A DNA stretch of 64,000 bases from Acidobacterium sp. S8 (GTDB taxonomy: Bacteria; Acidobacteriota; Terriglobia; Terriglobales; Acidobacteriaceae), in assembly GCF_009765985.1 (NCBI RefSeq), contig NZ_LMUM01000028.1, positions 163,467-227,466 of the forward strand, written 5' to 3'. The notes below the pieces were generated by a model. That model was not told where the DNA came from and did not search any database. It saw only the letters and a program-made list of their open reading frames with translations. Made by a program: the position numbers and the translations under genes. Shown here one piece after another: positions 1-64,000 of the stretch (its first letter is position 1; each line of letters starts with the position of its first letter).

Positions 1-1389
1 TGGCGTAAGCTTCAAGTTCGAGAAAAACCGGTGCGCGTCGCTGATGGTAAGTGCCGATGCCTCGCAGATGTTCTTGTCCGCGATGCGAACAGCACGTGCC
101 TCCGCGCGCAGCCGCTGCCCTTTGCATTCAGGGCAAAGCGCATAGCCGCGATATTTGCTGAGCATCACGCGCACGTGGAGCTTATATTTCTTGCGTTCGA
201 GCAACGAAAAAAATCCATGCACGCCGACGAATGAACCACGTCCGTCGAGCACAAATTCCTGCTGATCGAGAGTGAGGTCGTGCCACGGCACATCCATGGG
301 AATGCCATGCTGCTTTGCTGCCTTCTTCAATTCGCTGAAGTAAGGGCGATATTTTGGCCGATTCCAGGGATCGATCGCGCCATCATCCAGGGTCTTAGAT
401 TTATCGGGAATGATGAGGTCAAGATCAAAGTCGATCGTGTTGCCAAAGCCCTGACAGCGCGGGCAGGCGCCGAATGGATTGTTGAATGAAAAGAGTCGCG
501 GTTCCGGATCGCGATAAATGCGGTGACAATTCTTGCACTCAAAAGCTGCAGAGAAGCGAAGCCGCTCGCGTTCGATCGTCTCCGAATCGCGCGGAACAAT
601 TTCATACAGAATTTCACCAGATTCGCGGTAGCCAATCTCTGCTGCATCCACGATGCGGGCCCGGTTGTCGGCGCTGACGACAATACGATCGACAAGGACG
701 AAAACCGGCAGCGTAAAGTCGATTTCAAGCAATGACTCGGGTGTAGAAAATTCGTAAATGTTGCCGTTCTGGTAGAGGCGGTTAAAGCCACGTTTTCTTA
801 GATCGGTGAGTCGCTCTCTGAGTGCGTCGGTGAGCGGCGATTCCTGCGTTTTCTTGATGGTCGGTTTGCGCCCCCGCTTTACCGGCTTTTCCGGTTCTGG
901 CGAAACAGGCTGTTCCTGCTGCTTTACTACTGGAAAAAGCGCGTGCAGGCGCGTACCTTCACCCAGAGCCAGAACCCCCGCAGCGATTTCATCCACCGTA
1001 TCGCGGCGCACGATGCCGTTGCAGACAATACAGTGCACAACTCCGCAGCGCGCGTAGAGCAGGCGCATGTAGTCGTAGATTTCTGTAGCCGTGGCGACCG
1101 TCGAGCGTGGATTTCGAGTGGAATTCTTCTGCTTGATGGCAATAGCGGGCGCCAGGCCGTCGATCAGGTCAACATCCGGCTTCTCGATGCGCTCCAGAAA
1201 CTGCCGCGCGTAAGCCGAAAGCGATTCGACATAGCGCCTCTGCCCCTCGGCGTAAATGGTATCGAAGGCAAGCGAGGACTTACCCGAGCCGGACACGCCG
1301 GAGACGACCGTCAGTTTGCCGTGCGGGATGTTGCAGTCGATATTTTTGAGGTTGTGCACCCGCGCGCCGCGGATGATGATCTGGTCCAT
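1..1389 (-). CDS. uvrA: UvrA, excinuclease ABC subunit A (5' part only)
   Basis: The reading frame starts at an ATG at 1389 and runs off the left edge, so only about the first 463 residues are present; full UvrA is roughly twice this. UvrA is the DNA-damage-recognising ATPase of nucleotide excision repair and loads UvrB. Seen: the N-terminal stretch [17 protein letters not shown], a P-loop GVSGSGKSS at residues 31-39, the conserved [20 protein letters not shown] block, a zinc-binding CxxC...CxxC pair around the [12 protein letters not shown] motif, and a second CPEC near the cut end. The ABC signature LSGGEAQR would lie beyond the window. Compared from memory with E. coli UvrA, there is a basic, proline-rich insertion near residues 155-185 containing KRGRKP. 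The gene faces away from manD and looks monocistronic at this end. Confidence 0.97.
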
Positions 1390-1564
1390 CGAAAGAGTGC
1401 GCTCCGGGAGAAAAGAGTACAGGCGTCCCCAGTTTGATTATAAATCTGCCCATCGGTCTCGTGCCCGGCGGATGCAACCCCCGGGCTCATGTCGAAAAGG
1501 GATATTTTGGGGCGATCGCGTTAAATCCTTGACTCTGTTCGCCTACTGGTGTGATTGGGCTGTG

Positions 1565-2773
1565 TTACCAATCCGTCAGCGTCCCATCCAGCTTGCGATT
1601 CACCGGCAGGTACGCGCGCTCATACGGATACTTCGCGGCAAGTTTTTCATCAAGCTCGACGCCCAGCCCCGGTGCATCGCCCGGATACATATACCCCGCT
1701 TTGAACGAATAGCCGTGCGGAAAAACCGCATCCGTTTCTTCGCAATGCGCCATATGTTCCTGAATGCCAAAGTTGTGAACAGCAATACCAAAGTGCAGTG
1801 CGGCTGCCATAGTTACCGGAGATAGATCCGTAGCCCCATGGCACCCGGTGCGCACATGGTAGAGAGAAGCAAAATCCGCAACCTTCTTCAGGTGCGTGAA
1901 GCCGCCCGCATGCACAATCGACATCCGAATGTAGTCGATCCATTGCCGTTGGATCAGCTCCTGCCCATCCCAAATTGTGTTGAATACTTCGCCGGTGGCA
2001 AGCGGAGTCGTTGTATGCTCGCGGATCACGCGAAAGCCTTCCTGTAATTCTGCAGCCACAGGATCTTCCATCCAGAACAAATGATATGGCTCCAGCTCTT
2101 TCCCGAGCCGCGCAGCCTCAATCGGCGTCAGTCGATGATGGCAATCGTGCAGAAGATGAACATTTTCACCAAACCGCCTTCGCGTCTCTTCAAATAACTT
2201 CGGCGTATGCCGCAGATACATCTCAGTCGACCACTGGCCTTCAGATGGCAGGCCTTTCTCTGCCGGTTCATATCGCATCCCCGCCTTCGGAACACCATAG
2301 GTAGAAGCAAGCCCGGGAACACCGCTCTGTACGCGAATCGCCTGGTAGCCCATTTCAATATGCTTGCCTACATCATCCAAAGCCTCTTCGATATCAGCGC
2401 CGTGCGCATGCGCATAGACCAGGACGCCTCCGCGGCTTCTGCCGCCGAGGAGGTTATAGATTGGAGTGTTTAGTGCTTTGCCTTTGATATCCCACAGCGC
2501 CACATCCACCGCCGCAATCGCAGCCATCGTCACCGGACCGCGCCGCCAGTAAGCCCCACGGTAAAGGTATTGCCAGATATCCTCAGTTTGAAATGGATCG
2601 CGCCCGATGAGGCAGGGAATTACATGCTCAGTAATATAGCTGGCCACCGCCAATTCGCGCCCATTTAGCGTTCCATCACCGAGACCATAGATGCCTTCAT
2701 CCGTCTCAATTTTGAGCGTTACGAAATTGCGTCCCGGCGAGCACACATTCACCGAAGCCCCGGTAATCTTCAT
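1565..2773 (-). CDS. manD: D-mannonate dehydratase, enolase superfamily (ManD)
   Basis: A 402-residue enolase-superfamily enzyme that dehydrates D-mannonate to 2-keto-3-deoxy-D-gluconate in glucuronate catabolism. The length and numbering match characterised ManD proteins: RVQSGVPGL with Arg147, TYGVPK with Tyr159, HDCHH with Asp210 and His212, WMEDP with Glu236, ATGEVFNT with Glu262, and the [13 protein letters not shown] block with Ala314. These residues cover the Mg2+ ligands (210, 236, 262) and the catalytic Arg, Tyr and His known for the family. The C-terminal [13 protein letters not shown] is also typical. The start overlaps the stop of the upstream dehydrogenase by 4 nt (ATGA), so the two are probably translationally coupled. 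Some family members prefer D-gluconate or have very low activity, so the substrate is inferred. Confidence 0.93.
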
Positions 2774-3546
2774 TGGTTCACCCCGCTCGCAAGAAATCCT
2801 CCATCTACTGGAAGTATCTGTCCGGTGACATACGACGCAGCTTCCGAAGACAGGAAAACCGCCGCGCCGACAAGCTCTTCCGCTTGACCGAATCTCTGCA
2901 TGGGGATGCGCATGTGAAGTTCCTTCCCGCGTCCTGTTCCTTCAAGAAGGCTCTCATTCAGCGCAGTCGGAAGAACCCCAGGAGCAATCGCGTTGACGCA
3001 GATGCCATGGGGAGCAAGTTCGATTGCCAGCGATTTCGTAAGGGCTCCGACTCCGGCCTTGCTCGCCCCGTAAGCGGCGACTTCATGAAAAGCAACAAAG
3101 GTCGCAAGCGAAGCGATGTTCACAATGCGGCCGTATTCTTGTTTCATCATCGTCTGGCCAAAAATCTGGCACGCCCGGAACGTTCCCGTAAGATTCGTAT
3201 CCAGAATTTTCTTCCACACATCTTCCGGACAGGTAAGCGTTGGCGTCCGCTGAGTGATGCCGGCAGAATTCACAAGGATATCGATCTTTCCAAATACCTC
3301 AAGAGCTTTATCATGCAACGCCTGTAGCGAGCCTCGATCGAGTACATCTGCAGCGATGGCCGCCGACCGTCGACCAAGCCGTTCAATCGCCGCAACTGTT
3401 TCCTGTACAGATTCAATTTTCCGCGAAGCCGGAATAACATCGGCTCCCGTCGCAGCGAGGCCAAGCGAGATGGCGCGTCCAATACCAGACGTTCCACCAA
3501 TCACCACAGCGGAGCGTCCGCAAAGGCTCAATGTATCAAGGGTCAT
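2770..3546 (-). CDS. Short-chain dehydrogenase/reductase, probable mannonate oxidoreductase
   Basis: A 258-residue classical SDR. Seen: an N-terminal dinucleotide motif GGTSGIGRA (near residue 17), an NSAG motif (VNSAGITQ), catalytic Ser in NIASL, catalytic YGASK, and the [11 protein letters not shown]-terminus usual for this fold. Related enzymes are annotated as gluconate 5-dehydrogenase or as SDR-type fructuronate reductases. It is the first gene of a pair with manD, which starts inside its stop codon. The parsimonious role is interconversion of D-fructuronate and D-mannonate, supplying the ManD substrate. The substrate is inferred from context only. No strong ribosome binding site is visible before the ATG; the upstream DNA is AT-rich. 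Confidence 0.85.
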
Positions 3547-3587
3547 ATTTTTATATTGTGCCGTAAATCGCTTTAGTTGAGATGTTT

Positions 3588-3618
3588 GAAAAAGGGAGCA
3601 GCAATAACCGCTGCTCCC
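3588..3618 (-). terminator. Rho-independent terminator behind the Gfo/Idh/MocA gene
   Basis: A perfect 9-bp stem (GGGAGCAGC / GCTGCTCCC, 3594-3602 with 3610-3618) with a 7-nt loop. On the minus strand it is followed directly by TTTTTC. It lies just beyond the stop codon at 3634 and separates that gene from the SDR-manD pair. Confidence 0.85.
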
Positions 3619-3633
3619 TAATCGTATCGCTGA

Positions 3634-4953
3634 CTAAATATGAGGAGCCCAGCCCTTCTCATAATCCCGCGACCAGCCCTTCATCGCTTCCGCATCGCCC
3701 ATGATGTGTCCATTGCTGGAATCAATCTTCAGCTCGCGGTTTACTTCCCATGCAATGTTCGAAAGCTGGAGCATCGTCACTGCGACATTTCCAACCTCAA
3801 TAGGAGCATTCAGCTTCTCTCCCTTGCGTATGCCCGCAATAAAGTTGGCAAAGTGGTCGTCCGTCATCGAGTCGCGCCCCGTCAGGTCGGAAGAGCTGGT
3901 GGTGCTGCCAACCTTGAACTCATCCGTCTTCTTGCCGTGCAGATCGTATATCTCATAGCCATCGCGATCGACGAGCACCGTGCCTGTAGTTCCCATGATG
4001 GTCGATCCGCGGTCGCGACCGTAATACTTCATGCCCTGGCAGCTCTTACCTTCCCAGGTAAGCAGCTTGTCGTCGTATTCAAAACTCGTGACAAGCGTGT
4101 CATAAAATTGCCAATCATCCTTGAACTGGTAGCGTCCGCCGGAAGAAGTAATGCGCTTGGGATAATCCACACCAAGAGCCCAGCGGCAGACATCCACTTC
4201 ATGCGTTCCGTTGTTCAAGGCCTCGCCGGTGCCGTATATGCGGAACCAGTGCCAGTTGTAAGGGTGCAGATTGTCCTTGTAAGGCCGTCGCGGCGCCGGA
4301 CCCTGCCACAGATCCCAATCGAGCGTTGTAGGAACCGGAGCCACTTTCCCTTCGCCAATAGATTTGCGCGTGTTGCTGTACCATGCCTTGGCAAAATAGG
4401 CGCGGCCAATCAGCCCATCGTGAATCTTGTTCACGATTTCAATGGTGTGCTTGGAAGACCGTTGCTGTGTGCCCATCTGCACCAGCTTTCCGTATTTCTT
4501 CTGCGCATCAATCAACATCGCGCCCTCTGCCGGATTGTGGCTGCAGGGCTTCTCTACATAAACGTGCTTGCCGGCCTGCAGACCCGCAATGGCCAATGGA
4601 GTGTGCCAGTGGTCGGGAGTGGCGATCGTGATCGCATCGATATCTTTTGAGGCCAGCACCTTCCGGTAGTCCTGTCCGGTCGCCGGCGCGTAGCCAAGCT
4701 CTTTCTGTACGTTGCCGGAAAATTTCTCAAGGATCGTGGTATCCACGTCACACACATGCGAAATGCGGGCCGAGTCCTTATTGGCTTTCAACGATGAAAG
4801 ATGAGCATAGGCTCTGCTGTTCAGGCCGAATACGGCAAAATTCAACCGCTCATTCGATCCTAGTATCTGCGCATAGCTCTTTGCCGTTGTCCCGATCGCC
4901 ATGCCTGCAGCTCCTACGGCCAGCGTGTCGAGAAATTCACGTCGAGTAATCAT
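3634..4953 (-). CDS. Tat-exported Gfo/Idh/MocA family oxidoreductase
   Basis: A 439-residue NAD(P)-dependent oxidoreductase of the glucose-fructose oxidoreductase / inositol dehydrogenase / MocA family. The N-terminus ITRREFLDTLAVGAAG is a twin-arginine signal (RR at 4-5) ending near a SYAQ cleavage site, so the folded, cofactor-loaded protein should reach the periplasm. Seen next: a Rossmann segment, the DHWH motif (ATPDHWHTPLAI), the catalytic-lysine EKP motif (VYVEKPCSHNP), and a C-terminal alpha/beta domain with HEVDVCRWALGVDYP. Exported members are common in Acidobacteria, Planctomycetes and Bacteroidetes, and are usually assumed to act on sugars or sugar acids; the substrate cannot be told here. 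It has its own terminator, so it is probably a separate transcript from manD. Confidence 0.88.
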   Translation of the reverse strand: MITRREFLDTLAVGAAGMAIGTTAKSYAQILGSNERLNFAVFGLNSRAYAHLSSLKANKDSARISHVCDVDTTILEKFSGNVQKELGYAPATGQDYRKVLASKDIDAITIATPDHWHTPLAIAGLQAGKHVYVEKPCSHNPAEGAMLIDAQKKYGKLVQMGTQQRSSKHTIEIVNKIHDGLIGRAYFAKAWYSNTRKSIGEGKVAPVPTTLDWDLWQGPAPRRPYKDNLHPYNWHWFRIYGTGEALNNGTHEVDVCRWALGVDYPKRITSSGGRYQFKDDWQFYDTLVTSFEYDDKLLTWEGKSCQGMKYYGRDRGSTIMGTTGTVLVDRDGYEIYDLHGKKTDEFKVGSTTSSSDLTGRDSMTDDHFANFIAGIRKGEKLNAPIEVGNVAVTMLQLSNIAWEVNRELKIDSSNGHIMGDAEAMKGWSRDYEKGWAPHI

Positions 4954-5277
4954 CCATGCTCCTTTTTGTTGATGCCGATCAAACTAAATGGGCGCCGTCG
5001 GAGCCGCGTGTCTCTCTTTACGGGATCACAATGCGCACGACAGCAAAATTACGTGCGAAATAACTCTACATGAGCCGGGCAATGGAGCGCATCATGCCCG
5101 CAGGCATGCCCTCTCTTGGCGCAGTAGAAAATACTTCGAAGGTGCGGCCCGATTATGCTTCATAATGATCTGTCGTCAGGGCCTAGTTGGAATCGCACAC
5201 CGCCGGCGCTTCTTGCTGCCACTCTTTGTAGGCATTCAATCATCTGCAACGATTACGTCTTATGAAAGGAAAGCTGA
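4954..5277 (+). other. Divergent intergenic region, no gene seen
   Basis: About 320 nt between the leftward oxidoreductase and the rightward DUF4126-like gene. It must hold both promoters. I see no convincing -35/-10 pair, operator palindrome or small coding frame. An AAAGGAAAG sequence at its right end serves as the ribosome binding site of the gene at 5278. Confidence 0.5.
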
Positions 5278-5739
5278 ATGATCCTGGTATTCGCTCTTCT
5301 TATTGGAATCATCGCCGGGCTGCGCGCCATGACAGCTCCGGCCGTAGTGAGCTGGGCTGCTGGTCTCGGCTTGATACATCTGGACGGCACCCCTCTGCAT
5401 TTTCTTGCCCATCCGGTCACACGTTGGATTTTCACCGTCGCCGCATTTGGCGAACTGGTGAATGATAAGCTTCCTAAAACTCCCAGCCGGAAAGCTCCTC
5501 CTTCGTTCATCGCTCGTATTGTGATGGGTGCGCTCGCTGGTGCAGCCATCGGCGCATCGCAGCAATCGTTGGTGGGGGGTCTCATCGCCGGAGCCATCGG
5601 CGCGGTGATAGGCACGCTAGGTGGAGCGACCTTCCGCGGCATGCTCGCCAAAGCATTCGGAGGCAAAGATTTGCCCGCAGCGCTCATCGAAGATGCTATC
5701 GCCATCATCGGTGGTATTTTGATTGTGACTCATATCTAA
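5278..5739 (+). CDS. DUF4126-like small membrane protein
   Basis: A 153-residue hydrophobic protein. It begins MILVFALLIGIIAGLRAMTAP, followed by a second hydrophobic segment, a KLPKTPSRKAPPSF cytoplasmic-type loop, and a glycine/alanine-rich pair of helices (GALAGAAIGAS, LIAGAIGAVIGTLGG). The C-terminal helix is AIAIIGGILIV. The GLRAMTAPAVVSWAA opening is what I associate with DUF4126 / DUF4126-like proteins, for which no function is established. The gene has a good ribosome binding site (AAAGGAAAG). Its stop overlaps the start of the flavoprotein gene by one base (TAATG), so the two are co-translated, which suggests a linked redox or membrane function. Confidence 0.75.
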   Translation: MILVFALLIGIIAGLRAMTAPAVVSWAAGLGLIHLDGTPLHFLAHPVTRWIFTVAAFGELVNDKLPKTPSRKAPPSFIARIVMGALAGAAIGASQQSLVGGLIAGAIGAVIGTLGGATFRGMLAKAFGGKDLPAALIEDAIAIIGGILIVTHI

Positions 5740-7127
5740 TGCCTACAAAATTCGATTCCATCATCGTCGGGGCTGGTCAGGCCGGCCCTTCGCTGGCCGG
5801 GCGGCTTACCCAGTCCGGTCGCAAGGTCGCCATGATCGAGCGCAAGCTCTTCGGAGGTACTTGCGTCAATACCGGCTGCATTCCTACAAAAACACTGGTC
5901 GCCAGCGCCTACGTTGCGCATAAGGCGCGTACCGCAAACGAATACGGCGTCATTGCGAAAGACGTTTCCATCGACATGAAGGCCGTCATGAAACGCAAAG
6001 ACGAGGTCTCCGGCAAGTCTCGTACCGGCGTCGAAGGTTGGCTCCGTGGCATGGAAAATTGCATAGTATACCACGAGCACGCCCGCTTCGAATCGGCTCA
6101 TGAAATTCGCGTGGGAGATGAGCTGATCTCCGCAGACGAGATATTCCTCAACATAGGCGGCCGCGCCATCGTGCCGGACTTTCCTGGCGTCGATACCGTT
6201 CCGTTTCTCACAAACGTCGGCATCCTCGAATTGGAAACTCTGCCGAAGCACCTCATCATCGTCGGCGGCAGTTACATCGGCCTCGAATTTGCGCAGATCT
6301 TCCGGCGCTTCGGCAGCGAAGTCACCGTTGTCGAGAAAGGACCGCGTCTGGCATTTCATGAAGATGAAGATGTCTCAACCACCATCAAGCAATTCCTTGA
6401 GGCGGAGGGTATCCGTTTCAGATTGAATGCAGAGTGTATCCGGCTGGAGAAAAGTGGCTCCGACGTTGCCGTCGCAGTTACTTGCGATGAAGACAGTGCC
6501 GCCAGCGTGGGCTCGCATATTCTGCTGGCCGTCGGACGCAGACCAAACACAGATGATCTCGGCCTCGAGCACGCAGGCGTAGAAGTCGACGAGCACGGCT
6601 ATATCAAAGTAGATGATCAGTTGCGAACCAATGTTCCCGGTATCTGGGCCATGGGCGATTGCAACGGCAAAGGAGCCTTCACCCATACCTCATATAACGA
6701 TTTCGAGATCGTAGCCGCCAATCTGCTCGACAATGATCCGCGACGCGTCAGCGATCGCATCACTGCCTACGCACTCTACACCGATCCGCCACTTGGTCGA
6801 TGCGGCATGACAGAAAAACAGGTCCGCGAGTCAGGAAAGAAAGCCCTCATCGGCACCCGCCCTATGACCAAAGTAGGCCGCGCCGTCGAAAAGGGAGAGA
6901 CCGCAGGCTTCATGAAGATTCTTGTCGATGAAGAGACTAAACAAATCCTCGGCGCATCGATACTCGGCACGGGAGGCGATGAGGCCGTCCACTGCATCCT
7001 CGACACCATGTATGCACGCGCTCCCTACACGACACAGCAACGGGCCGTCCACATTCACCCAACCGTCTCGGAGCTGATACCGACTGTTTTAGGCGATCTC
7101 AAGCCTTTGGAAGAAACCGGCAAATAG
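5739..7127 (+). CDS. Class I pyridine nucleotide-disulfide oxidoreductase (mercuric-reductase-like)
   Basis: A 462-residue flavoprotein of the glutathione reductase / lipoamide dehydrogenase / mercuric reductase family. Seen: FAD motif GAGQAG (11-16); redox-active disulfide in GGTCVNTGCIPTK (Cys42 and Cys47); an NAD(P)-binding motif IIVGGSYIGLEFA near residue 170; the second FAD motif GIWAMGDCNGKG near residue 300; and the C-terminal HIHPTVSEL, whose His-Pro-x-x-Glu is the proton-relay pair of the partner subunit in homodimers. It lacks an N-terminal heavy-metal-associated domain and the C-terminal vicinal cysteines of true MerA, and no mer genes are nearby, so mercury reduction is unlikely. 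Its natural substrate is unknown. It is co-translated with the preceding membrane protein. Confidence 0.88.
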   Translation: MPTKFDSIIVGAGQAGPSLAGRLTQSGRKVAMIERKLFGGTCVNTGCIPTKTLVASAYVAHKARTANEYGVIAKDVSIDMKAVMKRKDEVSGKSRTGVEGWLRGMENCIVYHEHARFESAHEIRVGDELISADEIFLNIGGRAIVPDFPGVDTVPFLTNVGILELETLPKHLIIVGGSYIGLEFAQIFRRFGSEVTVVEKGPRLAFHEDEDVSTTIKQFLEAEGIRFRLNAECIRLEKSGSDVAVAVTCDEDSAASVGSHILLAVGRRPNTDDLGLEHAGVEVDEHGYIKVDDQLRTNVPGIWAMGDCNGKGAFTHTSYNDFEIVAANLLDNDPRRVSDRITAYALYTDPPLGRCGMTEKQVRESGKKALIGTRPMTKVGRAVEKGETAGFMKILVDEETKQILGASILGTGGDEAVHCILDTMYARAPYTTQQRAVHIHPTVSELIPTVLGDLKPLEETGK

Positions 7128-7254
7128 CCAATCAAAAAACGGCCAGCGTATTCTGGCGACGAATGTCTTTGCCAAACACGATCAATTCCCGGGATAGTAA
7201 AATCGGGCTACTTCGTGAATGGGTCATAACAAATTGCGGCATTCGTCTGAAACC

Positions 7255-8904
7255 ATGAATCGTTGTTGTCTCCGGTTTGCTCTTCTGATCGTTGCAGCCT
7301 TTATAAGTATGTCGATTCCTGTGGCTGTTGCGCAGCAGCCGCATAAAATCGAAATCCGCGGGACTGTCATCGATTCAACCGGCAAGCCCGTGAGCGGCGC
7401 ATCGGTGCATCTTGGACAACAGGGAAGTCCAGACGTCGTGGCGACAACGACCCCGGAAGGCATCTTCGCCTTTGAGGATCTTCAATATGGGACCTATCTC
7501 ATCAAGGCAGAAAAGAACGGCTTAACAAGTCGTGCCGTTACCTGCCCTGCTTCAGCGCGGGCAATCCCGGAACCAATCAATCTGATCCTCGAACCTTCAG
7601 ATGTAGCCCCTGCCAATGCTGGCGCCACATCGCCATCCTCCGCTGAGGCCATGGCATTTGCCGATCAGCCAAACTTTACCGTAGCCGGAGTCACAGATTG
7701 GACGGCCGTCGGCGGCCATGGATCAGACGCCAGCCTGCGAACCAGCGAAGCTCTCACACGTGAGACTCTCACACTCAAACCGGAAGGCTCAACGCCCAAC
7801 CTCTCAGCTTCCTCGGGCAGCGCAACTATAGATGCATCTGAAAGCAGGCTCCGCGCCGCTGTCGCCAGCGCTCCGCAAAGTTTTGAGGCAAACCATCAAC
7901 TCGGAAAGTTCTATTTCCACGCCGGCAAATATCGCGAGTCCATTCCGCCGCTTCAGACCGCATACCAGATTGACCCCGCAAACCACGGCAATGAATACGA
8001 TCTGGCGCTGGCTTATAGGGGAGCTGGCGATTTCGCCCAGGCCCGTGACCACATCCAGAAATTACTGGCGACCGCCGACAGCGCAGACCTGCATCGTCTG
8101 CTGGGTGAACTCGATGAGAAACTGGACGATCCCTTGGCCGCCGTCCATGAAGACGAGCAGGCCGCTCGGTTGGATCCAAGCGAAGAGAATTATTTCGCGT
8201 GGGGCTCGGAGTTATTGCTGCACCGCGCTGTGTGGCAAGCCGCCGCGGTCTTTCGGAATGGCGTTAAAGCATACCCAAAGTCGGCCAGAATGCTCACCGC
8301 GCTGGGTACCGCTCTCTTTGCCGGTGCTCTCTATGATGAAGCGGCCCTTCGCCTCTGCGATGCGTCAGACTTGAATCCGGCAGATCCCGAGCCCTACATC
8401 TTCATGGGCAAGATCGAGATGGCAGCACCTGCGCCACTGCCGTGCGTTGAGCAAAAGCTGGCGCGGTTCGTACAGCAGCAGCCCGAAAACGCCCTCGCCA
8501 ATTACTTTTATGCAATGGCCATCTGGAAACGGCAGGAACAATTATCGTCCCCCGAGGTCATCCAACAGGTAGAAACCCTGCTTACCAAAGCGGTGACGAT
8601 AGACGCGCAATGCAGTGACGCCTACCTTCAACTTGGAATTCTCTACTTCACCCGCCGAGACTTTGATAAAGCAATCAGCTTTTATAAAAAAGCCATCGAA
8701 GCCAACCCTCAGATGGGCGACGCTCATTATCGACTGGGTGTCGCTTACGACCGGACCGGTGAGGCCGCGAAAGCCCAGCAGGAATTCCAACTTCACGACG
8801 AGATAGAGAAGTCACAAGCAGCTGACATCGAACGCCAGCGGCGGGAAGTCAAACAGTTCCTGGTAGTGCTTCAGAAGCAGCCAGCCGACCCATCCGTTCA
8901 CTGA
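7255..8904 (+). CDS. Exported CnaB-like + TPR repeat protein
   Basis: A 549-residue protein. I chose the ATG at 7255 because it gives a clean Sec signal peptide (hydrophobic LRFALLIVAAFISM, cleavage near VAVAQQ); the ATG at 7219 would put 12 polar residues ahead of it. After the signal comes a carboxypeptidase-regulatory/CnaB-like beta domain (IRGTVIDSTGKPVSGASV to about residue 100), a Ser/Ala-rich linker, and TPR repeats from about residue 200 to 530 with typical A-x-x-x-Y-D / P-x-x-x-x-A-x-Y-x-L-G spacing. Its repeat region is clearly paralogous to the protein at 19525: both carry the signature DPSEENxFxWGSELLLHR followed by alignable repeats. It is probably periplasmic or outer-membrane associated. 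Its binding partner is unknown. Confidence 0.85.
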   Translation: MNRCCLRFALLIVAAFISMSIPVAVAQQPHKIEIRGTVIDSTGKPVSGASVHLGQQGSPDVVATTTPEGIFAFEDLQYGTYLIKAEKNGLTSRAVTCPASARAIPEPINLILEPSDVAPANAGATSPSSAEAMAFADQPNFTVAGVTDWTAVGGHGSDASLRTSEALTRETLTLKPEGSTPNLSASSGSATIDASESRLRAAVASAPQSFEANHQLGKFYFHAGKYRESIPPLQTAYQIDPANHGNEYDLALAYRGAGDFAQARDHIQKLLATADSADLHRLLGELDEKLDDPLAAVHEDEQAARLDPSEENYFAWGSELLLHRAVWQAAAVFRNGVKAYPKSARMLTALGTALFAGALYDEAALRLCDASDLNPADPEPYIFMGKIEMAAPAPLPCVEQKLARFVQQQPENALANYFYAMAIWKRQEQLSSPEVIQQVETLLTKAVTIDAQCSDAYLQLGILYFTRRDFDKAISFYKKAIEANPQMGDAHYRLGVAYDRTGEAAKAQQEFQLHDEIEKSQAADIERQRREVKQFLVVLQKQPADPSVH

Positions 8905-8987
8905 AGTTATAGAAAGCTAAACATCACCTGAGAAAACTCGATGTTTTCATTTGGCGATCGTCGAGGCAATTGATACGATGGCCTCCC

Positions 8988-9452
8988 ATGTTCAAATTAT
9001 TCGCCGCGCTACTGATTCCTGTTATGACCATGTACGCAGACAATCTTCCAAGCAAGAAATATCTGAACCTGGCCACCATCAAAGTTATGGTTGCCGCCGC
9101 CGAAGCAAAAGCTCAGGAGCTGAACGTCTCCGTAACCATCTGCGTTGTCGATGACAGCGGCAATTTACTCTTCCTCGAAAAAGGTGAGAGCGCATCGCTT
9201 AACACAATTCAATTCGCCCAGAAGAAGGCTCGGCACGCTGCTTTTTACGGTAGCCCGTCGAAAGATGGAGCAGATGCGGTAAAGAAAGGCAACACCGAAG
9301 TCCTCGCCTTTCCCAACTTCTTCCCAAATCAGGGAGGCCTGCCGGTTCGCATAGATGGCCAGCTTCTCGGCGGAATCGCCGCGAGCGGTGCGAAGTCTGA
9401 GATTGATGAGCAAATCGCTCAGGCGGGTCTCGATGCTTTGCAGAAGAAATAG
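8988..9452 (+). CDS. GlcG/HbpS-family protein, exported
   Basis: A 154-residue protein. The ATG at 8988 gives a short signal peptide (MFKLFAALLIPVMTMYA); an upstream TTG at 8970 is the alternative. The mature part matches the GlcG/HbpS (DUF336) fold: an initial helix (LATIKVMVAAAEAKAQEL), VTICVVDDSGNLLFLEK, a helix beginning NTIQFAQKKARHAAFYGSPSK, then NQGGLPVRIDGQLLGGIAASG and a C-terminal helix EIDEQIAQAGLDAL. HbpS members bind haem or cobalamin-type ligands and some sense redox stress. Which ligand applies here cannot be told. It ends 9 nt before the stop of the convergent FG-GAP protein. Confidence 0.82.
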   Translation: MFKLFAALLIPVMTMYADNLPSKKYLNLATIKVMVAAAEAKAQELNVSVTICVVDDSGNLLFLEKGESASLNTIQFAQKKARHAAFYGSPSKDGADAVKKGNTEVLAFPNFFPNQGGLPVRIDGQLLGGIAASGAKSEIDEQIAQAGLDALQKK

Positions 9453-9461
9453 CAGCGCGCC

Positions 9462-11243
9462 TTACGTCGTGCGCGGCTTAAAGTTCCCTACGATGCCGTC
9501 GCCTTCACGAATCGTCAGTATCTGATTCGCCTTGACCTGCGTGAATCGTTCGACCTTCTGTGTCGTTGGCCATTTCACTTCGATCGCGTCCACGGTCTCA
9601 CCCATTCCAAGACCGAAGTGAAGACGCAGGTCACTTTGTGACATGACACTCGTGCCGCTGTGAACTTCATTCATCTGAGTGTGCTTGCCCGTCGTAACCC
9701 GCACTCGCGCCCCAATGGCCGTGCGATTACATTTGGTTCCTACCAACTTGATCTTGATCCAGTTTTGTTTGTTACCGCCGTCATTGCGAAGCAGCGATGG
9801 TGGATCGTTCATGTTCAAGATCAGAACATCGATGTCCCCATCGTTGTCATAATCGCCAAATGCCGCCCCCCGGCTGGAAAAACGCTCGCTGATACCCGGC
9901 CCCATTCCTGCTGACACATCTTTGAAATGGCCATTGCCGAGATTTTTGTAAACCAGTCTTGGATTCTTGAAAGTCTGGCCGAAATTGTAGCTGTCGATCT
10001 CCGGATATACGTGTCCGTTGATCTGCATGATGTCCGCCCAACCGTCGTTGTCGTAGTCAATAAAGCCGCAGCCCCACGCCACATAGTTTGTGTTGACGCC
10101 AATGCCCGCAGGAAAGGTCACATCGCTGAAAGTTCCATCGCCGTTGTTGTGATACAGGTTGCAGGTGTCATCGGCGAAGTTGGTCTTGAAAATATCAAAC
10201 CAGCCATCGCAATCGTAATCAGCCACTGCTACGCCCATACCTGCCTGCTCATGGCCATTATCGTTGTAGGCGCAGCCAGCCATGATGGCGATATCGGTGA
10301 AAGTGCCATCATGATTATTCTGGAACAGGATGCTCGGCTCGGAATCCACCGCAACATAAATGTCCGGCCATCCATCGTTATCGAAATCGTAAGAGACCGC
10401 TGTAATCGAATATCGTGGGCCAGGTTTCAGGATGCCTGACTTCTCCGAAACATCGGTAAAAGTGCCGTCTCCGTTGTTGTGATAAAGAATATTTGTGTCA
10501 GCCGGAAGCCCACGCGGCCCGCACATCACCGGCACACCTTTCCACTGGCAGAATTTTGTATCGCTCGCGGGAGGAATTGTTTCGGGATCGAGCTTGAGGT
10601 AATTGCAAACGAACAGGTCAAGATGGCCATCGCGATCATAATCAAGAAACGTACATCCTGCGCCCCAGCGAACTTGTTCCTGATATAGGCCGGCATTATG
10701 GGTAACGTCAGTAAAGGTGCCGTCTCCGTTGTTATGGAAAAGCACATTGTGTCCCCAGAAACAGCAGAACAAGTCGTCCCATCCATCGTTGTCGTAATCG
10801 CCGATACAAACGCCAGTCTGCCAGCCAGTACGCCCCAATCCTGATTTTTCCGTGACATCGGTAAAAGTGCCGTCGCGGTTGTTCTTGTACAAATGCGAGG
10901 TAGGCGCTTTTCCTTTCGGCCAATGGGTATCGAGCCGGTCTCCATTCGTGACGTAGATGTCCAGCCATCCGTCGTGGTCGTAATCGAAAAAAGCCAGCCC
11001 GCTGCCCTTAGCCTCAATGATCGAGCGCTTGTGATCGACGCCGCCCCAAACATTGGGAGCACTCAGCCCCGCCTGCTGAGCCACGTTCTCGAATTGAACC
11101 GGAGATGGCGCGGAATTCGATACGGCAGCCTCGACAAGGGCAGAATCTCTCCATTTCCAGAGTGGAGTTGCAAGAGCTTCTGTCAACGTACTGCCAAGCA
11201 CAAAAAGGGATGAGCCGAGAAAGCGCCGCCGCGGAAAATTCAT
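9462..11243 (-). CDS. Exported FG-GAP/VCBS repeat protein with UnbV (ASPIC) domain, CRTAC1-like
   Basis: A 593-residue protein. The N-terminus NFPRRRFLGSSLFVLGS is a twin-arginine type signal. The body is a beta-propeller-like array of FG-GAP/VCBS repeats with seven calcium-type loops: DYDHDGWLD, DYDNDGWDD, DYDRDGHLD, DFDNDGWPD, DYDCDGWFD, DYDNDGWAD, DYDNDGDID. Between them lie NNGDGTFTDV segments. The C-terminal about 100 residues match the UnbV/ASPIC domain (NWIKIKLVGTKCNRTAIGARV ... LRLHFGLG ... VKWPT). The family resembles animal CRTAC1 and is abundant in Acidobacteria and Planctomycetes; its biochemical role is unknown. It lies 88 nt downstream of the related 1278-residue protein on the same strand, so the two are probably one transcript. 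Confidence 0.9.
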   Translation of the reverse strand: MNFPRRRFLGSSLFVLGSTLTEALATPLWKWRDSALVEAAVSNSAPSPVQFENVAQQAGLSAPNVWGGVDHKRSIIEAKGSGLAFFDYDHDGWLDIYVTNGDRLDTHWPKGKAPTSHLYKNNRDGTFTDVTEKSGLGRTGWQTGVCIGDYDNDGWDDLFCCFWGHNVLFHNNGDGTFTDVTHNAGLYQEQVRWGAGCTFLDYDRDGHLDLFVCNYLKLDPETIPPASDTKFCQWKGVPVMCGPRGLPADTNILYHNNGDGTFTDVSEKSGILKPGPRYSITAVSYDFDNDGWPDIYVAVDSEPSILFQNNHDGTFTDIAIMAGCAYNDNGHEQAGMGVAVADYDCDGWFDIFKTNFADDTCNLYHNNGDGTFSDVTFPAGIGVNTNYVAWGCGFIDYDNDGWADIMQINGHVYPEIDSYNFGQTFKNPRLVYKNLGNGHFKDVSAGMGPGISERFSSRGAAFGDYDNDGDIDVLILNMNDPPSLLRNDGGNKQNWIKIKLVGTKCNRTAIGARVRVTTGKHTQMNEVHSGTSVMSQSDLRLHFGLGMGETVDAIEVKWPTTQKVERFTQVKANQILTIREGDGIVGNFKPRTT

Positions 11244-11331
11244 AGATTGCGATGATTATAGAGGCAGAAACTCGCCCTTATGGAGACCATAGAGCAGACA
11301 CGTGCGTATGCAGTCAGAACAAACAAAGCTG

Positions 11332-14300
11332 TCATTGCAGAGCTCCCAGAGCCTGTCTCGCGCTCGGATTCTGCGGCTGTATGGTCAATAGCCGCTGCAA
11401 CACATCTCTTGCCTTTTCCTTGTTGTTTTGCAACGCATAAAGACGGGCAAGATTGAGATAAGACTGATCGAAATTCGGAACAAGACGAATGCAAGTCTCG
11501 AATTGCTCCTCTGCCTTCGCGTAGTTCTGCTCCCGCACAAAGAGAACACCAAGATTGTTCAACGCTTCTGGATAATCCGGACGCAGATCAATTGCTTTCT
11601 GTAGATACTCCGCCGCATTCTGCATCTGGTTCTGCTGTGCATAGAACATGCCGAGACTGTAATTCACTTCAGGATCGTCAGGTTGCAGTTCAAGAGCGCG
11701 ACCCAAGCACTCTTGCGCCTTCTCGAAAGCTCCCTGCCTCCGGTAGACATTCCCCAGGTTTAGCAGTGCAATCCCGTAGCTCGGTCGCAGACTTAACGAC
11801 TGCTGAAAGTCTCGAATGGCTTCATCCGCGCGGCCTTCCTGTGCCGCCATCATTCCAAGATTGTTCCACGCCTCCGGATAGTTTGGACGCAGCTTCAAAG
11901 TCTGCTCCAGATAGCGGCGCGCCTCCGCAAAATTATTTCTTCTCAGGTTAAGAGTTCCCAGGTTGTAATAGCCCTCAGGATCGTCCGGCTTCGCGGCAAT
12001 CACCTGCTGAAAAGATTCCGCCGCCTGCTCAAGATAACCATGCTGGAACATAGCCACGCCGTAAGTAAAATCGTTGCGCGAAAACGAGCTCTGGTAGAGC
12101 TTCCCACCCAGCGGAATCGCTCTTTGCATCCGCTCCGAAGCCGTAGTCGGCGCAGATTTCACATCCTCAAGCAGGCGTTGCGGATCGATCGGTCCCTGGT
12201 AAACCTTAACGATCATACCCTCTCTATCCAGCAGAAATGACGTTGGAATACCAAGGTCCCTGCGACGATCAAACATGTAGCGGTAGATGATGTTATAAGT
12301 CCCGGCCACATCTTCGGTCGCAAAAAGAACCGGAAAGGAAAATTTTTCCTGTGCAGCGAACGACCTTGCCGTTTGGACATCATTCGCGCCATCGACATTG
12401 ATAGCCAGAATTTCCAAATGGCTGGCGGCGAACGCTGCACTGTGCTGTTGCAGAACTCTCAGTTGGTCGCGACTGAGCGTCGCGGTCGTCGCCCAAAAAT
12501 TGAGAAGCGCAAAATTACCCCGTAATGATCGGAGTTCCCGTACGTCACCGGCAAGATCAGGCAGAGAAAACTCCGGCGCTTTGAGCGGCTCAATAAGCCA
12601 CGTCTCCACTGTGGAGGGTAATGACTCAGGCTTCTGCGCTGGCCCTGCCTGCGCATAAAGAGGGCTCGGCGCCGCGAATGCCTTAGCCTGAAATGTAGCG
12701 GAACCTTCCACAATCTCAATTCGTTGATTCACCGGGAGATCTTCGAATTGCTGCGTAAGCCCGCTGGGCCAGCGAACGGTCGCCCGTATCTTTTCTTCCT
12801 TGCCAACTCCAAAAAAAAGCTCTTTGGAGTGCTGCGCAAGAAAACCAGATCCAGCTTGTAAGTATTTCGTTTGGCGTAAACTTCCCGCCTCTAAGGTAAT
12901 CGCAGATCCAATGGCATCGTTGTTACTTTTCGTCCCTCGCAGACGAAACACAACGGAGTGACCAAGGTCCTTCATCGCGTTGTGCAGAATCCGCAATTGA
13001 GGCGCATTCCGGTTTTTAAGAATGACCTCCAGACGTCCATCATGGTCGAGATCGGCGAGAGTAAAGGACCGGCTGTCTTCGAGAAAATCCAACCCAACCA
13101 CACCTGACACCTCAGAAAACGTACCGTCGCGGTTATTGGCAAACATCACATTTCTCTCATAGCCGTTCCAGGAAGTATCCGACCGAATCAATTCGTTGAG
13201 CGCATTCCATCCATGCTCGTAGGCCAGCGACGGCGTATCGTCGTCAGGCGACTTTGCCACCACCTGCCGCCAGAAAAAACTTGCGAGATCGCGTTGCTCT
13301 AGCGCCGAAATGTATCCATTGGAGACGTAGAGATCCGGATAACCGTCATGATCGAAATCCCAGAAGTCCGACGACCATGACCATCGGCCCATTTCGACTC
13401 CGGTTTGCTGGCCGACGTTTTGAAATTTTCCATCCCCATGGTTTTGATACAGCGCATTGCCTCGCGCATGTCGGCGGTAAAACGAGCGAATATCGTCCGG
13501 AGCCTTTTCGTGAAAGCTCTTCTGCGCAGAAATTCTTTGTCCTGCCGCCGACCACATATTCGCAACGTAGATATCCTGCTTGCCATCGTTATTGAAGTCG
13601 GACCAGCAGGCACTCATGCCCGCGCCCACATCTTCCGCGCCAGCTTCCTTTGAGACGCTGGTGAAAGTCCCGTCTCCGTTGTTGCGATAAAGATTGCCGC
13701 GCCCGAAATCATTGGCCACATAAAGGTCGGGTAGTCCATTGGACTTGTAATCGCCCCACGCGCACGCAAAGCTATAGCGGTTGTTATCCACATTCAGCCC
13801 TGCCGCTTCAGTCCTGTCTACGAAAGTCCCGTCGCCTTCGTTGTGCAGCAGAAAATTTGCCGGACCATTCCGTGCGTCGAAATAGGGCACCGGATAGTGA
13901 TACTGGTCCAGACCAAGGTAGTAGCTATACAGGCAGAAATAAATATCAAGACGTCCATCGCGATCGTAGTCGGCTACAGCCGCGTGCGTAAACGTACCGG
14001 CGGGTGGATGCTGAAACTTGAAAGCATCGCGCTTGATCGAAAAAGTTCCGTCTCCTTGATTCAGGAAGAGCAAGGGCCCATTGCCGCAAACCACAAGAAG
14101 ATCCTGTCGGCCTTTGTTCTCAAAATCTGCGAATAAGGCGCATGCTGTGTTGTCGAGTACGCCAACTCCGGCCTTTTCCGTTACGTCCTCAAAAGTTCCG
14201 TCACCACGATTGCGGTAAAGCCGATTGGGCAATCCTGCCGGCTGGCAAACATACAGATCGTCAAAGCCATCATTGTCGAAGTCGCCCGCCGCCACTCCGT

Positions 14301-15168
14301 TATTGCCGTAAATGTCGATGCCGCATGCGCCGTCCAGCACCGTGCGCCAGTAATCGGTGCCGCGAAGCATCTGGCTCTCGTATGACTCCACTCCTCTCAG
14401 TGCCTGAGCTGTGACATCCACAAAAGCGGCCCCGCGCATGGCACTGACAGTTTCCTCGCTGGCCTCCCACTTCCTCACCCTCCACGCCTCGGAGGCATCG
14501 CGCAGCCACTCGGTGCGCCAAAACCCAACACGTTCCTCGCGCCGCTCATCGCTCAGGCTGGCGACAATGTCATATCGAATATCCAGCCGAACCGTCAGTG
14601 GAGCACTCGCGATTTCTTCGATTCCGGTAATCTCAAATTCCGCTGCTTCCACTCGCGAACCCTGTCCCAGCCATGAGTGAACCTCCTTGAGAAATCGCCC
14701 AGGCCCGGAAGTGGCAGCGGCAGCAAATCGCCGCTTCTTGATATCGATGCCGCCTCCGGCACGCAGCGCGATCTCGCTTACGGGAACGAGCGGAGAAGCT
14801 TCGATTGAGGGAGCCAGCAACTTTGCGAGAACGGAAAGATCGCGGACGCCGGATGCCTTGAGAGTCTCGCTCCATTGTTTGAGGAGCGACTGAATTTCAG
14901 CGGCATATTTCTCCGTGATGTATTCATCCAGGCCCGGAGTGACAAGGCGAAGGACATCTTCCAGAGGAGATCTTGCCGGATAGTGCGGTGTCAGGCGAAC
15001 TTCGGAAAAAGGGAAGGTGTGATTCTGCTCTGCTAAGAATTCTGATGGCCCGAAAAGCAATGACGATCCGTGAAAGGGTGCCGCACGCAAAAGCAGCGGC
15101 GCCAAACCCATGCCTTTTAGAAGTGTCCGTCGAGACAGGGAATGATTTTCGTTCTGGTGACGCGACAT
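11332..15168 (-). CDS. Tat-exported FG-GAP / UnbV / redoxin-like / TPR fusion protein
   Basis: A 1278-residue mosaic. Residues 1-45: Tat signal (SRRTLLKGMGLAPLLLRA). About 60-270: a mainly helical N-terminal region that I do not recognise. About 290-710: FG-GAP/VCBS repeats with loops such as DFDNDGFDD, DYDRDGRLD, DFNNDGKQD, DFDHDGYPD and DLDHDGRLE. About 730-820: UnbV/ASPIC domain (VVFRLRGTKSNNDAIGSAI ... LFFGVGKEE ... VRWPSG). About 860-1000: a TlpA/AhpC-type redoxin fold (FSLPDLAGDVRELRSLRG, LLNFWATTATLSRDQLRVL, IPTSFLLDREGMIVKVYQG). About 1030-1278: seven TPRs (PEGYYNLG, PEAWNNLG, PEALNNLG and others). The redoxin active site has no cysteine where TlpA-like proteins carry WCxxC, so it cannot do thiol-disulfide chemistry. 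It is probably a periplasmic scaffold or binding protein. Confidence 0.88.
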   Translation of the reverse strand: MSRHQNENHSLSRRTLLKGMGLAPLLLRAAPFHGSSLLFGPSEFLAEQNHTFPFSEVRLTPHYPARSPLEDVLRLVTPGLDEYITEKYAAEIQSLLKQWSETLKASGVRDLSVLAKLLAPSIEASPLVPVSEIALRAGGGIDIKKRRFAAAATSGPGRFLKEVHSWLGQGSRVEAAEFEITGIEEIASAPLTVRLDIRYDIVASLSDERREERVGFWRTEWLRDASEAWRVRKWEASEETVSAMRGAAFVDVTAQALRGVESYESQMLRGTDYWRTVLDGACGIDIYGNNGVAAGDFDNDGFDDLYVCQPAGLPNRLYRNRGDGTFEDVTEKAGVGVLDNTACALFADFENKGRQDLLVVCGNGPLLFLNQGDGTFSIKRDAFKFQHPPAGTFTHAAVADYDRDGRLDIYFCLYSYYLGLDQYHYPVPYFDARNGPANFLLHNEGDGTFVDRTEAAGLNVDNNRYSFACAWGDYKSNGLPDLYVANDFGRGNLYRNNGDGTFTSVSKEAGAEDVGAGMSACWSDFNNDGKQDIYVANMWSAAGQRISAQKSFHEKAPDDIRSFYRRHARGNALYQNHGDGKFQNVGQQTGVEMGRWSWSSDFWDFDHDGYPDLYVSNGYISALEQRDLASFFWRQVVAKSPDDDTPSLAYEHGWNALNELIRSDTSWNGYERNVMFANNRDGTFSEVSGVVGLDFLEDSRSFTLADLDHDGRLEVILKNRNAPQLRILHNAMKDLGHSVVFRLRGTKSNNDAIGSAITLEAGSLRQTKYLQAGSGFLAQHSKELFFGVGKEEKIRATVRWPSGLTQQFEDLPVNQRIEIVEGSATFQAKAFAAPSPLYAQAGPAQKPESLPSTVETWLIEPLKAPEFSLPDLAGDVRELRSLRGNFALLNFWATTATLSRDQLRVLQQHSAAFAASHLEILAINVDGANDVQTARSFAAQEKFSFPVLFATEDVAGTYNIIYRYMFDRRRDLGIPTSFLLDREGMIVKVYQGPIDPQRLLEDVKSAPTTASERMQRAIPLGGKLYQSSFSRNDFTYGVAMFQHGYLEQAAESFQQVIAAKPDDPEGYYNLGTLNLRRNNFAEARRYLEQTLKLRPNYPEAWNNLGMMAAQEGRADEAIRDFQQSLSLRPSYGIALLNLGNVYRRQGAFEKAQECLGRALELQPDDPEVNYSLGMFYAQQNQMQNAAEYLQKAIDLRPDYPEALNNLGVLFVREQNYAKAEEQFETCIRLVPNFDQSYLNLARLYALQNNKEKARDVLQRLLTIQPQNPSARQALGALQ

Positions 15169-15517
15169 CCTCTACAGGTCCTCGTGTGGGTGCTCAGCGT
15201 TTGCATGCTAGCACTAAGGTGGGTCCGATCCAAAATCGTCAACAGGCTGCGAGTTTCAGTCCCAGAGGTCATCTCAGAAAAATTTTCGTGAAATCACACT
15301 TTGCATCGCCAACGAAACAGTTCTCCACCCAGCGGTTTAGAGCATTGTCATAATTTCAGTTGACAATGAACAATTCACGATGCTACCTTCCTCGCCGCAA
15401 TGACAAAGTGACTTAAAGCACAAAGATACGTATATGTAACCGGTTACTCAAAGCGAGCAGATGTACCGATTCGTCACTGGGTTAAACCGATGAATGTCAT
15501 TACAGGGAGGCTGTTCC
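15169..15517 (+). promoter_or_regulatory. Divergent control region for the receptor and the FG-GAP operon
   Basis: About 350 nt between the leftward FG-GAP fusion gene and the rightward TonB-dependent receptor. It contains a candidate sigma-70 promoter for the receptor: TTGACA at 15360-15365 and, 18 nt on, an extended -10 TGCTACCTT at 15381-15389. Downstream of this is a 12-bp palindrome (separate entry). I see no small gene here. Confidence 0.55.
15438..15449 (+). promoter_or_regulatory. LacI-family type operator palindrome
   Basis: GTAACCGGTTAC is a perfect 12-bp palindrome with a central CG, set in an A/T-rich flank. This is the classic form of LacI/GalR-family operators. It lies about 50 nt downstream of the candidate -10 and 68 nt before the receptor start, a position suited to road-block repression. 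No LacI-family gene is in the window, so the regulator would be encoded elsewhere. Confidence 0.6.
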
Positions 15518-18500
15518 ATGGGTCGTAAATCGAAGAGCTCACGCTCGTTTAGATTTCTTAGCTACATAACCCTCACATGCTTATTCTTTCTTCTGGCACA
15601 GAGCCAGTCCTTATTCGGTCAGGTAGACGAAGGCGCCATTTCCGGAACGGTTACAGACGCCAGCGGTGCCGTCGTTCCCAGTGCCAAGGTCACGCTCCTC
15701 AATACTGATGTCGGTCTGTCTCTTGAGACCACGACGAACAGCGATGGCCAATACATCTTTTCACCGGTCAGAATCGGGCATTATTCCTTGACTGTAACTG
15801 CCGGTGGCTTCTCAACTACTACCCAGCAGAATTTACAAGTGAACGTGGCCCAACGACTGCAGGTCCCCGTCCAATTGAAGTTGGGCGCCGCGACTGAAAC
15901 CGTCGAGGTCACTACCGCGCCACCGCAGTTGCAGACGAGTGAAGCTTCAGTCGGTCAGGTAGTCAACGAACGCACAGTGAACAGCCTGCCTTTGAATGGT
16001 CGTAACTTCACATTCCTGGCGCAGCTCGGCGCCGGTGTGAACACGCCGCAAGCCGACACCCGAGGCAATGCAGCCTCCGGTGCCTTCACCGCCAACGGTC
16101 TGCGCCCAGCACAAAACAACTATCTACTCGATGGCATCGACAACAACTCCAACGCCGTCGACTTCCTGAACGGAACAAACTTCGTCATCCTTCCGCCGTT
16201 AGACGCGATCCAGGAGTTCAAGGTCCAGACAGCGGACTTCAGTGCTGAACTCGGTCGTTCCGCAGGCGCAGTGCTGAACGCAACCATCAAGTCGGGAACA
16301 AATAGCATCCACGGTGCAGCCTGGGAGTTCTTCCGGAACGACGTGCTCGATGCTGCGGACTGGTTTGAAAACAACGCCGGAATCAAAAAGGGTGAATTGC
16401 GCTGGAATCAGTTCGGCGCTTCCATCGGAGGCCCGATCGTCAAGAACAAAATCTTCTTCTTCGGCGACTATCAAGGGTTCCGTCGCGTGCAGGGAACTGT
16501 ACTGCCCGGTAGCGTACCAACGTTGACGGAGCGCAACAGCGGTTTCACCGATCTCTCCGACCTCATCACTGGTCAGAATGGTGCGCCGCGAACTGACGCC
16601 GTTGGCCGATCCATCCCCTACGGCACCGTGCTGGATCCGGCGACAACACGGTCAGTCGGCCCCCATGCCATCGATCCCGTCTCAGGTTTTCAAAATACGA
16701 GCGGCGATACCGTCTTTGTTCGTGATCCGTTCGGCACATGCCCCGCAGGTACCCAGACCTTTACGCTTGGTGGCTGCGGCCTGAACCAAATCCCGGCCAA
16801 CCGCCTGGACGCGAACGCCATCAAGCTCATGAATCTCTATCCGACACCGACCAACAGCTCGTTCAGTACAAACTTTACTTCGAGCCCCAGTCTGTTCGAA
16901 CACAGCAACGCCTATGACATTCGCGGAGATGTGAACCCCTCAGAAAAAGACCAGATATTCGTCCGCTTCAGCTACGTGGATGACCCGCAATTTATTCCCG
17001 GCATTTTTGGCGGCATCGCCGACGGTGGTGGCTTCCAGCAGGGTCTGCAGGGCGCAACATCGGAACAGGCCGTCGTGGGATACACCCATGTCTTCTCGCC
17101 GAGCACGATCAACGTAGCGCACGTAGGCTTCAACCACCTTCACACCACTCGATTCGGCCCCGAGGGCAGCACACAGGGTATTCCCGCTCAATTCGGAATC
17201 AATGGCGTCCCGCAGAGCTCTGACAACGGTGGATTGCCGGCAATTGTCATCCAGGGACTGCAGGAACTTGGCAGCAATGACTTCCTCCCCTCCGATGAAG
17301 TCAGCCAAACCCTCCAAATCACCGATGACTTTACCAAGATCTACGGAAACCAGAGCTTCAAAGTAGGTATCGAATACCAGGACGTACACTTCAACACGCT
17401 GCAGCCTGCATACTCCCGTGGCGAATTTGACTTCAACGGCAACTACGCAGGTGTCCCGGGCCAGGGCGGCGATCAGACAGGCCGCGCGCAGCTTCTCATT
17501 ACTCCAACCGCTGCAACTGTTGCAAACGGTGTGGATTACGTAGGCGGCGCGAATGAAGTGCATGCCTCAAACATCAGCAAGACTTACGATACGAGGAATT
17601 ATTTCGCCGCGTATTTCCAGGACGACTGGAAAGTCTCTCCGAATCTGACCCTCAACCTTGGCATGCGTTGGGATTATTTCAGCCCGATCTCCGAATCAAA
17701 CGGAGCACAGGCTAACTTCGTTCAAAACGGTCCTCCAAACGGTGTTCCCACGTTCCTTCTCCCAGCTTCGGGCAAAGCCGACAGGTCTCTATCCTCGACG
17801 GCAAACAATCCGGCTCTCAATGGTCAGGGCTTCCTCGATCTGCTTGCCAAGGACGGAATTGCGCTCGGACTCACCGACAAATACGGAAAATCGCTGGTTC
17901 AGACGCAACATAGTAATTTTGCGCCACGCTTCGGTTTTGCGTATCAAGTAGATCCGAAACTTGTAGTGCGCGGCGGTGTCGGCCTCTTCTACAACGCATT
18001 TGAAAACCAGGGCTACGGACCTAACATTGGAGAGAATTATCCATTCGTCTACAACTTTGACTTCAAAGGGACAACGGATTCAGCGCCCTTTAGCTCCGGA
18101 CCTAACCCTTATGGCACATGCGGAACGGCAGGTCCGGGTGGCAGTGCGACCATCGGTTCAGGTCTCAGCTGCGCGGCCTTTACTCCATTGGCAGTCAACG
18201 CTGCAGGCCTGAGTCTCCAGGGACTGCAGTTTAATTACAAGACACCCCGCACCTTCAGCACCAACCTGAGTGTCCAATACGCCCTGACGAATACCTTGTC
18301 CGCGCAGGTAGCATACGTGCTTACTGACGGCAGCGCACTTCAGGCAGGCATCGGCAACAACGAGGTATCGCAGCTTCTTCCGGCAAACACCAGCATCACG
18401 CCCTACGTGCCGTTCCATGATTTTGGAACGGGCGGCAGCTATCAGCGGACCATCGGAAGCAGCATCTACAACGGCCTGCAGACCAAACTGGAACAGCAGT

Positions 18501-19294
18501 TCTCGAACGGTTTGAATTACCTCGTCGCCTATACCTATTCAAAAACGCTTTCGGACGCAGGCGACTTGTTAAACGGCGGCAGCACAAACGGGTATCGTGC
18601 ACCCTGGGTACCCGGACTTGGTCCTCGTTTTGACTGGGGACTGGCCGACTTCGATGTCCGTAACGTCTTCCATCTGAGCGGCGGGTACGAACTGCCGTTC
18701 GGCAAGGGTAAGGCGTATATGGCCAACTCCGGCAGACTGGCAAATGCGATCCTCGGTGGATGGAGTGCCAACACGATTGTTACCATCCAGGGCGGCCAAC
18801 CCCTTTCGCTCAGTTGCCCGACCGGAACCACCTCTGGAACCAGTTGCAATGATGTGAAGGTCCCCGGTCAAAGTCCGAAGCTTGGGCTGCACACCGATTC
18901 GAATGGAAAGCTTAGCTGGTTTGGGAATCCGAATGCCTTCCAGCAGCCGTGCCCGCTGGGAAATGCTCCCACCGCCGGATGCTTCCCCTTAACCGGTTCT
19001 GCCATTCTCGGCGCTGGTCCTTCGACGACTTACGGACCGCCGTTCCGTCAATTCACTCTCTCAACCTTTAAGGCTTTCCCGATTACTGAGCGGTTCACCA
19101 TGCAGTTCCGGGCAGAGTTCTTCAACATTCTCAACCATCCTAACTTCAATGCTCCTAACTTCGGCGGCAACGGTGTCACCTCCGTCGGAAACTCGGCCAA
19201 CTTCACCAGTTCGACCTTCGGTGAAATTGGATCCACTCGCGATGCCCCATTCGATCCGAGACAGATTCAATTCGCCTTGAAGCTGTTGTTCTGA
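15518..19294 (+). CDS. TonB-dependent outer-membrane receptor, Oar/CnaB type
   Basis: A 1258-residue outer-membrane receptor. I chose the ATG at 15518 because a strong ribosome binding site (AGGGAGG, 15504-15510) lies 7 nt ahead; the upstream ATG at 15494 lacks one. Seen: a signal peptide ending near LFGQ, a carboxypeptidase-regulatory/CnaB domain (GAISGTVTDASGAVVPSAKV), a linker with VNSLPLNGRNFTFLAQ, a plug domain (FTANGLRPAQNNYLLDGIDN), a long beta-barrel with many aromatic strands, and a C-terminal strand ending in ...ALKLLF, the terminal-Phe beta signal. The architecture is the Oar-like receptor family that is greatly expanded in Acidobacteria and is thought to import oligosaccharides or other large nutrients with TonB/ExbBD energy. 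The ligand is unknown. A LacI-type operator precedes it and a terminator hairpin follows it. Confidence 0.93.
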   Translation: MGRKSKSSRSFRFLSYITLTCLFFLLAQSQSLFGQVDEGAISGTVTDASGAVVPSAKVTLLNTDVGLSLETTTNSDGQYIFSPVRIGHYSLTVTAGGFSTTTQQNLQVNVAQRLQVPVQLKLGAATETVEVTTAPPQLQTSEASVGQVVNERTVNSLPLNGRNFTFLAQLGAGVNTPQADTRGNAASGAFTANGLRPAQNNYLLDGIDNNSNAVDFLNGTNFVILPPLDAIQEFKVQTADFSAELGRSAGAVLNATIKSGTNSIHGAAWEFFRNDVLDAADWFENNAGIKKGELRWNQFGASIGGPIVKNKIFFFGDYQGFRRVQGTVLPGSVPTLTERNSGFTDLSDLITGQNGAPRTDAVGRSIPYGTVLDPATTRSVGPHAIDPVSGFQNTSGDTVFVRDPFGTCPAGTQTFTLGGCGLNQIPANRLDANAIKLMNLYPTPTNSSFSTNFTSSPSLFEHSNAYDIRGDVNPSEKDQIFVRFSYVDDPQFIPGIFGGIADGGGFQQGLQGATSEQAVVGYTHVFSPSTINVAHVGFNHLHTTRFGPEGSTQGIPAQFGINGVPQSSDNGGLPAIVIQGLQELGSNDFLPSDEVSQTLQITDDFTKIYGNQSFKVGIEYQDVHFNTLQPAYSRGEFDFNGNYAGVPGQGGDQTGRAQLLITPTAATVANGVDYVGGANEVHASNISKTYDTRNYFAAYFQDDWKVSPNLTLNLGMRWDYFSPISESNGAQANFVQNGPPNGVPTFLLPASGKADRSLSSTANNPALNGQGFLDLLAKDGIALGLTDKYGKSLVQTQHSNFAPRFGFAYQVDPKLVVRGGVGLFYNAFENQGYGPNIGENYPFVYNFDFKGTTDSAPFSSGPNPYGTCGTAGPGGSATIGSGLSCAAFTPLAVNAAGLSLQGLQFNYKTPRTFSTNLSVQYALTNTLSAQVAYVLTDGSALQAGIGNNEVSQLLPANTSITPYVPFHDFGTGGSYQRTIGSSIYNGLQTKLEQQFSNGLNYLVAYTYSKTLSDAGDLLNGGSTNGYRAPWVPGLGPRFDWGLADFDVRNVFHLSGGYELPFGKGKAYMANSGRLANAILGGWSANTIVTIQGGQPLSLSCPTGTTSGTSCNDVKVPGQSPKLGLHTDSNGKLSWFGNPNAFQQPCPLGNAPTAGCFPLTGSAILGAGPSTTYGPPFRQFTLSTFKAFPITERFTMQFRAEFFNILNHPNFNAPNFGGNGVTSVGNSANFTSSTFGEIGSTRDAPFDPRQIQFALKLLF

Positions 19295-19305
19295 GCTAAG
19301 ATGAA

Positions 19306-19350
19306 AACACCCCGGGAAGTCACGGTTATCGGCTGACTTCCCGGGGTGTT
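19306..19350 (+). terminator. Strong hairpin terminator behind the receptor
   Basis: A perfect 17-bp inverted repeat (arms AACACCCCGGGAAGTCA and its complement, 19306-19322 and 19334-19350) with an 11-nt loop, 12 nt beyond the receptor stop codon. The run after it is not T-rich, so it may act as a processing stop or a weak intrinsic terminator. Confidence 0.75.
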
Positions 19351-19382
19351 CTCCGTGTATAGGCGAGTTTCATAAATGGATT

Positions 19383-19447
19383 CGGGTAGAAGCACCGGAA
19401 TTTAGCCCGGTGAAATCAGCGAGATATCCAGCGGGCTTCAGCCCCGG
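19383..19447 (+). repeat. REP-like palindromic repeat, copy 1
   Basis: Contains GGTAGAAGCACCGG ... TTTAGCCCGGTGAA, then a second hairpin CGGGCTTCAGCCCCGG. The first part matches the sequence at 22308-22339, including the GGTAGAAGCACC lead-in and the TTTAG centre. Paired short GC-rich hairpins of this kind resemble REP/BIME units. The copy sits in the leader of the TPR gene. Confidence 0.6.
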
Positions 19448-19524
19448 AAATTTCACTGTTACGAACGCAAATGATTTATGGAACGTCGTAGCAGCTCGCT
19501 TCTCGGCGATTAACAAGGTGAATT

Positions 19525-20943
19525 GTGAGCAAGAGGCCCTGGTTTCGGCTGTTGGTTTTTATTTCTCTGGTGTGCGCAGCGTTTGCGAAAGCGCAGAACA
19601 ATCAGAGCGAGAACCAGAAGCTGAATCTTCAGTTTCAGTCGGCAGTCGCCCAATACCATGCAGGAAACCTTGCGGAAGCAACAAGCCAACTGGAAGACCT
19701 TTTACCCCGCGCCCCAAAGAGCTTCGAGGTTCACGAGCTTTTAGGATTGGTTTACGCCGCGCAGTCGCAGGATGCAAAAGCCCTCGAACATCTCGAGACC
19801 GCCGTTCGATTGAAACCCGATTCCGCTCCCGCCAGAACAAATCTCGCCGCTACCCTCACCCGTCTTGGAAAGCTTGACTCAGCCGGAGAGCAATTTCAGA
19901 AAGCCCTGTCGCTGGAGCCGCAGAATTTTGACGCCAATCACAACCTCGGCGAGTTCTACATCCAGTCCAAAAAAATTAAGGAAGCAAGTCCTTATCTCGA
20001 ACGCGCCCAGCAAATCAATCCTGCTTCCTACGGCAATGGTTATGATCTGGCGCTCGCTTACTACCTCACAGGCAGGCTCGGCGAAGCAGAGAAGCTTGCT
20101 CAAAGCCTGCTACAGCAAAAGAACGTCGGTGAACTTCATAACCTCTTAGGCCAGATTTACGAGAAAGAAGGGAAATTCGTAGCCGCCGGCAACGAGTATG
20201 AAACTGCCGCTCATATGGATCCCAGTGAAGAAAACTTGTTTGACTGGGGCAGTGAGCTGCTTCTTCACCGCACCTATGAACCTGCGATCGAAGTCTTCAA
20301 GCAAGCTACGCTGCGTTATCCGGATTCACCCCGCCTAAAGATCGGCCTCGGAATGGCCCTTTATTCGCGGGGGCTTTATGACGAGTCGATCACTGCACTC
20401 CTCGCCGCATCCGACCTCAACCCCTCCGATCCTCGCTGCTATCTATTTCTTTCCAAGGCTTACGAGAGTTCTCCGAATCACGCAGAAGACGTCATCCAGA
20501 GATTCCGGCGCTATGCCGAACTTCAGCCCGGCAACGCGCTGGCTCAGTATTACTACGCGATGAGTTTATGGAAAGGAAAGCGATCCGAAAACTCGGGACT
20601 GGACCTTCACGAAGTAGAATCATTACTGCAAAAGGTAATCGCTCTGGATGAGAAGCTTCCCGAAGCCCACGTGCAGCTAGGCAATCTATATGCCGACCAA
20701 CACGAGTATGAGAAATCAATCCCCGAGTACACGCGCGCGTTGGAACTGGATCCGAATCTCCCGGATGCCCACTATCGTTTAGGAACAGACTATGTGCACC
20801 TCGGACAAAAGGACCGCGCACACAAAGAGTTCGATATGTACCAGCAGCTTCGGGCGCAACATATGGCCGAAGTCGACAAAGAGCGGGCAGAGGTGCAGCA
20901 ATTCGTGTATGCAGCGAAGTCAGCACCCTCCACCAAGCCTTGA
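19525..20943 (+). CDS. Exported TPR repeat protein, paralogue of the 7255 gene
   Basis: A 472-residue protein starting at GTG 19525, with AAGGTG ahead as ribosome binding site. A Sec signal peptide (WFRLLVFISLVCAAFAKAQ) is followed directly by TPR units, starting LNLQFQSAVAQYHAGNLAEA and running almost to the C-terminus. The last part is charged and helical (MAEVDKERAEVQQFV). It aligns along most of its length with the CnaB+TPR protein at 7255-8904 and shares the DPSEENxFxWGSELLLHR signature, but lacks the CnaB domain. It is probably a periplasmic protein-protein interaction scaffold. It follows the receptor in the same direction, so a joint role is plausible, although the hairpin at 19306 may split the transcripts. 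Confidence 0.87.
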   Translation: MSKRPWFRLLVFISLVCAAFAKAQNNQSENQKLNLQFQSAVAQYHAGNLAEATSQLEDLLPRAPKSFEVHELLGLVYAAQSQDAKALEHLETAVRLKPDSAPARTNLAATLTRLGKLDSAGEQFQKALSLEPQNFDANHNLGEFYIQSKKIKEASPYLERAQQINPASYGNGYDLALAYYLTGRLGEAEKLAQSLLQQKNVGELHNLLGQIYEKEGKFVAAGNEYETAAHMDPSEENLFDWGSELLLHRTYEPAIEVFKQATLRYPDSPRLKIGLGMALYSRGLYDESITALLAASDLNPSDPRCYLFLSKAYESSPNHAEDVIQRFRRYAELQPGNALAQYYYAMSLWKGKRSENSGLDLHEVESLLQKVIALDEKLPEAHVQLGNLYADQHEYEKSIPEYTRALELDPNLPDAHYRLGTDYVHLGQKDRAHKEFDMYQQLRAQHMAEVDKERAEVQQFVYAAKSAPSTKP

Positions 20944-20995
20944 TTCCGGCGCGATGAAGATTTAGCAACGGAACAAGCGGAACGATCGTAGTTTT

Positions 20996-22204
20996 ATGCT
21001 GCCAAGCAATCTCAAAGCCGAACAATTTTCCGGATATCCTCCCGAAGCGAAGAAACTGGTCGTGGCCCACCTGGCAGCGCTGCAGCAGCTCCCGCTTATC
21101 TTTGTGCCAAGCTTGCTTCGGGAAGTCATCGACTATGACTACAAGTTCCCGGCGGAACGCGCCGCCGTTGAGAGGGAACTGGCCAATCTAAGCTCTCTCT
21201 CCTCGGCTCAGATCAAAGACTGGTTTCAGGCATTCTCGCAATTCTCGCTGTCCCCTCAGCTCCAGCAATTCGACTGGGTCGATCAGCCTGCGCAGTTTGT
21301 AGAACAACTGTCGGCCTATCTCTGGAGCACGCATCAGATTGACGCCTTTCGCAAAGCAGCCGTGGACTACGCGAATCGCTTGCCGCAAGTACCTTCATCC
21401 GAACCGCTTCCCCTACGCAGACTCGGCATTGCAGTCATCGGACAAGGCGTTACCTCCTACGACGCGCCACTTTTCAGCAAGCTGCGCGAGCAGGGCACCC
21501 ATTTCACGCAAGTCAAGCCGGAGAAAGGATTGGAGCTGCTGCTGACTGCGGTCGCAGCTCGCGCGCAGGCGCATCCTGTCCGCTATGGCCATTGGTACGT
21601 CGATGGAGGACAGGAAGCCGATCACAGCCCGTTGCTCACGTGCGTCTCCTATCAGGCGCTGGAGCCCGTGCGCGCTGCCTTATTGAAAAACATGCAGGGC
21701 GAAATCGTACGGCCCGGTAATGGTCCCGAGGAGCTGCGTTCACATCTAGCCCGGCTATCGCCGGCGGATCTCGGCATGAACAATGCCGGAGATGCCGTGC
21801 TCGACCGCTTTCAAATCAAGATCCTCACAGAAGGCTCCGGAACCCAGATATTCAGCACCACCTTCGCTCAGTGGACGGCACGCGAAGCTCTGCGGCGAGC
21901 ACAGCCACTCACATTGATGGTTCGCTTCGCCCCGCGCCAACGGCAAAGGCCGATGAACGAGCTAATGACTGGCAGCAGCGCCAATCCCGAACTCGATTTC
22001 ACTGGCTCGCTGATCGACGCGGACATGGGTGCCTATTATCAATGGATAGACCAGCAGCGGCTCCCCGGCTCTGAGCAATCTTCGTTCCTCGCGTGGTTCG
22101 AAGGCCACAATCAGGCGCTTGTGGTTGCTCCATCGCTGCCTCGTGGCACAGAATCAAGTTCATCAATAGGTATGGGAGAGTTGCTTTCGCTCACAATTGG
22201 ATAA
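20996..22204 (+). CDS. Hypothetical protein, 402 residues, not recognised
   Basis: I do not recognise a family. It has no signal peptide or membrane helix and should be cytosolic. The first about 130 residues are helical (PEAKKLVVAHLAALQQLPLI, VEQLSAYLWSTHQIDAFRKA). The middle is alpha/beta-like (RRLGIAVIGQGVTSYD, PVRYGHWYVDGGQEAD). The C-terminal part contains FSTTFAQWTAREALRRAQ, LMVRFAPRQRQRPMNEL and SLIDADMGAYYQWIDQQRL, ending with a Ser-rich tail. Codon use and frame are clean with no competing frame, so it is very likely a real gene. It sits 53 nt after the TPR gene and 209 nt before a Tat-exported alkaline-phosphatase-fold protein. Confidence 0.8.
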   Translation: MLPSNLKAEQFSGYPPEAKKLVVAHLAALQQLPLIFVPSLLREVIDYDYKFPAERAAVERELANLSSLSSAQIKDWFQAFSQFSLSPQLQQFDWVDQPAQFVEQLSAYLWSTHQIDAFRKAAVDYANRLPQVPSSEPLPLRRLGIAVIGQGVTSYDAPLFSKLREQGTHFTQVKPEKGLELLLTAVAARAQAHPVRYGHWYVDGGQEADHSPLLTCVSYQALEPVRAALLKNMQGEIVRPGNGPEELRSHLARLSPADLGMNNAGDAVLDRFQIKILTEGSGTQIFSTTFAQWTAREALRRAQPLTLMVRFAPRQRQRPMNELMTGSSANPELDFTGSLIDADMGAYYQWIDQQRLPGSEQSSFLAWFEGHNQALVVAPSLPRGTESSSSIGMGELLSLTIG

Positions 22205-22307
22205 AAATACACTCAGTGGACCCCCACCGAGAGAAGGAATGATCGCAATGCAGTTGAATGTTAAGTCAATTTAGTGGTTGCTGTAACCTGCAAGCTTGTA
22301 AGGACAT

Positions 22308-22375
22308 CGGTAGAAGCACCCGGCCTTTAGGCCGGTGAATAAGGTCGCAACGCAGAAAGGGCCTTTAGGCACGGA
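22308..22375 (+). repeat. REP-like palindromic repeat, copy 2
   Basis: Holds GGTAGAAGCACC followed by a CCGGCC-TTTA-GGCCGG hairpin and then a related GGGCCTTTAGGCACGG unit. It corresponds to copy 1 at 19383-19447, with about 20 nt of different DNA between the two hairpins. It lies in the leader of the gene at 22414. Confidence 0.6.
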
Positions 22376-22413
22376 CTTATAGCAGCAGCGAAGGTGCTCC
22401 AGGTGGACCTAAA

Positions 22414-23577
22414 TTGAAGTTCAGAAGTGATCTCAATCCGCGTGAACAAGCGCAGGCGCTGGCCTGGAGTCGACGTGATTTTCTGCGATCCAGCATTGGG
22501 GTTGCCGCCGCATCGTCGATGTTCAGCTTCGCACCGCTGTCCGCCTTGGCTCAGCTGAAAAATCAAAAAGTGGTCGTTGTAACTTTTGGCGGAGGAGCGC
22601 GCGACGAGGAGACCTTCGCCCCGGCAGGCCAGGAAAATATCCCCAACCTGCTCAAAACTCTCTTCCCGCAATCCACGCTTTACACGCAGGTCGTCAATCG
22701 CGGAATCCTCGGGCACTACGTTGCCACCGCAAGCCTGGCAACAGGCGTGTACGAGACATTCAATAATTTTGCAACCGTGCCGCCGCAGAATCCGACAATC
22801 TTCGAATACTTCCGCAAAGACCTCAAGCGGCCGCTGAATGATGCCTGGGTAGTCGCGCCCAGCAATGGCTTCAATCGCATTGGCGAAAGCAGTAATCGAT
22901 CTTATGGTGCGGGCCTTGGCGCCGGGGTCATCTTACCGAAACACCTGCTGCAGGCTTCATTACCCACAGGTAGTTCTACCGATTACTCCCACCTCCTGCG
23001 CGACAACTATGAGACGCCTTTCTACACTCCTGAACTCGCCGGCAACGAGTTGCAGATGCAGCATCTTGAACAAATTCTCAAGCTGTCAGTGAATGATTTC
23101 GTCCATCACGCGCTCAGCCTCGCCAGCCCCGACGAGCTTTCCGTATATATCGCGAAACAATTGATGAGGCAGATGGCGCCCAGTCTTCTGTGGATCACGC
23201 TGCACGATATCGACATCGCCCATTCCGGAGCTTATTCGCTCTATATTGACGGCATCCAGCGCTCCGACCGCCTCTGCGCCGAGATATGGAAAACAATCCA
23301 GGCTGAGCCGGAATATAAAGACCGCACAACCATGTTCATCCTCCCCGACTTCGGACGCGACTCCGATATGGATGCGAGTGGCAATGGTTTCCAACATCAT
23401 CGCACCGGCGATGCGCTCTCACGCACCACATGGATGATGGTTCTCGGCCCCGACACTCGGCAGGGAATTGTCATCGATCGTCCCATCGAATCGGTCGACC
23501 TGGTGCCGACCATTGGCGCAAGGCTCGGTTTCGATGCGCGCTTCAGCCAGGGCAAACCGCTTACCGAGATCGCATAG
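22414..23577 (+). CDS. Tat-exported alkaline-phosphatase-superfamily protein
   Basis: A 387-residue protein with a TTG start at 22414, preceded by AGGTGG at 7 nt spacing. Residues 1-45 hold a twin-arginine signal (SRRDFLRSSIGVAAASS, cleavage near ALAQ). The mature protein has features of the alkaline phosphatase / sulfatase / DUF1501 fold: an opening strand KVVVVTFGGGARDEETF, the NIPNLLKTLFPQSTLY helix-strand unit, a late FILPDFGRDSDMD strand followed by HHRTGD, and SVDLVPTIGARLGF near the end. These positions resemble the metal-binding D..H of the superfamily, but the usual nucleophile context is not obvious, so catalytic activity is uncertain. It is probably cotranscribed with the preceding unknown gene. 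Confidence 0.75.
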   Translation: MKFRSDLNPREQAQALAWSRRDFLRSSIGVAAASSMFSFAPLSALAQLKNQKVVVVTFGGGARDEETFAPAGQENIPNLLKTLFPQSTLYTQVVNRGILGHYVATASLATGVYETFNNFATVPPQNPTIFEYFRKDLKRPLNDAWVVAPSNGFNRIGESSNRSYGAGLGAGVILPKHLLQASLPTGSSTDYSHLLRDNYETPFYTPELAGNELQMQHLEQILKLSVNDFVHHALSLASPDELSVYIAKQLMRQMAPSLLWITLHDIDIAHSGAYSLYIDGIQRSDRLCAEIWKTIQAEPEYKDRTTMFILPDFGRDSDMDASGNGFQHHRTGDALSRTTWMMVLGPDTRQGIVIDRPIESVDLVPTIGARLGFDARFSQGKPLTEIA

Positions 23578-23584
23578 ATAAGCT

Positions 23585-23962
23585 TCAGGAGCACACGCGG
23601 GCAAGCGTTACACCGCACCACACCGCAGCCAGGCCCAGGATGCAGCTCAGTGCAACATAAAGTCCCGCCAGCAGGAACGCGCCCAGTTCCAGATGAGCAA
23701 ATGTCTCCCACTCAAAAGTGGAAAATGTGCTGTATGCACCGATAAAGCCAATCGGAATCAGAAATCTCCAAGCGGGATGCGCTTCCGGCCGGCTGTCCAG
23801 CAGAGTGAGTGAAAATCCAAGAACCAGGCACGCAGACATATTGACGAGAAACGTTCCATAGGGAAGCTTCGTCCCCATGCGATTCGCAACAACAGTCGCA
23901 ACCCAATAGCGGGTAAGCGAACCGAGCGCACCGCCGGCGGCTATATAAAAATAGTTTTGCAA
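23585..23962 (-). CDS. crcB: Fluoride ion channel/exporter CrcB (Fluc)
   Basis: A 125-residue four-helix membrane protein that exports F-. I chose the TTG at 23962: AAGGAG lies 7 nt ahead, the protein then begins LQNYFYIAAGGALGSLTRYW, and its length equals the usual Fluc subunit. A longer frame from 24058 would translate the riboswitch. Seen: GGALGSLTRYW, the YGTFLVNMSACLVLGF helix with the Asn conserved in Fluc channels, and GAYSTFSTFEWE, which carries the paired Phe residues of the Fluc pore. Fluc works as an antiparallel dimer. Expression should be switched on by fluoride through the aptamer just upstream. It converges with the Tat-exported protein gene. Confidence 0.95.
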   Translation of the reverse strand: MQNYFYIAAGGALGSLTRYWVATVVANRMGTKLPYGTFLVNMSACLVLGFSLTLLDSRPEAHPAWRFLIPIGFIGAYSTFSTFEWETFAHLELGAFLLAGLYVALSCILGLAAVWCGVTLARVCS

Positions 23963-24023
23963 ATGAGCTTCTCCTTCCTGCTCAACAAAAACAAGTTTTG
24001 AGGAAACTCGCCGGGACGATACA

Positions 24024-24105
24024 ACTCCTGGACAGGGTTTCCTGTCAGGAGTCATCATCTGTCCGGCCGTTAGGAAGGACAGCGGTTTGGGTGAACTCCT
24101 TCACC
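24024..24105 (-). promoter_or_regulatory. Fluoride riboswitch (crcB motif)
   Basis: Read on the minus strand from 24105, the sequence is GGTGAAGGAGTTCACC, then CAAACCGC, a GTCC...GGAC stem, and GATGATGACTCCTGA. These are the conserved blocks of the crcB/fluoride aptamer: P1 with GUUC, the AAACCGC loop, and the terminal UGAUGACUCCU. The 3' end of the aptamer also forms one arm of a second hairpin (24024-24052, about 12 bp with one bulge), which would be the mutually exclusive expression platform. It leads straight into crcB. Confidence 0.93.
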
Positions 24106-24152
24106 ACAACTGCTTAGTTTTATAGTTACGCGCCTGCGGGAAACTGTCAAGA

Positions 24153-24188
24153 AACAGAAAAGCACGGCCTGAGCCGCGCCTTTCTGTT
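24153..24188 (-). terminator. Terminator behind the cytosolic cyclophilin gene
   Basis: A 16-bp stem with a 4-nt loop (AACAGAAAGGCGCGGC on the minus strand and its partner). Two positions are G-U pairs only in minus-strand RNA, which suggests function in that direction. T-rich DNA follows. It lies between the cyclophilin stop (24306) and the riboswitch. Confidence 0.7.
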
Positions 24189-24226
24189 CTACACCTTACT
24201 TCTATGCCATTGCGAAAATAGAGAAA

Positions 24227-24260
24227 CGTCATTCTGAGCGTAGCGAAGGATTCTTCCTCC
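24227..24260 (+). repeat. CGTCATTCTGAGC-type dispersed repeat (half copy)
   Basis: CGTCATTCTGAGCGTAGCGA followed by AGGATTCTTCCTCC. The same CGTCATTCTGAGC core occurs as an inverted pair at 44781-44858. This copy lies just downstream of the leftward cyclophilin gene. Confidence 0.55.
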
Positions 24261-24305
24261 ACGGTCGTCAAATGCCGACAGTCGTAAGCTATATAAGAAA
24301 ATGTC

Positions 24306-24836
24306 CTAAGCGACGCGCTCAATCACCAGCGATTCAATCGTGATCGGTGTCTTCGGCTTGTCCTGTGCGGCGCGCGCGACCTTTGAAATCTTATCGGCCA
24401 CATCCTGGCCTTCCACCACTTCACCAAAGATCGTGTGATTACCGGTCAGCCATTGTGTCGGTGCGACCGTGATGAAGAACTGCGATCCATTCGTATTCGG
24501 TCCTGCATTCGCCATTGCCAGCTTGCCCTTGGCGTCAAATTTGTGTGGCGAGCCCTTTGTCTCGTCCTCAAATTTGTAGCCCGGTCCGCCAAAGCCCGAT
24601 CCAGCCGGATCGCCGCCCTGAATCATGAAGTCAGGAATTACGCGATGAAAAATCGTGCCATCAAACAGCCTGTCATTGCTCTTCTTGTTCGTAACAGGAT
24701 GCGTCCACTCACGCGAGCCTTCTGCCAACTCAATAAAATTGGCAACAGTCTTCGGCGCCTCTTTCTCAAAAAGACGGCACACAATCGTACCTTCGCTGGT
24801 GTTGAAAATTGCATATGTTCCGGTAGAACGAGCCAT
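24306..24836 (-). CDS. Peptidyl-prolyl cis-trans isomerase, cyclophilin type (cytosolic)
   Basis: A 176-residue cyclophilin that isomerises Xaa-Pro bonds. Seen: EGTIVCRLFEKEAPKTVANF, the active-site FHRVIPDFMIQGGDP with the catalytic Arg, GSGFGGPGYKFEDE, LAMANAGPNTNGSQFFIT, and NHTIFGEVVEGQDV. It has no signal peptide, so it should be cytosolic. The following gene on the same strand (24917-25663) encodes an exported paralogue. A hairpin terminator follows at 24153-24188. The exact symbol (ppiA or ppiB) cannot be assigned. Confidence 0.93.
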   Translation of the reverse strand: MARSTGTYAIFNTSEGTIVCRLFEKEAPKTVANFIELAEGSREWTHPVTNKKSNDRLFDGTIFHRVIPDFMIQGGDPAGSGFGGPGYKFEDETKGSPHKFDAKGKLAMANAGPNTNGSQFFITVAPTQWLTGNHTIFGEVVEGQDVADKISKVARAAQDKPKTPITIESLVIERVA

Positions 24837-24876
24837 GTTTTACTCCTTTGAATATTCCTCGTGAATTAGAAACCGT

Positions 24877-24913
24877 GGATGTCCCACTCTTTGCACAACG
24901 AAGGGTGGGATCG
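24877..24913 (+). repeat. Degenerate CCTTTCGC-type palindromic repeat
   Basis: GTCCCACTCTTTGCACAACG followed by AAGGGTGGGATC, between the two cyclophilin genes. It resembles the better copies at 25800, 52997 and 54434, but the central hairpin has decayed. Confidence 0.4.
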
Positions 24914-24916
24914 AAA

Positions 24917-25663
24917 CTATTTCGATGTTGTAGATGCAGGAGTCGCAGGCAACGGCGGCAGCGGTTGCCCTTCCGGCACAATAGTTACCTTCTTCAGAAT
25001 CACAGGATCAGTCGGCTTGTCATTCTCGTCGCGCTCCACGCGCGCAATCGACTTCACCACCAGCACGCTCGAATCATCGCACTGCCCAAAAATCGTGTGC
25101 TTCTGGTCCAGATGCTCCGTCGGAACCTCCGTAACAAAGAACTGCGAGCCATTCGTATTCGGTCCCGAATTTGCCATCGCCAATCGTCCCGGCACATCGA
25201 AGTTTAGGTTCGGATCGAACTCATCCTCAAACATATATCCCGGATCGCCCATCCCCGTCGCCGTCGGATCGCCGCCCTGAATCATGAAATCCGGAATCAC
25301 GCGATGAAACTGCGTGCCGTCATACAGCGGCTTGTTGTGCATCTTCTGGTGCGTCGTCGGATCGGTCCAGTCTTTCGTTCCTTGCGCCAGCCCGATAAAA
25401 TTCGCCACCGTCTTCGGTGCTTCCTTCGCGAACAGCTTGCAGGTAATGCGGCCCATGCTGGTATCCAGCACCGCCGTCGGTCCCGTAGGCTGTGGACTCA
25501 CATGCACCTGCGTTCCCGGTGAATCCGGCAAGTCCTGGCTGCTCGAAGCGGGAGGTGTCGCAGGTGGAGTACTAGGAGGCGGCGTAGCTTCCTGAGCGAA
25601 GCCAGTACAAATAAGAGCGGAAGAAAAGACAGCGAGCGAGGCGAGGCGAGCGAGTACGTTCAT
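24917..25663 (-). CDS. Peptidyl-prolyl cis-trans isomerase, cyclophilin type (exported)
   Basis: A 248-residue cyclophilin with an N-terminal export signal. The ATG at 25663 is preferred: it begins MNVLARLASLAVFSSALICT and cleaves near TGFAQ, and the longer frame would start at a TTG four codons upstream. The Cys in ICTGFAQ is not a good lipobox. A proline/threonine-rich spacer (about residues 25-65) separates the signal from the catalytic domain, which has FHRVIPDFMIQGGDPTATG, LAMANSGPNTNGSQFFVTE and HTIFGQCDDSSV. It should act as a periplasmic folding factor. It arose by duplication with the neighbouring cytosolic cyclophilin, with which it may share a transcript. Confidence 0.91.
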   Translation of the reverse strand: MNVLARLASLAVFSSALICTGFAQEATPPPSTPPATPPASSSQDLPDSPGTQVHVSPQPTGPTAVLDTSMGRITCKLFAKEAPKTVANFIGLAQGTKDWTDPTTHQKMHNKPLYDGTQFHRVIPDFMIQGGDPTATGMGDPGYMFEDEFDPNLNFDVPGRLAMANSGPNTNGSQFFVTEVPTEHLDQKHTIFGQCDDSSVLVVKSIARVERDENDKPTDPVILKKVTIVPEGQPLPPLPATPASTTSK

Positions 25664-25799
25664 GCAGTTTCCCAATGGTTAGGGTACAGCATCGCCGCAG
25701 GAAGTGAAAACCACGCACCCCACGAAGAATCGTCCTCTAAGAATTGCCATCCTGAGTGCAGCGAACTATCTCTTCCGCCTCGACTGGCAACACAAGCCC

Positions 25800-25840
25800 G
25801 GGTGCCCCATCCTTTCGCGTTTTGTGCGAAAGGGTGGGAT
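25800..25840 (-). repeat. CCTTTCGC-type palindromic repeat
   Basis: GGGTGCCCCATCCTTTCGCG, a short T-rich loop, then GCGAAAGGGTGGGAT. It is the reverse orientation of the copies at 52997-53035 and 54434-54474. It sits between the exported dipeptidase and the exported cyclophilin genes. Confidence 0.75.
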
Positions 25841-25861
25841 ACAAAGCCATCTAACACCCAA

Positions 25862-27175
25862 TCAATTCTTCTTAAACGGCTGCGACTCCCCGATCTTAGG
25901 CCGCGTTCCCGCTTCAGCCTGCAACCGCTTCGCAGTACCCTCCACCTCACGAAACACCCTCAGCAAATTTCCGCCAAGAATCTTGTCGCAATCCGCAGCC
26001 GAATATCCGCGAGCCATTAGCGCCTGCGTAATCTTCGGCAGATCGGCAGCCGAATCAATCCCTTCCGGCAACTGTCCTGACACGCCATCGAAATCCGACC
26101 CAAGCCCCACATGATCCACACCAGCAACCTTGGCAATGTGATCAATGTGATCGATCAACGCGCTCAACGGCGGCCGCGGAATCTTATTCGCATACTGTTC
26201 CTCTAGCTTCTCCAGATCGCCATAGGTGACCTGCTTACCATCCTTCGCGTACTGCGCCTTCAAATCGTCCGTAGCCTTCTTTACCTCGGCCTCCTGCGCA
26301 TGCGCGGCATCGCGGTACGCCTGGCTGATGAACGCCGAATAGTAGTTCACCATCACCACGCCGCCTTTGCTGGTCGGGCCGCCGCTGCGAGCCACCGCGC
26401 GCAGCATGTCATCCGTCATGTTGCGTGGAGCGTTCGTAATTGCACGCGCCGACGAGTGCGAAGCAATCACCGGAGCACGCGACGTAATCACCGCGCGATA
26501 AAACGTCTTGTCCGAGACGTGCGAGATATCCACCATCATCCCCAGCCGGTTCATCTCGTACACCACGTCCTTGCCGAAATCCGTCAGCCCATCCTGCGTA
26601 TGGTGTACCTTCTCGTTGTCTGCATCGCCCGAAGAATCCGCCCAGTCATTCGAGTTCGACCACGTCAGCGTCATATACCGCACGCCCAGCCGATAGTAGT
26701 CGCGCAGCAGACCCAGCGAATTTTCAATCGAGTGCCCGCCTTCAATCCCCATCAACGCCGCCAGTTTATGTTCCCGATGCGCCTTCTCAATATCCGCAGG
26801 CGAATACGCCATCATCATCTGATCCGGATGCTTCGCCGCCTGCTGGTACACCGCATCGATCAGTTCCAGCGTCCGCTTCGCATACTGGCCCTTGTAAAGA
26901 TCAGGCTCTACCCAGATCGAAAAGAACTCCGCACCCAGGTTGCCCTTCTTCGCCGACTCAAGATTCAGCTGGCCGCCGTTCAGCGGATCGGCAAGATCAT
27001 AATTCTCATCCACCAGCCGCTGCGTCGTGTCAGCGTGTGTATCAATCACAATCGCATTGCGGTGAACCGTCAGCGGGTCAGCGGCAGATTTTTTCACGGT
27101 CGTCTTAGCGGTTGTCTGAGCAGCCAAAGGCAGCGTGGAAGCAAGAAGAATAATAGCGGCATATCTGGTTTTCAT
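25862..27175 (-). CDS. Membrane dipeptidase (peptidase family M19), exported
   Basis: A 437-residue zinc dipeptidase of the renal dipeptidase family. The ATG at 27175 gives a clean signal peptide (TRYAAIILLASTLPLAAQ); the frame extends 26 codons upstream without good start features. Seen: the HxD zinc ligands in VIDTHADTTQRLVD, the bridging Glu in LMGIEGGHSIEN, VDISHVSDKTF and IASHSSARAI with the C-terminal-side His ligands, and VGLGSDFDGVSG. All the expected metal ligands appear to be present. It should hydrolyse dipeptides (possibly including D-residues or beta-lactam-like substrates) in the periplasm. It is divergent from the DDAH-like gene. Confidence 0.92.
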   Translation of the reverse strand: MKTRYAAIILLASTLPLAAQTTAKTTVKKSAADPLTVHRNAIVIDTHADTTQRLVDENYDLADPLNGGQLNLESAKKGNLGAEFFSIWVEPDLYKGQYAKRTLELIDAVYQQAAKHPDQMMMAYSPADIEKAHREHKLAALMGIEGGHSIENSLGLLRDYYRLGVRYMTLTWSNSNDWADSSGDADNEKVHHTQDGLTDFGKDVVYEMNRLGMMVDISHVSDKTFYRAVITSRAPVIASHSSARAITNAPRNMTDDMLRAVARSGGPTSKGGVVMVNYYSAFISQAYRDAAHAQEAEVKKATDDLKAQYAKDGKQVTYGDLEKLEEQYANKIPRPPLSALIDHIDHIAKVAGVDHVGLGSDFDGVSGQLPEGIDSAADLPKITQALMARGYSAADCDKILGGNLLRVFREVEGTAKRLQAEAGTRPKIGESQPFKKN

Positions 27176-27315
27176 AATGTTTTGGCGATGGCGGGATTGT
27201 AGCAGGACGCCCCTCATCTCGCACACAAATGCATGAATATGCAGGTTTTCCATGCATTTTCATTCATATTGACGCCCCGTCGAAACCAAGCCACACTCTG
27301 GCAGGAGACCCGAGC

Positions 27316-28182
27316 ATGAGACCGGAAGGAACGACTTCAAAACCGGCAAATCAACGGCCCACATTTCTCATGTGTCCGCCAACGCTCTACGACGTAAATT
27401 ACGTCATCAACCCCTGGATGGCCGGCAACGTCCATCGCTCCTCCCGGGAGCATGCCGCCACGCAATGGCAGCAGCTTCACACCGCGCTTGCCGGGATCGC
27501 GCACGTGCTTCTCGTAGAGCCACAACCCGGCTCGCCAGACATGGTCTTCACCGCGAATGCCGGACTCGTCCGCGCCGGCATCGTAGCCCTCAGCAGCTTT
27601 CATCATCCCGAGCGCCAGGGCGAAGAGCCGCACTTCCGCCGCTGGTTTCACGAATCAGGCTTCGCCATAAGCGAGATCCCTCGCGCCACGCCCTTTGAAG
27701 GCGAAGGCGACGCACTCTTTGAAGCCGATGGCTCGCGCCTCTGGGCCGGCCACGGACTGCGCACGCTGGAAGACAGCCACAGCCACCTCACCGGGCTATG
27801 GGATCTCGAAGTTGTCTCGCTGCGATTGATCGACCCGCGCTTCTATCACCTCGACACCTGTTTCTGTCCGCTCTCGAATGGCGACGTCATGTACTACCCC
27901 GCCGCCTTCGACGCCGCATCGCAACAGAAAATCGAAGCGCGCTACACCGCCTCACAGAGAATCTGCGTCTCTGAAGCCGACGCCCTGCGCTTCGCCTGCA
28001 ACGCCGTGAACGTAGGCCCGAACATACTTCTCAACCAGGTCAGCGCCGAACTCTGCGCGCGGCTGCAATCGCGAGGCTTTCACGTCATCCAGGTCGAGTT
28101 GACGGAATTTCTGAAGGCAGGCGGCGCAGCTAAGTGTCTCGTACTGCGCCTCAGTGAAATGGACGTGACCCACGCCGCGTAA
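27316..28182 (+). CDS. DDAH/arginine-deiminase-superfamily amidinohydrolase
   Basis: A 288-residue guanidino-group-modifying enzyme. I chose the ATG at 27316 because CAGGAG lies 9 nt ahead; an upstream ATG at 27229 would add 29 unconserved residues. Seen: FLMCPPTLYDVNYVINPWM, the DMVFTANAG motif, EGEGDALF, the catalytic-His region HLDTCFCPLSNGDVMYY, and a C-terminal Cys in LKAGGAAKCLVLRL. The Cys-His-acid set fits dimethylarginine dimethylaminohydrolase or related citrulline-forming enzymes. Which substituted arginine it uses cannot be decided. It stands alone, divergent from the dipeptidase gene. Confidence 0.87.
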   Translation: MRPEGTTSKPANQRPTFLMCPPTLYDVNYVINPWMAGNVHRSSREHAATQWQQLHTALAGIAHVLLVEPQPGSPDMVFTANAGLVRAGIVALSSFHHPERQGEEPHFRRWFHESGFAISEIPRATPFEGEGDALFEADGSRLWAGHGLRTLEDSHSHLTGLWDLEVVSLRLIDPRFYHLDTCFCPLSNGDVMYYPAAFDAASQQKIEARYTASQRICVSEADALRFACNAVNVGPNILLNQVSAELCARLQSRGFHVIQVELTEFLKAGGAAKCLVLRLSEMDVTHAA

Positions 28183-28241
28183 GCCCGGGCACCATCCGCG
28201 CTTGAAGCAAACTCGCCTCATCCTCGGAATCTAACAGGCCA

Positions 28242-28637
28242 GTGAAAGCAATCATGCCACGCGACTTTGATCTGAAATCCCCGCTCTACTGGCTTTGCGG
28301 CGCATTCGCTCTCGGACTCCTGCTCATCGGATTGCTCGCGCTCATCGCACCGCATAACGCAGCTGCTCTCTTCGGTATGCCCGTTACAACTATCGATGCG
28401 CTCCCATGGGTCCGCCTCGCTGGCATCCGCGACATAGCACTCAGCCTCATGCTCCTCGCCATCATGGCCATGAAAGCAGGCCGAATCGCCGGCATCCTGA
28501 TCCTGCTCATGATCGTCGTTCCACTTACCGACGCAACAACCGTCTTCACCCAGAGCGGCCTTACCTACCAGGTCCTCCTCCACGCCGGCTCCATCATCTT
28601 CATGGCCATCCTGGGATTATTGCTGATACGGCAATAA
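28242..28637 (+). CDS. DUF4267-like four-helix membrane protein
   Basis: About 131 residues from GTG 28242 (an ATG at 28254 is an equal alternative). Four hydrophobic helices are evident: LYWLCGAFALGLLLIGLLAL, a segment around IRDIALSLMLLAIMAM, GRIAGILILLMIVVPL, and IIFMAILGLLLI. The order of a first helix, an HNAAALFGMP loop and a WVRLAGIRDIALS motif is what I know from DUF4267 proteins, whose function is unknown. It is isolated on the plus strand, 59 nt after the DDAH-like gene. Confidence 0.75.
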   Translation: MKAIMPRDFDLKSPLYWLCGAFALGLLLIGLLALIAPHNAAALFGMPVTTIDALPWVRLAGIRDIALSLMLLAIMAMKAGRIAGILILLMIVVPLTDATTVFTQSGLTYQVLLHAGSIIFMAILGLLLIRQ

Positions 28638-28712
28638 ACGGTACATATCCGAGACAGATAGTAGTCAGCCATCGCGCTGATATCCTACGATTGATCCGCA
28701 ACGAGAGCGTGC

Positions 28713-29129
28713 ATGCCTATGACACGACCGAACATCCAGGGAATTTCACCATTCTTCATCGTCAGCAATGTCGATCAAACCATCGCCTTCTACAGCGCTA
28801 AGCTTGGTTTTGAGACGAGATTTCAGCAGCCCGATCGAAATCCATTTTTCGCCATCATCGGCCGCGATGGAGTCCAGCTCTTCGTCAAATCCGACAAAGA
28901 CGTGTCACCATTGCCGAATGCCAGGCGCCATCCCTTCATGCGGTGGGACGCCTATGTCGATACCCCGGATCCAGATGCGCTTGCCGCCGAATTCACCGAT
29001 CGTGGCGCAACATTCAGCGAGCATCTTAACGATACCCACGACGGTCTGCGTGGCTTCGAGATTTGCGATCCTGACGGCTACATCTTGTTCTTCGGCCGAC
29101 CAAGGCAGCCGGCCCTTTCCAGTTCGTAG
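28713..29129 (+). CDS. VOC-superfamily protein (glyoxalase/bleomycin-resistance fold)
   Basis: A 138-residue single VOC unit. It shows the paired beta-alpha-beta modules: ISPFFIVSNVDQTIAFYSAKLGFE, FAIIGRDGVQLFVKS, WDAYVDTPDPDALAAEFTDRG, and GLRGFEICDPDGYILFFGRP, where the late Glu/Asp-rich strand is typical. VOC proteins include glyoxalase I, extradiol dioxygenases and antibiotic-sequestering proteins; with one short domain and no partner gene the activity cannot be assigned. It converges with a second VOC gene. Confidence 0.88.
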   Translation: MPMTRPNIQGISPFFIVSNVDQTIAFYSAKLGFETRFQQPDRNPFFAIIGRDGVQLFVKSDKDVSPLPNARRHPFMRWDAYVDTPDPDALAAEFTDRGATFSEHLNDTHDGLRGFEICDPDGYILFFGRPRQPALSSS

Positions 29130-29159
29130 GGAATCCGCCGGAAAGGCATTTGCCACGCA

Positions 29160-29528
29160 CTATAAGTTCGCGCCGAAGGCCAGCAAACGGCCGTCGCAAT
29201 CCTTCACCACAAACTCTCGTGACTGCCACGGCATGTTGCCAAGCTGCCGGGTGAACTCTACGCCGTGAGCTTCATATTCGGCATGAAGCGCGTCCGCATC
29301 GTCGACGAAGAGATATGCGTCCAGCAGTTCGTCGTCGTACTTCTCCGGATTGGCTGTGGGCGGCTCGGCGCAGCGGAAGTGAATCGCGTGCTGGTCGCGC
29401 GTCACGATTGCGTAGGTCGGCGGATCTTGCCATCTTCCCACGCACTCGAAGCCAAGCTTGTCTTTGTAATAGGCGAGCGTGGCAGGAATATCAATGGTAA
29501 AGAACAGAGGTGCGATCTGACGGATCAT
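29160..29528 (-). CDS. VOC-superfamily protein
   Basis: A 122-residue VOC protein: IAPLFFTIDIPATLAYYKDKLGFEC, YAIVTRDQHAIHFRCAEP, DAYLFVDDADALHAEYEAHG and REFVVKDCDGRLLAFGANL. The IHFRC and REFVVKDCDG strands sit where VOC metal ligands or their substitutes lie. It is the last of a leftward group (aldo/keto reductase, SDR, DUF2255, VOC), so a role in aldehyde or electrophile handling is a reasonable inference. Confidence 0.87.
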   Translation of the reverse strand: MIRQIAPLFFTIDIPATLAYYKDKLGFECVGRWQDPPTYAIVTRDQHAIHFRCAEPPTANPEKYDDELLDAYLFVDDADALHAEYEAHGVEFTRQLGNMPWQSREFVVKDCDGRLLAFGANL

Positions 29529-29601
29529 GGAGCAAGTGTAAAGCAGCTCTCCGCCATCAGTTCAAGGACGATCTCATACGGGCAGAATTGCGTTTTTCAA
29601 T

Positions 29602-29979
29602 CTAAACGTCGCGGGGCGTGATTCTCACAGTTGCCGCGCGGGCGCGTGAGCTGATCATGGATTGGAGATAGGGACTCCCCTTGTACTTCGCCCGATATGC
29701 GTCATCGATTTGATCATTGAGCGGCCCCGCGACCGCCTCAAAATTGGTCTCCTTCGTTAGGCCCGCTGCCGTAATGCGACCAGCGCGCCGGGTCATTGCA
29801 GCTTTGTACCAGCGCGAGGAACTACCGTTGTAAGGCCGGACGAAGAGCTGGTCCTCTACGATTACCGACCAAACCCACGTAGGCGTTCCATACGTCAATC
29901 CATCCTCTCGAAATGGTGAGATATGCAGATCGTCCGTCCCGGCAATCCTCGTCAATTCGTCTTTTGTCCAGCCGCTCAT
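29602..29979 (-). CDS. DUF2255 family protein
   Basis: A 125-residue protein with a good ribosome binding site (AAGGAAG). It shows the DUF2255 pattern: an N-terminal helix (WTKDELTRIAGTDDLHISPF), GTPTWVWSVIVEDQLFVRPYNGSSSRWYKA, and a C-terminal helix with IDDAYRAKYKG plus an arginine-rich end. The fold resembles small flavin-reductase-like barrels, but no function is established for the family. It lies 55 nt behind the SDR gene on the same strand. Confidence 0.78.
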   Translation of the reverse strand: MSGWTKDELTRIAGTDDLHISPFREDGLTYGTPTWVWSVIVEDQLFVRPYNGSSSRWYKAAMTRRAGRITAAGLTKETNFEAVAGPLNDQIDDAYRAKYKGSPYLQSMISSRARAATVRITPRDV

Positions 29980-30034
29980 AGTCTTCCTTCATATCGCATC
30001 ACCGCGACGTTTGAGGTATAAAGTGAACCATTTT

Positions 30035-30802
30035 CTAACGCATCACATAGCCGCCATCGACTGAGATCGACTGGCCTGTAACATAGCTGGCTCTGTCGCT
30101 GCAAAGCCACAGGACGGCATCCGCAATCTCCTCGGGTCGCCCCAATCGCTTCATCGGGACGAAGGTCTTCAGCATCTTGTCCAGCTCTGGTCCTTGCCCC
30201 TCGGCGATCATTTTGTCGGACATCGGGGTTTGGATCATGCCGGGACAAACGTCGTTTACGCGGATGCCTCGCGTAGCGTATTCAAGCGCCGCGCTCTTCG
30301 TAAAACCGATGACGCCGTGTTTGGCGGCGTGGTACGTTCCGCGCTGGTTTCCTCCGATAAGGCCTCCGAGCGAAGAGCAGTTCACAATGGCTCCGCTGCC
30401 TTGTTTGCGCATCTGCTGCAGTTCAAACTTCATGCAACTCCACACGCCGCGCAGGTTGATGCCCATCACGCGATCGTAGTCGTCACGGGGAGAATCAGCC
30501 GTTTCCGCAAGTACATTCTGAATGCCTGCGTTGTTATAAGCCGCATCGAGTTGTCCAAAAGCAGCAACGGTCTGCTTCACCATGGATTCCACCTGCGCGT
30601 CATCCGACACGTCACAGCGGACGGCCAGCGTTTTATGACCTTTGCTCGCGAGATCTTTCGCTGCGTCCTGCACATCCTTTTCATTCCAGTCGGCCAGCAC
30701 TACGGACGCGCCAGCTTCCGCAAATGCCTTCGCCGTCGCAAGTCCCAATCCAGACGCTGCACCTGTTACGAGAGCCACTTTATTTTCAAACGATATCTGC
30801 AT
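30035..30802 (-). CDS. Short-chain dehydrogenase/reductase
   Basis: A 255-residue classical SDR. The ATG at 30802 is preferred: GAAGGAA precedes it and the protein then begins MQISFENKVALVTGAASGLG; the longer frame adds 25 residues of no SDR character. Seen: cofactor motif TGAASGLG, acidic residue in VVLADWNEKD suggesting NAD preference, NNAG (YNNAGIQN), catalytic Ser in CSSLGG, YHAAK in place of YxxxK, and the SVDGGYVMR end. Substrate unknown. It is the second gene of the leftward aldo/keto reductase group. Confidence 0.9.
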   Translation of the reverse strand: MQISFENKVALVTGAASGLGLATAKAFAEAGASVVLADWNEKDVQDAAKDLASKGHKTLAVRCDVSDDAQVESMVKQTVAAFGQLDAAYNNAGIQNVLAETADSPRDDYDRVMGINLRGVWSCMKFELQQMRKQGSGAIVNCSSLGGLIGGNQRGTYHAAKHGVIGFTKSAALEYATRGIRVNDVCPGMIQTPMSDKMIAEGQGPELDKMLKTFVPMKRLGRPEEIADAVLWLCSDRASYVTGQSISVDGGYVMR

Positions 30803-30920
30803 ACTGATTCCTTCACCTTCAACTGTGTTTGCTATTTTTGCAGTCTGGCCGATGCGATGGGCTGACGAGCGACGCAAAGGTCAACAGGATTCTGAGCCGG
30901 CGTTCGTCTGCGAGCGTCTC

Positions 30921-31976
<1,056 letters not shown>

Positions 31977-32030
31977 CTATGAGACTAGATGGTTCCAGGT
32001 TTAAAGAGTTATGAGTAAAATTCATGAATT

Positions 32031-32915
32031 ATGAGAAACGATCTCGGAGAGCTTTCGGCATTTGCAATCGTGGCGGAAGAGCGCAGCTTCACGCGCGCCG
32101 CGGCCCGCTTGGGTATTTCTCAATCCGCGCTGAGCCATTCTATTCGCGGGATCGAGAAACGGTTGGGGCTTCAACTGCTCGCGCGAACAACGCGAAGTGT
32201 CTCCCCGACCGCAGCAGGCACAGCGCTTCTTCATGAACTCGCGCCTGCCCTGGAGCGGATCGAGCGAGCAGTTGCAGAGGCGCGGAAGCAAAGAGAGACT
32301 CCGTCCGGTCGGATACGACTCATCATCCCGCGAACGGCGACTAAAGCGGTGGTTCTGCCGAAGCTGGCTCAGTTTGCTCGCACCTATCCTGAAATCGTGT
32401 TGGAGGTCACTTCTTCCAACGACCCTGTCGATCTCGTAGCCGGAGAGTACGACGCAGGTGTGCAGCTTGGTGAATTCATTCAACGGGACATGATTGCCGC
32501 CCGGGTGACGAAAGAGATGCGTCTCGCTGTAGTTGGATCTCCAAAGTATTTCGAGTCAAACAGCATCCCGAAACATCCGCAGGATCTGAAAGATCACGCT
32601 TGCATCGGCTTCCGTTTCAGCAATGGACTATACCGGTGGGAGTTTGAGAAGGGCCGCAAGGCGCTCACCGTCAGTCCTCAGGGACCTGCATCGTTCGACG
32701 ATCCGGAACTCGTCATCCAGGCTGTGCTCAGAGGCGTAGGAATCGGAACAGCGATGGAGGGTTCACTGAGGGACTTAATCAAAGCGGGACGTTTGGTTCA
32801 GGTTCTGAAAGACTGGTGCCCGTCCTTCCCCGGATATTTTCTGTACTATCCCAGCCGCCGGAATCAACCTGCCGCATTAGCCGCTCTGATTGACACCCTT
32901 CGAGTATCGGATTGA
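32031..32915 (+). CDS. LysR-family transcriptional regulator
   Basis: A 294-residue LysR protein: N-terminal winged helix (LGELSAFAIVAEERSFTRAAARLGISQSALS to about residue 60, then the linker helix) and a periplasmic-binding-like effector domain (IRLIIPRTATKAVVLPKLAQF ... GEYDAGVQLGE ... IGFRFSNGLYRWEF ... AVLRGVGIGTAMEG). The effector domain most resembles the CrgA/DsdC-like group that often controls neighbouring reductases. No ribosome binding site is visible, because the palindrome AATTCATGAATT (32019-32030) abuts the ATG. That palindrome may be an operator for autoregulation and for the divergent aldo/keto reductase gene. Confidence 0.92.
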   Translation: MRNDLGELSAFAIVAEERSFTRAAARLGISQSALSHSIRGIEKRLGLQLLARTTRSVSPTAAGTALLHELAPALERIERAVAEARKQRETPSGRIRLIIPRTATKAVVLPKLAQFARTYPEIVLEVTSSNDPVDLVAGEYDAGVQLGEFIQRDMIAARVTKEMRLAVVGSPKYFESNSIPKHPQDLKDHACIGFRFSNGLYRWEFEKGRKALTVSPQGPASFDDPELVIQAVLRGVGIGTAMEGSLRDLIKAGRLVQVLKDWCPSFPGYFLYYPSRRNQPAALAALIDTLRVSD

Positions 32916-33008
32916 TCATGAGTCCGGTTTCAGCTCTTTCAAGTAACGATTAGCGCTCTACTGCTGATCGATCAGTGGATGAAGAGAACCCGACTTCGCA
33001 GGACTAAA

Positions 33009-34235
33009 TTAAGCGAGCACCGGCTCTTTTTGGCGGGCCAGAATGTGGGCCGCGACCAGGGCAGCGGTGAAGCCTGCCCCGGCGCCGATACTGAGCGCCC
33101 ATCGAGGGCCGAATTGGTTGGCAACCCAACCGATGATCGGTGCGCCGATGGGTGTTCCCCCGAGTGCAATGCCAACCCGCAGGGCCATCACTCGGCCTCG
33201 CATCGCTGGTTCTGTTGAGAGTTGCATGATGCTATTCGTGCCGTTGGTGAAAATCACGCCAGCAGCGCCGAGGATCATGAGAGCAGCGCCAAACCACCAG
33301 TATCCAGGCGCCAGTGCGGCCAGAGTGCAGCCGAGCCCGAAGACCCCAGCACCTGCCAAAAGAGACGCCAGGCTTGGCTTCTGTCGACCGGCAGCGAACA
33401 AGGCTCCTGAGAGGGTGCCCACCGCCATGATCGAGGAGAGCAGGCCGAAACCGCGGGCATCGGAGTGGAAGACATTCACGGCCATGGTGGAAATGAAGAT
33501 GGGAAAGTTCAAGCCAAATGTGCCGATCAGAAACAACATGATGAGGATCGCCCTGAGGTCTGGTTTTCTCCACACATAGCGAAGCCCATCCAAGAATCCA
33601 GATGCAGTCCGATGCGCCCTGGCACTTGTACGCAATTCCGAGAGACGGAAGAAAGACATCGAGATCACAACCGCAGCGAATGAGAGCCCGTTTAGAAGAA
33701 AAGCCCATCCAATGCCAACCCTTGCGATGAGCAAACCAGCGACTGCCGGACCGATCATCTGGGCCGCATTGAACGAGGTTGAGTTCAACGCCACGGCGTT
33801 CGGCAGATCCGCATCGCCTACCATCTCTGCCACGAAGGTCTGTCTCACCGGCGCATCCAGCGCAGCAGCGGAACCGGACAGGAAGGCGAACACATACACA
33901 TGCCAGAGACGGACGACTCCTGCGATCGTAAGAACTCCCAGCATGACCGCAAGCACGCCCATCGTCGCCTGGGTGAGCATCAGGAGCTTGCGCTGATTCA
34001 AGCGGTCCGCAGCCGATCCCGTCCAGGGCAGGAACAAAAGCTGCGGAGCAAACTGAAGGCCCATCACGATACCCAGCGCTGACGCATCGCGATGAGTCAG
34101 TTGTGTCAGCACGAGCCAATCCTGAGCAACGCGCTGCATCCACGTGCCTACGTTGGAAACCAGGCCGCCCGCAGTCCACAAGCGGAAGTTGAAGCTTCTC
34201 AGCGAACGAAAGGTGCCCGACACTCCGTCCTTCAT
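33009..34235 (-). CDS. MFS transporter
   Basis: A 408-residue major facilitator with about 12 hydrophobic helices. I chose the ATG at 34235, whose first bases overlap the stop of the preceding gene (ATGA); upstream codons in this frame only repeat that gene out of frame. It begins GTFRSLRSFNFRLWTAGGLVSNVGTWMQRVAQ and contains GSAADRLNQRKLL (loop 2-3 motif A), typical of the EntS/MFS_3 group of exporters. Its operon with a MarR regulator and a small membrane protein suggests efflux of a toxic compound, but the substrate is unknown. Confidence 0.9.
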   Translation of the reverse strand: MKDGVSGTFRSLRSFNFRLWTAGGLVSNVGTWMQRVAQDWLVLTQLTHRDASALGIVMGLQFAPQLLFLPWTGSAADRLNQRKLLMLTQATMGVLAVMLGVLTIAGVVRLWHVYVFAFLSGSAAALDAPVRQTFVAEMVGDADLPNAVALNSTSFNAAQMIGPAVAGLLIARVGIGWAFLLNGLSFAAVVISMSFFRLSELRTSARAHRTASGFLDGLRYVWRKPDLRAILIMLFLIGTFGLNFPIFISTMAVNVFHSDARGFGLLSSIMAVGTLSGALFAAGRQKPSLASLLAGAGVFGLGCTLAALAPGYWWFGAALMILGAAGVIFTNGTNSIMQLSTEPAMRGRVMALRVGIALGGTPIGAPIIGWVANQFGPRWALSIGAGAGFTAALVAAHILARQKEPVLA

Positions 34236-34561
34236 GGACGCGACGAAGTGTTGCCACCATGAAACTGGCCGAAGTGACGCGCCGAAAAAATGCTGATGAG
34301 CAGCGCGCCCAGGCCGAAGGCGAGGATGTGGGTTATCCCCCGCGGATCGAAAGCCCCAACGTGCGCGACCAGCAGATAGCCAATCACCGCATTGGAGAAT
34401 CCCCAAACAACATTGACCGTCGAAGACGAGAGCCCTTTGCCGGGCGGTTTGGCGAAAGGACTCTGAAAGGGATGTCCCATCGTGCCCGCGACAAAATGAG
34501 GAATCGCGTTTGCCGCAAAAACGCCCCCAAAGAAGTACGACACAAGCCAAAGCCAATTCAT
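34232..34561 (-). CDS. Small membrane protein in the MarR-MFS operon
   Basis: A 109-residue protein from ATG 34561 (MNWLWLVSYFFGGVFAANAI); the frame extends upstream but without protein-like character. There are about three hydrophobic stretches, with conserved-looking AIPHFVAGTMGHPFQSPF and a proline/glycine turn between them. I know this as an uncharacterised family seen beside MarR and MFS genes. It sits between marR-like and MFS genes and is translationally coupled to the latter by a 4-nt overlap, so it may assist the transporter. Confidence 0.75.
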   Translation of the reverse strand: MNWLWLVSYFFGGVFAANAIPHFVAGTMGHPFQSPFAKPPGKGLSSSTVNVVWGFSNAVIGYLLVAHVGAFDPRGITHILAFGLGALLISIFSARHFGQFHGGNTSSRP

Positions 34562-34656
34562 GAAGCAGCGTTCCTTTCTTTCAACAATTTTTCGAACAGC
34601 GAGATGATTTTTTCGTCGACCCTGTCTCGCCAACACGAGGAAAGGGAAGCAGAGGT

Positions 34657-35106
34657 TCAATCCTCAATCAGCCGCGTAAGCAGTTCGAGTGCCGCCTGAA
34701 GCTTCGCCTGCTCGCGAACAGACAGCTTCCGGGAGATGGTCGCGGTGAGCCAGTCCTGTCTCGCAGCTCTGCCTTCCTCAAGCCACTTCAGGCACTTAGG
34801 CGTGAGAGACATCAGAGTCTGCCGCCCATCGCTCGGGTCAGGTGCGCCGCTGACCAGCTCGGACTCCTGTAAGGGCAAAACTATCGCGCTCATCGACTGC
34901 GGGCGCATGCCTTCCGCTCGCGCCAGACTTGAAACCGTGGCCGAGCCATTTTCGAGTCGAAGAAGAACCGAAGCCTGAGACGGCGTCAGATCGTTGCCAC
35001 CCCCATGCTCGCGTAAGCGCAGCTTGAGCTTGCGGTATACGGCACGGATTTCGGTAGCAAGCGTCCGAGCGAGCTCGGATTGAGTAGAAGACTTTCGAAT
35101 ACGCAC
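34657..35106 (-). CDS. MarR-family transcriptional regulator
   Basis: A 149-residue winged-helix regulator starting at GTG 35106. Seen: N-terminal dimerisation helix (ELARTLATEIRAVYRKLKLRLRE), recognition region LTPSQASVLLRLENGSATVSSLARAEGMRPQSMSAIV, the wing DPSDGRQTLMSLTP, and the C-terminal helical dimer arm. DPSDGRQ is the diagnostic D-x-R-D-G-R-like wing. It probably represses its own operon (small membrane protein and MFS exporter) through the palindrome at 35126-35140 and is relieved by a phenolic or similar ligand. Confidence 0.92.
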   Translation of the reverse strand: MRIRKSSTQSELARTLATEIRAVYRKLKLRLREHGGGNDLTPSQASVLLRLENGSATVSSLARAEGMRPQSMSAIVLPLQESELVSGAPDPSDGRQTLMSLTPKCLKWLEEGRAARQDWLTATISRKLSVREQAKLQAALELLTRLIED

Positions 35107-35125
35107 AAAATCAGTGTTGCATATC

Positions 35126-35140
35126 TACAGTTAAACTGTA
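35126..35140 (-). promoter_or_regulatory. Probable MarR operator
   Basis: TACAGTT-A-AACTGTA, a perfect 7-bp inverted repeat around one base, 19 nt upstream of the MarR start codon. Its size and position fit an autoregulatory MarR site. Confidence 0.65.
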
Positions 35141-35228
35141 AAGATTGCCTGTACACATCTCACGTCCACCACGCTCTTCAAATCTTCGTGCAACTCCAGC
35201 CGGATGTGGCATTATCCTTTTGTCCATC

Positions 35229-35693
35229 ATGGATTCCACTACTGAAGCAACCAACATGAGCGCAAACGTCAAACAAGCAGTGCCTTTCTTCGGCGTAACG
35301 GACATGGAATCTTCCCTGAGGTTCTATGTCGATGGCCTCGGATTTGCGATCAAGCGTTATTGGATTCCGGATCGTGATGAGGAATATCCCGCCAACGGCA
35401 AAATTCGCTGGTGCTGGCTTGAGCTTGGAGATGCCGCGATCATGCTTCAGGAGTTCATGCCGCAACGTCGGCCAAAGGAAACGCTCGGCACTGGCGTTTC
35501 GGTAAACTTCATGTGCGAAGACGCGCTCGCACTCTATCGCGAGTTCAAATCGCGGGGCATTCAGATGCGGAACCGCCCCTCCGTGGGAAATGGCTTATGG
35601 GTTGTACCTGTTACGGATCCTGATGGCTATCGCATTGAGTTTGCAAGTCCGACCGATGCACCAGAAGAAACCGAACTGGAAGAATCGGTGTAA
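35229..35693 (+). CDS. VOC-superfamily protein
   Basis: About 154 residues from ATG 35229 (MDSTTEATNMSANVKQ); a later ATG at 35256 is possible, and the upstream part of the frame overlaps the MarR control region. VOC pattern: AVPFFGVTDMESSLRFYVDGLGF, WCWLELGDAAIMLQEF, VSVNFMCEDALALYREFKSRG, and WVVPVTDPDGYRIEFASP with the late Glu ligand. It is likely a glyoxalase-like or resistance-type protein. It is divergent from the MarR operon and could share its control. Confidence 0.86.
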   Translation: MDSTTEATNMSANVKQAVPFFGVTDMESSLRFYVDGLGFAIKRYWIPDRDEEYPANGKIRWCWLELGDAAIMLQEFMPQRRPKETLGTGVSVNFMCEDALALYREFKSRGIQMRNRPSVGNGLWVVPVTDPDGYRIEFASPTDAPEETELEESV

Positions 35694-35780
35694 TTCCTCG
35701 GAAGACTCGCTTCTCGTCACAAGCCAAAGAAACTGCAGCTGTCCGTAGTGGGTCCTGAAATGAGCCGCTCAAATCCCGCC

Positions 35781-36350
35781 TCATCTCGGCTGTTCGTTGA
35801 ACCCTCGTCCGTTCTGGATCATGGGTATACATCTTTCTGCTCGCGCTGCTCTCGTTTTTGCCTGCTTGGCGCTTGAGATGTGGAAGACGTATGACTTCCT
35901 CCGTCCCGGTGTGAGCGCATTGAAGGACACCTTTAAAGCCGCGTTATTGTTCAACAGGGTCTGCAGTTCCTCGGGAATGGTGTACTCGGACGGCTTCCTG
36001 AGTTCTACCTTCTTCCCGGCCTCTTCCAGTTCGATGGCTTCGTAGAGGTACTTTCTCAGGGACGACTGTAAGGCCGTTATTTCCTTGATCGAAGTGAATT
36101 TTATCCACCGCCCCGCCTGCGTGTGCTCTCCGGCTTTTTCAAGAACGTGCCTGGGGTCTTTGAGCAGAGCGCCTTTGAAGAAGGCAAGCGCGCACGACTC
36201 CTTGAGCGGAATCACAATCGCGACGTTTTTCTTCAAAAAGGTGAAGCAGGGTTTGCCCCACTTGAGTTCTTCGGTCAGGTCACAGCCAAGCGCAATCTCC
36301 CGCAGCTTATCCGTTTCATTCTGCCACTTCTTCGCGTAGGGAACCTGCAT
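35781..36350 (-). CDS. YdeI/OmpD-associated family protein (DUF1801 type)
   Basis: A 189-residue protein from ATG 36350, preceded by AAAGGGAAAGG; the frame continues upstream but with no family match. Seen: an N-terminal helix QNETDKLREIALGCDLTEELKWGKPCFTF, AIVIPLKESCALAFFKGALL, TSIKEITALQSSLRKYLYEAIELE, and the C-terminal block LTPGRRKSYVFHISSAKQAKTRAARAE then RCIPMIQNGRG. This is the iron-regulator-like DUF1801 plus bacteriocin-protection YdeI layout. E. coli YdeI is linked to polymyxin/bacteriocin tolerance; the molecular role is unclear. Confidence 0.85.
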   Translation of the reverse strand: MQVPYAKKWQNETDKLREIALGCDLTEELKWGKPCFTFLKKNVAIVIPLKESCALAFFKGALLKDPRHVLEKAGEHTQAGRWIKFTSIKEITALQSSLRKYLYEAIELEEAGKKVELRKPSEYTIPEELQTLLNNNAALKVSFNALTPGRRKSYVFHISSAKQAKTRAARAERCIPMIQNGRGFNEQPR

Positions 36351-36595
36351 TGCCTTTCCCTTTCTCTGGATTTCAAATCGCCGCGTTGGTCGCCAGCCGA
36401 GAGGGAATCCACTCCGGGGCGAGGGTGTTGAGCTCATCGACGACGTGGAGCTAGCATACCGCGCTGCGCAGCATAATTCCTCATGAACGCGCTTCTGGTG
36501 AGCGCTCAATGGATGATGAGAACCCATGTCCTGAGATTCAGTTTTCATCGAGTAAATTTCGGACGGAGTGCAGCGCTGCTTAGCACCCTCGCAGT

Positions 36596-36709
36596 ATGAT
36601 GTCGAACATGGCGTTCAACCAAGAGATCAGCGAAGCAATACGCTCCTATGCGACCGCACAACTGATCGACAACCTGTGTCAAGAGCATTTTCTTATCTCT
36701 AATCCATAA
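36596..36709 (+). other. Possible 37-residue fragment of a coding sequence
   Basis: A short frame (MAFNQEISEAIRSYATAQLI, then Asp-Asn-Leu-Cys and a short tail) with protein-like composition at its start that ends abruptly where AT-rich DNA begins. It has no ribosome binding site. It may be the 5' remnant of a gene cut by insertion of the repeat at 36729. Very uncertain. Confidence 0.2.
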
Positions 36710-36728
36710 ACGTCTGATATCGCGGAAT

Positions 36729-36993
36729 ATTTGTTCAAACGGAGATTGGCAGAGAATTATGGGTTAAAAATCTATACTTGAAATAGAGGGAATGTTTGCA
36801 TACCTCGATCCCGAGTCCGGGCTTCTATGCAGGCGTGAAATGGACAAAAAGGGGAGGACCCCCCGCTAAGTCATTGAAAACACTAGAACGAACCTAAGCC
36901 TTTAGATATCAACAGGTTAGCGGGGGATCATCCCCCGCTAACCTGTTGAAAATAAAAGAAATGAAGAGGACAGAGAGGGGGGAGGGGGTACCC
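36729..36993 (+). repeat. Dispersed repeat element with 39-nt palindrome, copy A
   Basis: Three blocks recur, in inverted orientation and the same order, at 52838-53126. (1) 36729-36789, 61 nt, ATTTGTTCAAAC ... CTATACTTGAAATAGAGG, about 50 of 61 positions identical. (2) 36857-36887, 31 nt, GACCCCCCGCTAAGT ... GAAAACACTAGA, 29 of 31 identical. (3) A palindrome at 36918-36940 whose core AGCGGGGGATCATCCCCC is identical. Blocks 2 and 3 are exactly 30 nt apart in both copies. In this copy the palindrome is extended to 39 nt (36910-36948). A G-rich tail ends a few bases before the sdhB stop codon, so the element may also end the sdh transcript. Confidence 0.75.
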
Positions 36994-36995
36994 CG

Positions 36996-37823
36996 TTAGC
37001 TGGTGGCATGTGGATCGATCTTGAGCTTCGACCCTGTACTCCACTCCGTCATCGGCGTAATCGTCTTCACCTCGTTGTCGCGATGTTTCCAGCTTCCCCG
37101 GATGAAGTCACGATTCATCGTCGCAATCACTTCCAGCGGAATCTCCTTCGGGCAGGCACCCGTGCATTCCCCGATATTGGTGCAGCCGCCGAACGATTCG
37201 GTATTCATCTGCGCCACCATGTTGATCGCGCGATGATCGCGCTCCACCTCGCCTTGAGGCAGCACGCTCAGGTGCGCAATCTTGGCTCCGGTAAACAGCG
37301 CAGCCGACGCATTCGGGCACGCAGCCACGCAGGCTCCGCAGCCGATGCAAGCCGCGGCATCCATCGCGCGATCGGCAATCTCTTTGCCCACCAGGATAGT
37401 GTTGCCGTCAGGAGCATTGCCCGTCGAAACCGAAACGTATCCGCCAGAGGCAATAATGCGATCGAACGAGCGCCGATCGACAATCAAATCTTTGATCTCC
37501 GGAAAGGCAGAGGCGCGCCACGGCTCGATCACCAGCTCCTGCCCGTCCTTGAAGTGACGCATCGTGAGCTGGCAAACGGTTGTAGCCGGCATCGGCCCAT
37601 GAGCAACGCCGTTGATCATGAACCCGCACGACCCGCAGATACCTTCGCGGCAATCGTGCTCAAAAGCCACCGGCTCCTCGCCGCGCTCGATAAGCGTTTC
37701 ATTCAGCACGTCGAGGCATTCCAGCATCGACATCTCCGGATTCACGTCGTTCACCGGATAATCAACGAACTGGCCCTTGTCTTTCGGCCCCTTTTGACGC
37801 CAGATTTTCAGCGTTAGTTTCAT
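36996..37823 (-). CDS. sdhB: Succinate dehydrogenase iron-sulfur subunit
   Basis: A 275-residue subunit carrying electrons from SdhA to the membrane quinone site. Cluster ligands are visible: [2Fe-2S] Cys58, Cys63, Cys66 and Cys84 ([10 protein letters not shown] and TTVCQ); then [12 protein letters not shown] (Cys159, 162, 165, 169); then [12 protein letters not shown] (Cys214, 220, 224). This gives the set for [2Fe-2S], [4Fe-4S] and [3Fe-4S] centres. Its start shares one base with the sdhA stop (TAATG). Length and motifs fit the B-type or Bacteroides/Campylobacter-like enzyme rather than the E. coli type. Confidence 0.95.
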
Positions 37824-39736
37824 TACTTGTAGCTCCTCTGGCTGGGATGAACGTAATTGAATTCGAGCGGCTCTTTATACAGCTCTTCGCGATTGCCCGG
37901 TCCCTGATATCCCCACGCAGCAACGTAGGAATAGTGCTCATCGTCGCGCTGCGCTTCGCCGTCCGGAGTCTGATACTCCTCGCGGAAATGGCCGCCGCAC
38001 GACTCATTACGCTCCAGGGCATCGGTACACATCAGCTCGCCGAGCTCGAAGAAGTCAGCTACGCGTCCAGCCTTCTCCAGGCTCTGGTTCAGGTCGTCGC
38101 CGCTGCCCGGAACATTGACGTTCTGCCAGTATTCCTCGCGCAGCGCGCGAATCTGGCCGATCGCCCTCTGCAATCCCTCAGCCGTGCGCGACATGCCGCA
38201 CTCGTCCCACATGATCTTGCCCAGCTCGCGGTGGAACGAATCGACGGTCCGCTTGCCCTTGATCGAAAGCAGCTTCTCGGTCATCTGCCGCACACTGGAA
38301 ACCGTGCTGCGAACTTCTTCGTTCGAAGCGTCCACCTTGCCCAGCTTGTTCGACGCCAGGTAATTGCCCACAGTGTAGGGAATGATGAAGTATCCATCCG
38401 AGAGACCCTGCATCAGCGCGCTCGCGCCAAGCCGGTTCGCGCCGTGATCGGAGAAGTTCGCTTCACCCAGCACAAACAGCCCGGGAATCGTGCTCTGCAG
38501 GTTGTAGTCCACCCACAGCCCGCCCATCGTGTAGTGGATCGCCGGATAGATACGCATCGGAACCTTGTAGGGGTTCTCATCCGTAATGCGCTGGTACATA
38601 TCGAAGAGGTTGCCGTAGCGTTCCCGAATTGTGTGCTCGCCCAGCCGCTTGATGGCATCGCCGAAGTCGAGATAGACGCCGAGTCCGGACTCGCCAACGC
38701 CGCGCCCTTCGTCGCAGACAGCCTTCGCGTTGCGCGAAGCCACGTCGCGCGGTACAAGATTGCCGAAGCTCGGATAGCGCCGCTCAAGATAGTAATCGCG
38801 CTCCGCCTCAGGAATCTGATCCGGAGACCGCTTATCGCCCTTCTTCAGCGGCACCCAGATGCGCCCATCGTTACGCAGAGATTCACTCATCAGCGTCAGC
38901 TTCGACTGGTAGTCGCCCGAAACCGGAATGCACGTCGGGTGAATCTGCGTGTAGCAGGGATTGGCAAACAGCGCCCCGCGCTTATGCGCGCGCCAGCTCG
39001 CCGTAACGTTCGATCCCTTGGCATTGGTCGAGAGATAGTAGACGTTTCCGTATCCACCAGTCCCCAGAATCACCGCATCGCCAATATGCGTATCGATCTC
39101 GCCCGTAACCAGATTGCGCGTCACGATGCCGCGAGCCTTGCCATCGATCACGATCAGGTCCAGCATCTCGGTGCGCGAGTACATCGTCACCGTGCCCGCC
39201 TGAATCTGCCGCTCTAACGCCTGGTACGCGCCGAGAAGCAGCTGCTGACCCGTCTGCCCACGCGCATAGAAGGTACGCGAAACCTGCGCCCCGCCGAATG
39301 AGCGGTTCGTCAGCGTGCCGCCGTACTCACGCGCAAACGGCACCCCCTGCGCCACGCACTGGTCGATGATGCTCACGCTGATCTGTGCCAGCCGGTAGAC
39401 ATTGGCCTCGCGTGCGCGGAAGTCGCCGCCCTTCACCGTGTCATAGAAGAGCCGGTATACGCTATCGCCATCATTCTGGTAGTTCTTGGCTGCGTTGATG
39501 CCGCCCTGCGCAGCAATCGAGTGCGCGCGGCGCGGCGAATCCTGGAAGCAGAAGCACTTGATGTTGTAGCCCAGCTCACCCAGCGTAGCCGCAGCCGAAG
39601 CCCCCGCCAGGCCGGAGCCGACGACGATAATCGTATGTTTGCGCTTGTTGGCCGGATTCACCAGCTTGAGATCGAAGCGCGCCTTGTCCCATGCCTGCTC
39701 AATCGGGCCGGTAGGTAGTTTTCCGTCGAGTGTCAT
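37823..39736 (-). CDS. sdhA: Succinate dehydrogenase flavoprotein subunit
   Basis: A 637-residue catalytic subunit oxidising succinate to fumarate. Seen: the FAD-binding [22 protein letters not shown] (about 36-57), the covalent-FAD histidine in [14 protein letters not shown] (His72), [29 protein letters not shown], the substrate region HPTCIP and [37 protein letters not shown], and the catalytic arginine segment [17 protein letters not shown]. The start follows the sdhC stop with no gap (TAA-ATG). It is the largest gene of the sdhCAB operon. Confidence 0.96.
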
Positions 39737-40426
39737 TTACTTTACGATCCCCAGCAAAACGCTAATCGGAATGGAAATGTATCCAAGAACAATCAGCACG
39801 GCGATAATCGCAGCCGCGCCCTTCAGGATAGGAGTGTGCCGCGGATGATTGAAGCCCACCGACTGAAACATGCTCCAGAGACCATGGCGCAGGTGCAATC
39901 CAAGCAGGCAGATGGAGAAGATGTACCAAACCGAAACCCACCACACGCTGAACCCGGCAACGACGTTGTGATACACATCGCCTTCGATAAACTGCGATTC
40001 CGGATGAATATATCCGGCAGTGAACTGCAGCAGATGGAAGATGACGAAGGCCAGAACAATGGGGCCGGACCAGTACATCGTCCGCGAAGCATACGAAGAC
40101 TTAATCGCTTCCTTACGCGAATACCTGACCGGCCGCGCCTTCTTCTTAAGGAGTGCAAGCTGCACCGTAGCCGTAATATGCAACAGAACAGAGATGATCA
40201 GCACAATGCGAACCGGCCAGAGCAGCTCCCCAATACTGTGCAGAAAATGGCCGTAGGCATTCAGCTTCGCCGGGCCTTCAAAAATTTGCAGGTTTCCCGC
40301 CAGGTGGCCAATGACGAAAAGGAACAGGATCGATCCTGTCACCGCCATCACGACCTTCTTGCCGTTCGTCGAGCCCCAGAAGCTGGCTTTCCCGCTCTTT
40401 GGCAGATTCACTGCAGTTGTGCTCAT
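39737..40426 (-). CDS. sdhC: Succinate dehydrogenase cytochrome b subunit
   Basis: A 229-residue membrane anchor of the single-subunit, five-helix, two-haem type (TIGR02046-like). Five hydrophobic helices begin with KKVVMAVTGSILFLFVIGHLAGN. Candidate haem-ligand histidines lie in VIGHLAGN, AYGHFLHS, ILFHIT-like LLHITAT, FHLLQF and LLGLHLRHGLWS. The ribosome binding site is GGAAAG. It heads the operon with a candidate promoter at 40480-40508. There is no sdhD, as expected for this class. Confidence 0.94.
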   Translation of the reverse strand: MSTTAVNLPKSGKASFWGSTNGKKVVMAVTGSILFLFVIGHLAGNLQIFEGPAKLNAYGHFLHSIGELLWPVRIVLIISVLLHITATVQLALLKKKARPVRYSRKEAIKSSYASRTMYWSGPIVLAFVIFHLLQFTAGYIHPESQFIEGDVYHNVVAGFSVWWVSVWYIFSICLLGLHLRHGLWSMFQSVGFNHPRHTPILKGAAAIIAVLIVLGYISIPISVLLGIVK

Positions 40427-40479
40427 TGGCTTCTTTCCATCGCGTGATTGTTTTCAAACAACATGGATCTTCCTTGCTG

Positions 40480-40508
40480 ACTTAATAGTCATTTATGTCC
40501 GGTGACAA
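40480..40508 (-). promoter_or_regulatory. Candidate promoter of sdhCAB
   Basis: On the minus strand TTGTCA (40508-40503), 17 nt, then TTAAGT (40485-40480), about 55 nt before the sdhC start. The -10 is weak. The rest of the roughly 230-nt gap to rdgB shows nothing else that I can name. Confidence 0.35.
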
Positions 40509-40657
40509 AGCAATGCGAGCCGGTCGAAGTTGTAGCCCGTGCATCCGCTGCAGAGAACTGACCTGAACCCTGCTAAATCTTTTAGAGGTATCACCCTTTA
40601 TTATTGGTGCGCGGAACAATGACCGTCAAGAATCTGAGGCACTTCCGTCAACTCTGC

Positions 40658-41281
40658 TCAAAATTGCCCTTGCGGAAGCTTGTTGAGCAATGCCGCAAAA
40701 GCCTTGCCGCGATGGCTCAAAGACTGTTTCCTCACCAGATCGATCTCCGCCATCGTCTTACCCAGTTCCGGCAGATAAAAGAGCGGATCATACCCAAACC
40801 CGCCCGTTCCCCGAGGTTCCTGCACGATTTCACCCTCAACCGAGCCTTCAGCCGTGATCAGTACCTCGCCCTTTCGAGCCGCCGCGATCACACAGCGGTA
40901 ACGAGCTGTAATCTTTTCGCCCTTGTGCGCAGTCAGCCGCTCGAGAAGATATCGATTATTCCGCTCGTCCGTGCTTGCCTCCGTCGGTGCTGCAAAGCCT
41001 ACGTCATCGGCAAATCGAGCGGAGCGCACACCAGGCTCTCCATTCAATCCGTCTACCTCCAGCCCTGAATCGTCTGCAATGATCAGATCTTCGGGCGAAA
41101 ATTTGCTGTAATAGGCAGCCTTTAGCCAGGCATTGTCCTCGAAGGTCAGACCATCTTCATCAGGAGCAGGAATGTTTTTGAGATCAGGCAGCGGAAGCAC
41201 ATCGAATTGGTAAACCTCGGCGGCTGCGGCAAAATCGCGCAGCTTACCCTGATTGCTGCTGGCTATATAAAGAGTCGACAT
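40658..41281 (-). CDS. rdgB: Non-canonical purine NTP pyrophosphatase (RdgB/HAM1)
   Basis: A 207-residue house-cleaning enzyme that hydrolyses dITP, dXTP and ITP to monophosphates, preventing their incorporation. The ATG at 41281 gives the family N-terminus MSTLYIASSNQGKLRDF; the frame extends 34 codons upstream without similarity. Seen: the nucleotide-loop TSNQGK equivalent (ASSNQGK), EDNAWLKAAYYSK, IADDSGLEVDGLNGEPGVRSARF, GGFGYDPLFYLP, and SHRGKAF near the end. All match the family. It is on the same strand as sdhC but about 230 nt upstream of it. Confidence 0.95.
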   Translation of the reverse strand: MSTLYIASSNQGKLRDFAAAAEVYQFDVLPLPDLKNIPAPDEDGLTFEDNAWLKAAYYSKFSPEDLIIADDSGLEVDGLNGEPGVRSARFADDVGFAAPTEASTDERNNRYLLERLTAHKGEKITARYRCVIAAARKGEVLITAEGSVEGEIVQEPRGTGGFGYDPLFYLPELGKTMAEIDLVRKQSLSHRGKAFAALLNKLPQGQF

Positions 41282-41407
41282 CGTATATAGATTAAGCCAG
41301 ACAGAAATCCTCTCCCCTCTTGACAACTTCTCCACGCCCGTCCAGAGGTGCAATTTCCAGATGCTGTGATAGGGTGTTTTCAATCTGTGAGGCGGTAAAT
41401 TGCGGCC

Positions 41408-43894
41408 ATGATCTGGAATGATGTGAAGTACGCACTGCGTCAGTTGGCGAAAACTCCGGGCTTTACTCTCACTGCGGTTTTTACCCTCGCGCTCGGCATC
41501 GGCGTCAATGCGGCCATGTTCTCCGTCATCGATCAGGTACTACTGCGGCCGCTGCCCTATCAGAATGCAGAACGTCTCATCCGTTTCGGTGGCCGGTCGC
41601 AGAGCGGCAACGATTTTTCCTCTTCGTCCCTGCCCGATGCAAAAGACTTCGCCGCGCGCAGTCATTCGTTGCAAGGCGTAATTTACTACTCGTACAAGTT
41701 TGCCTCTGTCAGCGGAACCGATGAGCCGAAGCTCACCCCGCAGGTCATCAGCAGCACGAATCTATTCGACGCATTAGGTGTGCGGCCACTCCTTGGGCGC
41801 ACCTTTATCGAAGACGACGCCAAGCCGGGAAGAAGCAATGTGCTGATACTGAGCTATGGCGTCTGGAAGGATCAGTTCCATAGCGATGAGAGCGTCGTCG
41901 GACGCTCGATCAAGATCAATGACGACCCTTACACGATCATCGGAGTTCTGCCGCAGGGAATGGGTTTCCCCGGCGACAGCCCCGACGGCCTTTTATACGC
42001 GCCCATGGATACCAGTGATCCCTCCCTGCAGGATCGCGGAAATGCGGGGCTAACGCTTGTTGGGCTGCTGCGCCCCGGTGTCCAGCCTGCTCAGGCTCAG
42101 GCCGAACTGAACGGCATCCGCCAGCAGTTGTTGAAGGAGTATCCAAAAGACGAAGGAAAAGATCCGATCCGCGTCATTCCTTATCGAGATTCGTTGACTC
42201 CAAAAATCCGTCCCGCGCTGCATGCTCTCAGTTTCGCTGTAATCGCGGTGTGGCTCATTGCCTGCGCGAACGTTGCCGGCCTCATGCTCACGCGCGCAAA
42301 TACCCGCCGCAGAGAAATTGCGATTCGTTCCGCTCTCGGCGCCATGCGGCGCAGATTGGTGCAGCAGTTTCTTACGGAATGCCTGCTGTTGGCAGTCTTT
42401 GGAGGAACAGCAGGCTTGGGTATCGCCGCTCTGATCCTGCGCATGCTGCGTCACTATCTCTCAAGCGAGGTCATCTATGGGGCAGATATTCATATCAATG
42501 GATGGGTTTGCGCCTTCTTGTTCATGGCCTCCTGCCTCTCGGCTGTGTTCTTCGGACTGCTTCCTTCCTGGATTGCAGCCAATGCTCCTGCGCAGGAGGG
42601 ATTGCGTGATAATTCGGCAGCTGCCGGAAGCAGCAGGAGACAGGCATTCTGGCGGGATGCGGTTGTCGTCGGAGAGATAACACTGACACTGGCATTGCTG
42701 ATTGCCGCTGGCCTCATGATCCGAACCTTGTTCCTTCTTCAGCATGCGCGCTTAGGGTTTGTAGCAGAAAACGTCGTCACCGGGCAGATGTTCCTTCCCA
42801 CGCACGGCAATAGCCTGTTTGGCTTGCAGTTCAATTCTGAAAAATCTCCGGATATGATCAAGATCTTCTATACACCGCTGCTCGATAAGCTCGCGCATAT
42901 GCCCGGAATCAGTAATGTCAGCTTGGAGACAGTGCGCCCTATGCAGCCGAACTGGTCATTCACCAGCGGCATATGGGTGCATGGGCGGCCAAAGCCAAAC
43001 GCTGCCGATGCGCAGAATGCGGCTGTCCGCGCTATGAATCCGGGATATTTCCCGACCTTTGGAATCCGGCTGTTGAAAGGCCGCTTTTTCAACGATCAGG
43101 ACACGTCGGATTCCCCACTCGTTGCCATCGTGAATCAGGCCTTTGCAAAAATGGTGTTTCCCAATGAGGATCCGATTGGCAAACAGATTAATGTCAGTGA
43201 CAAAGATACAAATGGCCCGCGCGGATGGGCAACGATCGTCGGCATCGCGGATGATGTTCGCCAGATCTCCGCTGGAGACAATGCCTTACCTGAGTTTGAT
43301 CTCAACCTGATGCAGTTGACTCCTAAGGACGAGCTCTATCCCATCCTCGTATCATTCATCATGAATGTCTCCGTGCGGACTCACCTGCCTCTGGATGTTA
43401 CGGAGAAATCCATTCGCACCGCCGTGCACCAGCTTCAGCCCGATATAGCCTTTGATAATCTCGCGCCGATGAAACAGATTGTGGAAGATTCCATGGGTAA
43501 CCAGACGCTTGGGGCTCGGCTGCTGGGCATCTTCGGTCTGGCTGCGCTGCTCATTGCCGTTGCCGGAATCTACGGTTTGCTCTCATACTCTGTAAGCCAA
43601 CGCACACGCGAATTCGGCGTGCGTCTTGCGCTGGGTTCCTCGCAGAATCGTGTCGCATGGCTGGTGTTGCGTCATGCCTGTGCGCTGCTTGCCATCGGTG
43701 TTGCTGCTGGCATCGCAATCGCCGTTGCCGCCAGCGGAGTCATGCGGGCCTTCATCTATGGCTTTCACGGATATGACATATTCACCGTCTTTGCGGTAGC
43801 TGCAATTCTCGCAATCTGCGGACTCATCGCAAGTTATATTCCGGCGCGTCGTGCAGCTGGTGTAGACCCCATGGAGGCCTTGCGCTCGGAATGA
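41408..43894 (+). CDS. Acidobacterial orphan permease (MacB/FtsX-type ABC permease, ADOP)
   Basis: An 828-residue membrane protein with two tandem MacB periplasmic-core plus FtsX-permease units, the layout named 'acidobacterial duplicated orphan permease'. Seen: MIWNDVKYALRQLAKTPGFT, the first helix LTAVFTLALGIGVNAAMFSV, LLRPLPYQNAERL, a first FtsX block (WLIACANVAGLMLTRANTRRREIAIRSALGA), a second periplasmic domain (about 440-660), and a C-terminal FtsX block (GLLSYSVSQRTREFGVRLALGSS ... YIPARRAAGVDPMEALRSE). No ATPase gene is adjacent. The role is unknown; MacB relatives transmit mechanical force to outer-membrane partners or export lipoproteins or peptides. The last codons overlap the exported Nif3-like gene. 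Confidence 0.93.
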   Translation: MIWNDVKYALRQLAKTPGFTLTAVFTLALGIGVNAAMFSVIDQVLLRPLPYQNAERLIRFGGRSQSGNDFSSSSLPDAKDFAARSHSLQGVIYYSYKFASVSGTDEPKLTPQVISSTNLFDALGVRPLLGRTFIEDDAKPGRSNVLILSYGVWKDQFHSDESVVGRSIKINDDPYTIIGVLPQGMGFPGDSPDGLLYAPMDTSDPSLQDRGNAGLTLVGLLRPGVQPAQAQAELNGIRQQLLKEYPKDEGKDPIRVIPYRDSLTPKIRPALHALSFAVIAVWLIACANVAGLMLTRANTRRREIAIRSALGAMRRRLVQQFLTECLLLAVFGGTAGLGIAALILRMLRHYLSSEVIYGADIHINGWVCAFLFMASCLSAVFFGLLPSWIAANAPAQEGLRDNSAAAGSSRRQAFWRDAVVVGEITLTLALLIAAGLMIRTLFLLQHARLGFVAENVVTGQMFLPTHGNSLFGLQFNSEKSPDMIKIFYTPLLDKLAHMPGISNVSLETVRPMQPNWSFTSGIWVHGRPKPNAADAQNAAVRAMNPGYFPTFGIRLLKGRFFNDQDTSDSPLVAIVNQAFAKMVFPNEDPIGKQINVSDKDTNGPRGWATIVGIADDVRQISAGDNALPEFDLNLMQLTPKDELYPILVSFIMNVSVRTHLPLDVTEKSIRTAVHQLQPDIAFDNLAPMKQIVEDSMGNQTLGARLLGIFGLAALLIAVAGIYGLLSYSVSQRTREFGVRLALGSSQNRVAWLVLRHACALLAIGVAAGIAIAVAASGVMRAFIYGFHGYDIFTVFAVAAILAICGLIASYIPARRAAGVDPMEALRSE

Positions 43895-44754
43895 AGTTGC
43901 TCTCGGTCATCTTTGTTGCAGCATTCGCCGTTTCTCAAGTATCGGCACAAACAGCAACCACCTCGCTCACTGCAGATGTCGTCATCAAGCGCATCATCGC
44001 AGCCACAGGCGCAACGCCGCCCGACAATACCGTAGACACCATCAAGGCAGGCGATCCGAATACGGTTGTGACCGGCATCGTCACCACTTTCCTCGATACC
44101 TATCAGGTGTTAGAGCAGGCCGTAGCCGATGGGAAAAATCTCATCGTGACCCACGAGCCTACCTTCTACAACCATCCGGACGATATGTCTGTCCTCGGCA
44201 ACGATCCGGTGCAGGCGCAGAAGCTGGCCTATATCAAAGAACATCACCTGGTCGTCTGGCGATTCCATGACACGTGGCACCTCCGCAAACCAGACGGCAT
44301 CCTCGAAGGCGTCATCGATGAGTTTGGCTGGAGGCCTTACCAAAGCAGCGCGGACCCGCACCTCTTCACCTTGCCGCCAACTACGGTATCCCAGTTAGCT
44401 GCCACCCTGCGATCCAAGGCAGGCTCACGGTTGATTCGCGTCGTGGGCGATCCTAATATGTCGGTCACGCACATCGGGTTGCTCCCGGGAGCATCCGGCT
44501 TGCAGAAGCAGGTCAAAATGCTGGAACGCGATGATGTTCAGGTGCTTGTCGCAGGCGAAGCATCCGAATGGGAGACGGTGGAATACGTCCGGGACGCCGC
44601 CAGACAGGGAAGACAGAAGGCCTTGATCTTGCTCGGCCACGAAGTCTCAGAAGAAGCAGGCATGAGTTATTGCGCTCAATGGCTGAAGGGCGTTCTGCCG
44701 GGCATCCCTGTCGAGTTCGTAAAAGCGGGCGAACCATTCTGGGCGCCCCGATAG
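43891..44754 (+). CDS. Exported Nif3-like (DUF34) dinuclear-metal protein
   Basis: A 287-residue protein whose start overlaps the orphan permease stop by 4 nt (ATGA). It begins with a Sec-type signal peptide (LLSVIFVAAFAVSQVSAQ), unusual because Nif3 proteins are normally cytosolic. The mature part has the Nif3 pattern: TVVTGIVTTFLDTYQVLEQAVADGKNLIVTHEPTFYNH (metal-binding His), WRFHDTWH, a central domain, and a C-terminal VLVAGEASEWETVEYV with Glu and LGHEVSEEAGM. Nif3/DUF34 members are implicated in metal handling or as GTP cyclohydrolase-like hydrolases; the substrate is unknown. Co-translation with the permease suggests that they act together at the membrane. Confidence 0.85.
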   Translation: MKLLSVIFVAAFAVSQVSAQTATTSLTADVVIKRIIAATGATPPDNTVDTIKAGDPNTVVTGIVTTFLDTYQVLEQAVADGKNLIVTHEPTFYNHPDDMSVLGNDPVQAQKLAYIKEHHLVVWRFHDTWHLRKPDGILEGVIDEFGWRPYQSSADPHLFTLPPTTVSQLAATLRSKAGSRLIRVVGDPNMSVTHIGLLPGASGLQKQVKMLERDDVQVLVAGEASEWETVEYVRDAARQGRQKALILLGHEVSEEAGMSYCAQWLKGVLPGIPVEFVKAGEPFWAPR

Positions 44755-44780
44755 CCGGCTTAAACCAGTAAAAATCTAGT

Positions 44781-44858
44781 CGTCATTCTGAGCTGAAGGC
44801 CGAAGAATCCCCAACCATCTGAGCTCGAAATCCTTCCTCCGGTCGGCTCAGAATGACG
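44781..44858 (+). terminator. Inverted CGTCATTCTGAGC repeat, probable bidirectional terminator
   Basis: Arms CGTCATTCTGAGC at 44781-44793 and its complement at 44846-44858 enclose a loop with GAAGAATCC / GAAATCCTTCC halves. It lies exactly between the converging Nif3-like gene and the response regulator. The core matches the dispersed repeat at 24227. Confidence 0.6.
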
Positions 44859-44884
44859 AGGCAATAGCAGCTGCTAATGAGGAG

Positions 44885-45499
44885 CTAGAGCCAGCCTTTA
44901 GAGCGTGCAATCCGCGCTGCTTCCACCCGATTCGAAGCACCCAGCTTGCTGATAGCCTCTGAGAGGTAATTCCGTACCGTGCCTTCAGAAAGATGCAGTT
45001 CATCGGCGATCTCAGTGCTGGATTTGCCTTCACCCGCGCGCCAGAGAATCTGCCGCTCGCGTTCGGTCAGCGGATCGGGATCGGCGCTCCATGCCTCCGC
45101 AGCCAGGTCGGGATCGACGACGCGCAGTCCGCGATGCACACGTCGCACCGCTTCTGCGAGTTCCGACGCCGGACGATCTTTGAGCAGATAGCCCTTGGCT
45201 CCGGCATCCAGCGCCCGTCGCAGATACCCGGGCCGCGCAAATGTAGTCAGAATTACGACGCGCGTCTTCGGATAACGGTCATTCACCTCGCTGGCGAGTG
45301 TCAGTCCAGTCATCTCCGGCATTTCGATATCGGTCACCAGAACGTCTGGAGAATACTTTCCCACCGCCGTCAGAGCCTCGCGACCATTGCGGGCCCGCGC
45401 GCAAACGGCAATATCTGACTCGGTTTCAAGCAATGCGGCCAGAGCGCCCAGCACCATCGCCTGATCTTCCGCAACAATGACTTGGATTTTCTTATTCAT
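44885..45499 (-). CDS. NarL/DesR-type response regulator
   Basis: A 204-residue two-domain regulator. Receiver: acidic pair Glu11-Asp12 (VIVAEDQ), phospho-acceptor Asp57 (VLVTDIEMPEMTG), Thr in VVILTTFARP, Lys in YLLKDRPASEL. Output: a LuxR-type helix-turn-helix (LTERERQILWRAGEGKSSTEIADELHLSEGTVRNYLSEAISKLGA). It overlaps the histidine kinase stop by 4 nt. The FARPGYLRRALDAGAKGYLLKD pattern is close to DesR/LiaR-like regulators that control membrane-stress ABC transporters, and the neighbouring ABC genes are the obvious target. Confidence 0.94.
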   Translation of the reverse strand: MNKKIQVIVAEDQAMVLGALAALLETESDIAVCARARNGREALTAVGKYSPDVLVTDIEMPEMTGLTLASEVNDRYPKTRVVILTTFARPGYLRRALDAGAKGYLLKDRPASELAEAVRRVHRGLRVVDPDLAAEAWSADPDPLTERERQILWRAGEGKSSTEIADELHLSEGTVRNYLSEAISKLGASNRVEAARIARSKGWL

Positions 45500-46707
45500 G
45501 CCGATCTCACCGGGATGTCGATCGAAAGACGGGTACCCTCCTTGCCGTCAATGCTGAACTTCCCGCCGAGGCTCTCAATACGCTCCCGCATGCCGCGAAG
45601 CCCGTTTCCTTCCTGCCGTATGTTGCCGCGGCCGTTGTCTTCTACAGTAAGCGATGTGCGTTCTTTTTCTGTATCGAAGCGCATAAGGCATTGGCTGGCC
45701 TGTGCATGGCGCACGATGTTCGTAACCGCCTCGCGCACCGCCAGGGCGAGCACCGTTTCTTCTGCAGGCAAGAGAGATGGCGGCTTCGATTCGCAGGTGA
45801 GTATTACGCCTGCTGCATCCAGCGTGCGATGGGCTCGTTCAATTTCAGCTATAAGGCCTTCGGAGCGATATCCCCGAATCGCCTCACGTACTTCGCTCAA
45901 TGCCTTGCGCGAAACTTGTTCGACCTCGCCTATTTCCTGACGCGCCCGCTGTGGATCGCGTTCGAAGAGGCGTCCCGCTAATTCTGACTTCAGAACGATG
46001 ACGGAGAGAGTATGCCCTAGAACATCATGAAGATCACGCGCAATGCGTTCACGCTCGGCAAGCTTGGCGAGTTGCTCGATCTCCTCCTGAGCCAGTTGGA
46101 GCGTGGCTTTCGATCGGATCTTTTGTGATGTAAGAAGGTTTGTTCCGCCGACGACGACGCAGAAAAATGCTGGAAATCCCCAGGCCCACGGGCTGATGTG
46201 TAGCAAGTATCCTTCAAGTGCAATGGCGCCGCAGAGAGAAGCAATGGTACCGGCGACGAGTCCGAGCGAGTCACTGATGAAGGGGATGAAGGCTGCAACG
46301 TAGACCAGCATGCCACACGCCGAGTTGTTATAGGGCAGATACAGTAGGCCGAGAGCAAACATTGCTATGAGTAATAAATAACTCTGAACTTTTGTGCGTG
46401 CGAACACCAATCCGGAATAAATAGCGAGGAACACGCCATAGACCGCGGCAAATTCCAGCCAGTAGCGCAGATTGCGGCGGGCTATCGGCTCAATGAAAAA
46501 GAAAACGGAGTAGACCAGCCATACGTAGTCATAGAGACGGTTCTTATCTGGCCAGCCGCTCCGACGTCGCGCGTCGCCAGGCACCGTGTGAACACGAACT
46601 GCCTCATAAGCCTGTTCGGGAGTTACTTTGTCGCAGCCGCTTGCCAGCGAATGCCACACTCCAGGCGGCATCCTTGATGAAGATTCGGATTTATGGTTCT
46701 CTTCCAC
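45496..46707 (-). CDS. DesK/HisKA_3-type sensor histidine kinase
   Basis: A 403-residue kinase. Residues about 60-195 form 4-6 hydrophobic helices (VWLVYSVFFFIEPIA, LLLIAMFALGLLYLPY, AIALEGYLL, FFCVVVGGTNLL), a sensor embedded in the membrane as in DesK. A coiled linker (LQLAQEEIEQLAKLAERE) leads to the phospho-acceptor His227 in RERIARDLHDVLGHTLSV, followed by a HATPase domain (REAVTNIVRHAQASQC, VEDNGRGNIRQEGNGLRGMRERI). It overlaps the response regulator by 4 nt and begins 4 nt after the ABC permease gene, so all are one operon. A membrane-fluidity or envelope-stress signal is the inference. Confidence 0.94.
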   Translation of the reverse strand: MEENHKSESSSRMPPGVWHSLASGCDKVTPEQAYEAVRVHTVPGDARRRSGWPDKNRLYDYVWLVYSVFFFIEPIARRNLRYWLEFAAVYGVFLAIYSGLVFARTKVQSYLLLIAMFALGLLYLPYNNSACGMLVYVAAFIPFISDSLGLVAGTIASLCGAIALEGYLLHISPWAWGFPAFFCVVVGGTNLLTSQKIRSKATLQLAQEEIEQLAKLAERERIARDLHDVLGHTLSVIVLKSELAGRLFERDPQRARQEIGEVEQVSRKALSEVREAIRGYRSEGLIAEIERAHRTLDAAGVILTCESKPPSLLPAEETVLALAVREAVTNIVRHAQASQCLMRFDTEKERTSLTVEDNGRGNIRQEGNGLRGMRERIESLGGKFSIDGKEGTRLSIDIPVRSA

Positions 46708-46711
46708 GTTG

Positions 46712-47503
46712 CTATGCCTTTGCTTCGCTGCGAGTAAAGATTAGCCACGAGGCGCCCAGCATCAGGCAGGTAAATCCAGCTAAAGCTTCCCAATGAATGA
46801 GCGTAGCACTCGAACGAGCATAGCCAAAGACGTTTAACGCAAGTTGTGCGTAATGATAAGTCGGTAGCACGACTGCCGTTTTCTGTAGCCAGTGGGGCAG
46901 CACTTCGATCGGCATCCACAGGCCTGAACAGAAAGACATAGGAAGATAAATCAGATTGATCACACCAGGTGCTGCATTGGGCGGCATGATCAGGGACAGC
47001 AGCAAGCCGAGGCTGGCGAAGGGAATTGAACCAATGATGACGACTCCGGCCAAATGGAAAATTTGGCCCGGTGTCGCATGTACGCCGCCTAAAGTCAGTC
47101 CCAGCGTCATGAGCATAGCAACGATCACGACTCCGAAGGCCATGCAAGTGAGCACTTTTGCCCCAAGATAAGCCACGCGAGGCATCGGGCTTGCCTGCTT
47201 TACCTCCAGCCAACCCTGCGCGCGCTCAGCGGAAATGCCCGCTCCAAGATTGAACAGCGCCGCGGCGATCATACCGAAGCAGCTGTATCCCGCTACTAGA
47301 TATTGAGCGTAGTTGAGTCCCGGGCCGGTGTGCCTGTTCGTCACTCCGAAGAGCAGATAGAACATGATAGGAAAGCCCAATGTAGCCAGCGAGAACATCC
47401 GATTGCGGAGAGCCTTCAGGAATTCGTAGCGCGTCTCCTTGACAAAGAGGTTTAGATAATAGGGTGTGCCCAGCGATACTGGACGAATTGCAGATGTAGC
47501 CAT
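46712..47503 (-). CDS. ABC-2 type transporter permease
   Basis: A 263-residue permease with six predicted helices. It begins with an amphipathic segment (YLNLFVKETRYEFLKALRN), then MFSLATLGFPIMFYLLFGV, and later GCFGMIAAALFNLGAG-like, VARVAYLGAKVLTC, IPFASLGLLLSLIMPPNAAP, INLIYLPMSFCSGLWMPIEV and a last helix near the C-terminus. This is the ABC-2 (DrrB/YvfS-like) fold. It pairs with the ATPase 15 nt upstream. The substrate is unknown; in DesKR-linked systems it is usually lipid-related or a toxic peptide or drug. Confidence 0.92.
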   Translation of the reverse strand: MATSAIRPVSLGTPYYLNLFVKETRYEFLKALRNRMFSLATLGFPIMFYLLFGVTNRHTGPGLNYAQYLVAGYSCFGMIAAALFNLGAGISAERAQGWLEVKQASPMPRVAYLGAKVLTCMAFGVVIVAMLMTLGLTLGGVHATPGQIFHLAGVVIIGSIPFASLGLLLSLIMPPNAAPGVINLIYLPMSFCSGLWMPIEVLPHWLQKTAVVLPTYHYAQLALNVFGYARSSATLIHWEALAGFTCLMLGASWLIFTRSEAKA

Positions 47504-47518
47504 GGTATTGTCCCTTCT

Positions 47519-48466
47519 CTACTGGTTGACTGATTTTGTTAGTGCGAGGAACGCATCTTCCAGCGCTGCTGCGGAGATCTCCAGATCGTGCAGAGTCTCG
47601 TCCCTCTGCAGCATGACCCGAATCACCGACTCGGGATGGCTCGTCGTGATAACCAGAGCGTCCCGGTCTTCGACGATATCCGTCACCGTTGGCAGGGTCC
47701 GAACAAAATCCCGTTCGAGGCGTGTGACGCAACGAATACGGCGGCCGGAGACGCGGTTCTTGATCTCGGTAGGCGTACCTTCCGCCACCATGAAACCTTT
47801 GTTCATGACAAGAATGCGATTCGCGAGAGCGTCGGCTTCTTCGAGGTAGTGCGTGGTCAGCAGCACGCTCTTTCCGCGAGCGGAAAGCAAGCGAATCTGT
47901 GTCCATAGATTGCGTCGCGCCTCGATGTCCATGCCGACAGTGGGTTCGTCGAGAAAGACAAGCTCCGGATCGCCGCAAAGGGCCAGCCCGAAGAGCGCAC
48001 GCTGCTTCTGTCCCCCAGATAGCTTGCCGAAGAATTTATCTTCGATGCCTTCGAGTCCGGCGATGCGAACTACTTCATTAGCGGACAACGGTTTCGGATA
48101 GTAGCTGCGAAAGAGATCGATATGCTCGCGTACACGCAGGTTTTCCGGAACCTTGGCCACCTGCAGCATGGCGCCGATCCGCGTCCGCGCAGAGGAGTCG
48201 CGTGGATTGCGTCCGAGAACACGCACGCTGCCGGAGGTCGGGGAAATAAGTCCCAACAGAAGACGGATCGCCGTCGTTTTACCTGCTCCATTCGGGCCTA
48301 GCAACGAGACGATCTCGCCTGGATAAATCTCAAAGGAAAAATGATCCAAGGCAGTATTTGTTCCGTATCGCTTTGTCACCGAATGCAGTCGCGCAATTTC
48401 CCCGCCACTGTGAGAGGGCATCAATTCTTCTTCTGTTTGTTCGGCGGAAACCGTGAGAGTCGACAT
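47519..48466 (-). CDS. ABC transporter ATP-binding protein
   Basis: A 315-residue DrrA/CcmA-type ATPase. GAGGAGG precedes the ATG. Seen: Walker A LLGPNGAGKTTA (57-65), Q-loop in AMLQVAKVPE, signature KLSGGQKQR (149-156), Walker B LVFLDEPTVGMD (169-180), and the switch histidine in LLTTHYLEEAD. The C-terminal about 80 residues (ERDFVRTLPTVTDIVEDRDALV) are the DUF4162-like extension common in DrrA proteins. It energises the ABC-2 permease next to it and shares the operon with the two-component pair. Confidence 0.95.
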   Translation of the reverse strand: MSTLTVSAEQTEEELMPSHSGGEIARLHSVTKRYGTNTALDHFSFEIYPGEIVSLLGPNGAGKTTAIRLLLGLISPTSGSVRVLGRNPRDSSARTRIGAMLQVAKVPENLRVREHIDLFRSYYPKPLSANEVVRIAGLEGIEDKFFGKLSGGQKQRALFGLALCGDPELVFLDEPTVGMDIEARRNLWTQIRLLSARGKSVLLTTHYLEEADALANRILVMNKGFMVAEGTPTEIKNRVSGRRIRCVTRLERDFVRTLPTVTDIVEDRDALVITTSHPESVIRVMLQRDETLHDLEISAAALEDAFLALTKSVNQ

Positions 48467-48554
48467 CTTGCCTCCTCGTGCTTACAGGAGACAGAATGCA
48501 ACTTAGCGCGGACGAAAATCAGTGGAGTCTGTCACAAATCCGGGATGACAGTTG

Positions 48555-49265
48555 TCATGTAGACGTGCCCGCAGGAACCCATTCCATTTCGATGAGGCCC
48601 GGAAGTTGAGCGATATCATTCAATACACCAGGGTTCTTCTTCGAATCCTTGTGTGCAGGCCAGCGCACCTCCAATTCGAATTTCTTCAGGTGCGTTTGCA
48701 TCTGGTGCTTCACGGAAACGGAGCGAACTGCGATTCTCGCCGATTCCAAAAGTCGCCGCAGCTCAGTTTCAGAAATACCATCGTCCGAAAGCGTTAAGCA
48801 CAAAGTCGCCTGTTGTTGCTCTTCAATTCTCGTCTCTAGCCAGTGCAGTGTGGAAAGAATAATAAAGCCAAGTACTGCGGCGACGGAACCGAGTATGATC
48901 TGTCCTCCGCCGAGGCAGAGGCCGACAACTGTGGCGAACCACATCGTCGCTGCCGTCGTCACTCCGATGACCAAATTGTCTTTGCGGAGAATCGCTCCGG
49001 CGCCGATAAATCCCACCCCGGTGAGGATGCCGAGGGGCAGGCGCATCAGATCCATCACGGCATAGGAATCATGCGGCTTGCCATTCGTCGGCAGCAGCAG
49101 GTTCATCTGGATCATGGCAATCGACGCAGCGAGTGCCACCAGCATCGTCGTACGCAGTCCAGCGGGATTGCCATGCTTGCTGCGGTTCGTGCCTAACAGT
49201 GCGCCTGCCAGCAGCGTGATGACAATCCTTATAGCTATCGTTTGCCAGGTGATCTCGACGGGCAT
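48555..49265 (-). CDS. MgtC/SapB-family membrane protein
   Basis: A 236-residue protein. AGAAGGAG lies 5 nt before the ATG at 49265, which gives MPVEITWQTIAIRIVITLLAG. Residues 1-145 are the MgtC domain with four helices (LLAGALLGTNRSKHGNPAGLRTTM, MRLPLGILTGVGFIGAGAIL, TTAATMWFATVVGLCLGGG). A soluble ACT-like C-terminal domain follows (ATLCLTLSDDGISETELRRLL). MgtC proteins modulate ATP synthase and Mg2+ or phosphate adaptation in pathogens; the role in soil bacteria is less clear. It lies between a polyphosphate-glucokinase-like gene and the ABC operon on the same strand. Confidence 0.92.
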   Translation of the reverse strand: MPVEITWQTIAIRIVITLLAGALLGTNRSKHGNPAGLRTTMLVALAASIAMIQMNLLLPTNGKPHDSYAVMDLMRLPLGILTGVGFIGAGAILRKDNLVIGVTTAATMWFATVVGLCLGGGQIILGSVAAVLGFIILSTLHWLETRIEEQQQATLCLTLSDDGISETELRRLLESARIAVRSVSVKHQMQTHLKKFELEVRWPAHKDSKKNPGVLNDIAQLPGLIEMEWVPAGTST

Positions 49266-49331
49266 GCAACTCCTTCTGAACAGAATCGTCTGGTTCGATG
49301 AAGATGCGGCGCAAATGGTGGCCAGCAAAGA

Positions 49332-50051
49332 TCAGAAATCGTGCTGCCAGAGAGCGGCTCCGCCGAGCAATCCATCTTCGTTCGAAATAACAGTCACGTT
49401 TTCAGCCAGCTTAAAGGTGATCTCTTTAGCGTTTCCACCGCCAATATAAAGATGATCCCAGTTGAAAGTCGCCACGGTCTGCGCGACGGCCTTCTCGACC
49501 AGTTTGTTCCAGTGCTTTTTCCCGTATTTCTTGAAGCCGCGTTTTCCCAGGAAGTCTTCGTAGGTCTTGTCCTTGATCCACGGATGATGGCCCAGCTCGA
49601 GACCGGGGCATAAGTGGCCTTCGGTATAGATGGCGGAGCCGAGGCCGGTGCCAAGAGTCAGAATCATCTCTACGCCTTTACCGCGGATCGCCGCGAAGCC
49701 TTGCACAGCAGCGTCGTTGGCTATGCGTGCAGGTTTCTTCCAGCGTTTCTCAAGCTCGCCCTGCAAGTTGAATCCGACCCATTTCGGATGTAGATTGACG
49801 GCGGTAAAGATCGTGCCGCGCTTGACCACTCCCGGAAACCCTACTGAGACTCGATCGAAGGAGGGCACCTTTTTCTTGAGTAGTTCAAGTGTCGCCAGAA
49901 CTTTATCTGGCGTGGGATTTTTTGGCGTTGGCGTGCGCAAGCGCTCAGTAAGCGGCTTTCCGTTTGAATCGAGCAACATGATCTTGAGGCCGGTTCCACC
50001 GACATCGATGCACAGGGTGTCTGGAGCTTTGCGCTTAATTTTAGTTGGCAT
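49332..50051 (-). CDS. ROK-family kinase, probable polyphosphate glucokinase
   Basis: A 239-residue ROK protein. Seen: phosphate-1 motif CIDVGGTGLKIMLLD (13-27), VSVGFPGVVKRGTI, the catalytic Asp in IANDAAVQGFAAIRG, phosphate-2 MILTLGTGLGSA, and PGLELGHHPWIKDKTYEDFLG. ROK glucokinases normally carry a zinc-binding CxCGxxGC after ELGH. Its absence, with the short length, matches the polyphosphate/ATP-dependent glucokinase group, which phosphorylates glucose with polyphosphate. It is 35 nt downstream of a small P-loop kinase gene. Confidence in the fold is high, but in the phosphoryl donor only moderate. Confidence 0.85.
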   Translation of the reverse strand: MPTKIKRKAPDTLCIDVGGTGLKIMLLDSNGKPLTERLRTPTPKNPTPDKVLATLELLKKKVPSFDRVSVGFPGVVKRGTIFTAVNLHPKWVGFNLQGELEKRWKKPARIANDAAVQGFAAIRGKGVEMILTLGTGLGSAIYTEGHLCPGLELGHHPWIKDKTYEDFLGKRGFKKYGKKHWNKLVEKAVAQTVATFNWDHLYIGGGNAKEITFKLAENVTVISNEDGLLGGAALWQHDF

Positions 50052-50086
50052 ACGAAAGCAATATACCGTGCTTGAGAGGTATGTGG

Positions 50087-50647
50087 CTAAACAGCTGTGA
50101 TGAACCTCAGTGCAGCGGGAAGCAATGAATCGACGCTTTCGGTTGTGTCGAGCTCCAGCTTGTCGCCCAGGATAGGCTCGAAGGCAGCCTTCACTCGAAG
50201 GTAGAGATCAAAATCGCGATTGCGCGCAGGGTGATTCGAATCTGCGATACGAAGGCGGCTTTCCGCGGCCTCATCGGAGCATGTTAATAACAGGATCCGC
50301 CATGGCGCTCCGGATTTCTCAGCCGCTGTGATCACCTCTTCGATCTGCGCATTGCGTGAGAAGGTGCGGCCATCAAAGAAGATATATTCTCCGCGGCGAT
50401 GTTGTGTAAGATACGCTGCTGCATCGATCATGGCATGCATACAGAGAGCGTCCTGTTCTGCTGTGTAGTCAGTCATTGGGCCGGGAAACAGGGAATCCCG
50501 GACGCGGTCCTTATCGAGAATGGTTGCCGCATTCAATTTCGCTGCGAGTGCTTTGGCCAGCGTGCTTTTTCCTGTTGCGGGTAGTCCCGCCAGCAATATC
50601 CAGACGGCGATGGGATTTCTCCTGGTTGGTTTGAATATCTGATTCAT
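50087..50647 (-). CDS. Small P-loop kinase (AAA_33 / gluconokinase-like)
   Basis: A 186-residue P-loop protein: Walker A VWILLAGLPATGKSTLAKAL (P-loop 21-29), DKDRVRDSLFPG, helix EYIFFDGRTFSRNAQIEEVI after a Walker-B-like strand, and the Arg-rich lid ESRLRIADSNHPARNRDFDLY. This is the AAA_33 / zeta-toxin / shikimate- or gluconate-kinase-like group; the substrate cannot be assigned. It heads the leftward run of genes ending at 44885 and precedes the glucokinase-like gene by 35 nt, so phosphorylation of a sugar or nucleoside is plausible. Confidence 0.8.
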   Translation of the reverse strand: MNQIFKPTRRNPIAVWILLAGLPATGKSTLAKALAAKLNAATILDKDRVRDSLFPGPMTDYTAEQDALCMHAMIDAAAYLTQHRRGEYIFFDGRTFSRNAQIEEVITAAEKSGAPWRILLLTCSDEAAESRLRIADSNHPARNRDFDLYLRVKAAFEPILGDKLELDTTESVDSLLPAALRFITAV

Positions 50648-50676
50648 TCTGGCATGCCTGCGTATGAATTGCCGGC

Positions 50677-50727
50677 AGCCAAAATAAACGGTGCCGCAGT
50701 TGGCCTACGGCACCGTTTATTTTGGCT
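50677..50727 (-). terminator. Long hairpin terminator behind the sedolisin gene
   Basis: A perfect 20-bp stem (arms AGCCAAAATAAACGGTGCCG and complement, 50677-50696 and 50708-50727) with an 11-nt loop. It lies just beyond the sedolisin stop at 50745 on the minus strand; its distal arm ends in T-rich sequence. It separates that gene from the kinase gene. Confidence 0.85.
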
Positions 50728-50744
50728 GAATCGTTACGTTTTTG

Positions 50745-52460
50745 CTAGGGTGCGAGTGTGTTGATCAGGGCAGGCTTCGGACTACCCCACCCGGTGACAA
50801 GATCGTAGCCCGTAACTGCGGAATACGAGCCTGATGTGCCGCTGGTGATGTCGTGGAAGTCGGTGCCATATGTGGCTGTCACGTTCTGTGGATAGATGAT
50901 TGGATTCAGGTAGCCGACTTTCGAGCTCCCCTCAGATGCCAGCTGCTGGTTCACGAGTGCGATGAAGCCGGCCCACATGGGAGCTGCGAAGCTGGTGCCG
51001 CCGTACTCGTTCGCCAGGCAGGTTGTCTGGTCAGAGCATGTGTAGAAGGTGAAGTTAGCATTAGCTGACACATCGGGTCCGTTGCGATAGGTTGTGGAGC
51101 CCTTGTTGCTGGAGTTGATGACGCCGGAAAGTTTTTGCCACGAGGGGATTGCGATCTTATCCGGCGAGATTCCTCCGCCGCTGTCGGCCCAGGCTGTCTC
51201 AGACTTCCATGCGCCACCTGCGCTGGCCGTTATGAGGTCGGTGCCTCCGACCGAGACGACGTACGCATCGTCGGCGGGCCATGCCTCATTTCTTCTCGAC
51301 CATGTTGAAGAGTCGCCGGATGCGGCAAAGAAGGTCTGTCCCTGAGTTGCCATCCTCTCGAAGTAGGGGTCGAGTGTGCTGGGGTCGGCGGGTGTCCATC
51401 CCCACGAGCAGCCTATGGTCGTAGGCAGGGGACTGTGGGTTGTCATCGAGCTGAGAATCGCCGTATCTGTCGAGCCGATATACATGACCAGACTCGACAG
51501 GCCGGGCGCCATGCCGAGGGCCTGGGTCATATCGAGGGTCTGTTCGGTATCGTCGCATCGGCCGCCTGCGCGACTGTCGACGCAGGAAGTGCTTGTGCCG
51601 TCGACGGAGACCAGGGAGACGGGAACCTTGTTGGTCTGCCCCACATTCTTGTAGTACGTGGTCAGATCGGCAAGATCGGTGCCTTCGTACTCGAAGAGGC
51701 CGAGGTTCTGGCCAGCACCGGTCAGAGCCGTTCCATCGTAATAGGCTGCACGCATATCGCTGCCCAGGAAGGAAGCTGATGGTCCAGAGCCGGTGGTAGC
51801 GTGACTTACAAGCGTCTTCGGATCAATTCCATGTGCCTTGGCATACTCGGTCTTGCTGATCAGTAACGGATGTGGAAGGGAATAGTTGTCCAGTCCGGAG
51901 ACGTGCCATAACGGAAAGGACAGAGTGGTCGTTGGTTCGCGGTCCGCCGAGTAGAATATGCGATTCTCGGTGGGATGCCGGTACAGGCGCATGGTTAGGT
52001 TGAAGGCGGATTCCACCGCGGAAACCGGTCCTTTCACCTCTACATTCATGCCATCTCTTGATCCGCCGGTAACGGTGAGACCGTTGGCTTTGGCGAACTT
52101 GAGGACGGCGTCATAGTCTGCCTGGCTTGGTCCGAACCGATCGGTAAATTCGGAGACGGTAAGAAAATGCCGATAAGAGGGATTTTCCGGATTGTAGAGA
52201 TCTTCCAGGAGCAAGTCGAGACCAGCGTGATCGCGTAACGGCAAGACGATATTGAGGCTCATGATCTGTGTTGGAGCGAGTCGTCCAACGGGAGACGAGA
52301 GCTTATCGCGTACGGTATCGCGGACGTGACGCGTGGCCGTGTATTGGGCGCGGGTGATTGCAGTACCGAATAAGAGGGTGAGTGTTGCGAGCAAGACTGC
52401 TCGACATCTTCTCGACGAAGTAAAAGCCGAGCTTGCGAGAACTGCCTTATCCATAACCAT
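50745..52460 (-). CDS. Sedolisin/kumamolisin-type serine-carboxyl peptidase (family S53), exported
   Basis: About 571 residues from ATG 52460, giving a signal segment with CRAVLLATLTLLFGTAITRAQ; the frame can extend 22 codons further. Residues about 60-215 are the pro-kumamolisin activation domain (VLPLRDHAGLDLLLEDLYNPENPSYRHFLTVSEFTDRFGPS). The catalytic domain shows the Glu/Asp pair in DDTEQTLDMTQALG, a WGW-type strand with the oxyanion-hole region, and the nucleophile in YGGTSFAAPMWAGF. The C-terminal FHDITSGTSG and YDLVTGWGSP fit the Ca2+ site of S53 enzymes. These are acid-active secreted endopeptidases, sensible for an acidic-soil organism. A hairpin terminator follows. Confidence 0.93.
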   Translation of the reverse strand: MVMDKAVLASSAFTSSRRCRAVLLATLTLLFGTAITRAQYTATRHVRDTVRDKLSSPVGRLAPTQIMSLNIVLPLRDHAGLDLLLEDLYNPENPSYRHFLTVSEFTDRFGPSQADYDAVLKFAKANGLTVTGGSRDGMNVEVKGPVSAVESAFNLTMRLYRHPTENRIFYSADREPTTTLSFPLWHVSGLDNYSLPHPLLISKTEYAKAHGIDPKTLVSHATTGSGPSASFLGSDMRAAYYDGTALTGAGQNLGLFEYEGTDLADLTTYYKNVGQTNKVPVSLVSVDGTSTSCVDSRAGGRCDDTEQTLDMTQALGMAPGLSSLVMYIGSTDTAILSSMTTHSPLPTTIGCSWGWTPADPSTLDPYFERMATQGQTFFAASGDSSTWSRRNEAWPADDAYVVSVGGTDLITASAGGAWKSETAWADSGGGISPDKIAIPSWQKLSGVINSSNKGSTTYRNGPDVSANANFTFYTCSDQTTCLANEYGGTSFAAPMWAGFIALVNQQLASEGSSKVGYLNPIIYPQNVTATYGTDFHDITSGTSGSYSAVTGYDLVTGWGSPKPALINTLAP

Positions 52461-52837
52461 GAACCATGCTCCTTGGGAAATGCAATGTGGGTATCGTTTT
52501 TCTGTATTTGCTGTACTGAAGGACAATTTGCTGTCGGCAACGCCCAGACGATATAGGGCAGCGAGGTCCGCTGCGAAATTGTGCAGCTACGTTAGCACCG
52601 ATTGATTTTCATCGGTCAAACTATTTTCAGAAGATAGTAAGCAGGAGATAGGTGTTACTTAGGGGCATGTACTGATAGATATGGCGACTTAACTACTACT
52701 TTTAGAGATGAAATGAGCAAGAAGTAACTCACTTCACGAACAGTGCATGTCGGGTGAGCACCGACTCCGCGGAATCCAGTGTCAGCATGCACGGCATGAG
52801 CCTTAATTGACCTGTGCAGCGGGGATTTCCCATCCCA
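52461..52837 (+). other. Leader region of the sedolisin gene, no gene seen
   Basis: Between the sedolisin start and repeat copy B. It carries no coding-like frame longer than a few dozen codons. DNA near 52600-52740 is AT-rich and probably holds the leftward promoter, but I cannot name the boxes with confidence. Confidence 0.45.
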
Positions 52838-53126
52838 GGGGTCGGGGACTACCCCCCTCTCATCGGCTCTCTTTCACGTATTATCAAACACATAGCGGGG
52901 GATCATCCCCCGCTATCCCATTGAATCGAAATGATTTAAGTGCAATCTAGTGTTTTCAATCACTTAGCAGGGGGTCTCTGCTTTTCCATGGTCATCTCCC
53001 ACCCTTTCGCAAAAACGCGAAAGGATGGGGCACCCAGGTTTTTCTTTCCAAGAGTGAAATTCTTCCTCTATTTCAAGTATAGCTTTTTGAGGCATAATTC
53101 CATGCCAGCATTTGTTTGAACAAATA
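52838..53126 (-). repeat. Dispersed repeat element with palindrome, copy B
   Basis: Inverted, collinear counterpart of 36729-36993. Block 1 is at 53065-53126, block 2 at 52946-52976, and the palindrome at 52893-52915, again exactly 30 nt from block 2. The gap between blocks 1 and 2 is 88 nt here against 67 nt in copy A, and a CCTTTCGC hairpin (52997-53035) lies within it. A GGGGGG run near 52850 matches the G-rich end of copy A. In one frame block 1 reads ICSN..W..IM..K.ILEIE in both copies, though copy A has an in-frame stop. Confidence 0.75.
52997..53035 (+). repeat. CCTTTCGC-type palindromic repeat nested in copy B
   Basis: TCCCACCCTTTCGC, an A-rich loop, then GCGAAAGGATGGGGCACCC. It is nearly identical to 54434-54474 and the inverse of 25800-25840. 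Its position inside the larger repeat, where copy A has unrelated DNA, suggests that it inserted later. Confidence 0.78.
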
Positions 53127-53232
53127 AATTTATTTTTAGAATGCCATTTCTGCGGAAATCGGTGAGTTCGTGGCTGTTGCGGCGATCTGTCATGGATAAT
53201 GGTTTGCGAAAACGAACTGGAACAGGAGCGTA

Positions 53233-54405
53233 ATGACTTATAACCCGACACGTCGCAGTTTTCTTATTGCCAGCGGACTCACCGCACTCGCCTCAACCAG
53301 AGCATTCGGCGCAAACGACACGATCCGCATTGGAGTGATCGGTAACGGCGGACGTATGCAGTCTCTTCTCGATGCTGCCGAGAAGGTCGGCCCTTGTGAG
53401 ATTGTGGCGGTCAGCGACGTCTACGGGCCTCGGCGGGATGCGATTAAAGAACGGCCGAATGCGACAGCGGCTACGGCCCATTTGGATTACCACGAGGTGC
53501 TGGCGAAAGATATCGACGCGGTTTTCATTGCCTCGCCCGATCACTGGCATGTACGGATGGCCGTGGATGCGCTGGCTGCGGGCAAAGATGTGTATCTGGA
53601 AAAGCCGGTGACGCACACGCTTGAAGAGGGCGCCACGCTGACACATGCGGTCCGTTCAGGAAAACAGATTCTGCAATGCGGCATGCAGCAGCGCAGCTGG
53701 AGTCATTTTCGTGATGCGGTCGATCTGATTCAGGGGGGCAGCCTGGGGCGGGTTCCGCAGGTGCGGACTTACTGGTGGCAGAACTATGAGGGTGGCAAGC
53801 CACCGAAGCCAGTCGATACGCAGGCGCTGGACTGGAAGCAGTGGCTTGGTGGCGCTCCGGATCAGCCGTTCAGCGAAGAGAAATTTTATCGCTGGCGCTG
53901 GTTCTGGAACTTTGGCGGCGGTGCGATGACTGATTTGTTTACGCACTGGATTGACGTTGTGCATTGGGCGATGAAGACCGATCAGCCGCACGTGGCGCAG
54001 ATGCTGGGAGACAAGTACATCTTTGAGCAATGGGATTGCCCGGATACGGTGCAGGCGGCGTTTCGCTATTCCGGCTTTGATGTTGTCTACGAGGGCATGA
54101 TGGCCTCTTCGATTGATGACGGGGGGCTCGAATTTCGCGGTACGGAGGCGACGCTGAAGATCAATCGCGGCGGCTTCGGTGTCTATCGCGAGGGTGTGCA
54201 GGGGAATCAGAATCCTGTACTCAAGGCGGACAGCTTTCGAGACGGAACCATTACGCACGTGCAGAATTTCTTTGAGTGCATGCGTACGCGTAAAGAGCCA
54301 AACGCTCCAGTCGAGGCTGGGGTGGGTGCGGCGCGCGCCGGGCATATCGGCAATCTCGCCTATCGCGGCAAGGGACAGATTACCTGGCCGGTGAAAAATG
54401 CGTAA
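53233..54405 (+). CDS. Tat-exported Gfo/Idh/MocA family oxidoreductase
   Basis: A 390-residue oxidoreductase. Residues 1-27 are a Tat signal (NPTRRSFLIASGLTALAS). Seen: Rossmann strand IRIGVIGNGGRMQSLL, ASPDHWHVRMAVDALAAGKDVYLEKPVTHT (DHWH and the EKP catalytic Lys), then the alpha/beta domain with MTDLFTHWIDVVHWAMKTDQPH and GGLEFRGTEATLKINRGG. It is a distinct family member from the protein at 3634 (shorter, different C-terminus). Presumed periplasmic sugar or sugar-acid oxidoreductase with a tightly bound dinucleotide; substrate unknown. It lies alone, with a CCTTTCGC repeat behind it. Confidence 0.89.
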   Translation: MTYNPTRRSFLIASGLTALASTRAFGANDTIRIGVIGNGGRMQSLLDAAEKVGPCEIVAVSDVYGPRRDAIKERPNATAATAHLDYHEVLAKDIDAVFIASPDHWHVRMAVDALAAGKDVYLEKPVTHTLEEGATLTHAVRSGKQILQCGMQQRSWSHFRDAVDLIQGGSLGRVPQVRTYWWQNYEGGKPPKPVDTQALDWKQWLGGAPDQPFSEEKFYRWRWFWNFGGGAMTDLFTHWIDVVHWAMKTDQPHVAQMLGDKYIFEQWDCPDTVQAAFRYSGFDVVYEGMMASSIDDGGLEFRGTEATLKINRGGFGVYREGVQGNQNPVLKADSFRDGTITHVQNFFECMRTRKEPNAPVEAGVGAARAGHIGNLAYRGKGQITWPVKNA

Positions 54406-54433
54406 GTTTGTTTGCGCGGTTTGAGTGTGTGGG

Positions 54434-54474
54434 ATCCCACCCTTTCGCAAAAAGCGCGAAAGGATGGGGCACCC
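54434..54474 (+). repeat. CCTTTCGC-type palindromic repeat
   Basis: ATCCCACCCTTTCGC, a short A-rich loop, then GCGCGAAAGGATGGGGCACCC split by one G. It lies between the converging Gfo/Idh/MocA and TetR genes, a position suited to terminating both. Confidence 0.75.
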
Positions 54475-54510
54475 AGAATGGTGATTGTCGCTCAGGCCGT
54501 TCTGAAACGA

Positions 54511-55134
54511 TTATTTTCGGGCGGTTTTTACCGGCTTGCTTTTTGTTCCGGGTTTGGGCAGAAGTTCGGCGCTGGTTCTGCGCATGGCCTCGGTCAGGCT
54601 GCGCGCAGAAAGTGCCTGTTTTGGATAGATGAGAAACTGCGCGATGAGACCAGTGAGCAGCGCATGGTAGAAGGCTCCCATGGTATTTGCCGTCTGCTCG
54701 TCCATCGAGCTTTCTTCCACATTAAGGAATAAGGCTGCCAAACCTGCCCACGCCTGTTGCATGTTTTTTCCGAGAACGCGACGAAGGTCAGGCAGACGAT
54801 CGGCATGCGCAAAAAGCTCGAAATTTGCCACCCACAGTGGGCGGTGAGTTTCAAAGGTCTCGATCAAGCGCTTCCATATCGTCTCGAATCTCTCGGCAGG
54901 CGCGGCTTTGGGACGAATGGCGGATTGCAGAGCGCGGTGGAAGTCCTGTTCCCAATCTCCAATAGCGAGCATCAGCGCTTCGGTGAGGAGCGCATCTTTC
55001 GAGCCGAAGTGATATCCGATAGCAGCGAGACTTACGCCGGCTTTTGAGGCGATATCACGAGCGGTTGTGAGTACATAACCCTTCTCAAGCAGGCAAGTCT
55101 TGGCCGCCTGCAATAAAGCTTCACGATTTCCCAT
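54511..55134 (-). CDS. TetR-family transcriptional repressor
   Basis: A 207-residue repressor. Helix-turn-helix: GYVLTTARDIASKAGVSLAAIGYHFGSKDALLTEAL (residues 19-54), the strongest TetR signature. The C-terminal ligand domain is helical (RFETIWKRLIETFETHRPLW ... DLRRVLGKNMQQAWAGLAALF), ending with a Lys-rich tail. The gene is divergent from an FAD monooxygenase, with a long inverted repeat between them, so it most likely represses both and is released by the monooxygenase substrate. Confidence 0.94.
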   Translation of the reverse strand: MGNREALLQAAKTCLLEKGYVLTTARDIASKAGVSLAAIGYHFGSKDALLTEALMLAIGDWEQDFHRALQSAIRPKAAPAERFETIWKRLIETFETHRPLWVANFELFAHADRLPDLRRVLGKNMQQAWAGLAALFLNVEESSMDEQTANTMGAFYHALLTGLIAQFLIYPKQALSARSLTEAMRRTSAELLPKPGTKSKPVKTARK

Positions 55135-55158
55135 GAGTACAGTTTATTTGGATTTGAA

Positions 55159-55210
55159 CGTTTGTGTCATACAAACGTATAGTACAAATGTCTAATACAT
55201 TTGTACTATA
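55159..55210 (+). promoter_or_regulatory. TetR operator region (two adjoining inverted repeats)
   Basis: The main site has perfect 13-bp arms, TATAGTACAAATG (55178-55190) and its complement (55198-55210), around TCTAATA. Next to it CGTTTGT (55159-55165) and ACAAACG (55171-55177) form a second, shorter repeat. Both lie in the 89 nt between the divergent start codons, where an operator for the TetR protein is expected. Confidence 0.8.
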
Positions 55211-55223
55211 CCGAGGTTTGATC

Positions 55224-56393
55224 TTGAAGAATCACAATATCCTCATCTCCGGAGCCAGCATTGCGGGGCCGGCTTTGGCTTTCTGGCTGAGCCGTTACGG
55301 CTTTCATCTCACTATCGTGGAGCGTGCGTGCTCGGTGCGGCCCGGCGGCTACGCTGTGGATTTTCGTGGTGCGTCTCTCCGGGTGTTGGAGCGCATGGGC
55401 ATAAGGTCAGAGATAGAGAGAATGCAGACCCGCACGGGAGCGATCACGATTGTGGATAGTGAGAACCGGAAGATTGCAAGCATGCCCGACGGCTTTACCA
55501 GCGGTGAGCTTGAGATCATGCGTGGCGATCTCGCCCACATTCTCTACGAGCACACTCGGCGGGATGCGGAATACATCTTCGACGATTCCGTTACGAGCTT
55601 TTCGCCGAAGGATGACGGGATAGAGGTGAGCTTTCAGCGCAGCCAGCGGCGTACTTTCGATCTGGTGATTGGGGCGGATGGATTGCATTCCAAGGTCCGC
55701 GCACTGGCATTTGGTGAAGAGTCCCGCTTTCTGCACCATCTGGGCTATTACATTTCGATCTTCACGATTCCCAATTACATGAAGCTGGACCGCACAGGGC
55801 TCTACCACGGCACGGTTGGAAAGAAGGTGGGCATTTTCGGACGAGATCACGAGACGGCTACGGCGTCTTTCTTCTTCGATTCGCCGATTCTGGAATACGA
55901 CCGCCGCGATGCTGCGCAACAGCAGAAGATCCTTCGCGATCGATTTGCGAATGAGGCGTGGGAGGTGCCACGCCTGCTGGAGTTGCTGGAGGGCGCGCCG
56001 GATTTCTATTTCGATTCGGTCAGCCAGATCAAGATGAACCGGTGGTCAGATGGAAGAACTGCTTTGCTGGGAGATGCAGCCTGGTGCCCATCTCCGCTTT
56101 CGGGTATGGGAACGGGAATGGCCATGGTGGGCGCGTACATTCTGGCGGGAGAGCTGAAGCAGGCGGAAGGAGATTATACGGTTGCATTTCCGGTATACGA
56201 ATCCCTGATGCGGGAGTTCACAGGCCGCTGCCAGAAGCTGGCCGAAGGTGCGGACTGGTTTGTACCTCGCAGCCGTTGGAAGCTGTGGCTGAGTACACAG
56301 ATGTGGCGCGTGCTGCCGCATACGTCGTGGAAAAACATGATGATCGAGATCCCGTTGAAGGTTGGGAACTCGATCATCCTTAAGGATTACTGA
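55224..56393 (+). CDS. FAD-dependent monooxygenase (TetX/PHBH-like)
   Basis: A 389-residue class A flavoprotein monooxygenase. I place the start at TTG 55224 with CGAGG 7 nt ahead, because the upstream ATGs (55164, 55188) lie inside the operator repeats. Seen: FAD motif HNILISGASIAGPALAFWLSRYGF, VERACSVRPGGYAVDFRG, the NAD(P)H/FAD-contact DLVIGADGLHSKVR, and GRTALLGDAAWCPSPLSGMGTGMAMVGAYILAGEL (the GD motif). The group includes tetracycline-inactivating and aromatic hydroxylases. The TetR pairing suggests detoxification of an antibiotic or aromatic compound; the substrate is inferred only. Confidence 0.9.
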   Translation: MKNHNILISGASIAGPALAFWLSRYGFHLTIVERACSVRPGGYAVDFRGASLRVLERMGIRSEIERMQTRTGAITIVDSENRKIASMPDGFTSGELEIMRGDLAHILYEHTRRDAEYIFDDSVTSFSPKDDGIEVSFQRSQRRTFDLVIGADGLHSKVRALAFGEESRFLHHLGYYISIFTIPNYMKLDRTGLYHGTVGKKVGIFGRDHETATASFFFDSPILEYDRRDAAQQQKILRDRFANEAWEVPRLLELLEGAPDFYFDSVSQIKMNRWSDGRTALLGDAAWCPSPLSGMGTGMAMVGAYILAGELKQAEGDYTVAFPVYESLMREFTGRCQKLAEGADWFVPRSRWKLWLSTQMWRVLPHTSWKNMMIEIPLKVGNSIILKDY

Positions 56394-58816
56394 TCGCGGA
56401 GTGTCTCCATTGGATCGAGGCGTGAAGCGCGCCATGCGGGGGCGAAGCTGGCTAATGCGGAGACGGCCAGCAGGACCACGCTGACAACGGTGAAGGTGAC
56501 GAGATCGAGTGGCTTGATTCCGTAAAGCAGATGCGTCAACAGTCGCGTGAGCAGTGCGGATGCTACGAGGCCGATACCAAGACCGATAGCGGCGAGGCGC
56601 AGCCCGCGGCGCAGAATCATATGCAGCATGTCTGACCTCTGCGCGCCGATGGCCATGCGCAGACCGATTTCAAAGGTGCGCTGCGTGACTATGTAGGAGA
56701 GCAGGCCGTAGAGTCCGATGGTTGAGAGCAGGAGGGCGATTCCGGCAAAGAGCGAAAGCAGGACTGTCTCAAAGCGCTGCTGTGCTGAGGATTTGGAGAC
56801 GTATGTCTCGAGCGGCGAAACGTTGTAGACAGGAATGGTCGAATCGATTTGCGAGACGGCATTGCGGATGGCCGCTTCGATGCCCTCAGCATTGCCTTTG
56901 GTGCGAATGGTGAAGTAGGGATTCGTAATTACAGCCTGCGAATAGGGCAGATAGTATTCAGGCTGTGCGTCCGCTGTCAGGCCCTGCCGTTTGATATTGC
57001 TGACCACGCCGACGATCTCGCGCATGGGACGGCTGATGGTTCCATCGCCCAGATCGGATTTCATGTGCTGGCCGAGCGGGTTCTGGCCGGGAAAATATTT
57101 TTTAGCAAATGCCTGATTGACGATGATGACCGGATTGCTCCTGGTCTGATCCTGCTGGGTGAAAGTGCGACCCGAGATAAGCGGGATGCGCATGGTTTCA
57201 AAATAACCGGGCATGGTTATGGAGATTGATTCATTCGGCTCGTCGCCCTTGGCTACGGGCCTGCCTTCGATGCTGAAGGAGACGGAGGCGTAGCTGTCGG
57301 AAAGCGGTAAGGGCCAGCCTGCGGAGAGGGCCTGCACGCCGGGCTGCGTCGAAAGCTTTTCCATCACTTGCTGGTAAAGCTGGAAGTGCGCGTCGTGCTG
57401 GTAGCGGCCATCGAAGGGAACCCCCAGGCGTGCGGTAAGCACATGATTCGCATCGAATCCAGGATCGATGTGCATAACGCGGATGAAGCTGCGGATGAGT
57501 AATCCGGAGCCGACGAGCAACACCAGGCCGATGGCAGTCTGCGCGACGACGAGGCCGCTTTGCAGGCTGTGACGCGCGCGTCCGCTGCTGAGGCTGCGTG
57601 AGCCTTCGCGGAGGGCGGACGACGGCTCAATCTGGGCCATGCGCCATGCTGGCAGCAGACCGAAGAGAATTCCAGTGAGAACGGATATGGCGACGGTGAA
57701 AATAACTACAGGACCGTTCACGGAAACCTGCGCCAGTCGCGGGATTTCAAGCGGGAGCAGAGTCAGCATGGCCTTGAGCATGCCATTTGCCAGCACGACG
57801 CCGGCGATGCCTCCGCAGAGGGAGAGAATGACGGATTCGGAGAGCATCTGGCGGAGAATTTCGTTGCGGCTGGCTCCGATGGCGGCGCGCAAGGCGAACT
57901 CAGCATGACGCTGCGAGGCTCGTGCCAGCAACAGACCCGCGACGTTGGCGCAGGCAATCAGCAGTACGAGTACAACGGCGGCAAAGAGCACGCGCAGGGC
58001 GACCCGCGTATCGCCGACCAGATGGTCGAGTTCGGGGACAGCCTCGGCCGAGGTGTACCACTTGTTGGTGTCAGGATATTGCTTCGCAAGGTTTCTCGCG
58101 ATGACGGAGAGGTCGGCCCGAGCCTGCTGCAAGGTCACGCCGGGTTTCAGCCGTCCGATAATATGCAATCCATCATCGCCGCGCTGGCCCGTGGTCGGAT
58201 CGGCGCCGCTGGCATCCTGAGCAAGAGAGAGAAAGATCTGGGGCGTTGGAGTGTCCAAAAGAAACTGATAGGTTTCGGGCAGGACTCCGGCCACGGTGTA
58301 GTCGTTGTCGCCCAGCCGGATGGAGTGGCCGACGATATTTTTATCTGAGCTGAAAGAGGCCTGCCACAGGGCGTAGCTGAGGATCACGGCGCGGTTTCCG
58401 GGCTTTTCTTCGTCCCAGTGGAAGCCTCTGCCGAGCATGGGAGAAACGCCCATGACCTGGAAGAAGTTCGAAGAGACGGTCTGCGCGTCCAGCAATTGCG
58501 GCTCGCCGTTCTTCTGCAGTGTTACGCTGGCTCCTCGATACGAGACGAGGCCCGTGAGGGTGTGATTCTGCGCGCGCCAGTCGAAGTAATCGGGATAACT
58601 GAGCGACTCGGCCACGGTACCGGGCAGGGAGTGGTCCTGCTGGGTGATCCACACGAGCTGGTCCGGCTGGGGAAAGGGAAGCGGACGCAGCAGAACCGCA
58701 TAGACAAGGCTGAAGATCGCAGTCGTAGCCCCTATGCCGATGGCGAGCGTGAGGACAGCGGTAAAAGCAAAGCCCGGATTCTTGCGGAGTTGGCGGAGGG
58801 CATAGCGGAAATACAT
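56387..58816 (-). CDS. Acidobacterial orphan permease (MacB/FtsX-type ABC permease, ADOP), second copy
   Basis: An 809-residue duplicated permease. GGGAGATCAG precedes the ATG at 58816, giving MYFRYALRQLRKNPGFAFTA; the frame runs 43 codons further upstream with no similarity. It has the same domain order as the protein at 41408: LRPLPFPQPDQLVWI, first FtsX block (LLIACANVAGLLLARASQRHAEFALRAAIGA), second periplasmic core, last FtsX block (GLLSYIVTQRTFEIGLRMAIGAQ ... FAPAWRASRLDPMETLRDQ). The two are clear paralogues but not recent duplicates. It has no ATPase partner nearby. Its end overlaps the 3' end of the convergent monooxygenase gene by 7 nt. Confidence 0.93.
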   Translation of the reverse strand: MYFRYALRQLRKNPGFAFTAVLTLAIGIGATTAIFSLVYAVLLRPLPFPQPDQLVWITQQDHSLPGTVAESLSYPDYFDWRAQNHTLTGLVSYRGASVTLQKNGEPQLLDAQTVSSNFFQVMGVSPMLGRGFHWDEEKPGNRAVILSYALWQASFSSDKNIVGHSIRLGDNDYTVAGVLPETYQFLLDTPTPQIFLSLAQDASGADPTTGQRGDDGLHIIGRLKPGVTLQQARADLSVIARNLAKQYPDTNKWYTSAEAVPELDHLVGDTRVALRVLFAAVVLVLLIACANVAGLLLARASQRHAEFALRAAIGASRNEILRQMLSESVILSLCGGIAGVVLANGMLKAMLTLLPLEIPRLAQVSVNGPVVIFTVAISVLTGILFGLLPAWRMAQIEPSSALREGSRSLSSGRARHSLQSGLVVAQTAIGLVLLVGSGLLIRSFIRVMHIDPGFDANHVLTARLGVPFDGRYQHDAHFQLYQQVMEKLSTQPGVQALSAGWPLPLSDSYASVSFSIEGRPVAKGDEPNESISITMPGYFETMRIPLISGRTFTQQDQTRSNPVIIVNQAFAKKYFPGQNPLGQHMKSDLGDGTISRPMREIVGVVSNIKRQGLTADAQPEYYLPYSQAVITNPYFTIRTKGNAEGIEAAIRNAVSQIDSTIPVYNVSPLETYVSKSSAQQRFETVLLSLFAGIALLLSTIGLYGLLSYIVTQRTFEIGLRMAIGAQRSDMLHMILRRGLRLAAIGLGIGLVASALLTRLLTHLLYGIKPLDLVTFTVVSVVLLAVSALASFAPAWRASRLDPMETLRDQ

Positions 58817-59251
58817 TTTCTGATCTCCCGTAGAGAAAGAAGCATATCGCTCGCCAAACTTATTGAGTTGTAAGCTATTGAAAATGCAGATCTTGCTATG
58901 GCTGGAGGTGGGCTCGGCGTCCGATTCCGAGACGTTCCTGTCCACAAATGGACGACAATAAGTGGCATTTGCGTGCGTTTTGGTGCAGTTTGGGGGCGAT
59001 TTGATAGTAGTACGACATCTTTGCTGTCCAGGACGCTTTGGAATACCGTGTATGCAATAACTGGAATGCTGTCTTGCTTCCCGACGAATTCTGAGAACTC
59101 TGGTCGTTTGAATATGTTGACGCGCCGGAGTCAGGAGAAAAGTCCTTTAGTGATACCAAAGCGAGTCAATGATTTGCCCACCAAAGGCTGACAAAAAGGC
59201 GCATACTAACGTCTATAGATGTGGGAGTGTGTGCTCCCGGAGAGTGCCGGT
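58817..59251 (+). other. Divergent intergenic region, no gene seen
   Basis: About 435 nt between the second orphan permease and the M48 protease. It must hold both promoters. I found no clear operator, hairpin or coding-like frame; composition is a little more AT-rich than the flanking genes. Confidence 0.5.
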
Positions 59252-60514
59252 ATGGCCGCGAATTCAGTGAAAAAGATAACAGCTCCGCAGCTGTTGCTTG
59301 CTGTGAGCCTGGTGTTAGCCCCGATGGCGTTGGCGCAGAGTACGAGCGCGAGCGGAAGTTCCGCACAGCCTCAGACGCAGAGTCAGACTCAGACCGCGCC
59401 TCCGGTAGCAGCCAGCCAGCCTTCGCCGCAGGACCAGACCACACCGAGCCAGCCTTCCGCGCAGGATAAGCAAAGCGCCGATACGCCAGCCGCCGCCAAA
59501 GACCAGAACAAAACCGATGCAGCTCCCGCGAACGCACCGCCGCCAAACACGGAGCCGGAAAAAGTGAACGTGAAGCCGGGCAGCGTGGATGATGTGAACG
59601 CCGTCGGCACGCGAAATATCGGTGGCCGAGGGGTGGGTAACTGGTACTCGACCGAAGGCGAGATCAAGATGGGCAAGCAGTACGCCGACGAGATCGAAAA
59701 GAGCACGAAGCTGATTACCGATCCGGTGGTGACGGAGTACATCAACCGTATCGGTCAGAACATCGTCAAGAATTCTGATTGCAAGGTGCCCTTCACGATC
59801 AAGGTCATCGACACCGATGAAATCAACGCGATGGCGCTGCCCGGCGGATTTTTCTACGTCAACTCGGGCCTGATTCTCGCTGCGGACGAAGAGGCAGAGC
59901 TGGCTGGTGTGATGGCGCATGAGACGGCGCACGTGTGCGCTCACCATGCTGCGCGCGAGATGACGCGCATGAACTACGTTCAGCTCGGCTCGATTCCGCT
60001 GATTATGATGACCGGTTACAGCTGGACCGGCTACGGTATTTATGAGGCGATCAACATTGCCATCCCGATGACGTTCCTGATGTTCTCGCGCGAGTTCGAG
60101 GGACAGGCGGACTATCTGGGTCTGCAATATATGTATCGTGCGGGGTACGATCCGCAGGCATTCGTCACCTTCTTTGAGAAGATCCAGAATCTGGAGAAGC
60201 AGAAGCCGGGCGCAGTGGCCAAGGCATTCTCAAACCATCCGCAGACTCCGGACCGCATTCAGCACACGCAAGAAGAGATTGCGAAGATTCTGCCAGCAAG
60301 GGATCAGTATCTTGTGACGACGTCAGAATTCGACGACGTGAAGGCAAGGCTGGCGCGCATTGAGAACAAGCGCAAGCTGATGGAGCCGAAGAATGGCAAG
60401 CCCACGCTGCGGCGCGTGGCTACCAACGATCCAAGCAATCCGAATAACCCCAATGCAACGCCGCAGACCGGCGACGATCGTCCTACGCTGCATCGGCGTG
60501 ACGATAACAACTAA
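59252..60514 (+). CDS. Exported M48-family metalloprotease
   Basis: A 420-residue protein. ATG 59252 gives a signal peptide (PQLLLAVSLVLAPMALAQ); an upstream ATG at 59219 would add 11 polar residues. Residues about 30-105 are a Ser/Gln/Pro/Thr-rich, probably disordered linker. The catalytic domain has HETAH at 223-227 (MAHETAHVCAHHAARE), the third zinc ligand in SREFEGQADYLGLQYM, and FSNHPQTPDRIQHTQ, all as in BepA/LoiP-type M48 proteases. A basic, Asn/Pro-rich tail ends the protein. It is probably a periplasmic quality-control protease for outer-membrane proteins. It lacks a TPR domain, unlike BepA. Confidence 0.92.
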   Translation: MAANSVKKITAPQLLLAVSLVLAPMALAQSTSASGSSAQPQTQSQTQTAPPVAASQPSPQDQTTPSQPSAQDKQSADTPAAAKDQNKTDAAPANAPPPNTEPEKVNVKPGSVDDVNAVGTRNIGGRGVGNWYSTEGEIKMGKQYADEIEKSTKLITDPVVTEYINRIGQNIVKNSDCKVPFTIKVIDTDEINAMALPGGFFYVNSGLILAADEEAELAGVMAHETAHVCAHHAAREMTRMNYVQLGSIPLIMMTGYSWTGYGIYEAINIAIPMTFLMFSREFEGQADYLGLQYMYRAGYDPQAFVTFFEKIQNLEKQKPGAVAKAFSNHPQTPDRIQHTQEEIAKILPARDQYLVTTSEFDDVKARLARIENKRKLMEPKNGKPTLRRVATNDPSNPNNPNATPQTGDDRPTLHRRDDNN

Positions 60515-60532
60515 TTAGGTTCTGCTGGTATG

Positions 60533-62365
60533 TCAGGCTCGGGCAGGCGTGCCGTCAAGAAGGCGCCGAAGCTCGTTTGCCAGAACGTCGGGTGGAACCG
60601 GCTTATAGAGAAATGAAGTATAGGGATCGGTAGCGACGCCTTTGGGATCGGCGTCGATGTGTCCACTGACGAGCAGAGCTTTCAGTTCAGGGCGAAGATG
60701 ACGCAGTCGAGCGATGACGTCCTGTCCGCTCATTCCCGGCATAATGGCATCGCTGATAATCGCGTCGAGCGATGACAACATCTGCCTGGCGATGTTGAGT
60801 CCTTCGAGTCCGTTGGCTGCCTGAATCACCTGATAGCCGCATGCCTGCAGCGTGTGGGCGAGCAGGTAACGGATGTGCAGGTCGTCTTCGATAAGCAGAA
60901 TGGTCTCGCTTCCAGATTCGATGGATGGCTGTTTCTTGAGCGAGGCTGGGGATGTATCCTTCTGGGCTACCAGTGGCAGAGATAGGGTAAACGTCGAGCC
61001 GGAAGCCTCCACCGATTCCACTGATACTGTTCCGCCCGCCTCGCGCACAATACCGTAGACAGTCGCGAGACCGAGACCTGTCCCTTTTCCTTCTTCCTTT
61101 GTGGTGAAGAAGGGCTCGAACAGGCGCTCCCGAACAGATGCGGGCATGCCGCAGCCGTTGTCCTGTACGCTGATGAGCGCATGACGGTACTGAGTGCGGC
61201 TGGTAATTGTGAGCGTGCCGCCATCCTGCATTGCGTCGCGGGCGTTGACGACAAGATTCATAAGGACCTGGCTGAAACGGTGCGGATCAATTTCGATACA
61301 CGCGTCGCCAGCTCCGGGATGAATTTCAAGAAAAATGGTGTCGCTGACCAGGCGGCGAAGCATCGTTTCGTCATCGCTCAGCAGGTCATCGACGCGCACG
61401 GTGCGAGGCTGGCTGATCTGTTTTCTGCTGAAAGCCAGCAATTGCTGCGTGAGCCGCGCAGCGCGCTCGCCTGCGCGATAGATCTCGGTCGACATGCGCC
61501 TGAGACGCTCATTGGGCGGCAGCTCCTGTTCGAGGATACGGGCATAACCGTTCATGACCGAGAGGATGTTGTTAAAGTCGTGCGCAATGCCGCCTGCCAG
61601 CCTGCCGATGGCTTCCATTTTCTGCGCATGACGAAACTGTTCTTCGAGAGCGCGACGCTCGGTAATGTCATGCAGCAGGACGGTGAATCCGCAGAACTGG
61701 CCGTCGGCTTCGATATCGGGCGTGTAAGTTGCGTCGATGATTCGCTTCTTGCCGCGAACCATGATCGTCTTTTCAAAATGAGCGGCGTGGCCATTTGACA
61801 CCTGCGCCCATGCGCGACGCACATCTGCCTCGTATTGCTTACCGTCGCCCCGGACCACGAAGTATTCAAATTCGAGTTTTACGACTTCATCGCGCGAGAT
61901 ATCGAACCAGTCTTCAAAGGCGCGATTAGCTCGGCGGCATTTGCCTTGCTTGTCGACATAGAGCAGTGCGACGGGCAGCTGATCGGTGAGGGCCCGCAGC
62001 TCCGCTTCGCTTTGCCGAAGCGCTTCGTTCGCCTGTACGGTTTCCGTCAGATCGGTAACGGTAACAATGCGGGCGGGACGTGAAGCGAACTCTGTCGGAT
62101 AGGAAGTGACACGCACGAAGTGTTCGGATCCGTCCTTGTAAATATGCGGCCAAGGCCCGGAGGAGAGCTGAACGCCGCCTCGTTTCGCATTCGTGCGCAC
62201 AGACTCTATGTCCTCTTCAGGACGGATGTCGAGAACGGTCATGCTGAGGAATTCTTCGCGGGTCCAACCGTAAACCTGAATAGCTGCTGCATTGACTTCG
62301 AGAAAATGGAAATTCTCCAGGTCGTAAATCCACATCGGGTTGGGGTGGTCGTAGAAAAAATCCAA
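60533..62365 (-). CDS. Soluble PAS-PAS hybrid histidine kinase with receiver
   Basis: About 610 residues from TTG 62365. No signal peptide or membrane helix, so a cytosolic sensor. PAS1 about 1-108 (DHPNPMWIYDLENFHFLEVN), PAS2 about 118-236, HisKA with His262 (EAIGRLAGGIAHDFNNILSV), HATPase about 365-470 (N-box LVVNARDAM, DNGCGMP, GKGTGLGLATVYGIV), and a receiver about 485-605 with Asp539 (IISDAIMPGMSG). Such CckA/NtrB-like hybrid kinases often pass the phosphate to a separate histidine phosphotransferase, not seen here. No adjacent regulator gene, so the target is unknown. An in-frame stop just upstream limits how much longer it can be. Confidence 0.92.
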   Translation of the reverse strand: MDFFYDHPNPMWIYDLENFHFLEVNAAAIQVYGWTREEFLSMTVLDIRPEEDIESVRTNAKRGGVQLSSGPWPHIYKDGSEHFVRVTSYPTEFASRPARIVTVTDLTETVQANEALRQSEAELRALTDQLPVALLYVDKQGKCRRANRAFEDWFDISRDEVVKLEFEYFVVRGDGKQYEADVRRAWAQVSNGHAAHFEKTIMVRGKKRIIDATYTPDIEADGQFCGFTVLLHDITERRALEEQFRHAQKMEAIGRLAGGIAHDFNNILSVMNGYARILEQELPPNERLRRMSTEIYRAGERAARLTQQLLAFSRKQISQPRTVRVDDLLSDDETMLRRLVSDTIFLEIHPGAGDACIEIDPHRFSQVLMNLVVNARDAMQDGGTLTITSRTQYRHALISVQDNGCGMPASVRERLFEPFFTTKEEGKGTGLGLATVYGIVREAGGTVSVESVEASGSTFTLSLPLVAQKDTSPASLKKQPSIESGSETILLIEDDLHIRYLLAHTLQACGYQVIQAANGLEGLNIARQMLSSLDAIISDAIMPGMSGQDVIARLRHLRPELKALLVSGHIDADPKGVATDPYTSFLYKPVPPDVLANELRRLLDGTPARA

Positions 62366-62516
62366 AAAGCGCCTCGCGCTCAGTAATTCCAGGATGGCTT
62401 AACGCATGAGATCAACATTGCTTATGTGGTGATCAAAACATGAATGTACCACGGGGTATCTGTGATTGGAAATGAGCGAGAGAGAGCTGCATCGACTGAT
62501 TTACGAGGGGTGGGAT

Positions 62517-62560
62517 TCCGGTGTCCCGTCCCTTCGTGAAAAGTAAGATGGGACACCGGA
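62517..62560 (-). terminator. Hairpin behind the MFS sugar porter
   Basis: Arms TCCGGTGTCCC (62517-62527) and GGGACACCGGA (62550-62560) around a partly paired centre with CCCTTCG...AAGATG. It lies 20 nt beyond the porter stop codon on the minus strand. The outline resembles the CCTTTCGC repeats, but the sequence is different. Confidence 0.55.
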
Positions 62561-62580
62561 GATAGCTGGTGAAGCGGATG

Positions 62581-63909
62581 TTATTCGATGCCGAGTTTGT
62601 GCTGCATCTGTTCGAGCGTGTAGCCCTTGGTCTCGGGATAAACGAAGAGCACGACGAAGAATTGCACGACCATCATGGCGGCAAAAAAGACGAACGGCGC
62701 GCCTGCGGAATATCTTGCGAGGAGCGGGAAGGTGCCGGAGATGATGGCATTCATGACCCAGTGCGCCGAGCTGCCAAGGCTTTGCCCTTTCGAGCGTACG
62801 CGCGTGGGAAAGACTTCGCTGATGTATACCCAGATCACCGAGCCCTGTGAGATGGCGAAGAAGAAGATGTAGCCGACGAGCAGCCAGACGAGAGAAGACT
62901 GGTGCTGCTTCATGTAAAAGATGGAGGCCACCCCCAAGAGGCAGATAGCGGTGCCGACCGAGCCGACAAGCAGCAGGGTCTTGCGTCCCAGCTTGTCGAT
63001 AACGGTCATGGCCAGCAGTGTGGCGACGAGGTTCATGGCTCCGACCAGGACTGCCTGCAGGTCGCCGGACATGGCGCTGAAGCCACCGGCGCGGAAGATG
63101 TCATTCAGGTAATAAAGAATGGCATTGATTCCGGCGAGCTGGTTGAACATTCCGATGGAAACGGCAAGGAAAATGGGCAGTCGATACTTGTATTGGAAGA
63201 GCGGCTCGGATTTTGCGCTGCGTTCGAAGTGGATGGAATCGACAATTTCTTTCAGCTCTGCTTCTGAATCAGGCGTTCCCATCAACTGCAGTACGGATCG
63301 CGCCTCATCGATGCGGTTCTGCGTGACCAGCCAGCGGGAGCTGCGCGGAATGCCGTAGAGCATGATGAGGAAGAGCACGGCGGGAAAGGCTGCGACGCCA
63401 AGCTGCCAGCGCCACTGCAGCGCTCCGAGGCCGAGGCGCTCAATGAAGTAGTTCGAGGCGTAGGCGAGCAGGATGCCGAGAACGATGTTGATCTGGAAGA
63501 GGCCCACGAGGCGACCACGCCACTTTGCCGGAGCCAGCTCGGCGATATACACCGGGCCGAGCACGGAGGAGCCTCCGATGCCGAGGCCGCCGATAAAGCG
63601 GAAAAAGATCAGTGAGGACCAGCTCCAGGAAAACGCGCAGCCTACCGAGGAAATAATGTAAAGAAGCGCCATGAGGCGCAGCGTTTCACGGCCGCCAAAT
63701 TTCTGCCCGATGGCGCCCGCGGACATGGCTCCGATTACGGTTCCCCAGAGGGCGATGGAGACGGTAAAGCCCAATTGGCCGGCGGTGAGGTGAAAGATGT
63801 CAGTGAGCTGGTGGGTGGTTCCCGCAATGACAGCAGTGTCAAAGCCGAAGAGAAGACCACCGAGAGCGCCGACTATCGTGCTCTTAAAAAGATAAAAATT
63901 CAATCGCAT
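62581..63909 (-). CDS. MFS sugar porter (SP family)
   Basis: A 442-residue H+-coupled sugar transporter with 12 helices. Family signatures: GALGGLLFGFDTAVIAGT in helix 1, the R-x-G-R-R-like loop GQKFGGRETLRL, GLGIGGSSVLGPVYIAELAPAKWRGRLVGL, IPRSSRWLVTQNR in place of PESPRWL, the QQxxG-like helix 7 FNQLAGINAILYYL, and the C-terminal PETKGYTLEQMQ. XylE/AraE-like proteins share all of these. The substrate is a hexose or pentose, not resolvable here. About 90 nt of upstream DNA to the window edge show no gene. Confidence 0.93.
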   Translation of the reverse strand: MRLNFYLFKSTIVGALGGLLFGFDTAVIAGTTHQLTDIFHLTAGQLGFTVSIALWGTVIGAMSAGAIGQKFGGRETLRLMALLYIISSVGCAFSWSWSSLIFFRFIGGLGIGGSSVLGPVYIAELAPAKWRGRLVGLFQINIVLGILLAYASNYFIERLGLGALQWRWQLGVAAFPAVLFLIMLYGIPRSSRWLVTQNRIDEARSVLQLMGTPDSEAELKEIVDSIHFERSAKSEPLFQYKYRLPIFLAVSIGMFNQLAGINAILYYLNDIFRAGGFSAMSGDLQAVLVGAMNLVATLLAMTVIDKLGRKTLLLVGSVGTAICLLGVASIFYMKQHQSSLVWLLVGYIFFFAISQGSVIWVYISEVFPTRVRSKGQSLGSSAHWVMNAIISGTFPLLARYSAGAPFVFFAAMMVVQFFVVLFVYPETKGYTLEQMQHKLGIE

Positions 63910-64000
63910 TCTGGATTCTCTGGTGCGGTATGTTGCTGATGCATCGCATTCGTGTGTTGCTGGCGCAATCCTGTCGAGAGGAAATCTGCTTTCGTCAGGA

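Follow-up and report, generated by a model that had tools for sequence, protein, structure and literature searches.

Acidobacteria, abundant as decomposers in soil, carry dozens of TonB receptors per genome, and SusD is absent in the genome checked. In other bacteria, Oar-type receptors, which combine CarboxypepD_reg and OMP_b-brl_4 domains, are tied to protease or large-protein traffic. Our literature search found no assigned role for the bacterial CRTAC1/UnbV family and no paper linking UnbV with TonB receptors, SusD or glycosidases. Comparable gene sets lie on annotated plasmids: GH172-receptor-CRTAC1-TPR-LacI-fucP on pACPOL3, LacI-alginate lyase-GH88-TPR-receptor-CRTAC1-GH30-GH28 on pACIX902 and alpha-glucosidase-receptor-TPR-CRTAC1-CRTAC1 on pACIX901, together with LacI-arabinofuranosidase-SusC-SusD-UnbV on a plasmid of Hymenobacter (Bacteroidota). 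Since the last of these carries SusC-SusD-UnbV, the TPR protein occupies the place of SusD, and SusD folds themselves include TPR units (PMC9599597).

The window analysed here is a stretch of 64,000 nucleotides from the 5.4 Mb genome of Acidobacterium sp. S8. The initial annotation described eight consecutive genes in it as one envelope module, and all eight reading frames, with their domains, were recovered at the positions it gave (Pfam). Relatives that have the ALP-UNK pair but not the remaining genes led us to reject a single eight-gene unit, and the HbpS gene is optional; the locus is a receptor/TPR/UnbV part plus a separable pair of phosphatase-fold proteins. The first gene, TPR_A (7219..8904, forward strand), encodes an exported protein with a CarboxypepD_reg domain (PF13620) and TPR families (Pfam), and is present at the corresponding position in many relatives; it is, as had been proposed, a paralogue of TPR_B at the other flank (40% identity over 376 aa, E 5e-95). 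The small exported HbpS/GlcG-like protein (8970..9452, forward; PF03928, E 1.9e-30) is indeed encoded next but is peripheral to the set, its gene adjoining TPR_A in few relatives only (L043, L047, L051, L052).

Two FG-GAP/UnbV proteins had been recognised, and both UnbV1 (9462..11243, reverse strand; CRTAC1-type) and UnbV2 (11332..15168, reverse) match PF13517 and PF07593, with FG-GAP repeats followed by a UnbV_ASPIC domain, both above the curated cut-off. Both also begin with visible twin-arginine signals (signal peptides, Sec or Tat, and lipoboxes were judged by eye throughout). UnbV2 is not a plain FG-GAP/UnbV protein but a larger fusion (1278 aa) in which a redoxin domain of the AhpC/TSA type and a TPR array are joined to FG-GAP/UnbV (Pfam). 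The TlpA/ResA-type CxxC redox motif is absent from its middle domain, which has FWATTATLSRDQ instead, and CxxC is kept in none of the 54 matched relatives of UnbV2. Transcribed in the opposite direction, the Oar-like TonB-dependent receptor (15494..19294, forward) has CarboxypepD_reg and OMP_b-brl_4 domains in Pfam (PF13620, E 7e-21; PF25183, the family to which it belongs, E 5e-206) and is one of about 65 receptors of its family in this genome; no SusC-type model was found among its NCBIfam matches up to E 0.1. The gene next to it encodes no SusD-family lipoprotein; the neighbour is TPR_B (19525..20943, forward), an exported TPR protein (Pfam) in the position of SusD in Sus loci. No SusD-family match is among the matches listed for TPR_B, which counts against a Sus-like reading.

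The genes are neighbours in related genomes as well, so that the initial annotation withstands the test it had set itself on this point. Across 40 genomes of the family and about 77 named loci, Terriglobia relatives keep the order UnbV1, UnbV2 / TonB receptor, TPR, phosphatase-fold protein, UNK at about 55-87% protein identity, with UnbV1 orthologues in syntenic position 78-87% identical. This sample is biased towards loci with the ALP-UNK pair because it was picked through UNK, and counts over named loci (64, 51 and 71 loci) are minimum values, since the wrong strand was at times taken by a simple ORF picker. So counted, UnbV2 is the receptor's divergent neighbour in at least 47 of 51 named loci, and TPR_B precedes UNK by no more than 3 kb in at least 57 of 64. 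One relative genome (G158) has many receptors of the window receptor's type and no UnbV protein, and UnbV is therefore not needed for this receptor type as such.

UNK (20996..22204, forward; 402 aa) had been listed as an unrecognised cytosolic protein and has neither a signal peptide nor a Pfam or NCBIfam match, but its structural model (pLDDT 88.7) comprises an N-terminal helical domain and, at residues 136-402, an alkaline-phosphatase-like fold (VIA Z 13.1, rmsd 3.9, 216 aligned; all 50 matches listed belong to the alkaline phosphatase superfamily), which we call degenerate because the Foldseek TM is only ~0.3. ALP (22414..23577, forward) had been taken for a Tat-exported alkaline-phosphatase-fold protein; it does carry a Tat signal, while the fold is invisible to Pfam, where only a sub-threshold TAT_signal match was obtained, and is assigned from the model (pLDDT 77; VIA Z 29.0, rmsd 2.8, 295 aligned, to PafA). 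In the PDB, no sequence relatives of UNK were found, and ALP gave only sub-threshold sulfatase and phosphonate-hydrolase matches. Profile comparison of UNK with ALP gave only weak similarity (E 0.007 with alignments A1/A2, nothing with A3/A4), so that their kinship rests on fold.

UNK is an almost obligate partner of an ALP-type Tat-signal phosphatase-fold protein: no more than 100 nt separate UNK from an ALP gene upstream of it in 39 of 40 family loci and in 65 or more of 71 named loci, the pair persists in loci missing the receptor part, and UNK occurs in five or more families of the class Terriglobia. In relatives the phosphatase-fold gene comes first and UNK nearly abuts it; in the window UNK is followed by a 209-nt spacer (22205..22413), which by comparison with relatives marks the point where the partner gene was replaced by insertion, and then by ALP. 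The tree puts ALP with G017/G088 (support 100/99), and the placement of UNK in its tree differs. The original ALP partner has been replaced in the window by a foreign (xenologous) copy, and the gene order has been swapped. A REP-like repeat at the junction was considered and rejected, its motif occurring only once in the window.

The tight adjacency, independence and wide spread of the pair would suit an alternative in which it is the functional core, acting on a surface polymer that bears sulfate or phosphate groups, or in phosphate handling, with the receptor and UnbV proteins as accessories. We regard this as unlikely: in hand alignment to NPP motifs (alignments A2/A4), Gly appears to stand at the nucleophile and first-Asp positions of ALP and Phe in place of a metal His, and ALP seems to lack the usual nucleophile along with several metal ligands; no recurring phosphate-related gene was seen nearby; and in closer relatives the conservation of UnbV1, UnbV2 and the receptor equals that of the pair. 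UNK is without the catalytic segment.

The receptor and UnbV genes diverge from a control region with a LacI-type operator, as had been noted, although its length is 325 nt (15169..15493) and not 350 nt. The palindrome, TGTAACCGGTTACT (15435..15448), lies in the promoter region and has a central CG, which fits a LacI-type operator. In a footprint across 84 loci it was found at the same place with at most three mismatches in 52 of the 84 gaps, against 6 of 420 shuffles, and in about 15 relatives a LacI gene lies inside the corresponding gap. The window locus has no LacI gene, and its palindrome is matched exactly nowhere else in the genome and shows no excess of near matches, all of which counts against a Sus-like reading. 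Two further candidates were rejected: a cognate LacI in this genome, where no close orthologue of the relatives' cis LacI was found (best 39-40% identity), and a genome-wide regulon, for TGTAACCGGTTACW with up to two mismatches occurs at 18 places against 39 for the reversed control, and there is therefore no excess of near matches.

Glycosidase genes recur around the module and its parallels. GH2 lies within 200 nt downstream in at least 15 of 64 named loci and within 3 kb in at least 18 of 64, and GH42, GH35/DUF5597 and galactokinase genes are near the module in a few relatives; the absence of GH2 downstream in most relatives, and of any glycosidase from the window module, counts against a Sus-like reading. 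A GH2 orthologue (72%) is encoded in this genome at another receptor/UnbV/TPR/LacI locus (C19), and five of the eight receptor-near UnbV clusters carry GH2, GH36 (two copies), GH97+GH27, GH95 or GH92. The receptor-TPR-UnbV set is not unique to the window: the genome holds several loci of this kind. Together with the annotated Granulicella and Acidisarcina plasmids, such sets adjoin GH2, GH27, GH36, GH92, GH95, GH97, GH28 and others, and sugar transporters also stand beside the module or its parallel sets. With about 65 receptors in the genome, some would adjoin a glycosidase by chance.

Were these glycosidase neighbours incidental, the locus might capture and process a large protein or peptide ligand, as the traffic tied to Oar-type receptors elsewhere would allow, and one UnbV/receptor locus of this genome (L006) has an S15 peptidase and no glycosidase. 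This explanation appears quite improbable, as no recurring peptidase was seen at the module among 80 named loci, in contrast to GH2 and LacI, and the parallel loci on the annotated plasmids are concerned with carbohydrates. A chance run of exported proteins, neighbours by history only in a genome with many receptor, UnbV (17 matches) and TPR genes, with an HbpS gene that comes and goes and a swapped ALP gene, is already disfavoured and has very little probability, since order and orientation are held over many genera though flanking genes vary, the operator is conserved, and UnbV-receptor adjacency is above chance (8 of 12 UnbV clusters of this genome within 5 kb of a receptor, P ~5e-5).

The locus is probably one of several Sus-like glycan-capture/import loci of Acidobacteriaceae, which would bring sugars of plant type through the outer membrane. 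Sus-like logic without SusD had been suggested for all eight genes as one unit, which they are not; the logic itself is supported by the glycosidases, LacI and sugar transporters, by SusC-SusD-UnbV in Hymenobacter, and by the absence of SusD_RagB from the whole genome in a profile search (Bacteroides control positive). In such a locus, a LacI-family repressor, to which the palindrome and the relatives' LacI gene point, would hold the divergent promoters until a sugar signal frees them. The OMP_b-brl_4 receptor, judging by its family, would import an oligosaccharide with TonB energy, and the adjoining TPR protein, by its position, may help it as SusD helps SusC. The Tat-signal UnbV proteins could bind glycan or act as a scaffold via calcium-loop FG-GAP propellers, and a secreted glycosidase, perhaps the GH2 of many relatives that is encoded in another such locus here, would cleave the product; our best guess for the substrate is a beta-galactoside. 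The ALP-UNK pair would be a linked accessory: ALP carries a Tat signal, and UNK, having none of its own, may be co-exported in a folded complex with ALP or function in the cytoplasm.

A wider reading is possible but doubtful: that across Terriglobia a TPR protein took over SusD's job, making receptor-TPR-UnbV a SusD-free glycan importer with UnbV as its surface glycan-binding part, joined in the window module by a new two-protein phosphatase-fold complex co-exported via Tat. If true, the importer reading would give the large bacterial CRTAC1/UnbV family its first function. The recurring set beside diverse glycosidases offers a marker for acidobacterial sugar-uptake loci and a testable role for orphan UnbV/CRTAC1 proteins. 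Beyond the initial annotation, our analysis adds the UnbV2 fusion, the fold of UNK, its partnership with ALP (two previously unnamed phosphatase-fold proteins whose genes travel together), and the ALP replacement with its order swap.

Compared with Bacteroidota Sus-like loci, the locus shares a CarboxypepD_reg receptor and an adjoining TPR-containing partner and, in some relatives and in parallel loci, glycosidases and a presumed sugar-responsive regulator, and UnbV follows SusC-SusD on the Hymenobacter plasmid; it differs in that the SusD family is missing from the genome, the receptor is of the OMP_b-brl_4 type with no SusC-type NCBIfam match up to E 0.1, and the TPR proteins are plain repeats, seemingly Sec-exported without a lipobox (by eye). 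UnbV1 and UnbV2 resemble other CRTAC1/ASPIC-UnbV FG-GAP proteins in PF13517 and PF07593, whereas the cysteine-less redoxin domain and TPR array are additions of UnbV2. ALP and UNK 136-402 share their predicted fold with the alkaline phosphatase superfamily (PafA, NPP, sulfatases) but have no detectable sequence family, with apparently altered nucleophile and metal positions in ALP (hand alignment) and no catalytic segment in UNK. The plasmid loci of Granulicella tundricola and Acidisarcina polymorpha have the same receptor, TPR and CRTAC1 families, with glycosidases and LacI, but their glycosidases are others and they carry no ALP-UNK pair, UNK having no match in the plasmid collection.

All eight genes that the initial annotation had assigned to an envelope module in this 5.44-Mb acidobacterial genome (G000, contig C23) are real open reading frames, and their stated domains were confirmed. 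Two divergent operons flank a 325-nt gap (15169-15493): the leftward operon encodes two FG-GAP/UnbV (CRTAC1-type) proteins, UnbV2 (11332-15168) and UnbV1 (9462-11243), and the rightward operon encodes the receptor (CarboxypepD_reg and OMP_b-brl_4 domains; 15494-19294), TPR_B (19525-20943), the 402-aa protein UNK (20996-22204) and the alkaline-phosphatase-fold protein ALP (22414-23577). TPR_A (7219-8904) and HbpS (8970-9452) are transcribed towards UnbV1 from the left side. The flanking TPR proteins, which had been called paralogues, share 40% identity. Twin-arginine signals were read by eye at the start of UnbV1, UnbV2 and ALP. Beyond FG-GAP/UnbV, UnbV2 carries an AhpC/TSA-type redoxin domain followed by a TPR array; with its CxxC lost (kept in 0 of 54 matched relatives), this domain probably does not act as a thiol oxidoreductase. 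An ordinary fluoride-resistance unit borders the module, consisting of a CrcB fluoride channel gene (23585-24058) with a fluoride riboswitch (RF01734, 37 bits; 24039-24114, minus strand) at its start. The GC skew flips from negative to positive at about 46000-50000, which could stem from a rearrangement or mark an origin or terminus; the scan of neighbouring genes identified none for replication.

Relatives share a common plan, as seen in 40 neighbourhoods sampled from the family and in about 77 named loci; named loci with the same module occur in Acidobacteriaceae and other Terriglobia, including Granulicella, Edaphobacter, Silvibacterium, Terriglobus and Acidicapsa. Searches with UNK detected it in 77 of 200 family genomes and in 116 of 299 class genomes, representing at least five families. 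In closer relatives, TPR_A, UnbV1, UnbV2, receptor, TPR_B, ALP and UNK retain order and orientation, with identities of 78-87% for UnbV1, about 55-82% for UnbV2 and the receptor, and about 54-75% for TPR_B. Where the flank of a named locus was long enough, the receptor was upstream in 54/54, divergent UnbV2 was present in 47/51, TPR_B in 57/64 and ALP within 100 nt in 65/71, all of these counts being lower bounds; HbpS was found in few loci only. Two neighbourhoods (L051 and L052) differ from L042-L050 in having no UnbV2 upstream of the receptor, its place being taken by TPR_A-HbpS with UnbV1 more distant, showing the modularity of the left half. One full acidobacterial module (L156, JANXWZ010000160.1) lies in a record titled as a Rhodanobacteraceae MAG, which is probably mislabelled or a mixed bin.

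The divergent gap holds the palindrome TGTAACCGGTTACT (15435-15448), and closely similar sequences recur in the equivalent gap of relatives: 52 of 84 gaps contained one with no more than three mismatches to TGTAACCGGTTACA, compared with 6 of 420 dinucleotide shuffles. Because these matches recur, the LacI-type operator proposed earlier is well supported as a conserved element. A LacI-family gene lies inside the corresponding gap in about 15 relatives, and most such loci have a variant palindrome (e.g. GTTAAGCGGTTAAG). No close orthologue of this LacI was found in the G000 genome; the window locus has lost, or never had, an in-gap LacI gene.

UNK gave no family hit. Its confident model (pLDDT 88.7) has a helical N-terminus of 130 residues, and a match to the alkaline phosphatase superfamily covers residues 136-402 (VIA Z 13.1 to PafA, with 50/50 listed rows from this superfamily); Foldseek agreed weakly (TM about 0.3). 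ALP (VIA Z 29.0 to PafA) is the clearer member. Aligned by hand with NPP motifs, ALP seems to have Gly at the first metal Asp and at the nucleophile, and Phe for one metal His. A profile alignment (E 0.007) matched the beginning of the UNK fold to the first strand of ALP, the following conserved segment being missing from UNK; the other alignment pair did not give this match. The ALP-UNK pair is a separable unit, since the two genes adjoin in 39/40 family loci and still do so in more distant relatives, where the receptor part is sometimes absent. A Tat signal is present on ALP and none on UNK, and the genes are almost inseparable; a natural idea is that the proteins may be exported jointly as a candidate folded complex. 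A second, diverged pair (ALP about 35%, UNK about 25% identity) adjoins the first in seven named loci (L088, L092, L093, L109, L121, L124 and L150), and the pair thus duplicates as a unit.

In trees, the window UNK groups among Granulicella/Edaphobacter-type relatives, and the window ALP with those of genomes G017 and G088 (100/99 support), sharing 86% identity with the G017 protein versus about 66% with that of its neighbours. In the window, UNK precedes ALP and a 209-nt spacer separates them, compared with nearly abutting ALP-UNK in relatives, and no second ALP was found in the G000 genome. These data are most simply read as loss of the native ALP and its replacement by a foreign copy downstream of UNK. 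UNK thereby regained a partner at the same site, which suggests that one is needed.

The gene following UNK is a Tat-signal GH2 in many relatives (15/64 within 200 nt, 18/64 within 3 kb), and GH42, GH35/DUF5597 or galactokinase genes are nearby in a few. The G000 orthologue of this GH2 (72%; C19:89215-91533) sits in a separate locus (L002) with LacI, two receptors, UnbV and TPR genes. This genome encodes about 65 receptors of the same family as the module receptor and has 17 UnbV hits in 12 clusters; for 8 of the clusters a receptor is at most 5 kb away (P about 5e-5, against an expected rate of 0.14 per cluster). TPR genes usually accompany these eight clusters, and glycosidases (GH2, two GH36, GH97+GH27, GH95, GH92) are beside five of them; a ninth cluster has a receptor 11 kb away, with a GH36-like enzyme and RhaT alongside. 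This genome-wide pattern points the same way as the sugar context of the module. A second kind of UnbV locus, with ~600-aa beside ~1180-aa UnbV proteins, was seen at L007 2496-7846 (G000:C18), where no receptor is nearby, and apparently also in two other genomes (G070:C1:3107432-3119513 and G117:C1:4851933-4863939). In one relative (G158, 6.2 Mb) an ALP-UNK pair is present and OMP_b-brl_4 receptors number at least 49, with about 140 candidates, and no UnbV protein was found in its whole genome.

We favour the module as a LacI-controlled, Sus-like locus for glycan capture and import, in which LacI would control the locus, the receptor would work with the TPR protein as one import unit, and the UnbV proteins may bind or present glycan. 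The best guess for the substrate is a beta-galactoside, because of the GH2, GH42, GH35 and galactokinase neighbours. Sus-like loci, and CRTAC1 proteins as a family, are already known; our literature search found no paper linking UnbV proteins to TonB receptors, SusD or glycosidases. The main value of the locus is that what UnbV proteins do, and what TPR proteins do where they replace SusD, can be tested directly in culturable acidobacteria.

The Sus-like logic without SusD proposed in the initial annotation is largely supported by the absence of SusD_RagB from the G000 genome and by the linked glycosidases, both of which are observed, as are the domains, the synteny and the operator conservation; substrate, import, the TPR and UnbV roles and UNK export are what we infer. 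The position held by SusD in Sus-like loci is occupied by a TPR protein in the acidobacterial ones, and TPR units also underlie the SusD fold itself (PMC9599597). The pattern recurs on independently annotated plasmids: Acidisarcina pACPOL3 has the order GH172, receptor, CRTAC1, TPR, LacI, fucP; Granulicella pACIX902 has LacI, alginate lyase, GH88, TPR, receptor, CRTAC1, GH30, GH28; and Granulicella pACIX901 has alpha-glucosidase, receptor, TPR, CRTAC1, CRTAC1. Gemmatirosa has an UnbV protein encoded ahead of a TonB receptor, and a plasmid of Hymenobacter (Bacteroidota) carries LacI, arabinofuranosidase, SusC, SusD and an UnbV protein in that order.
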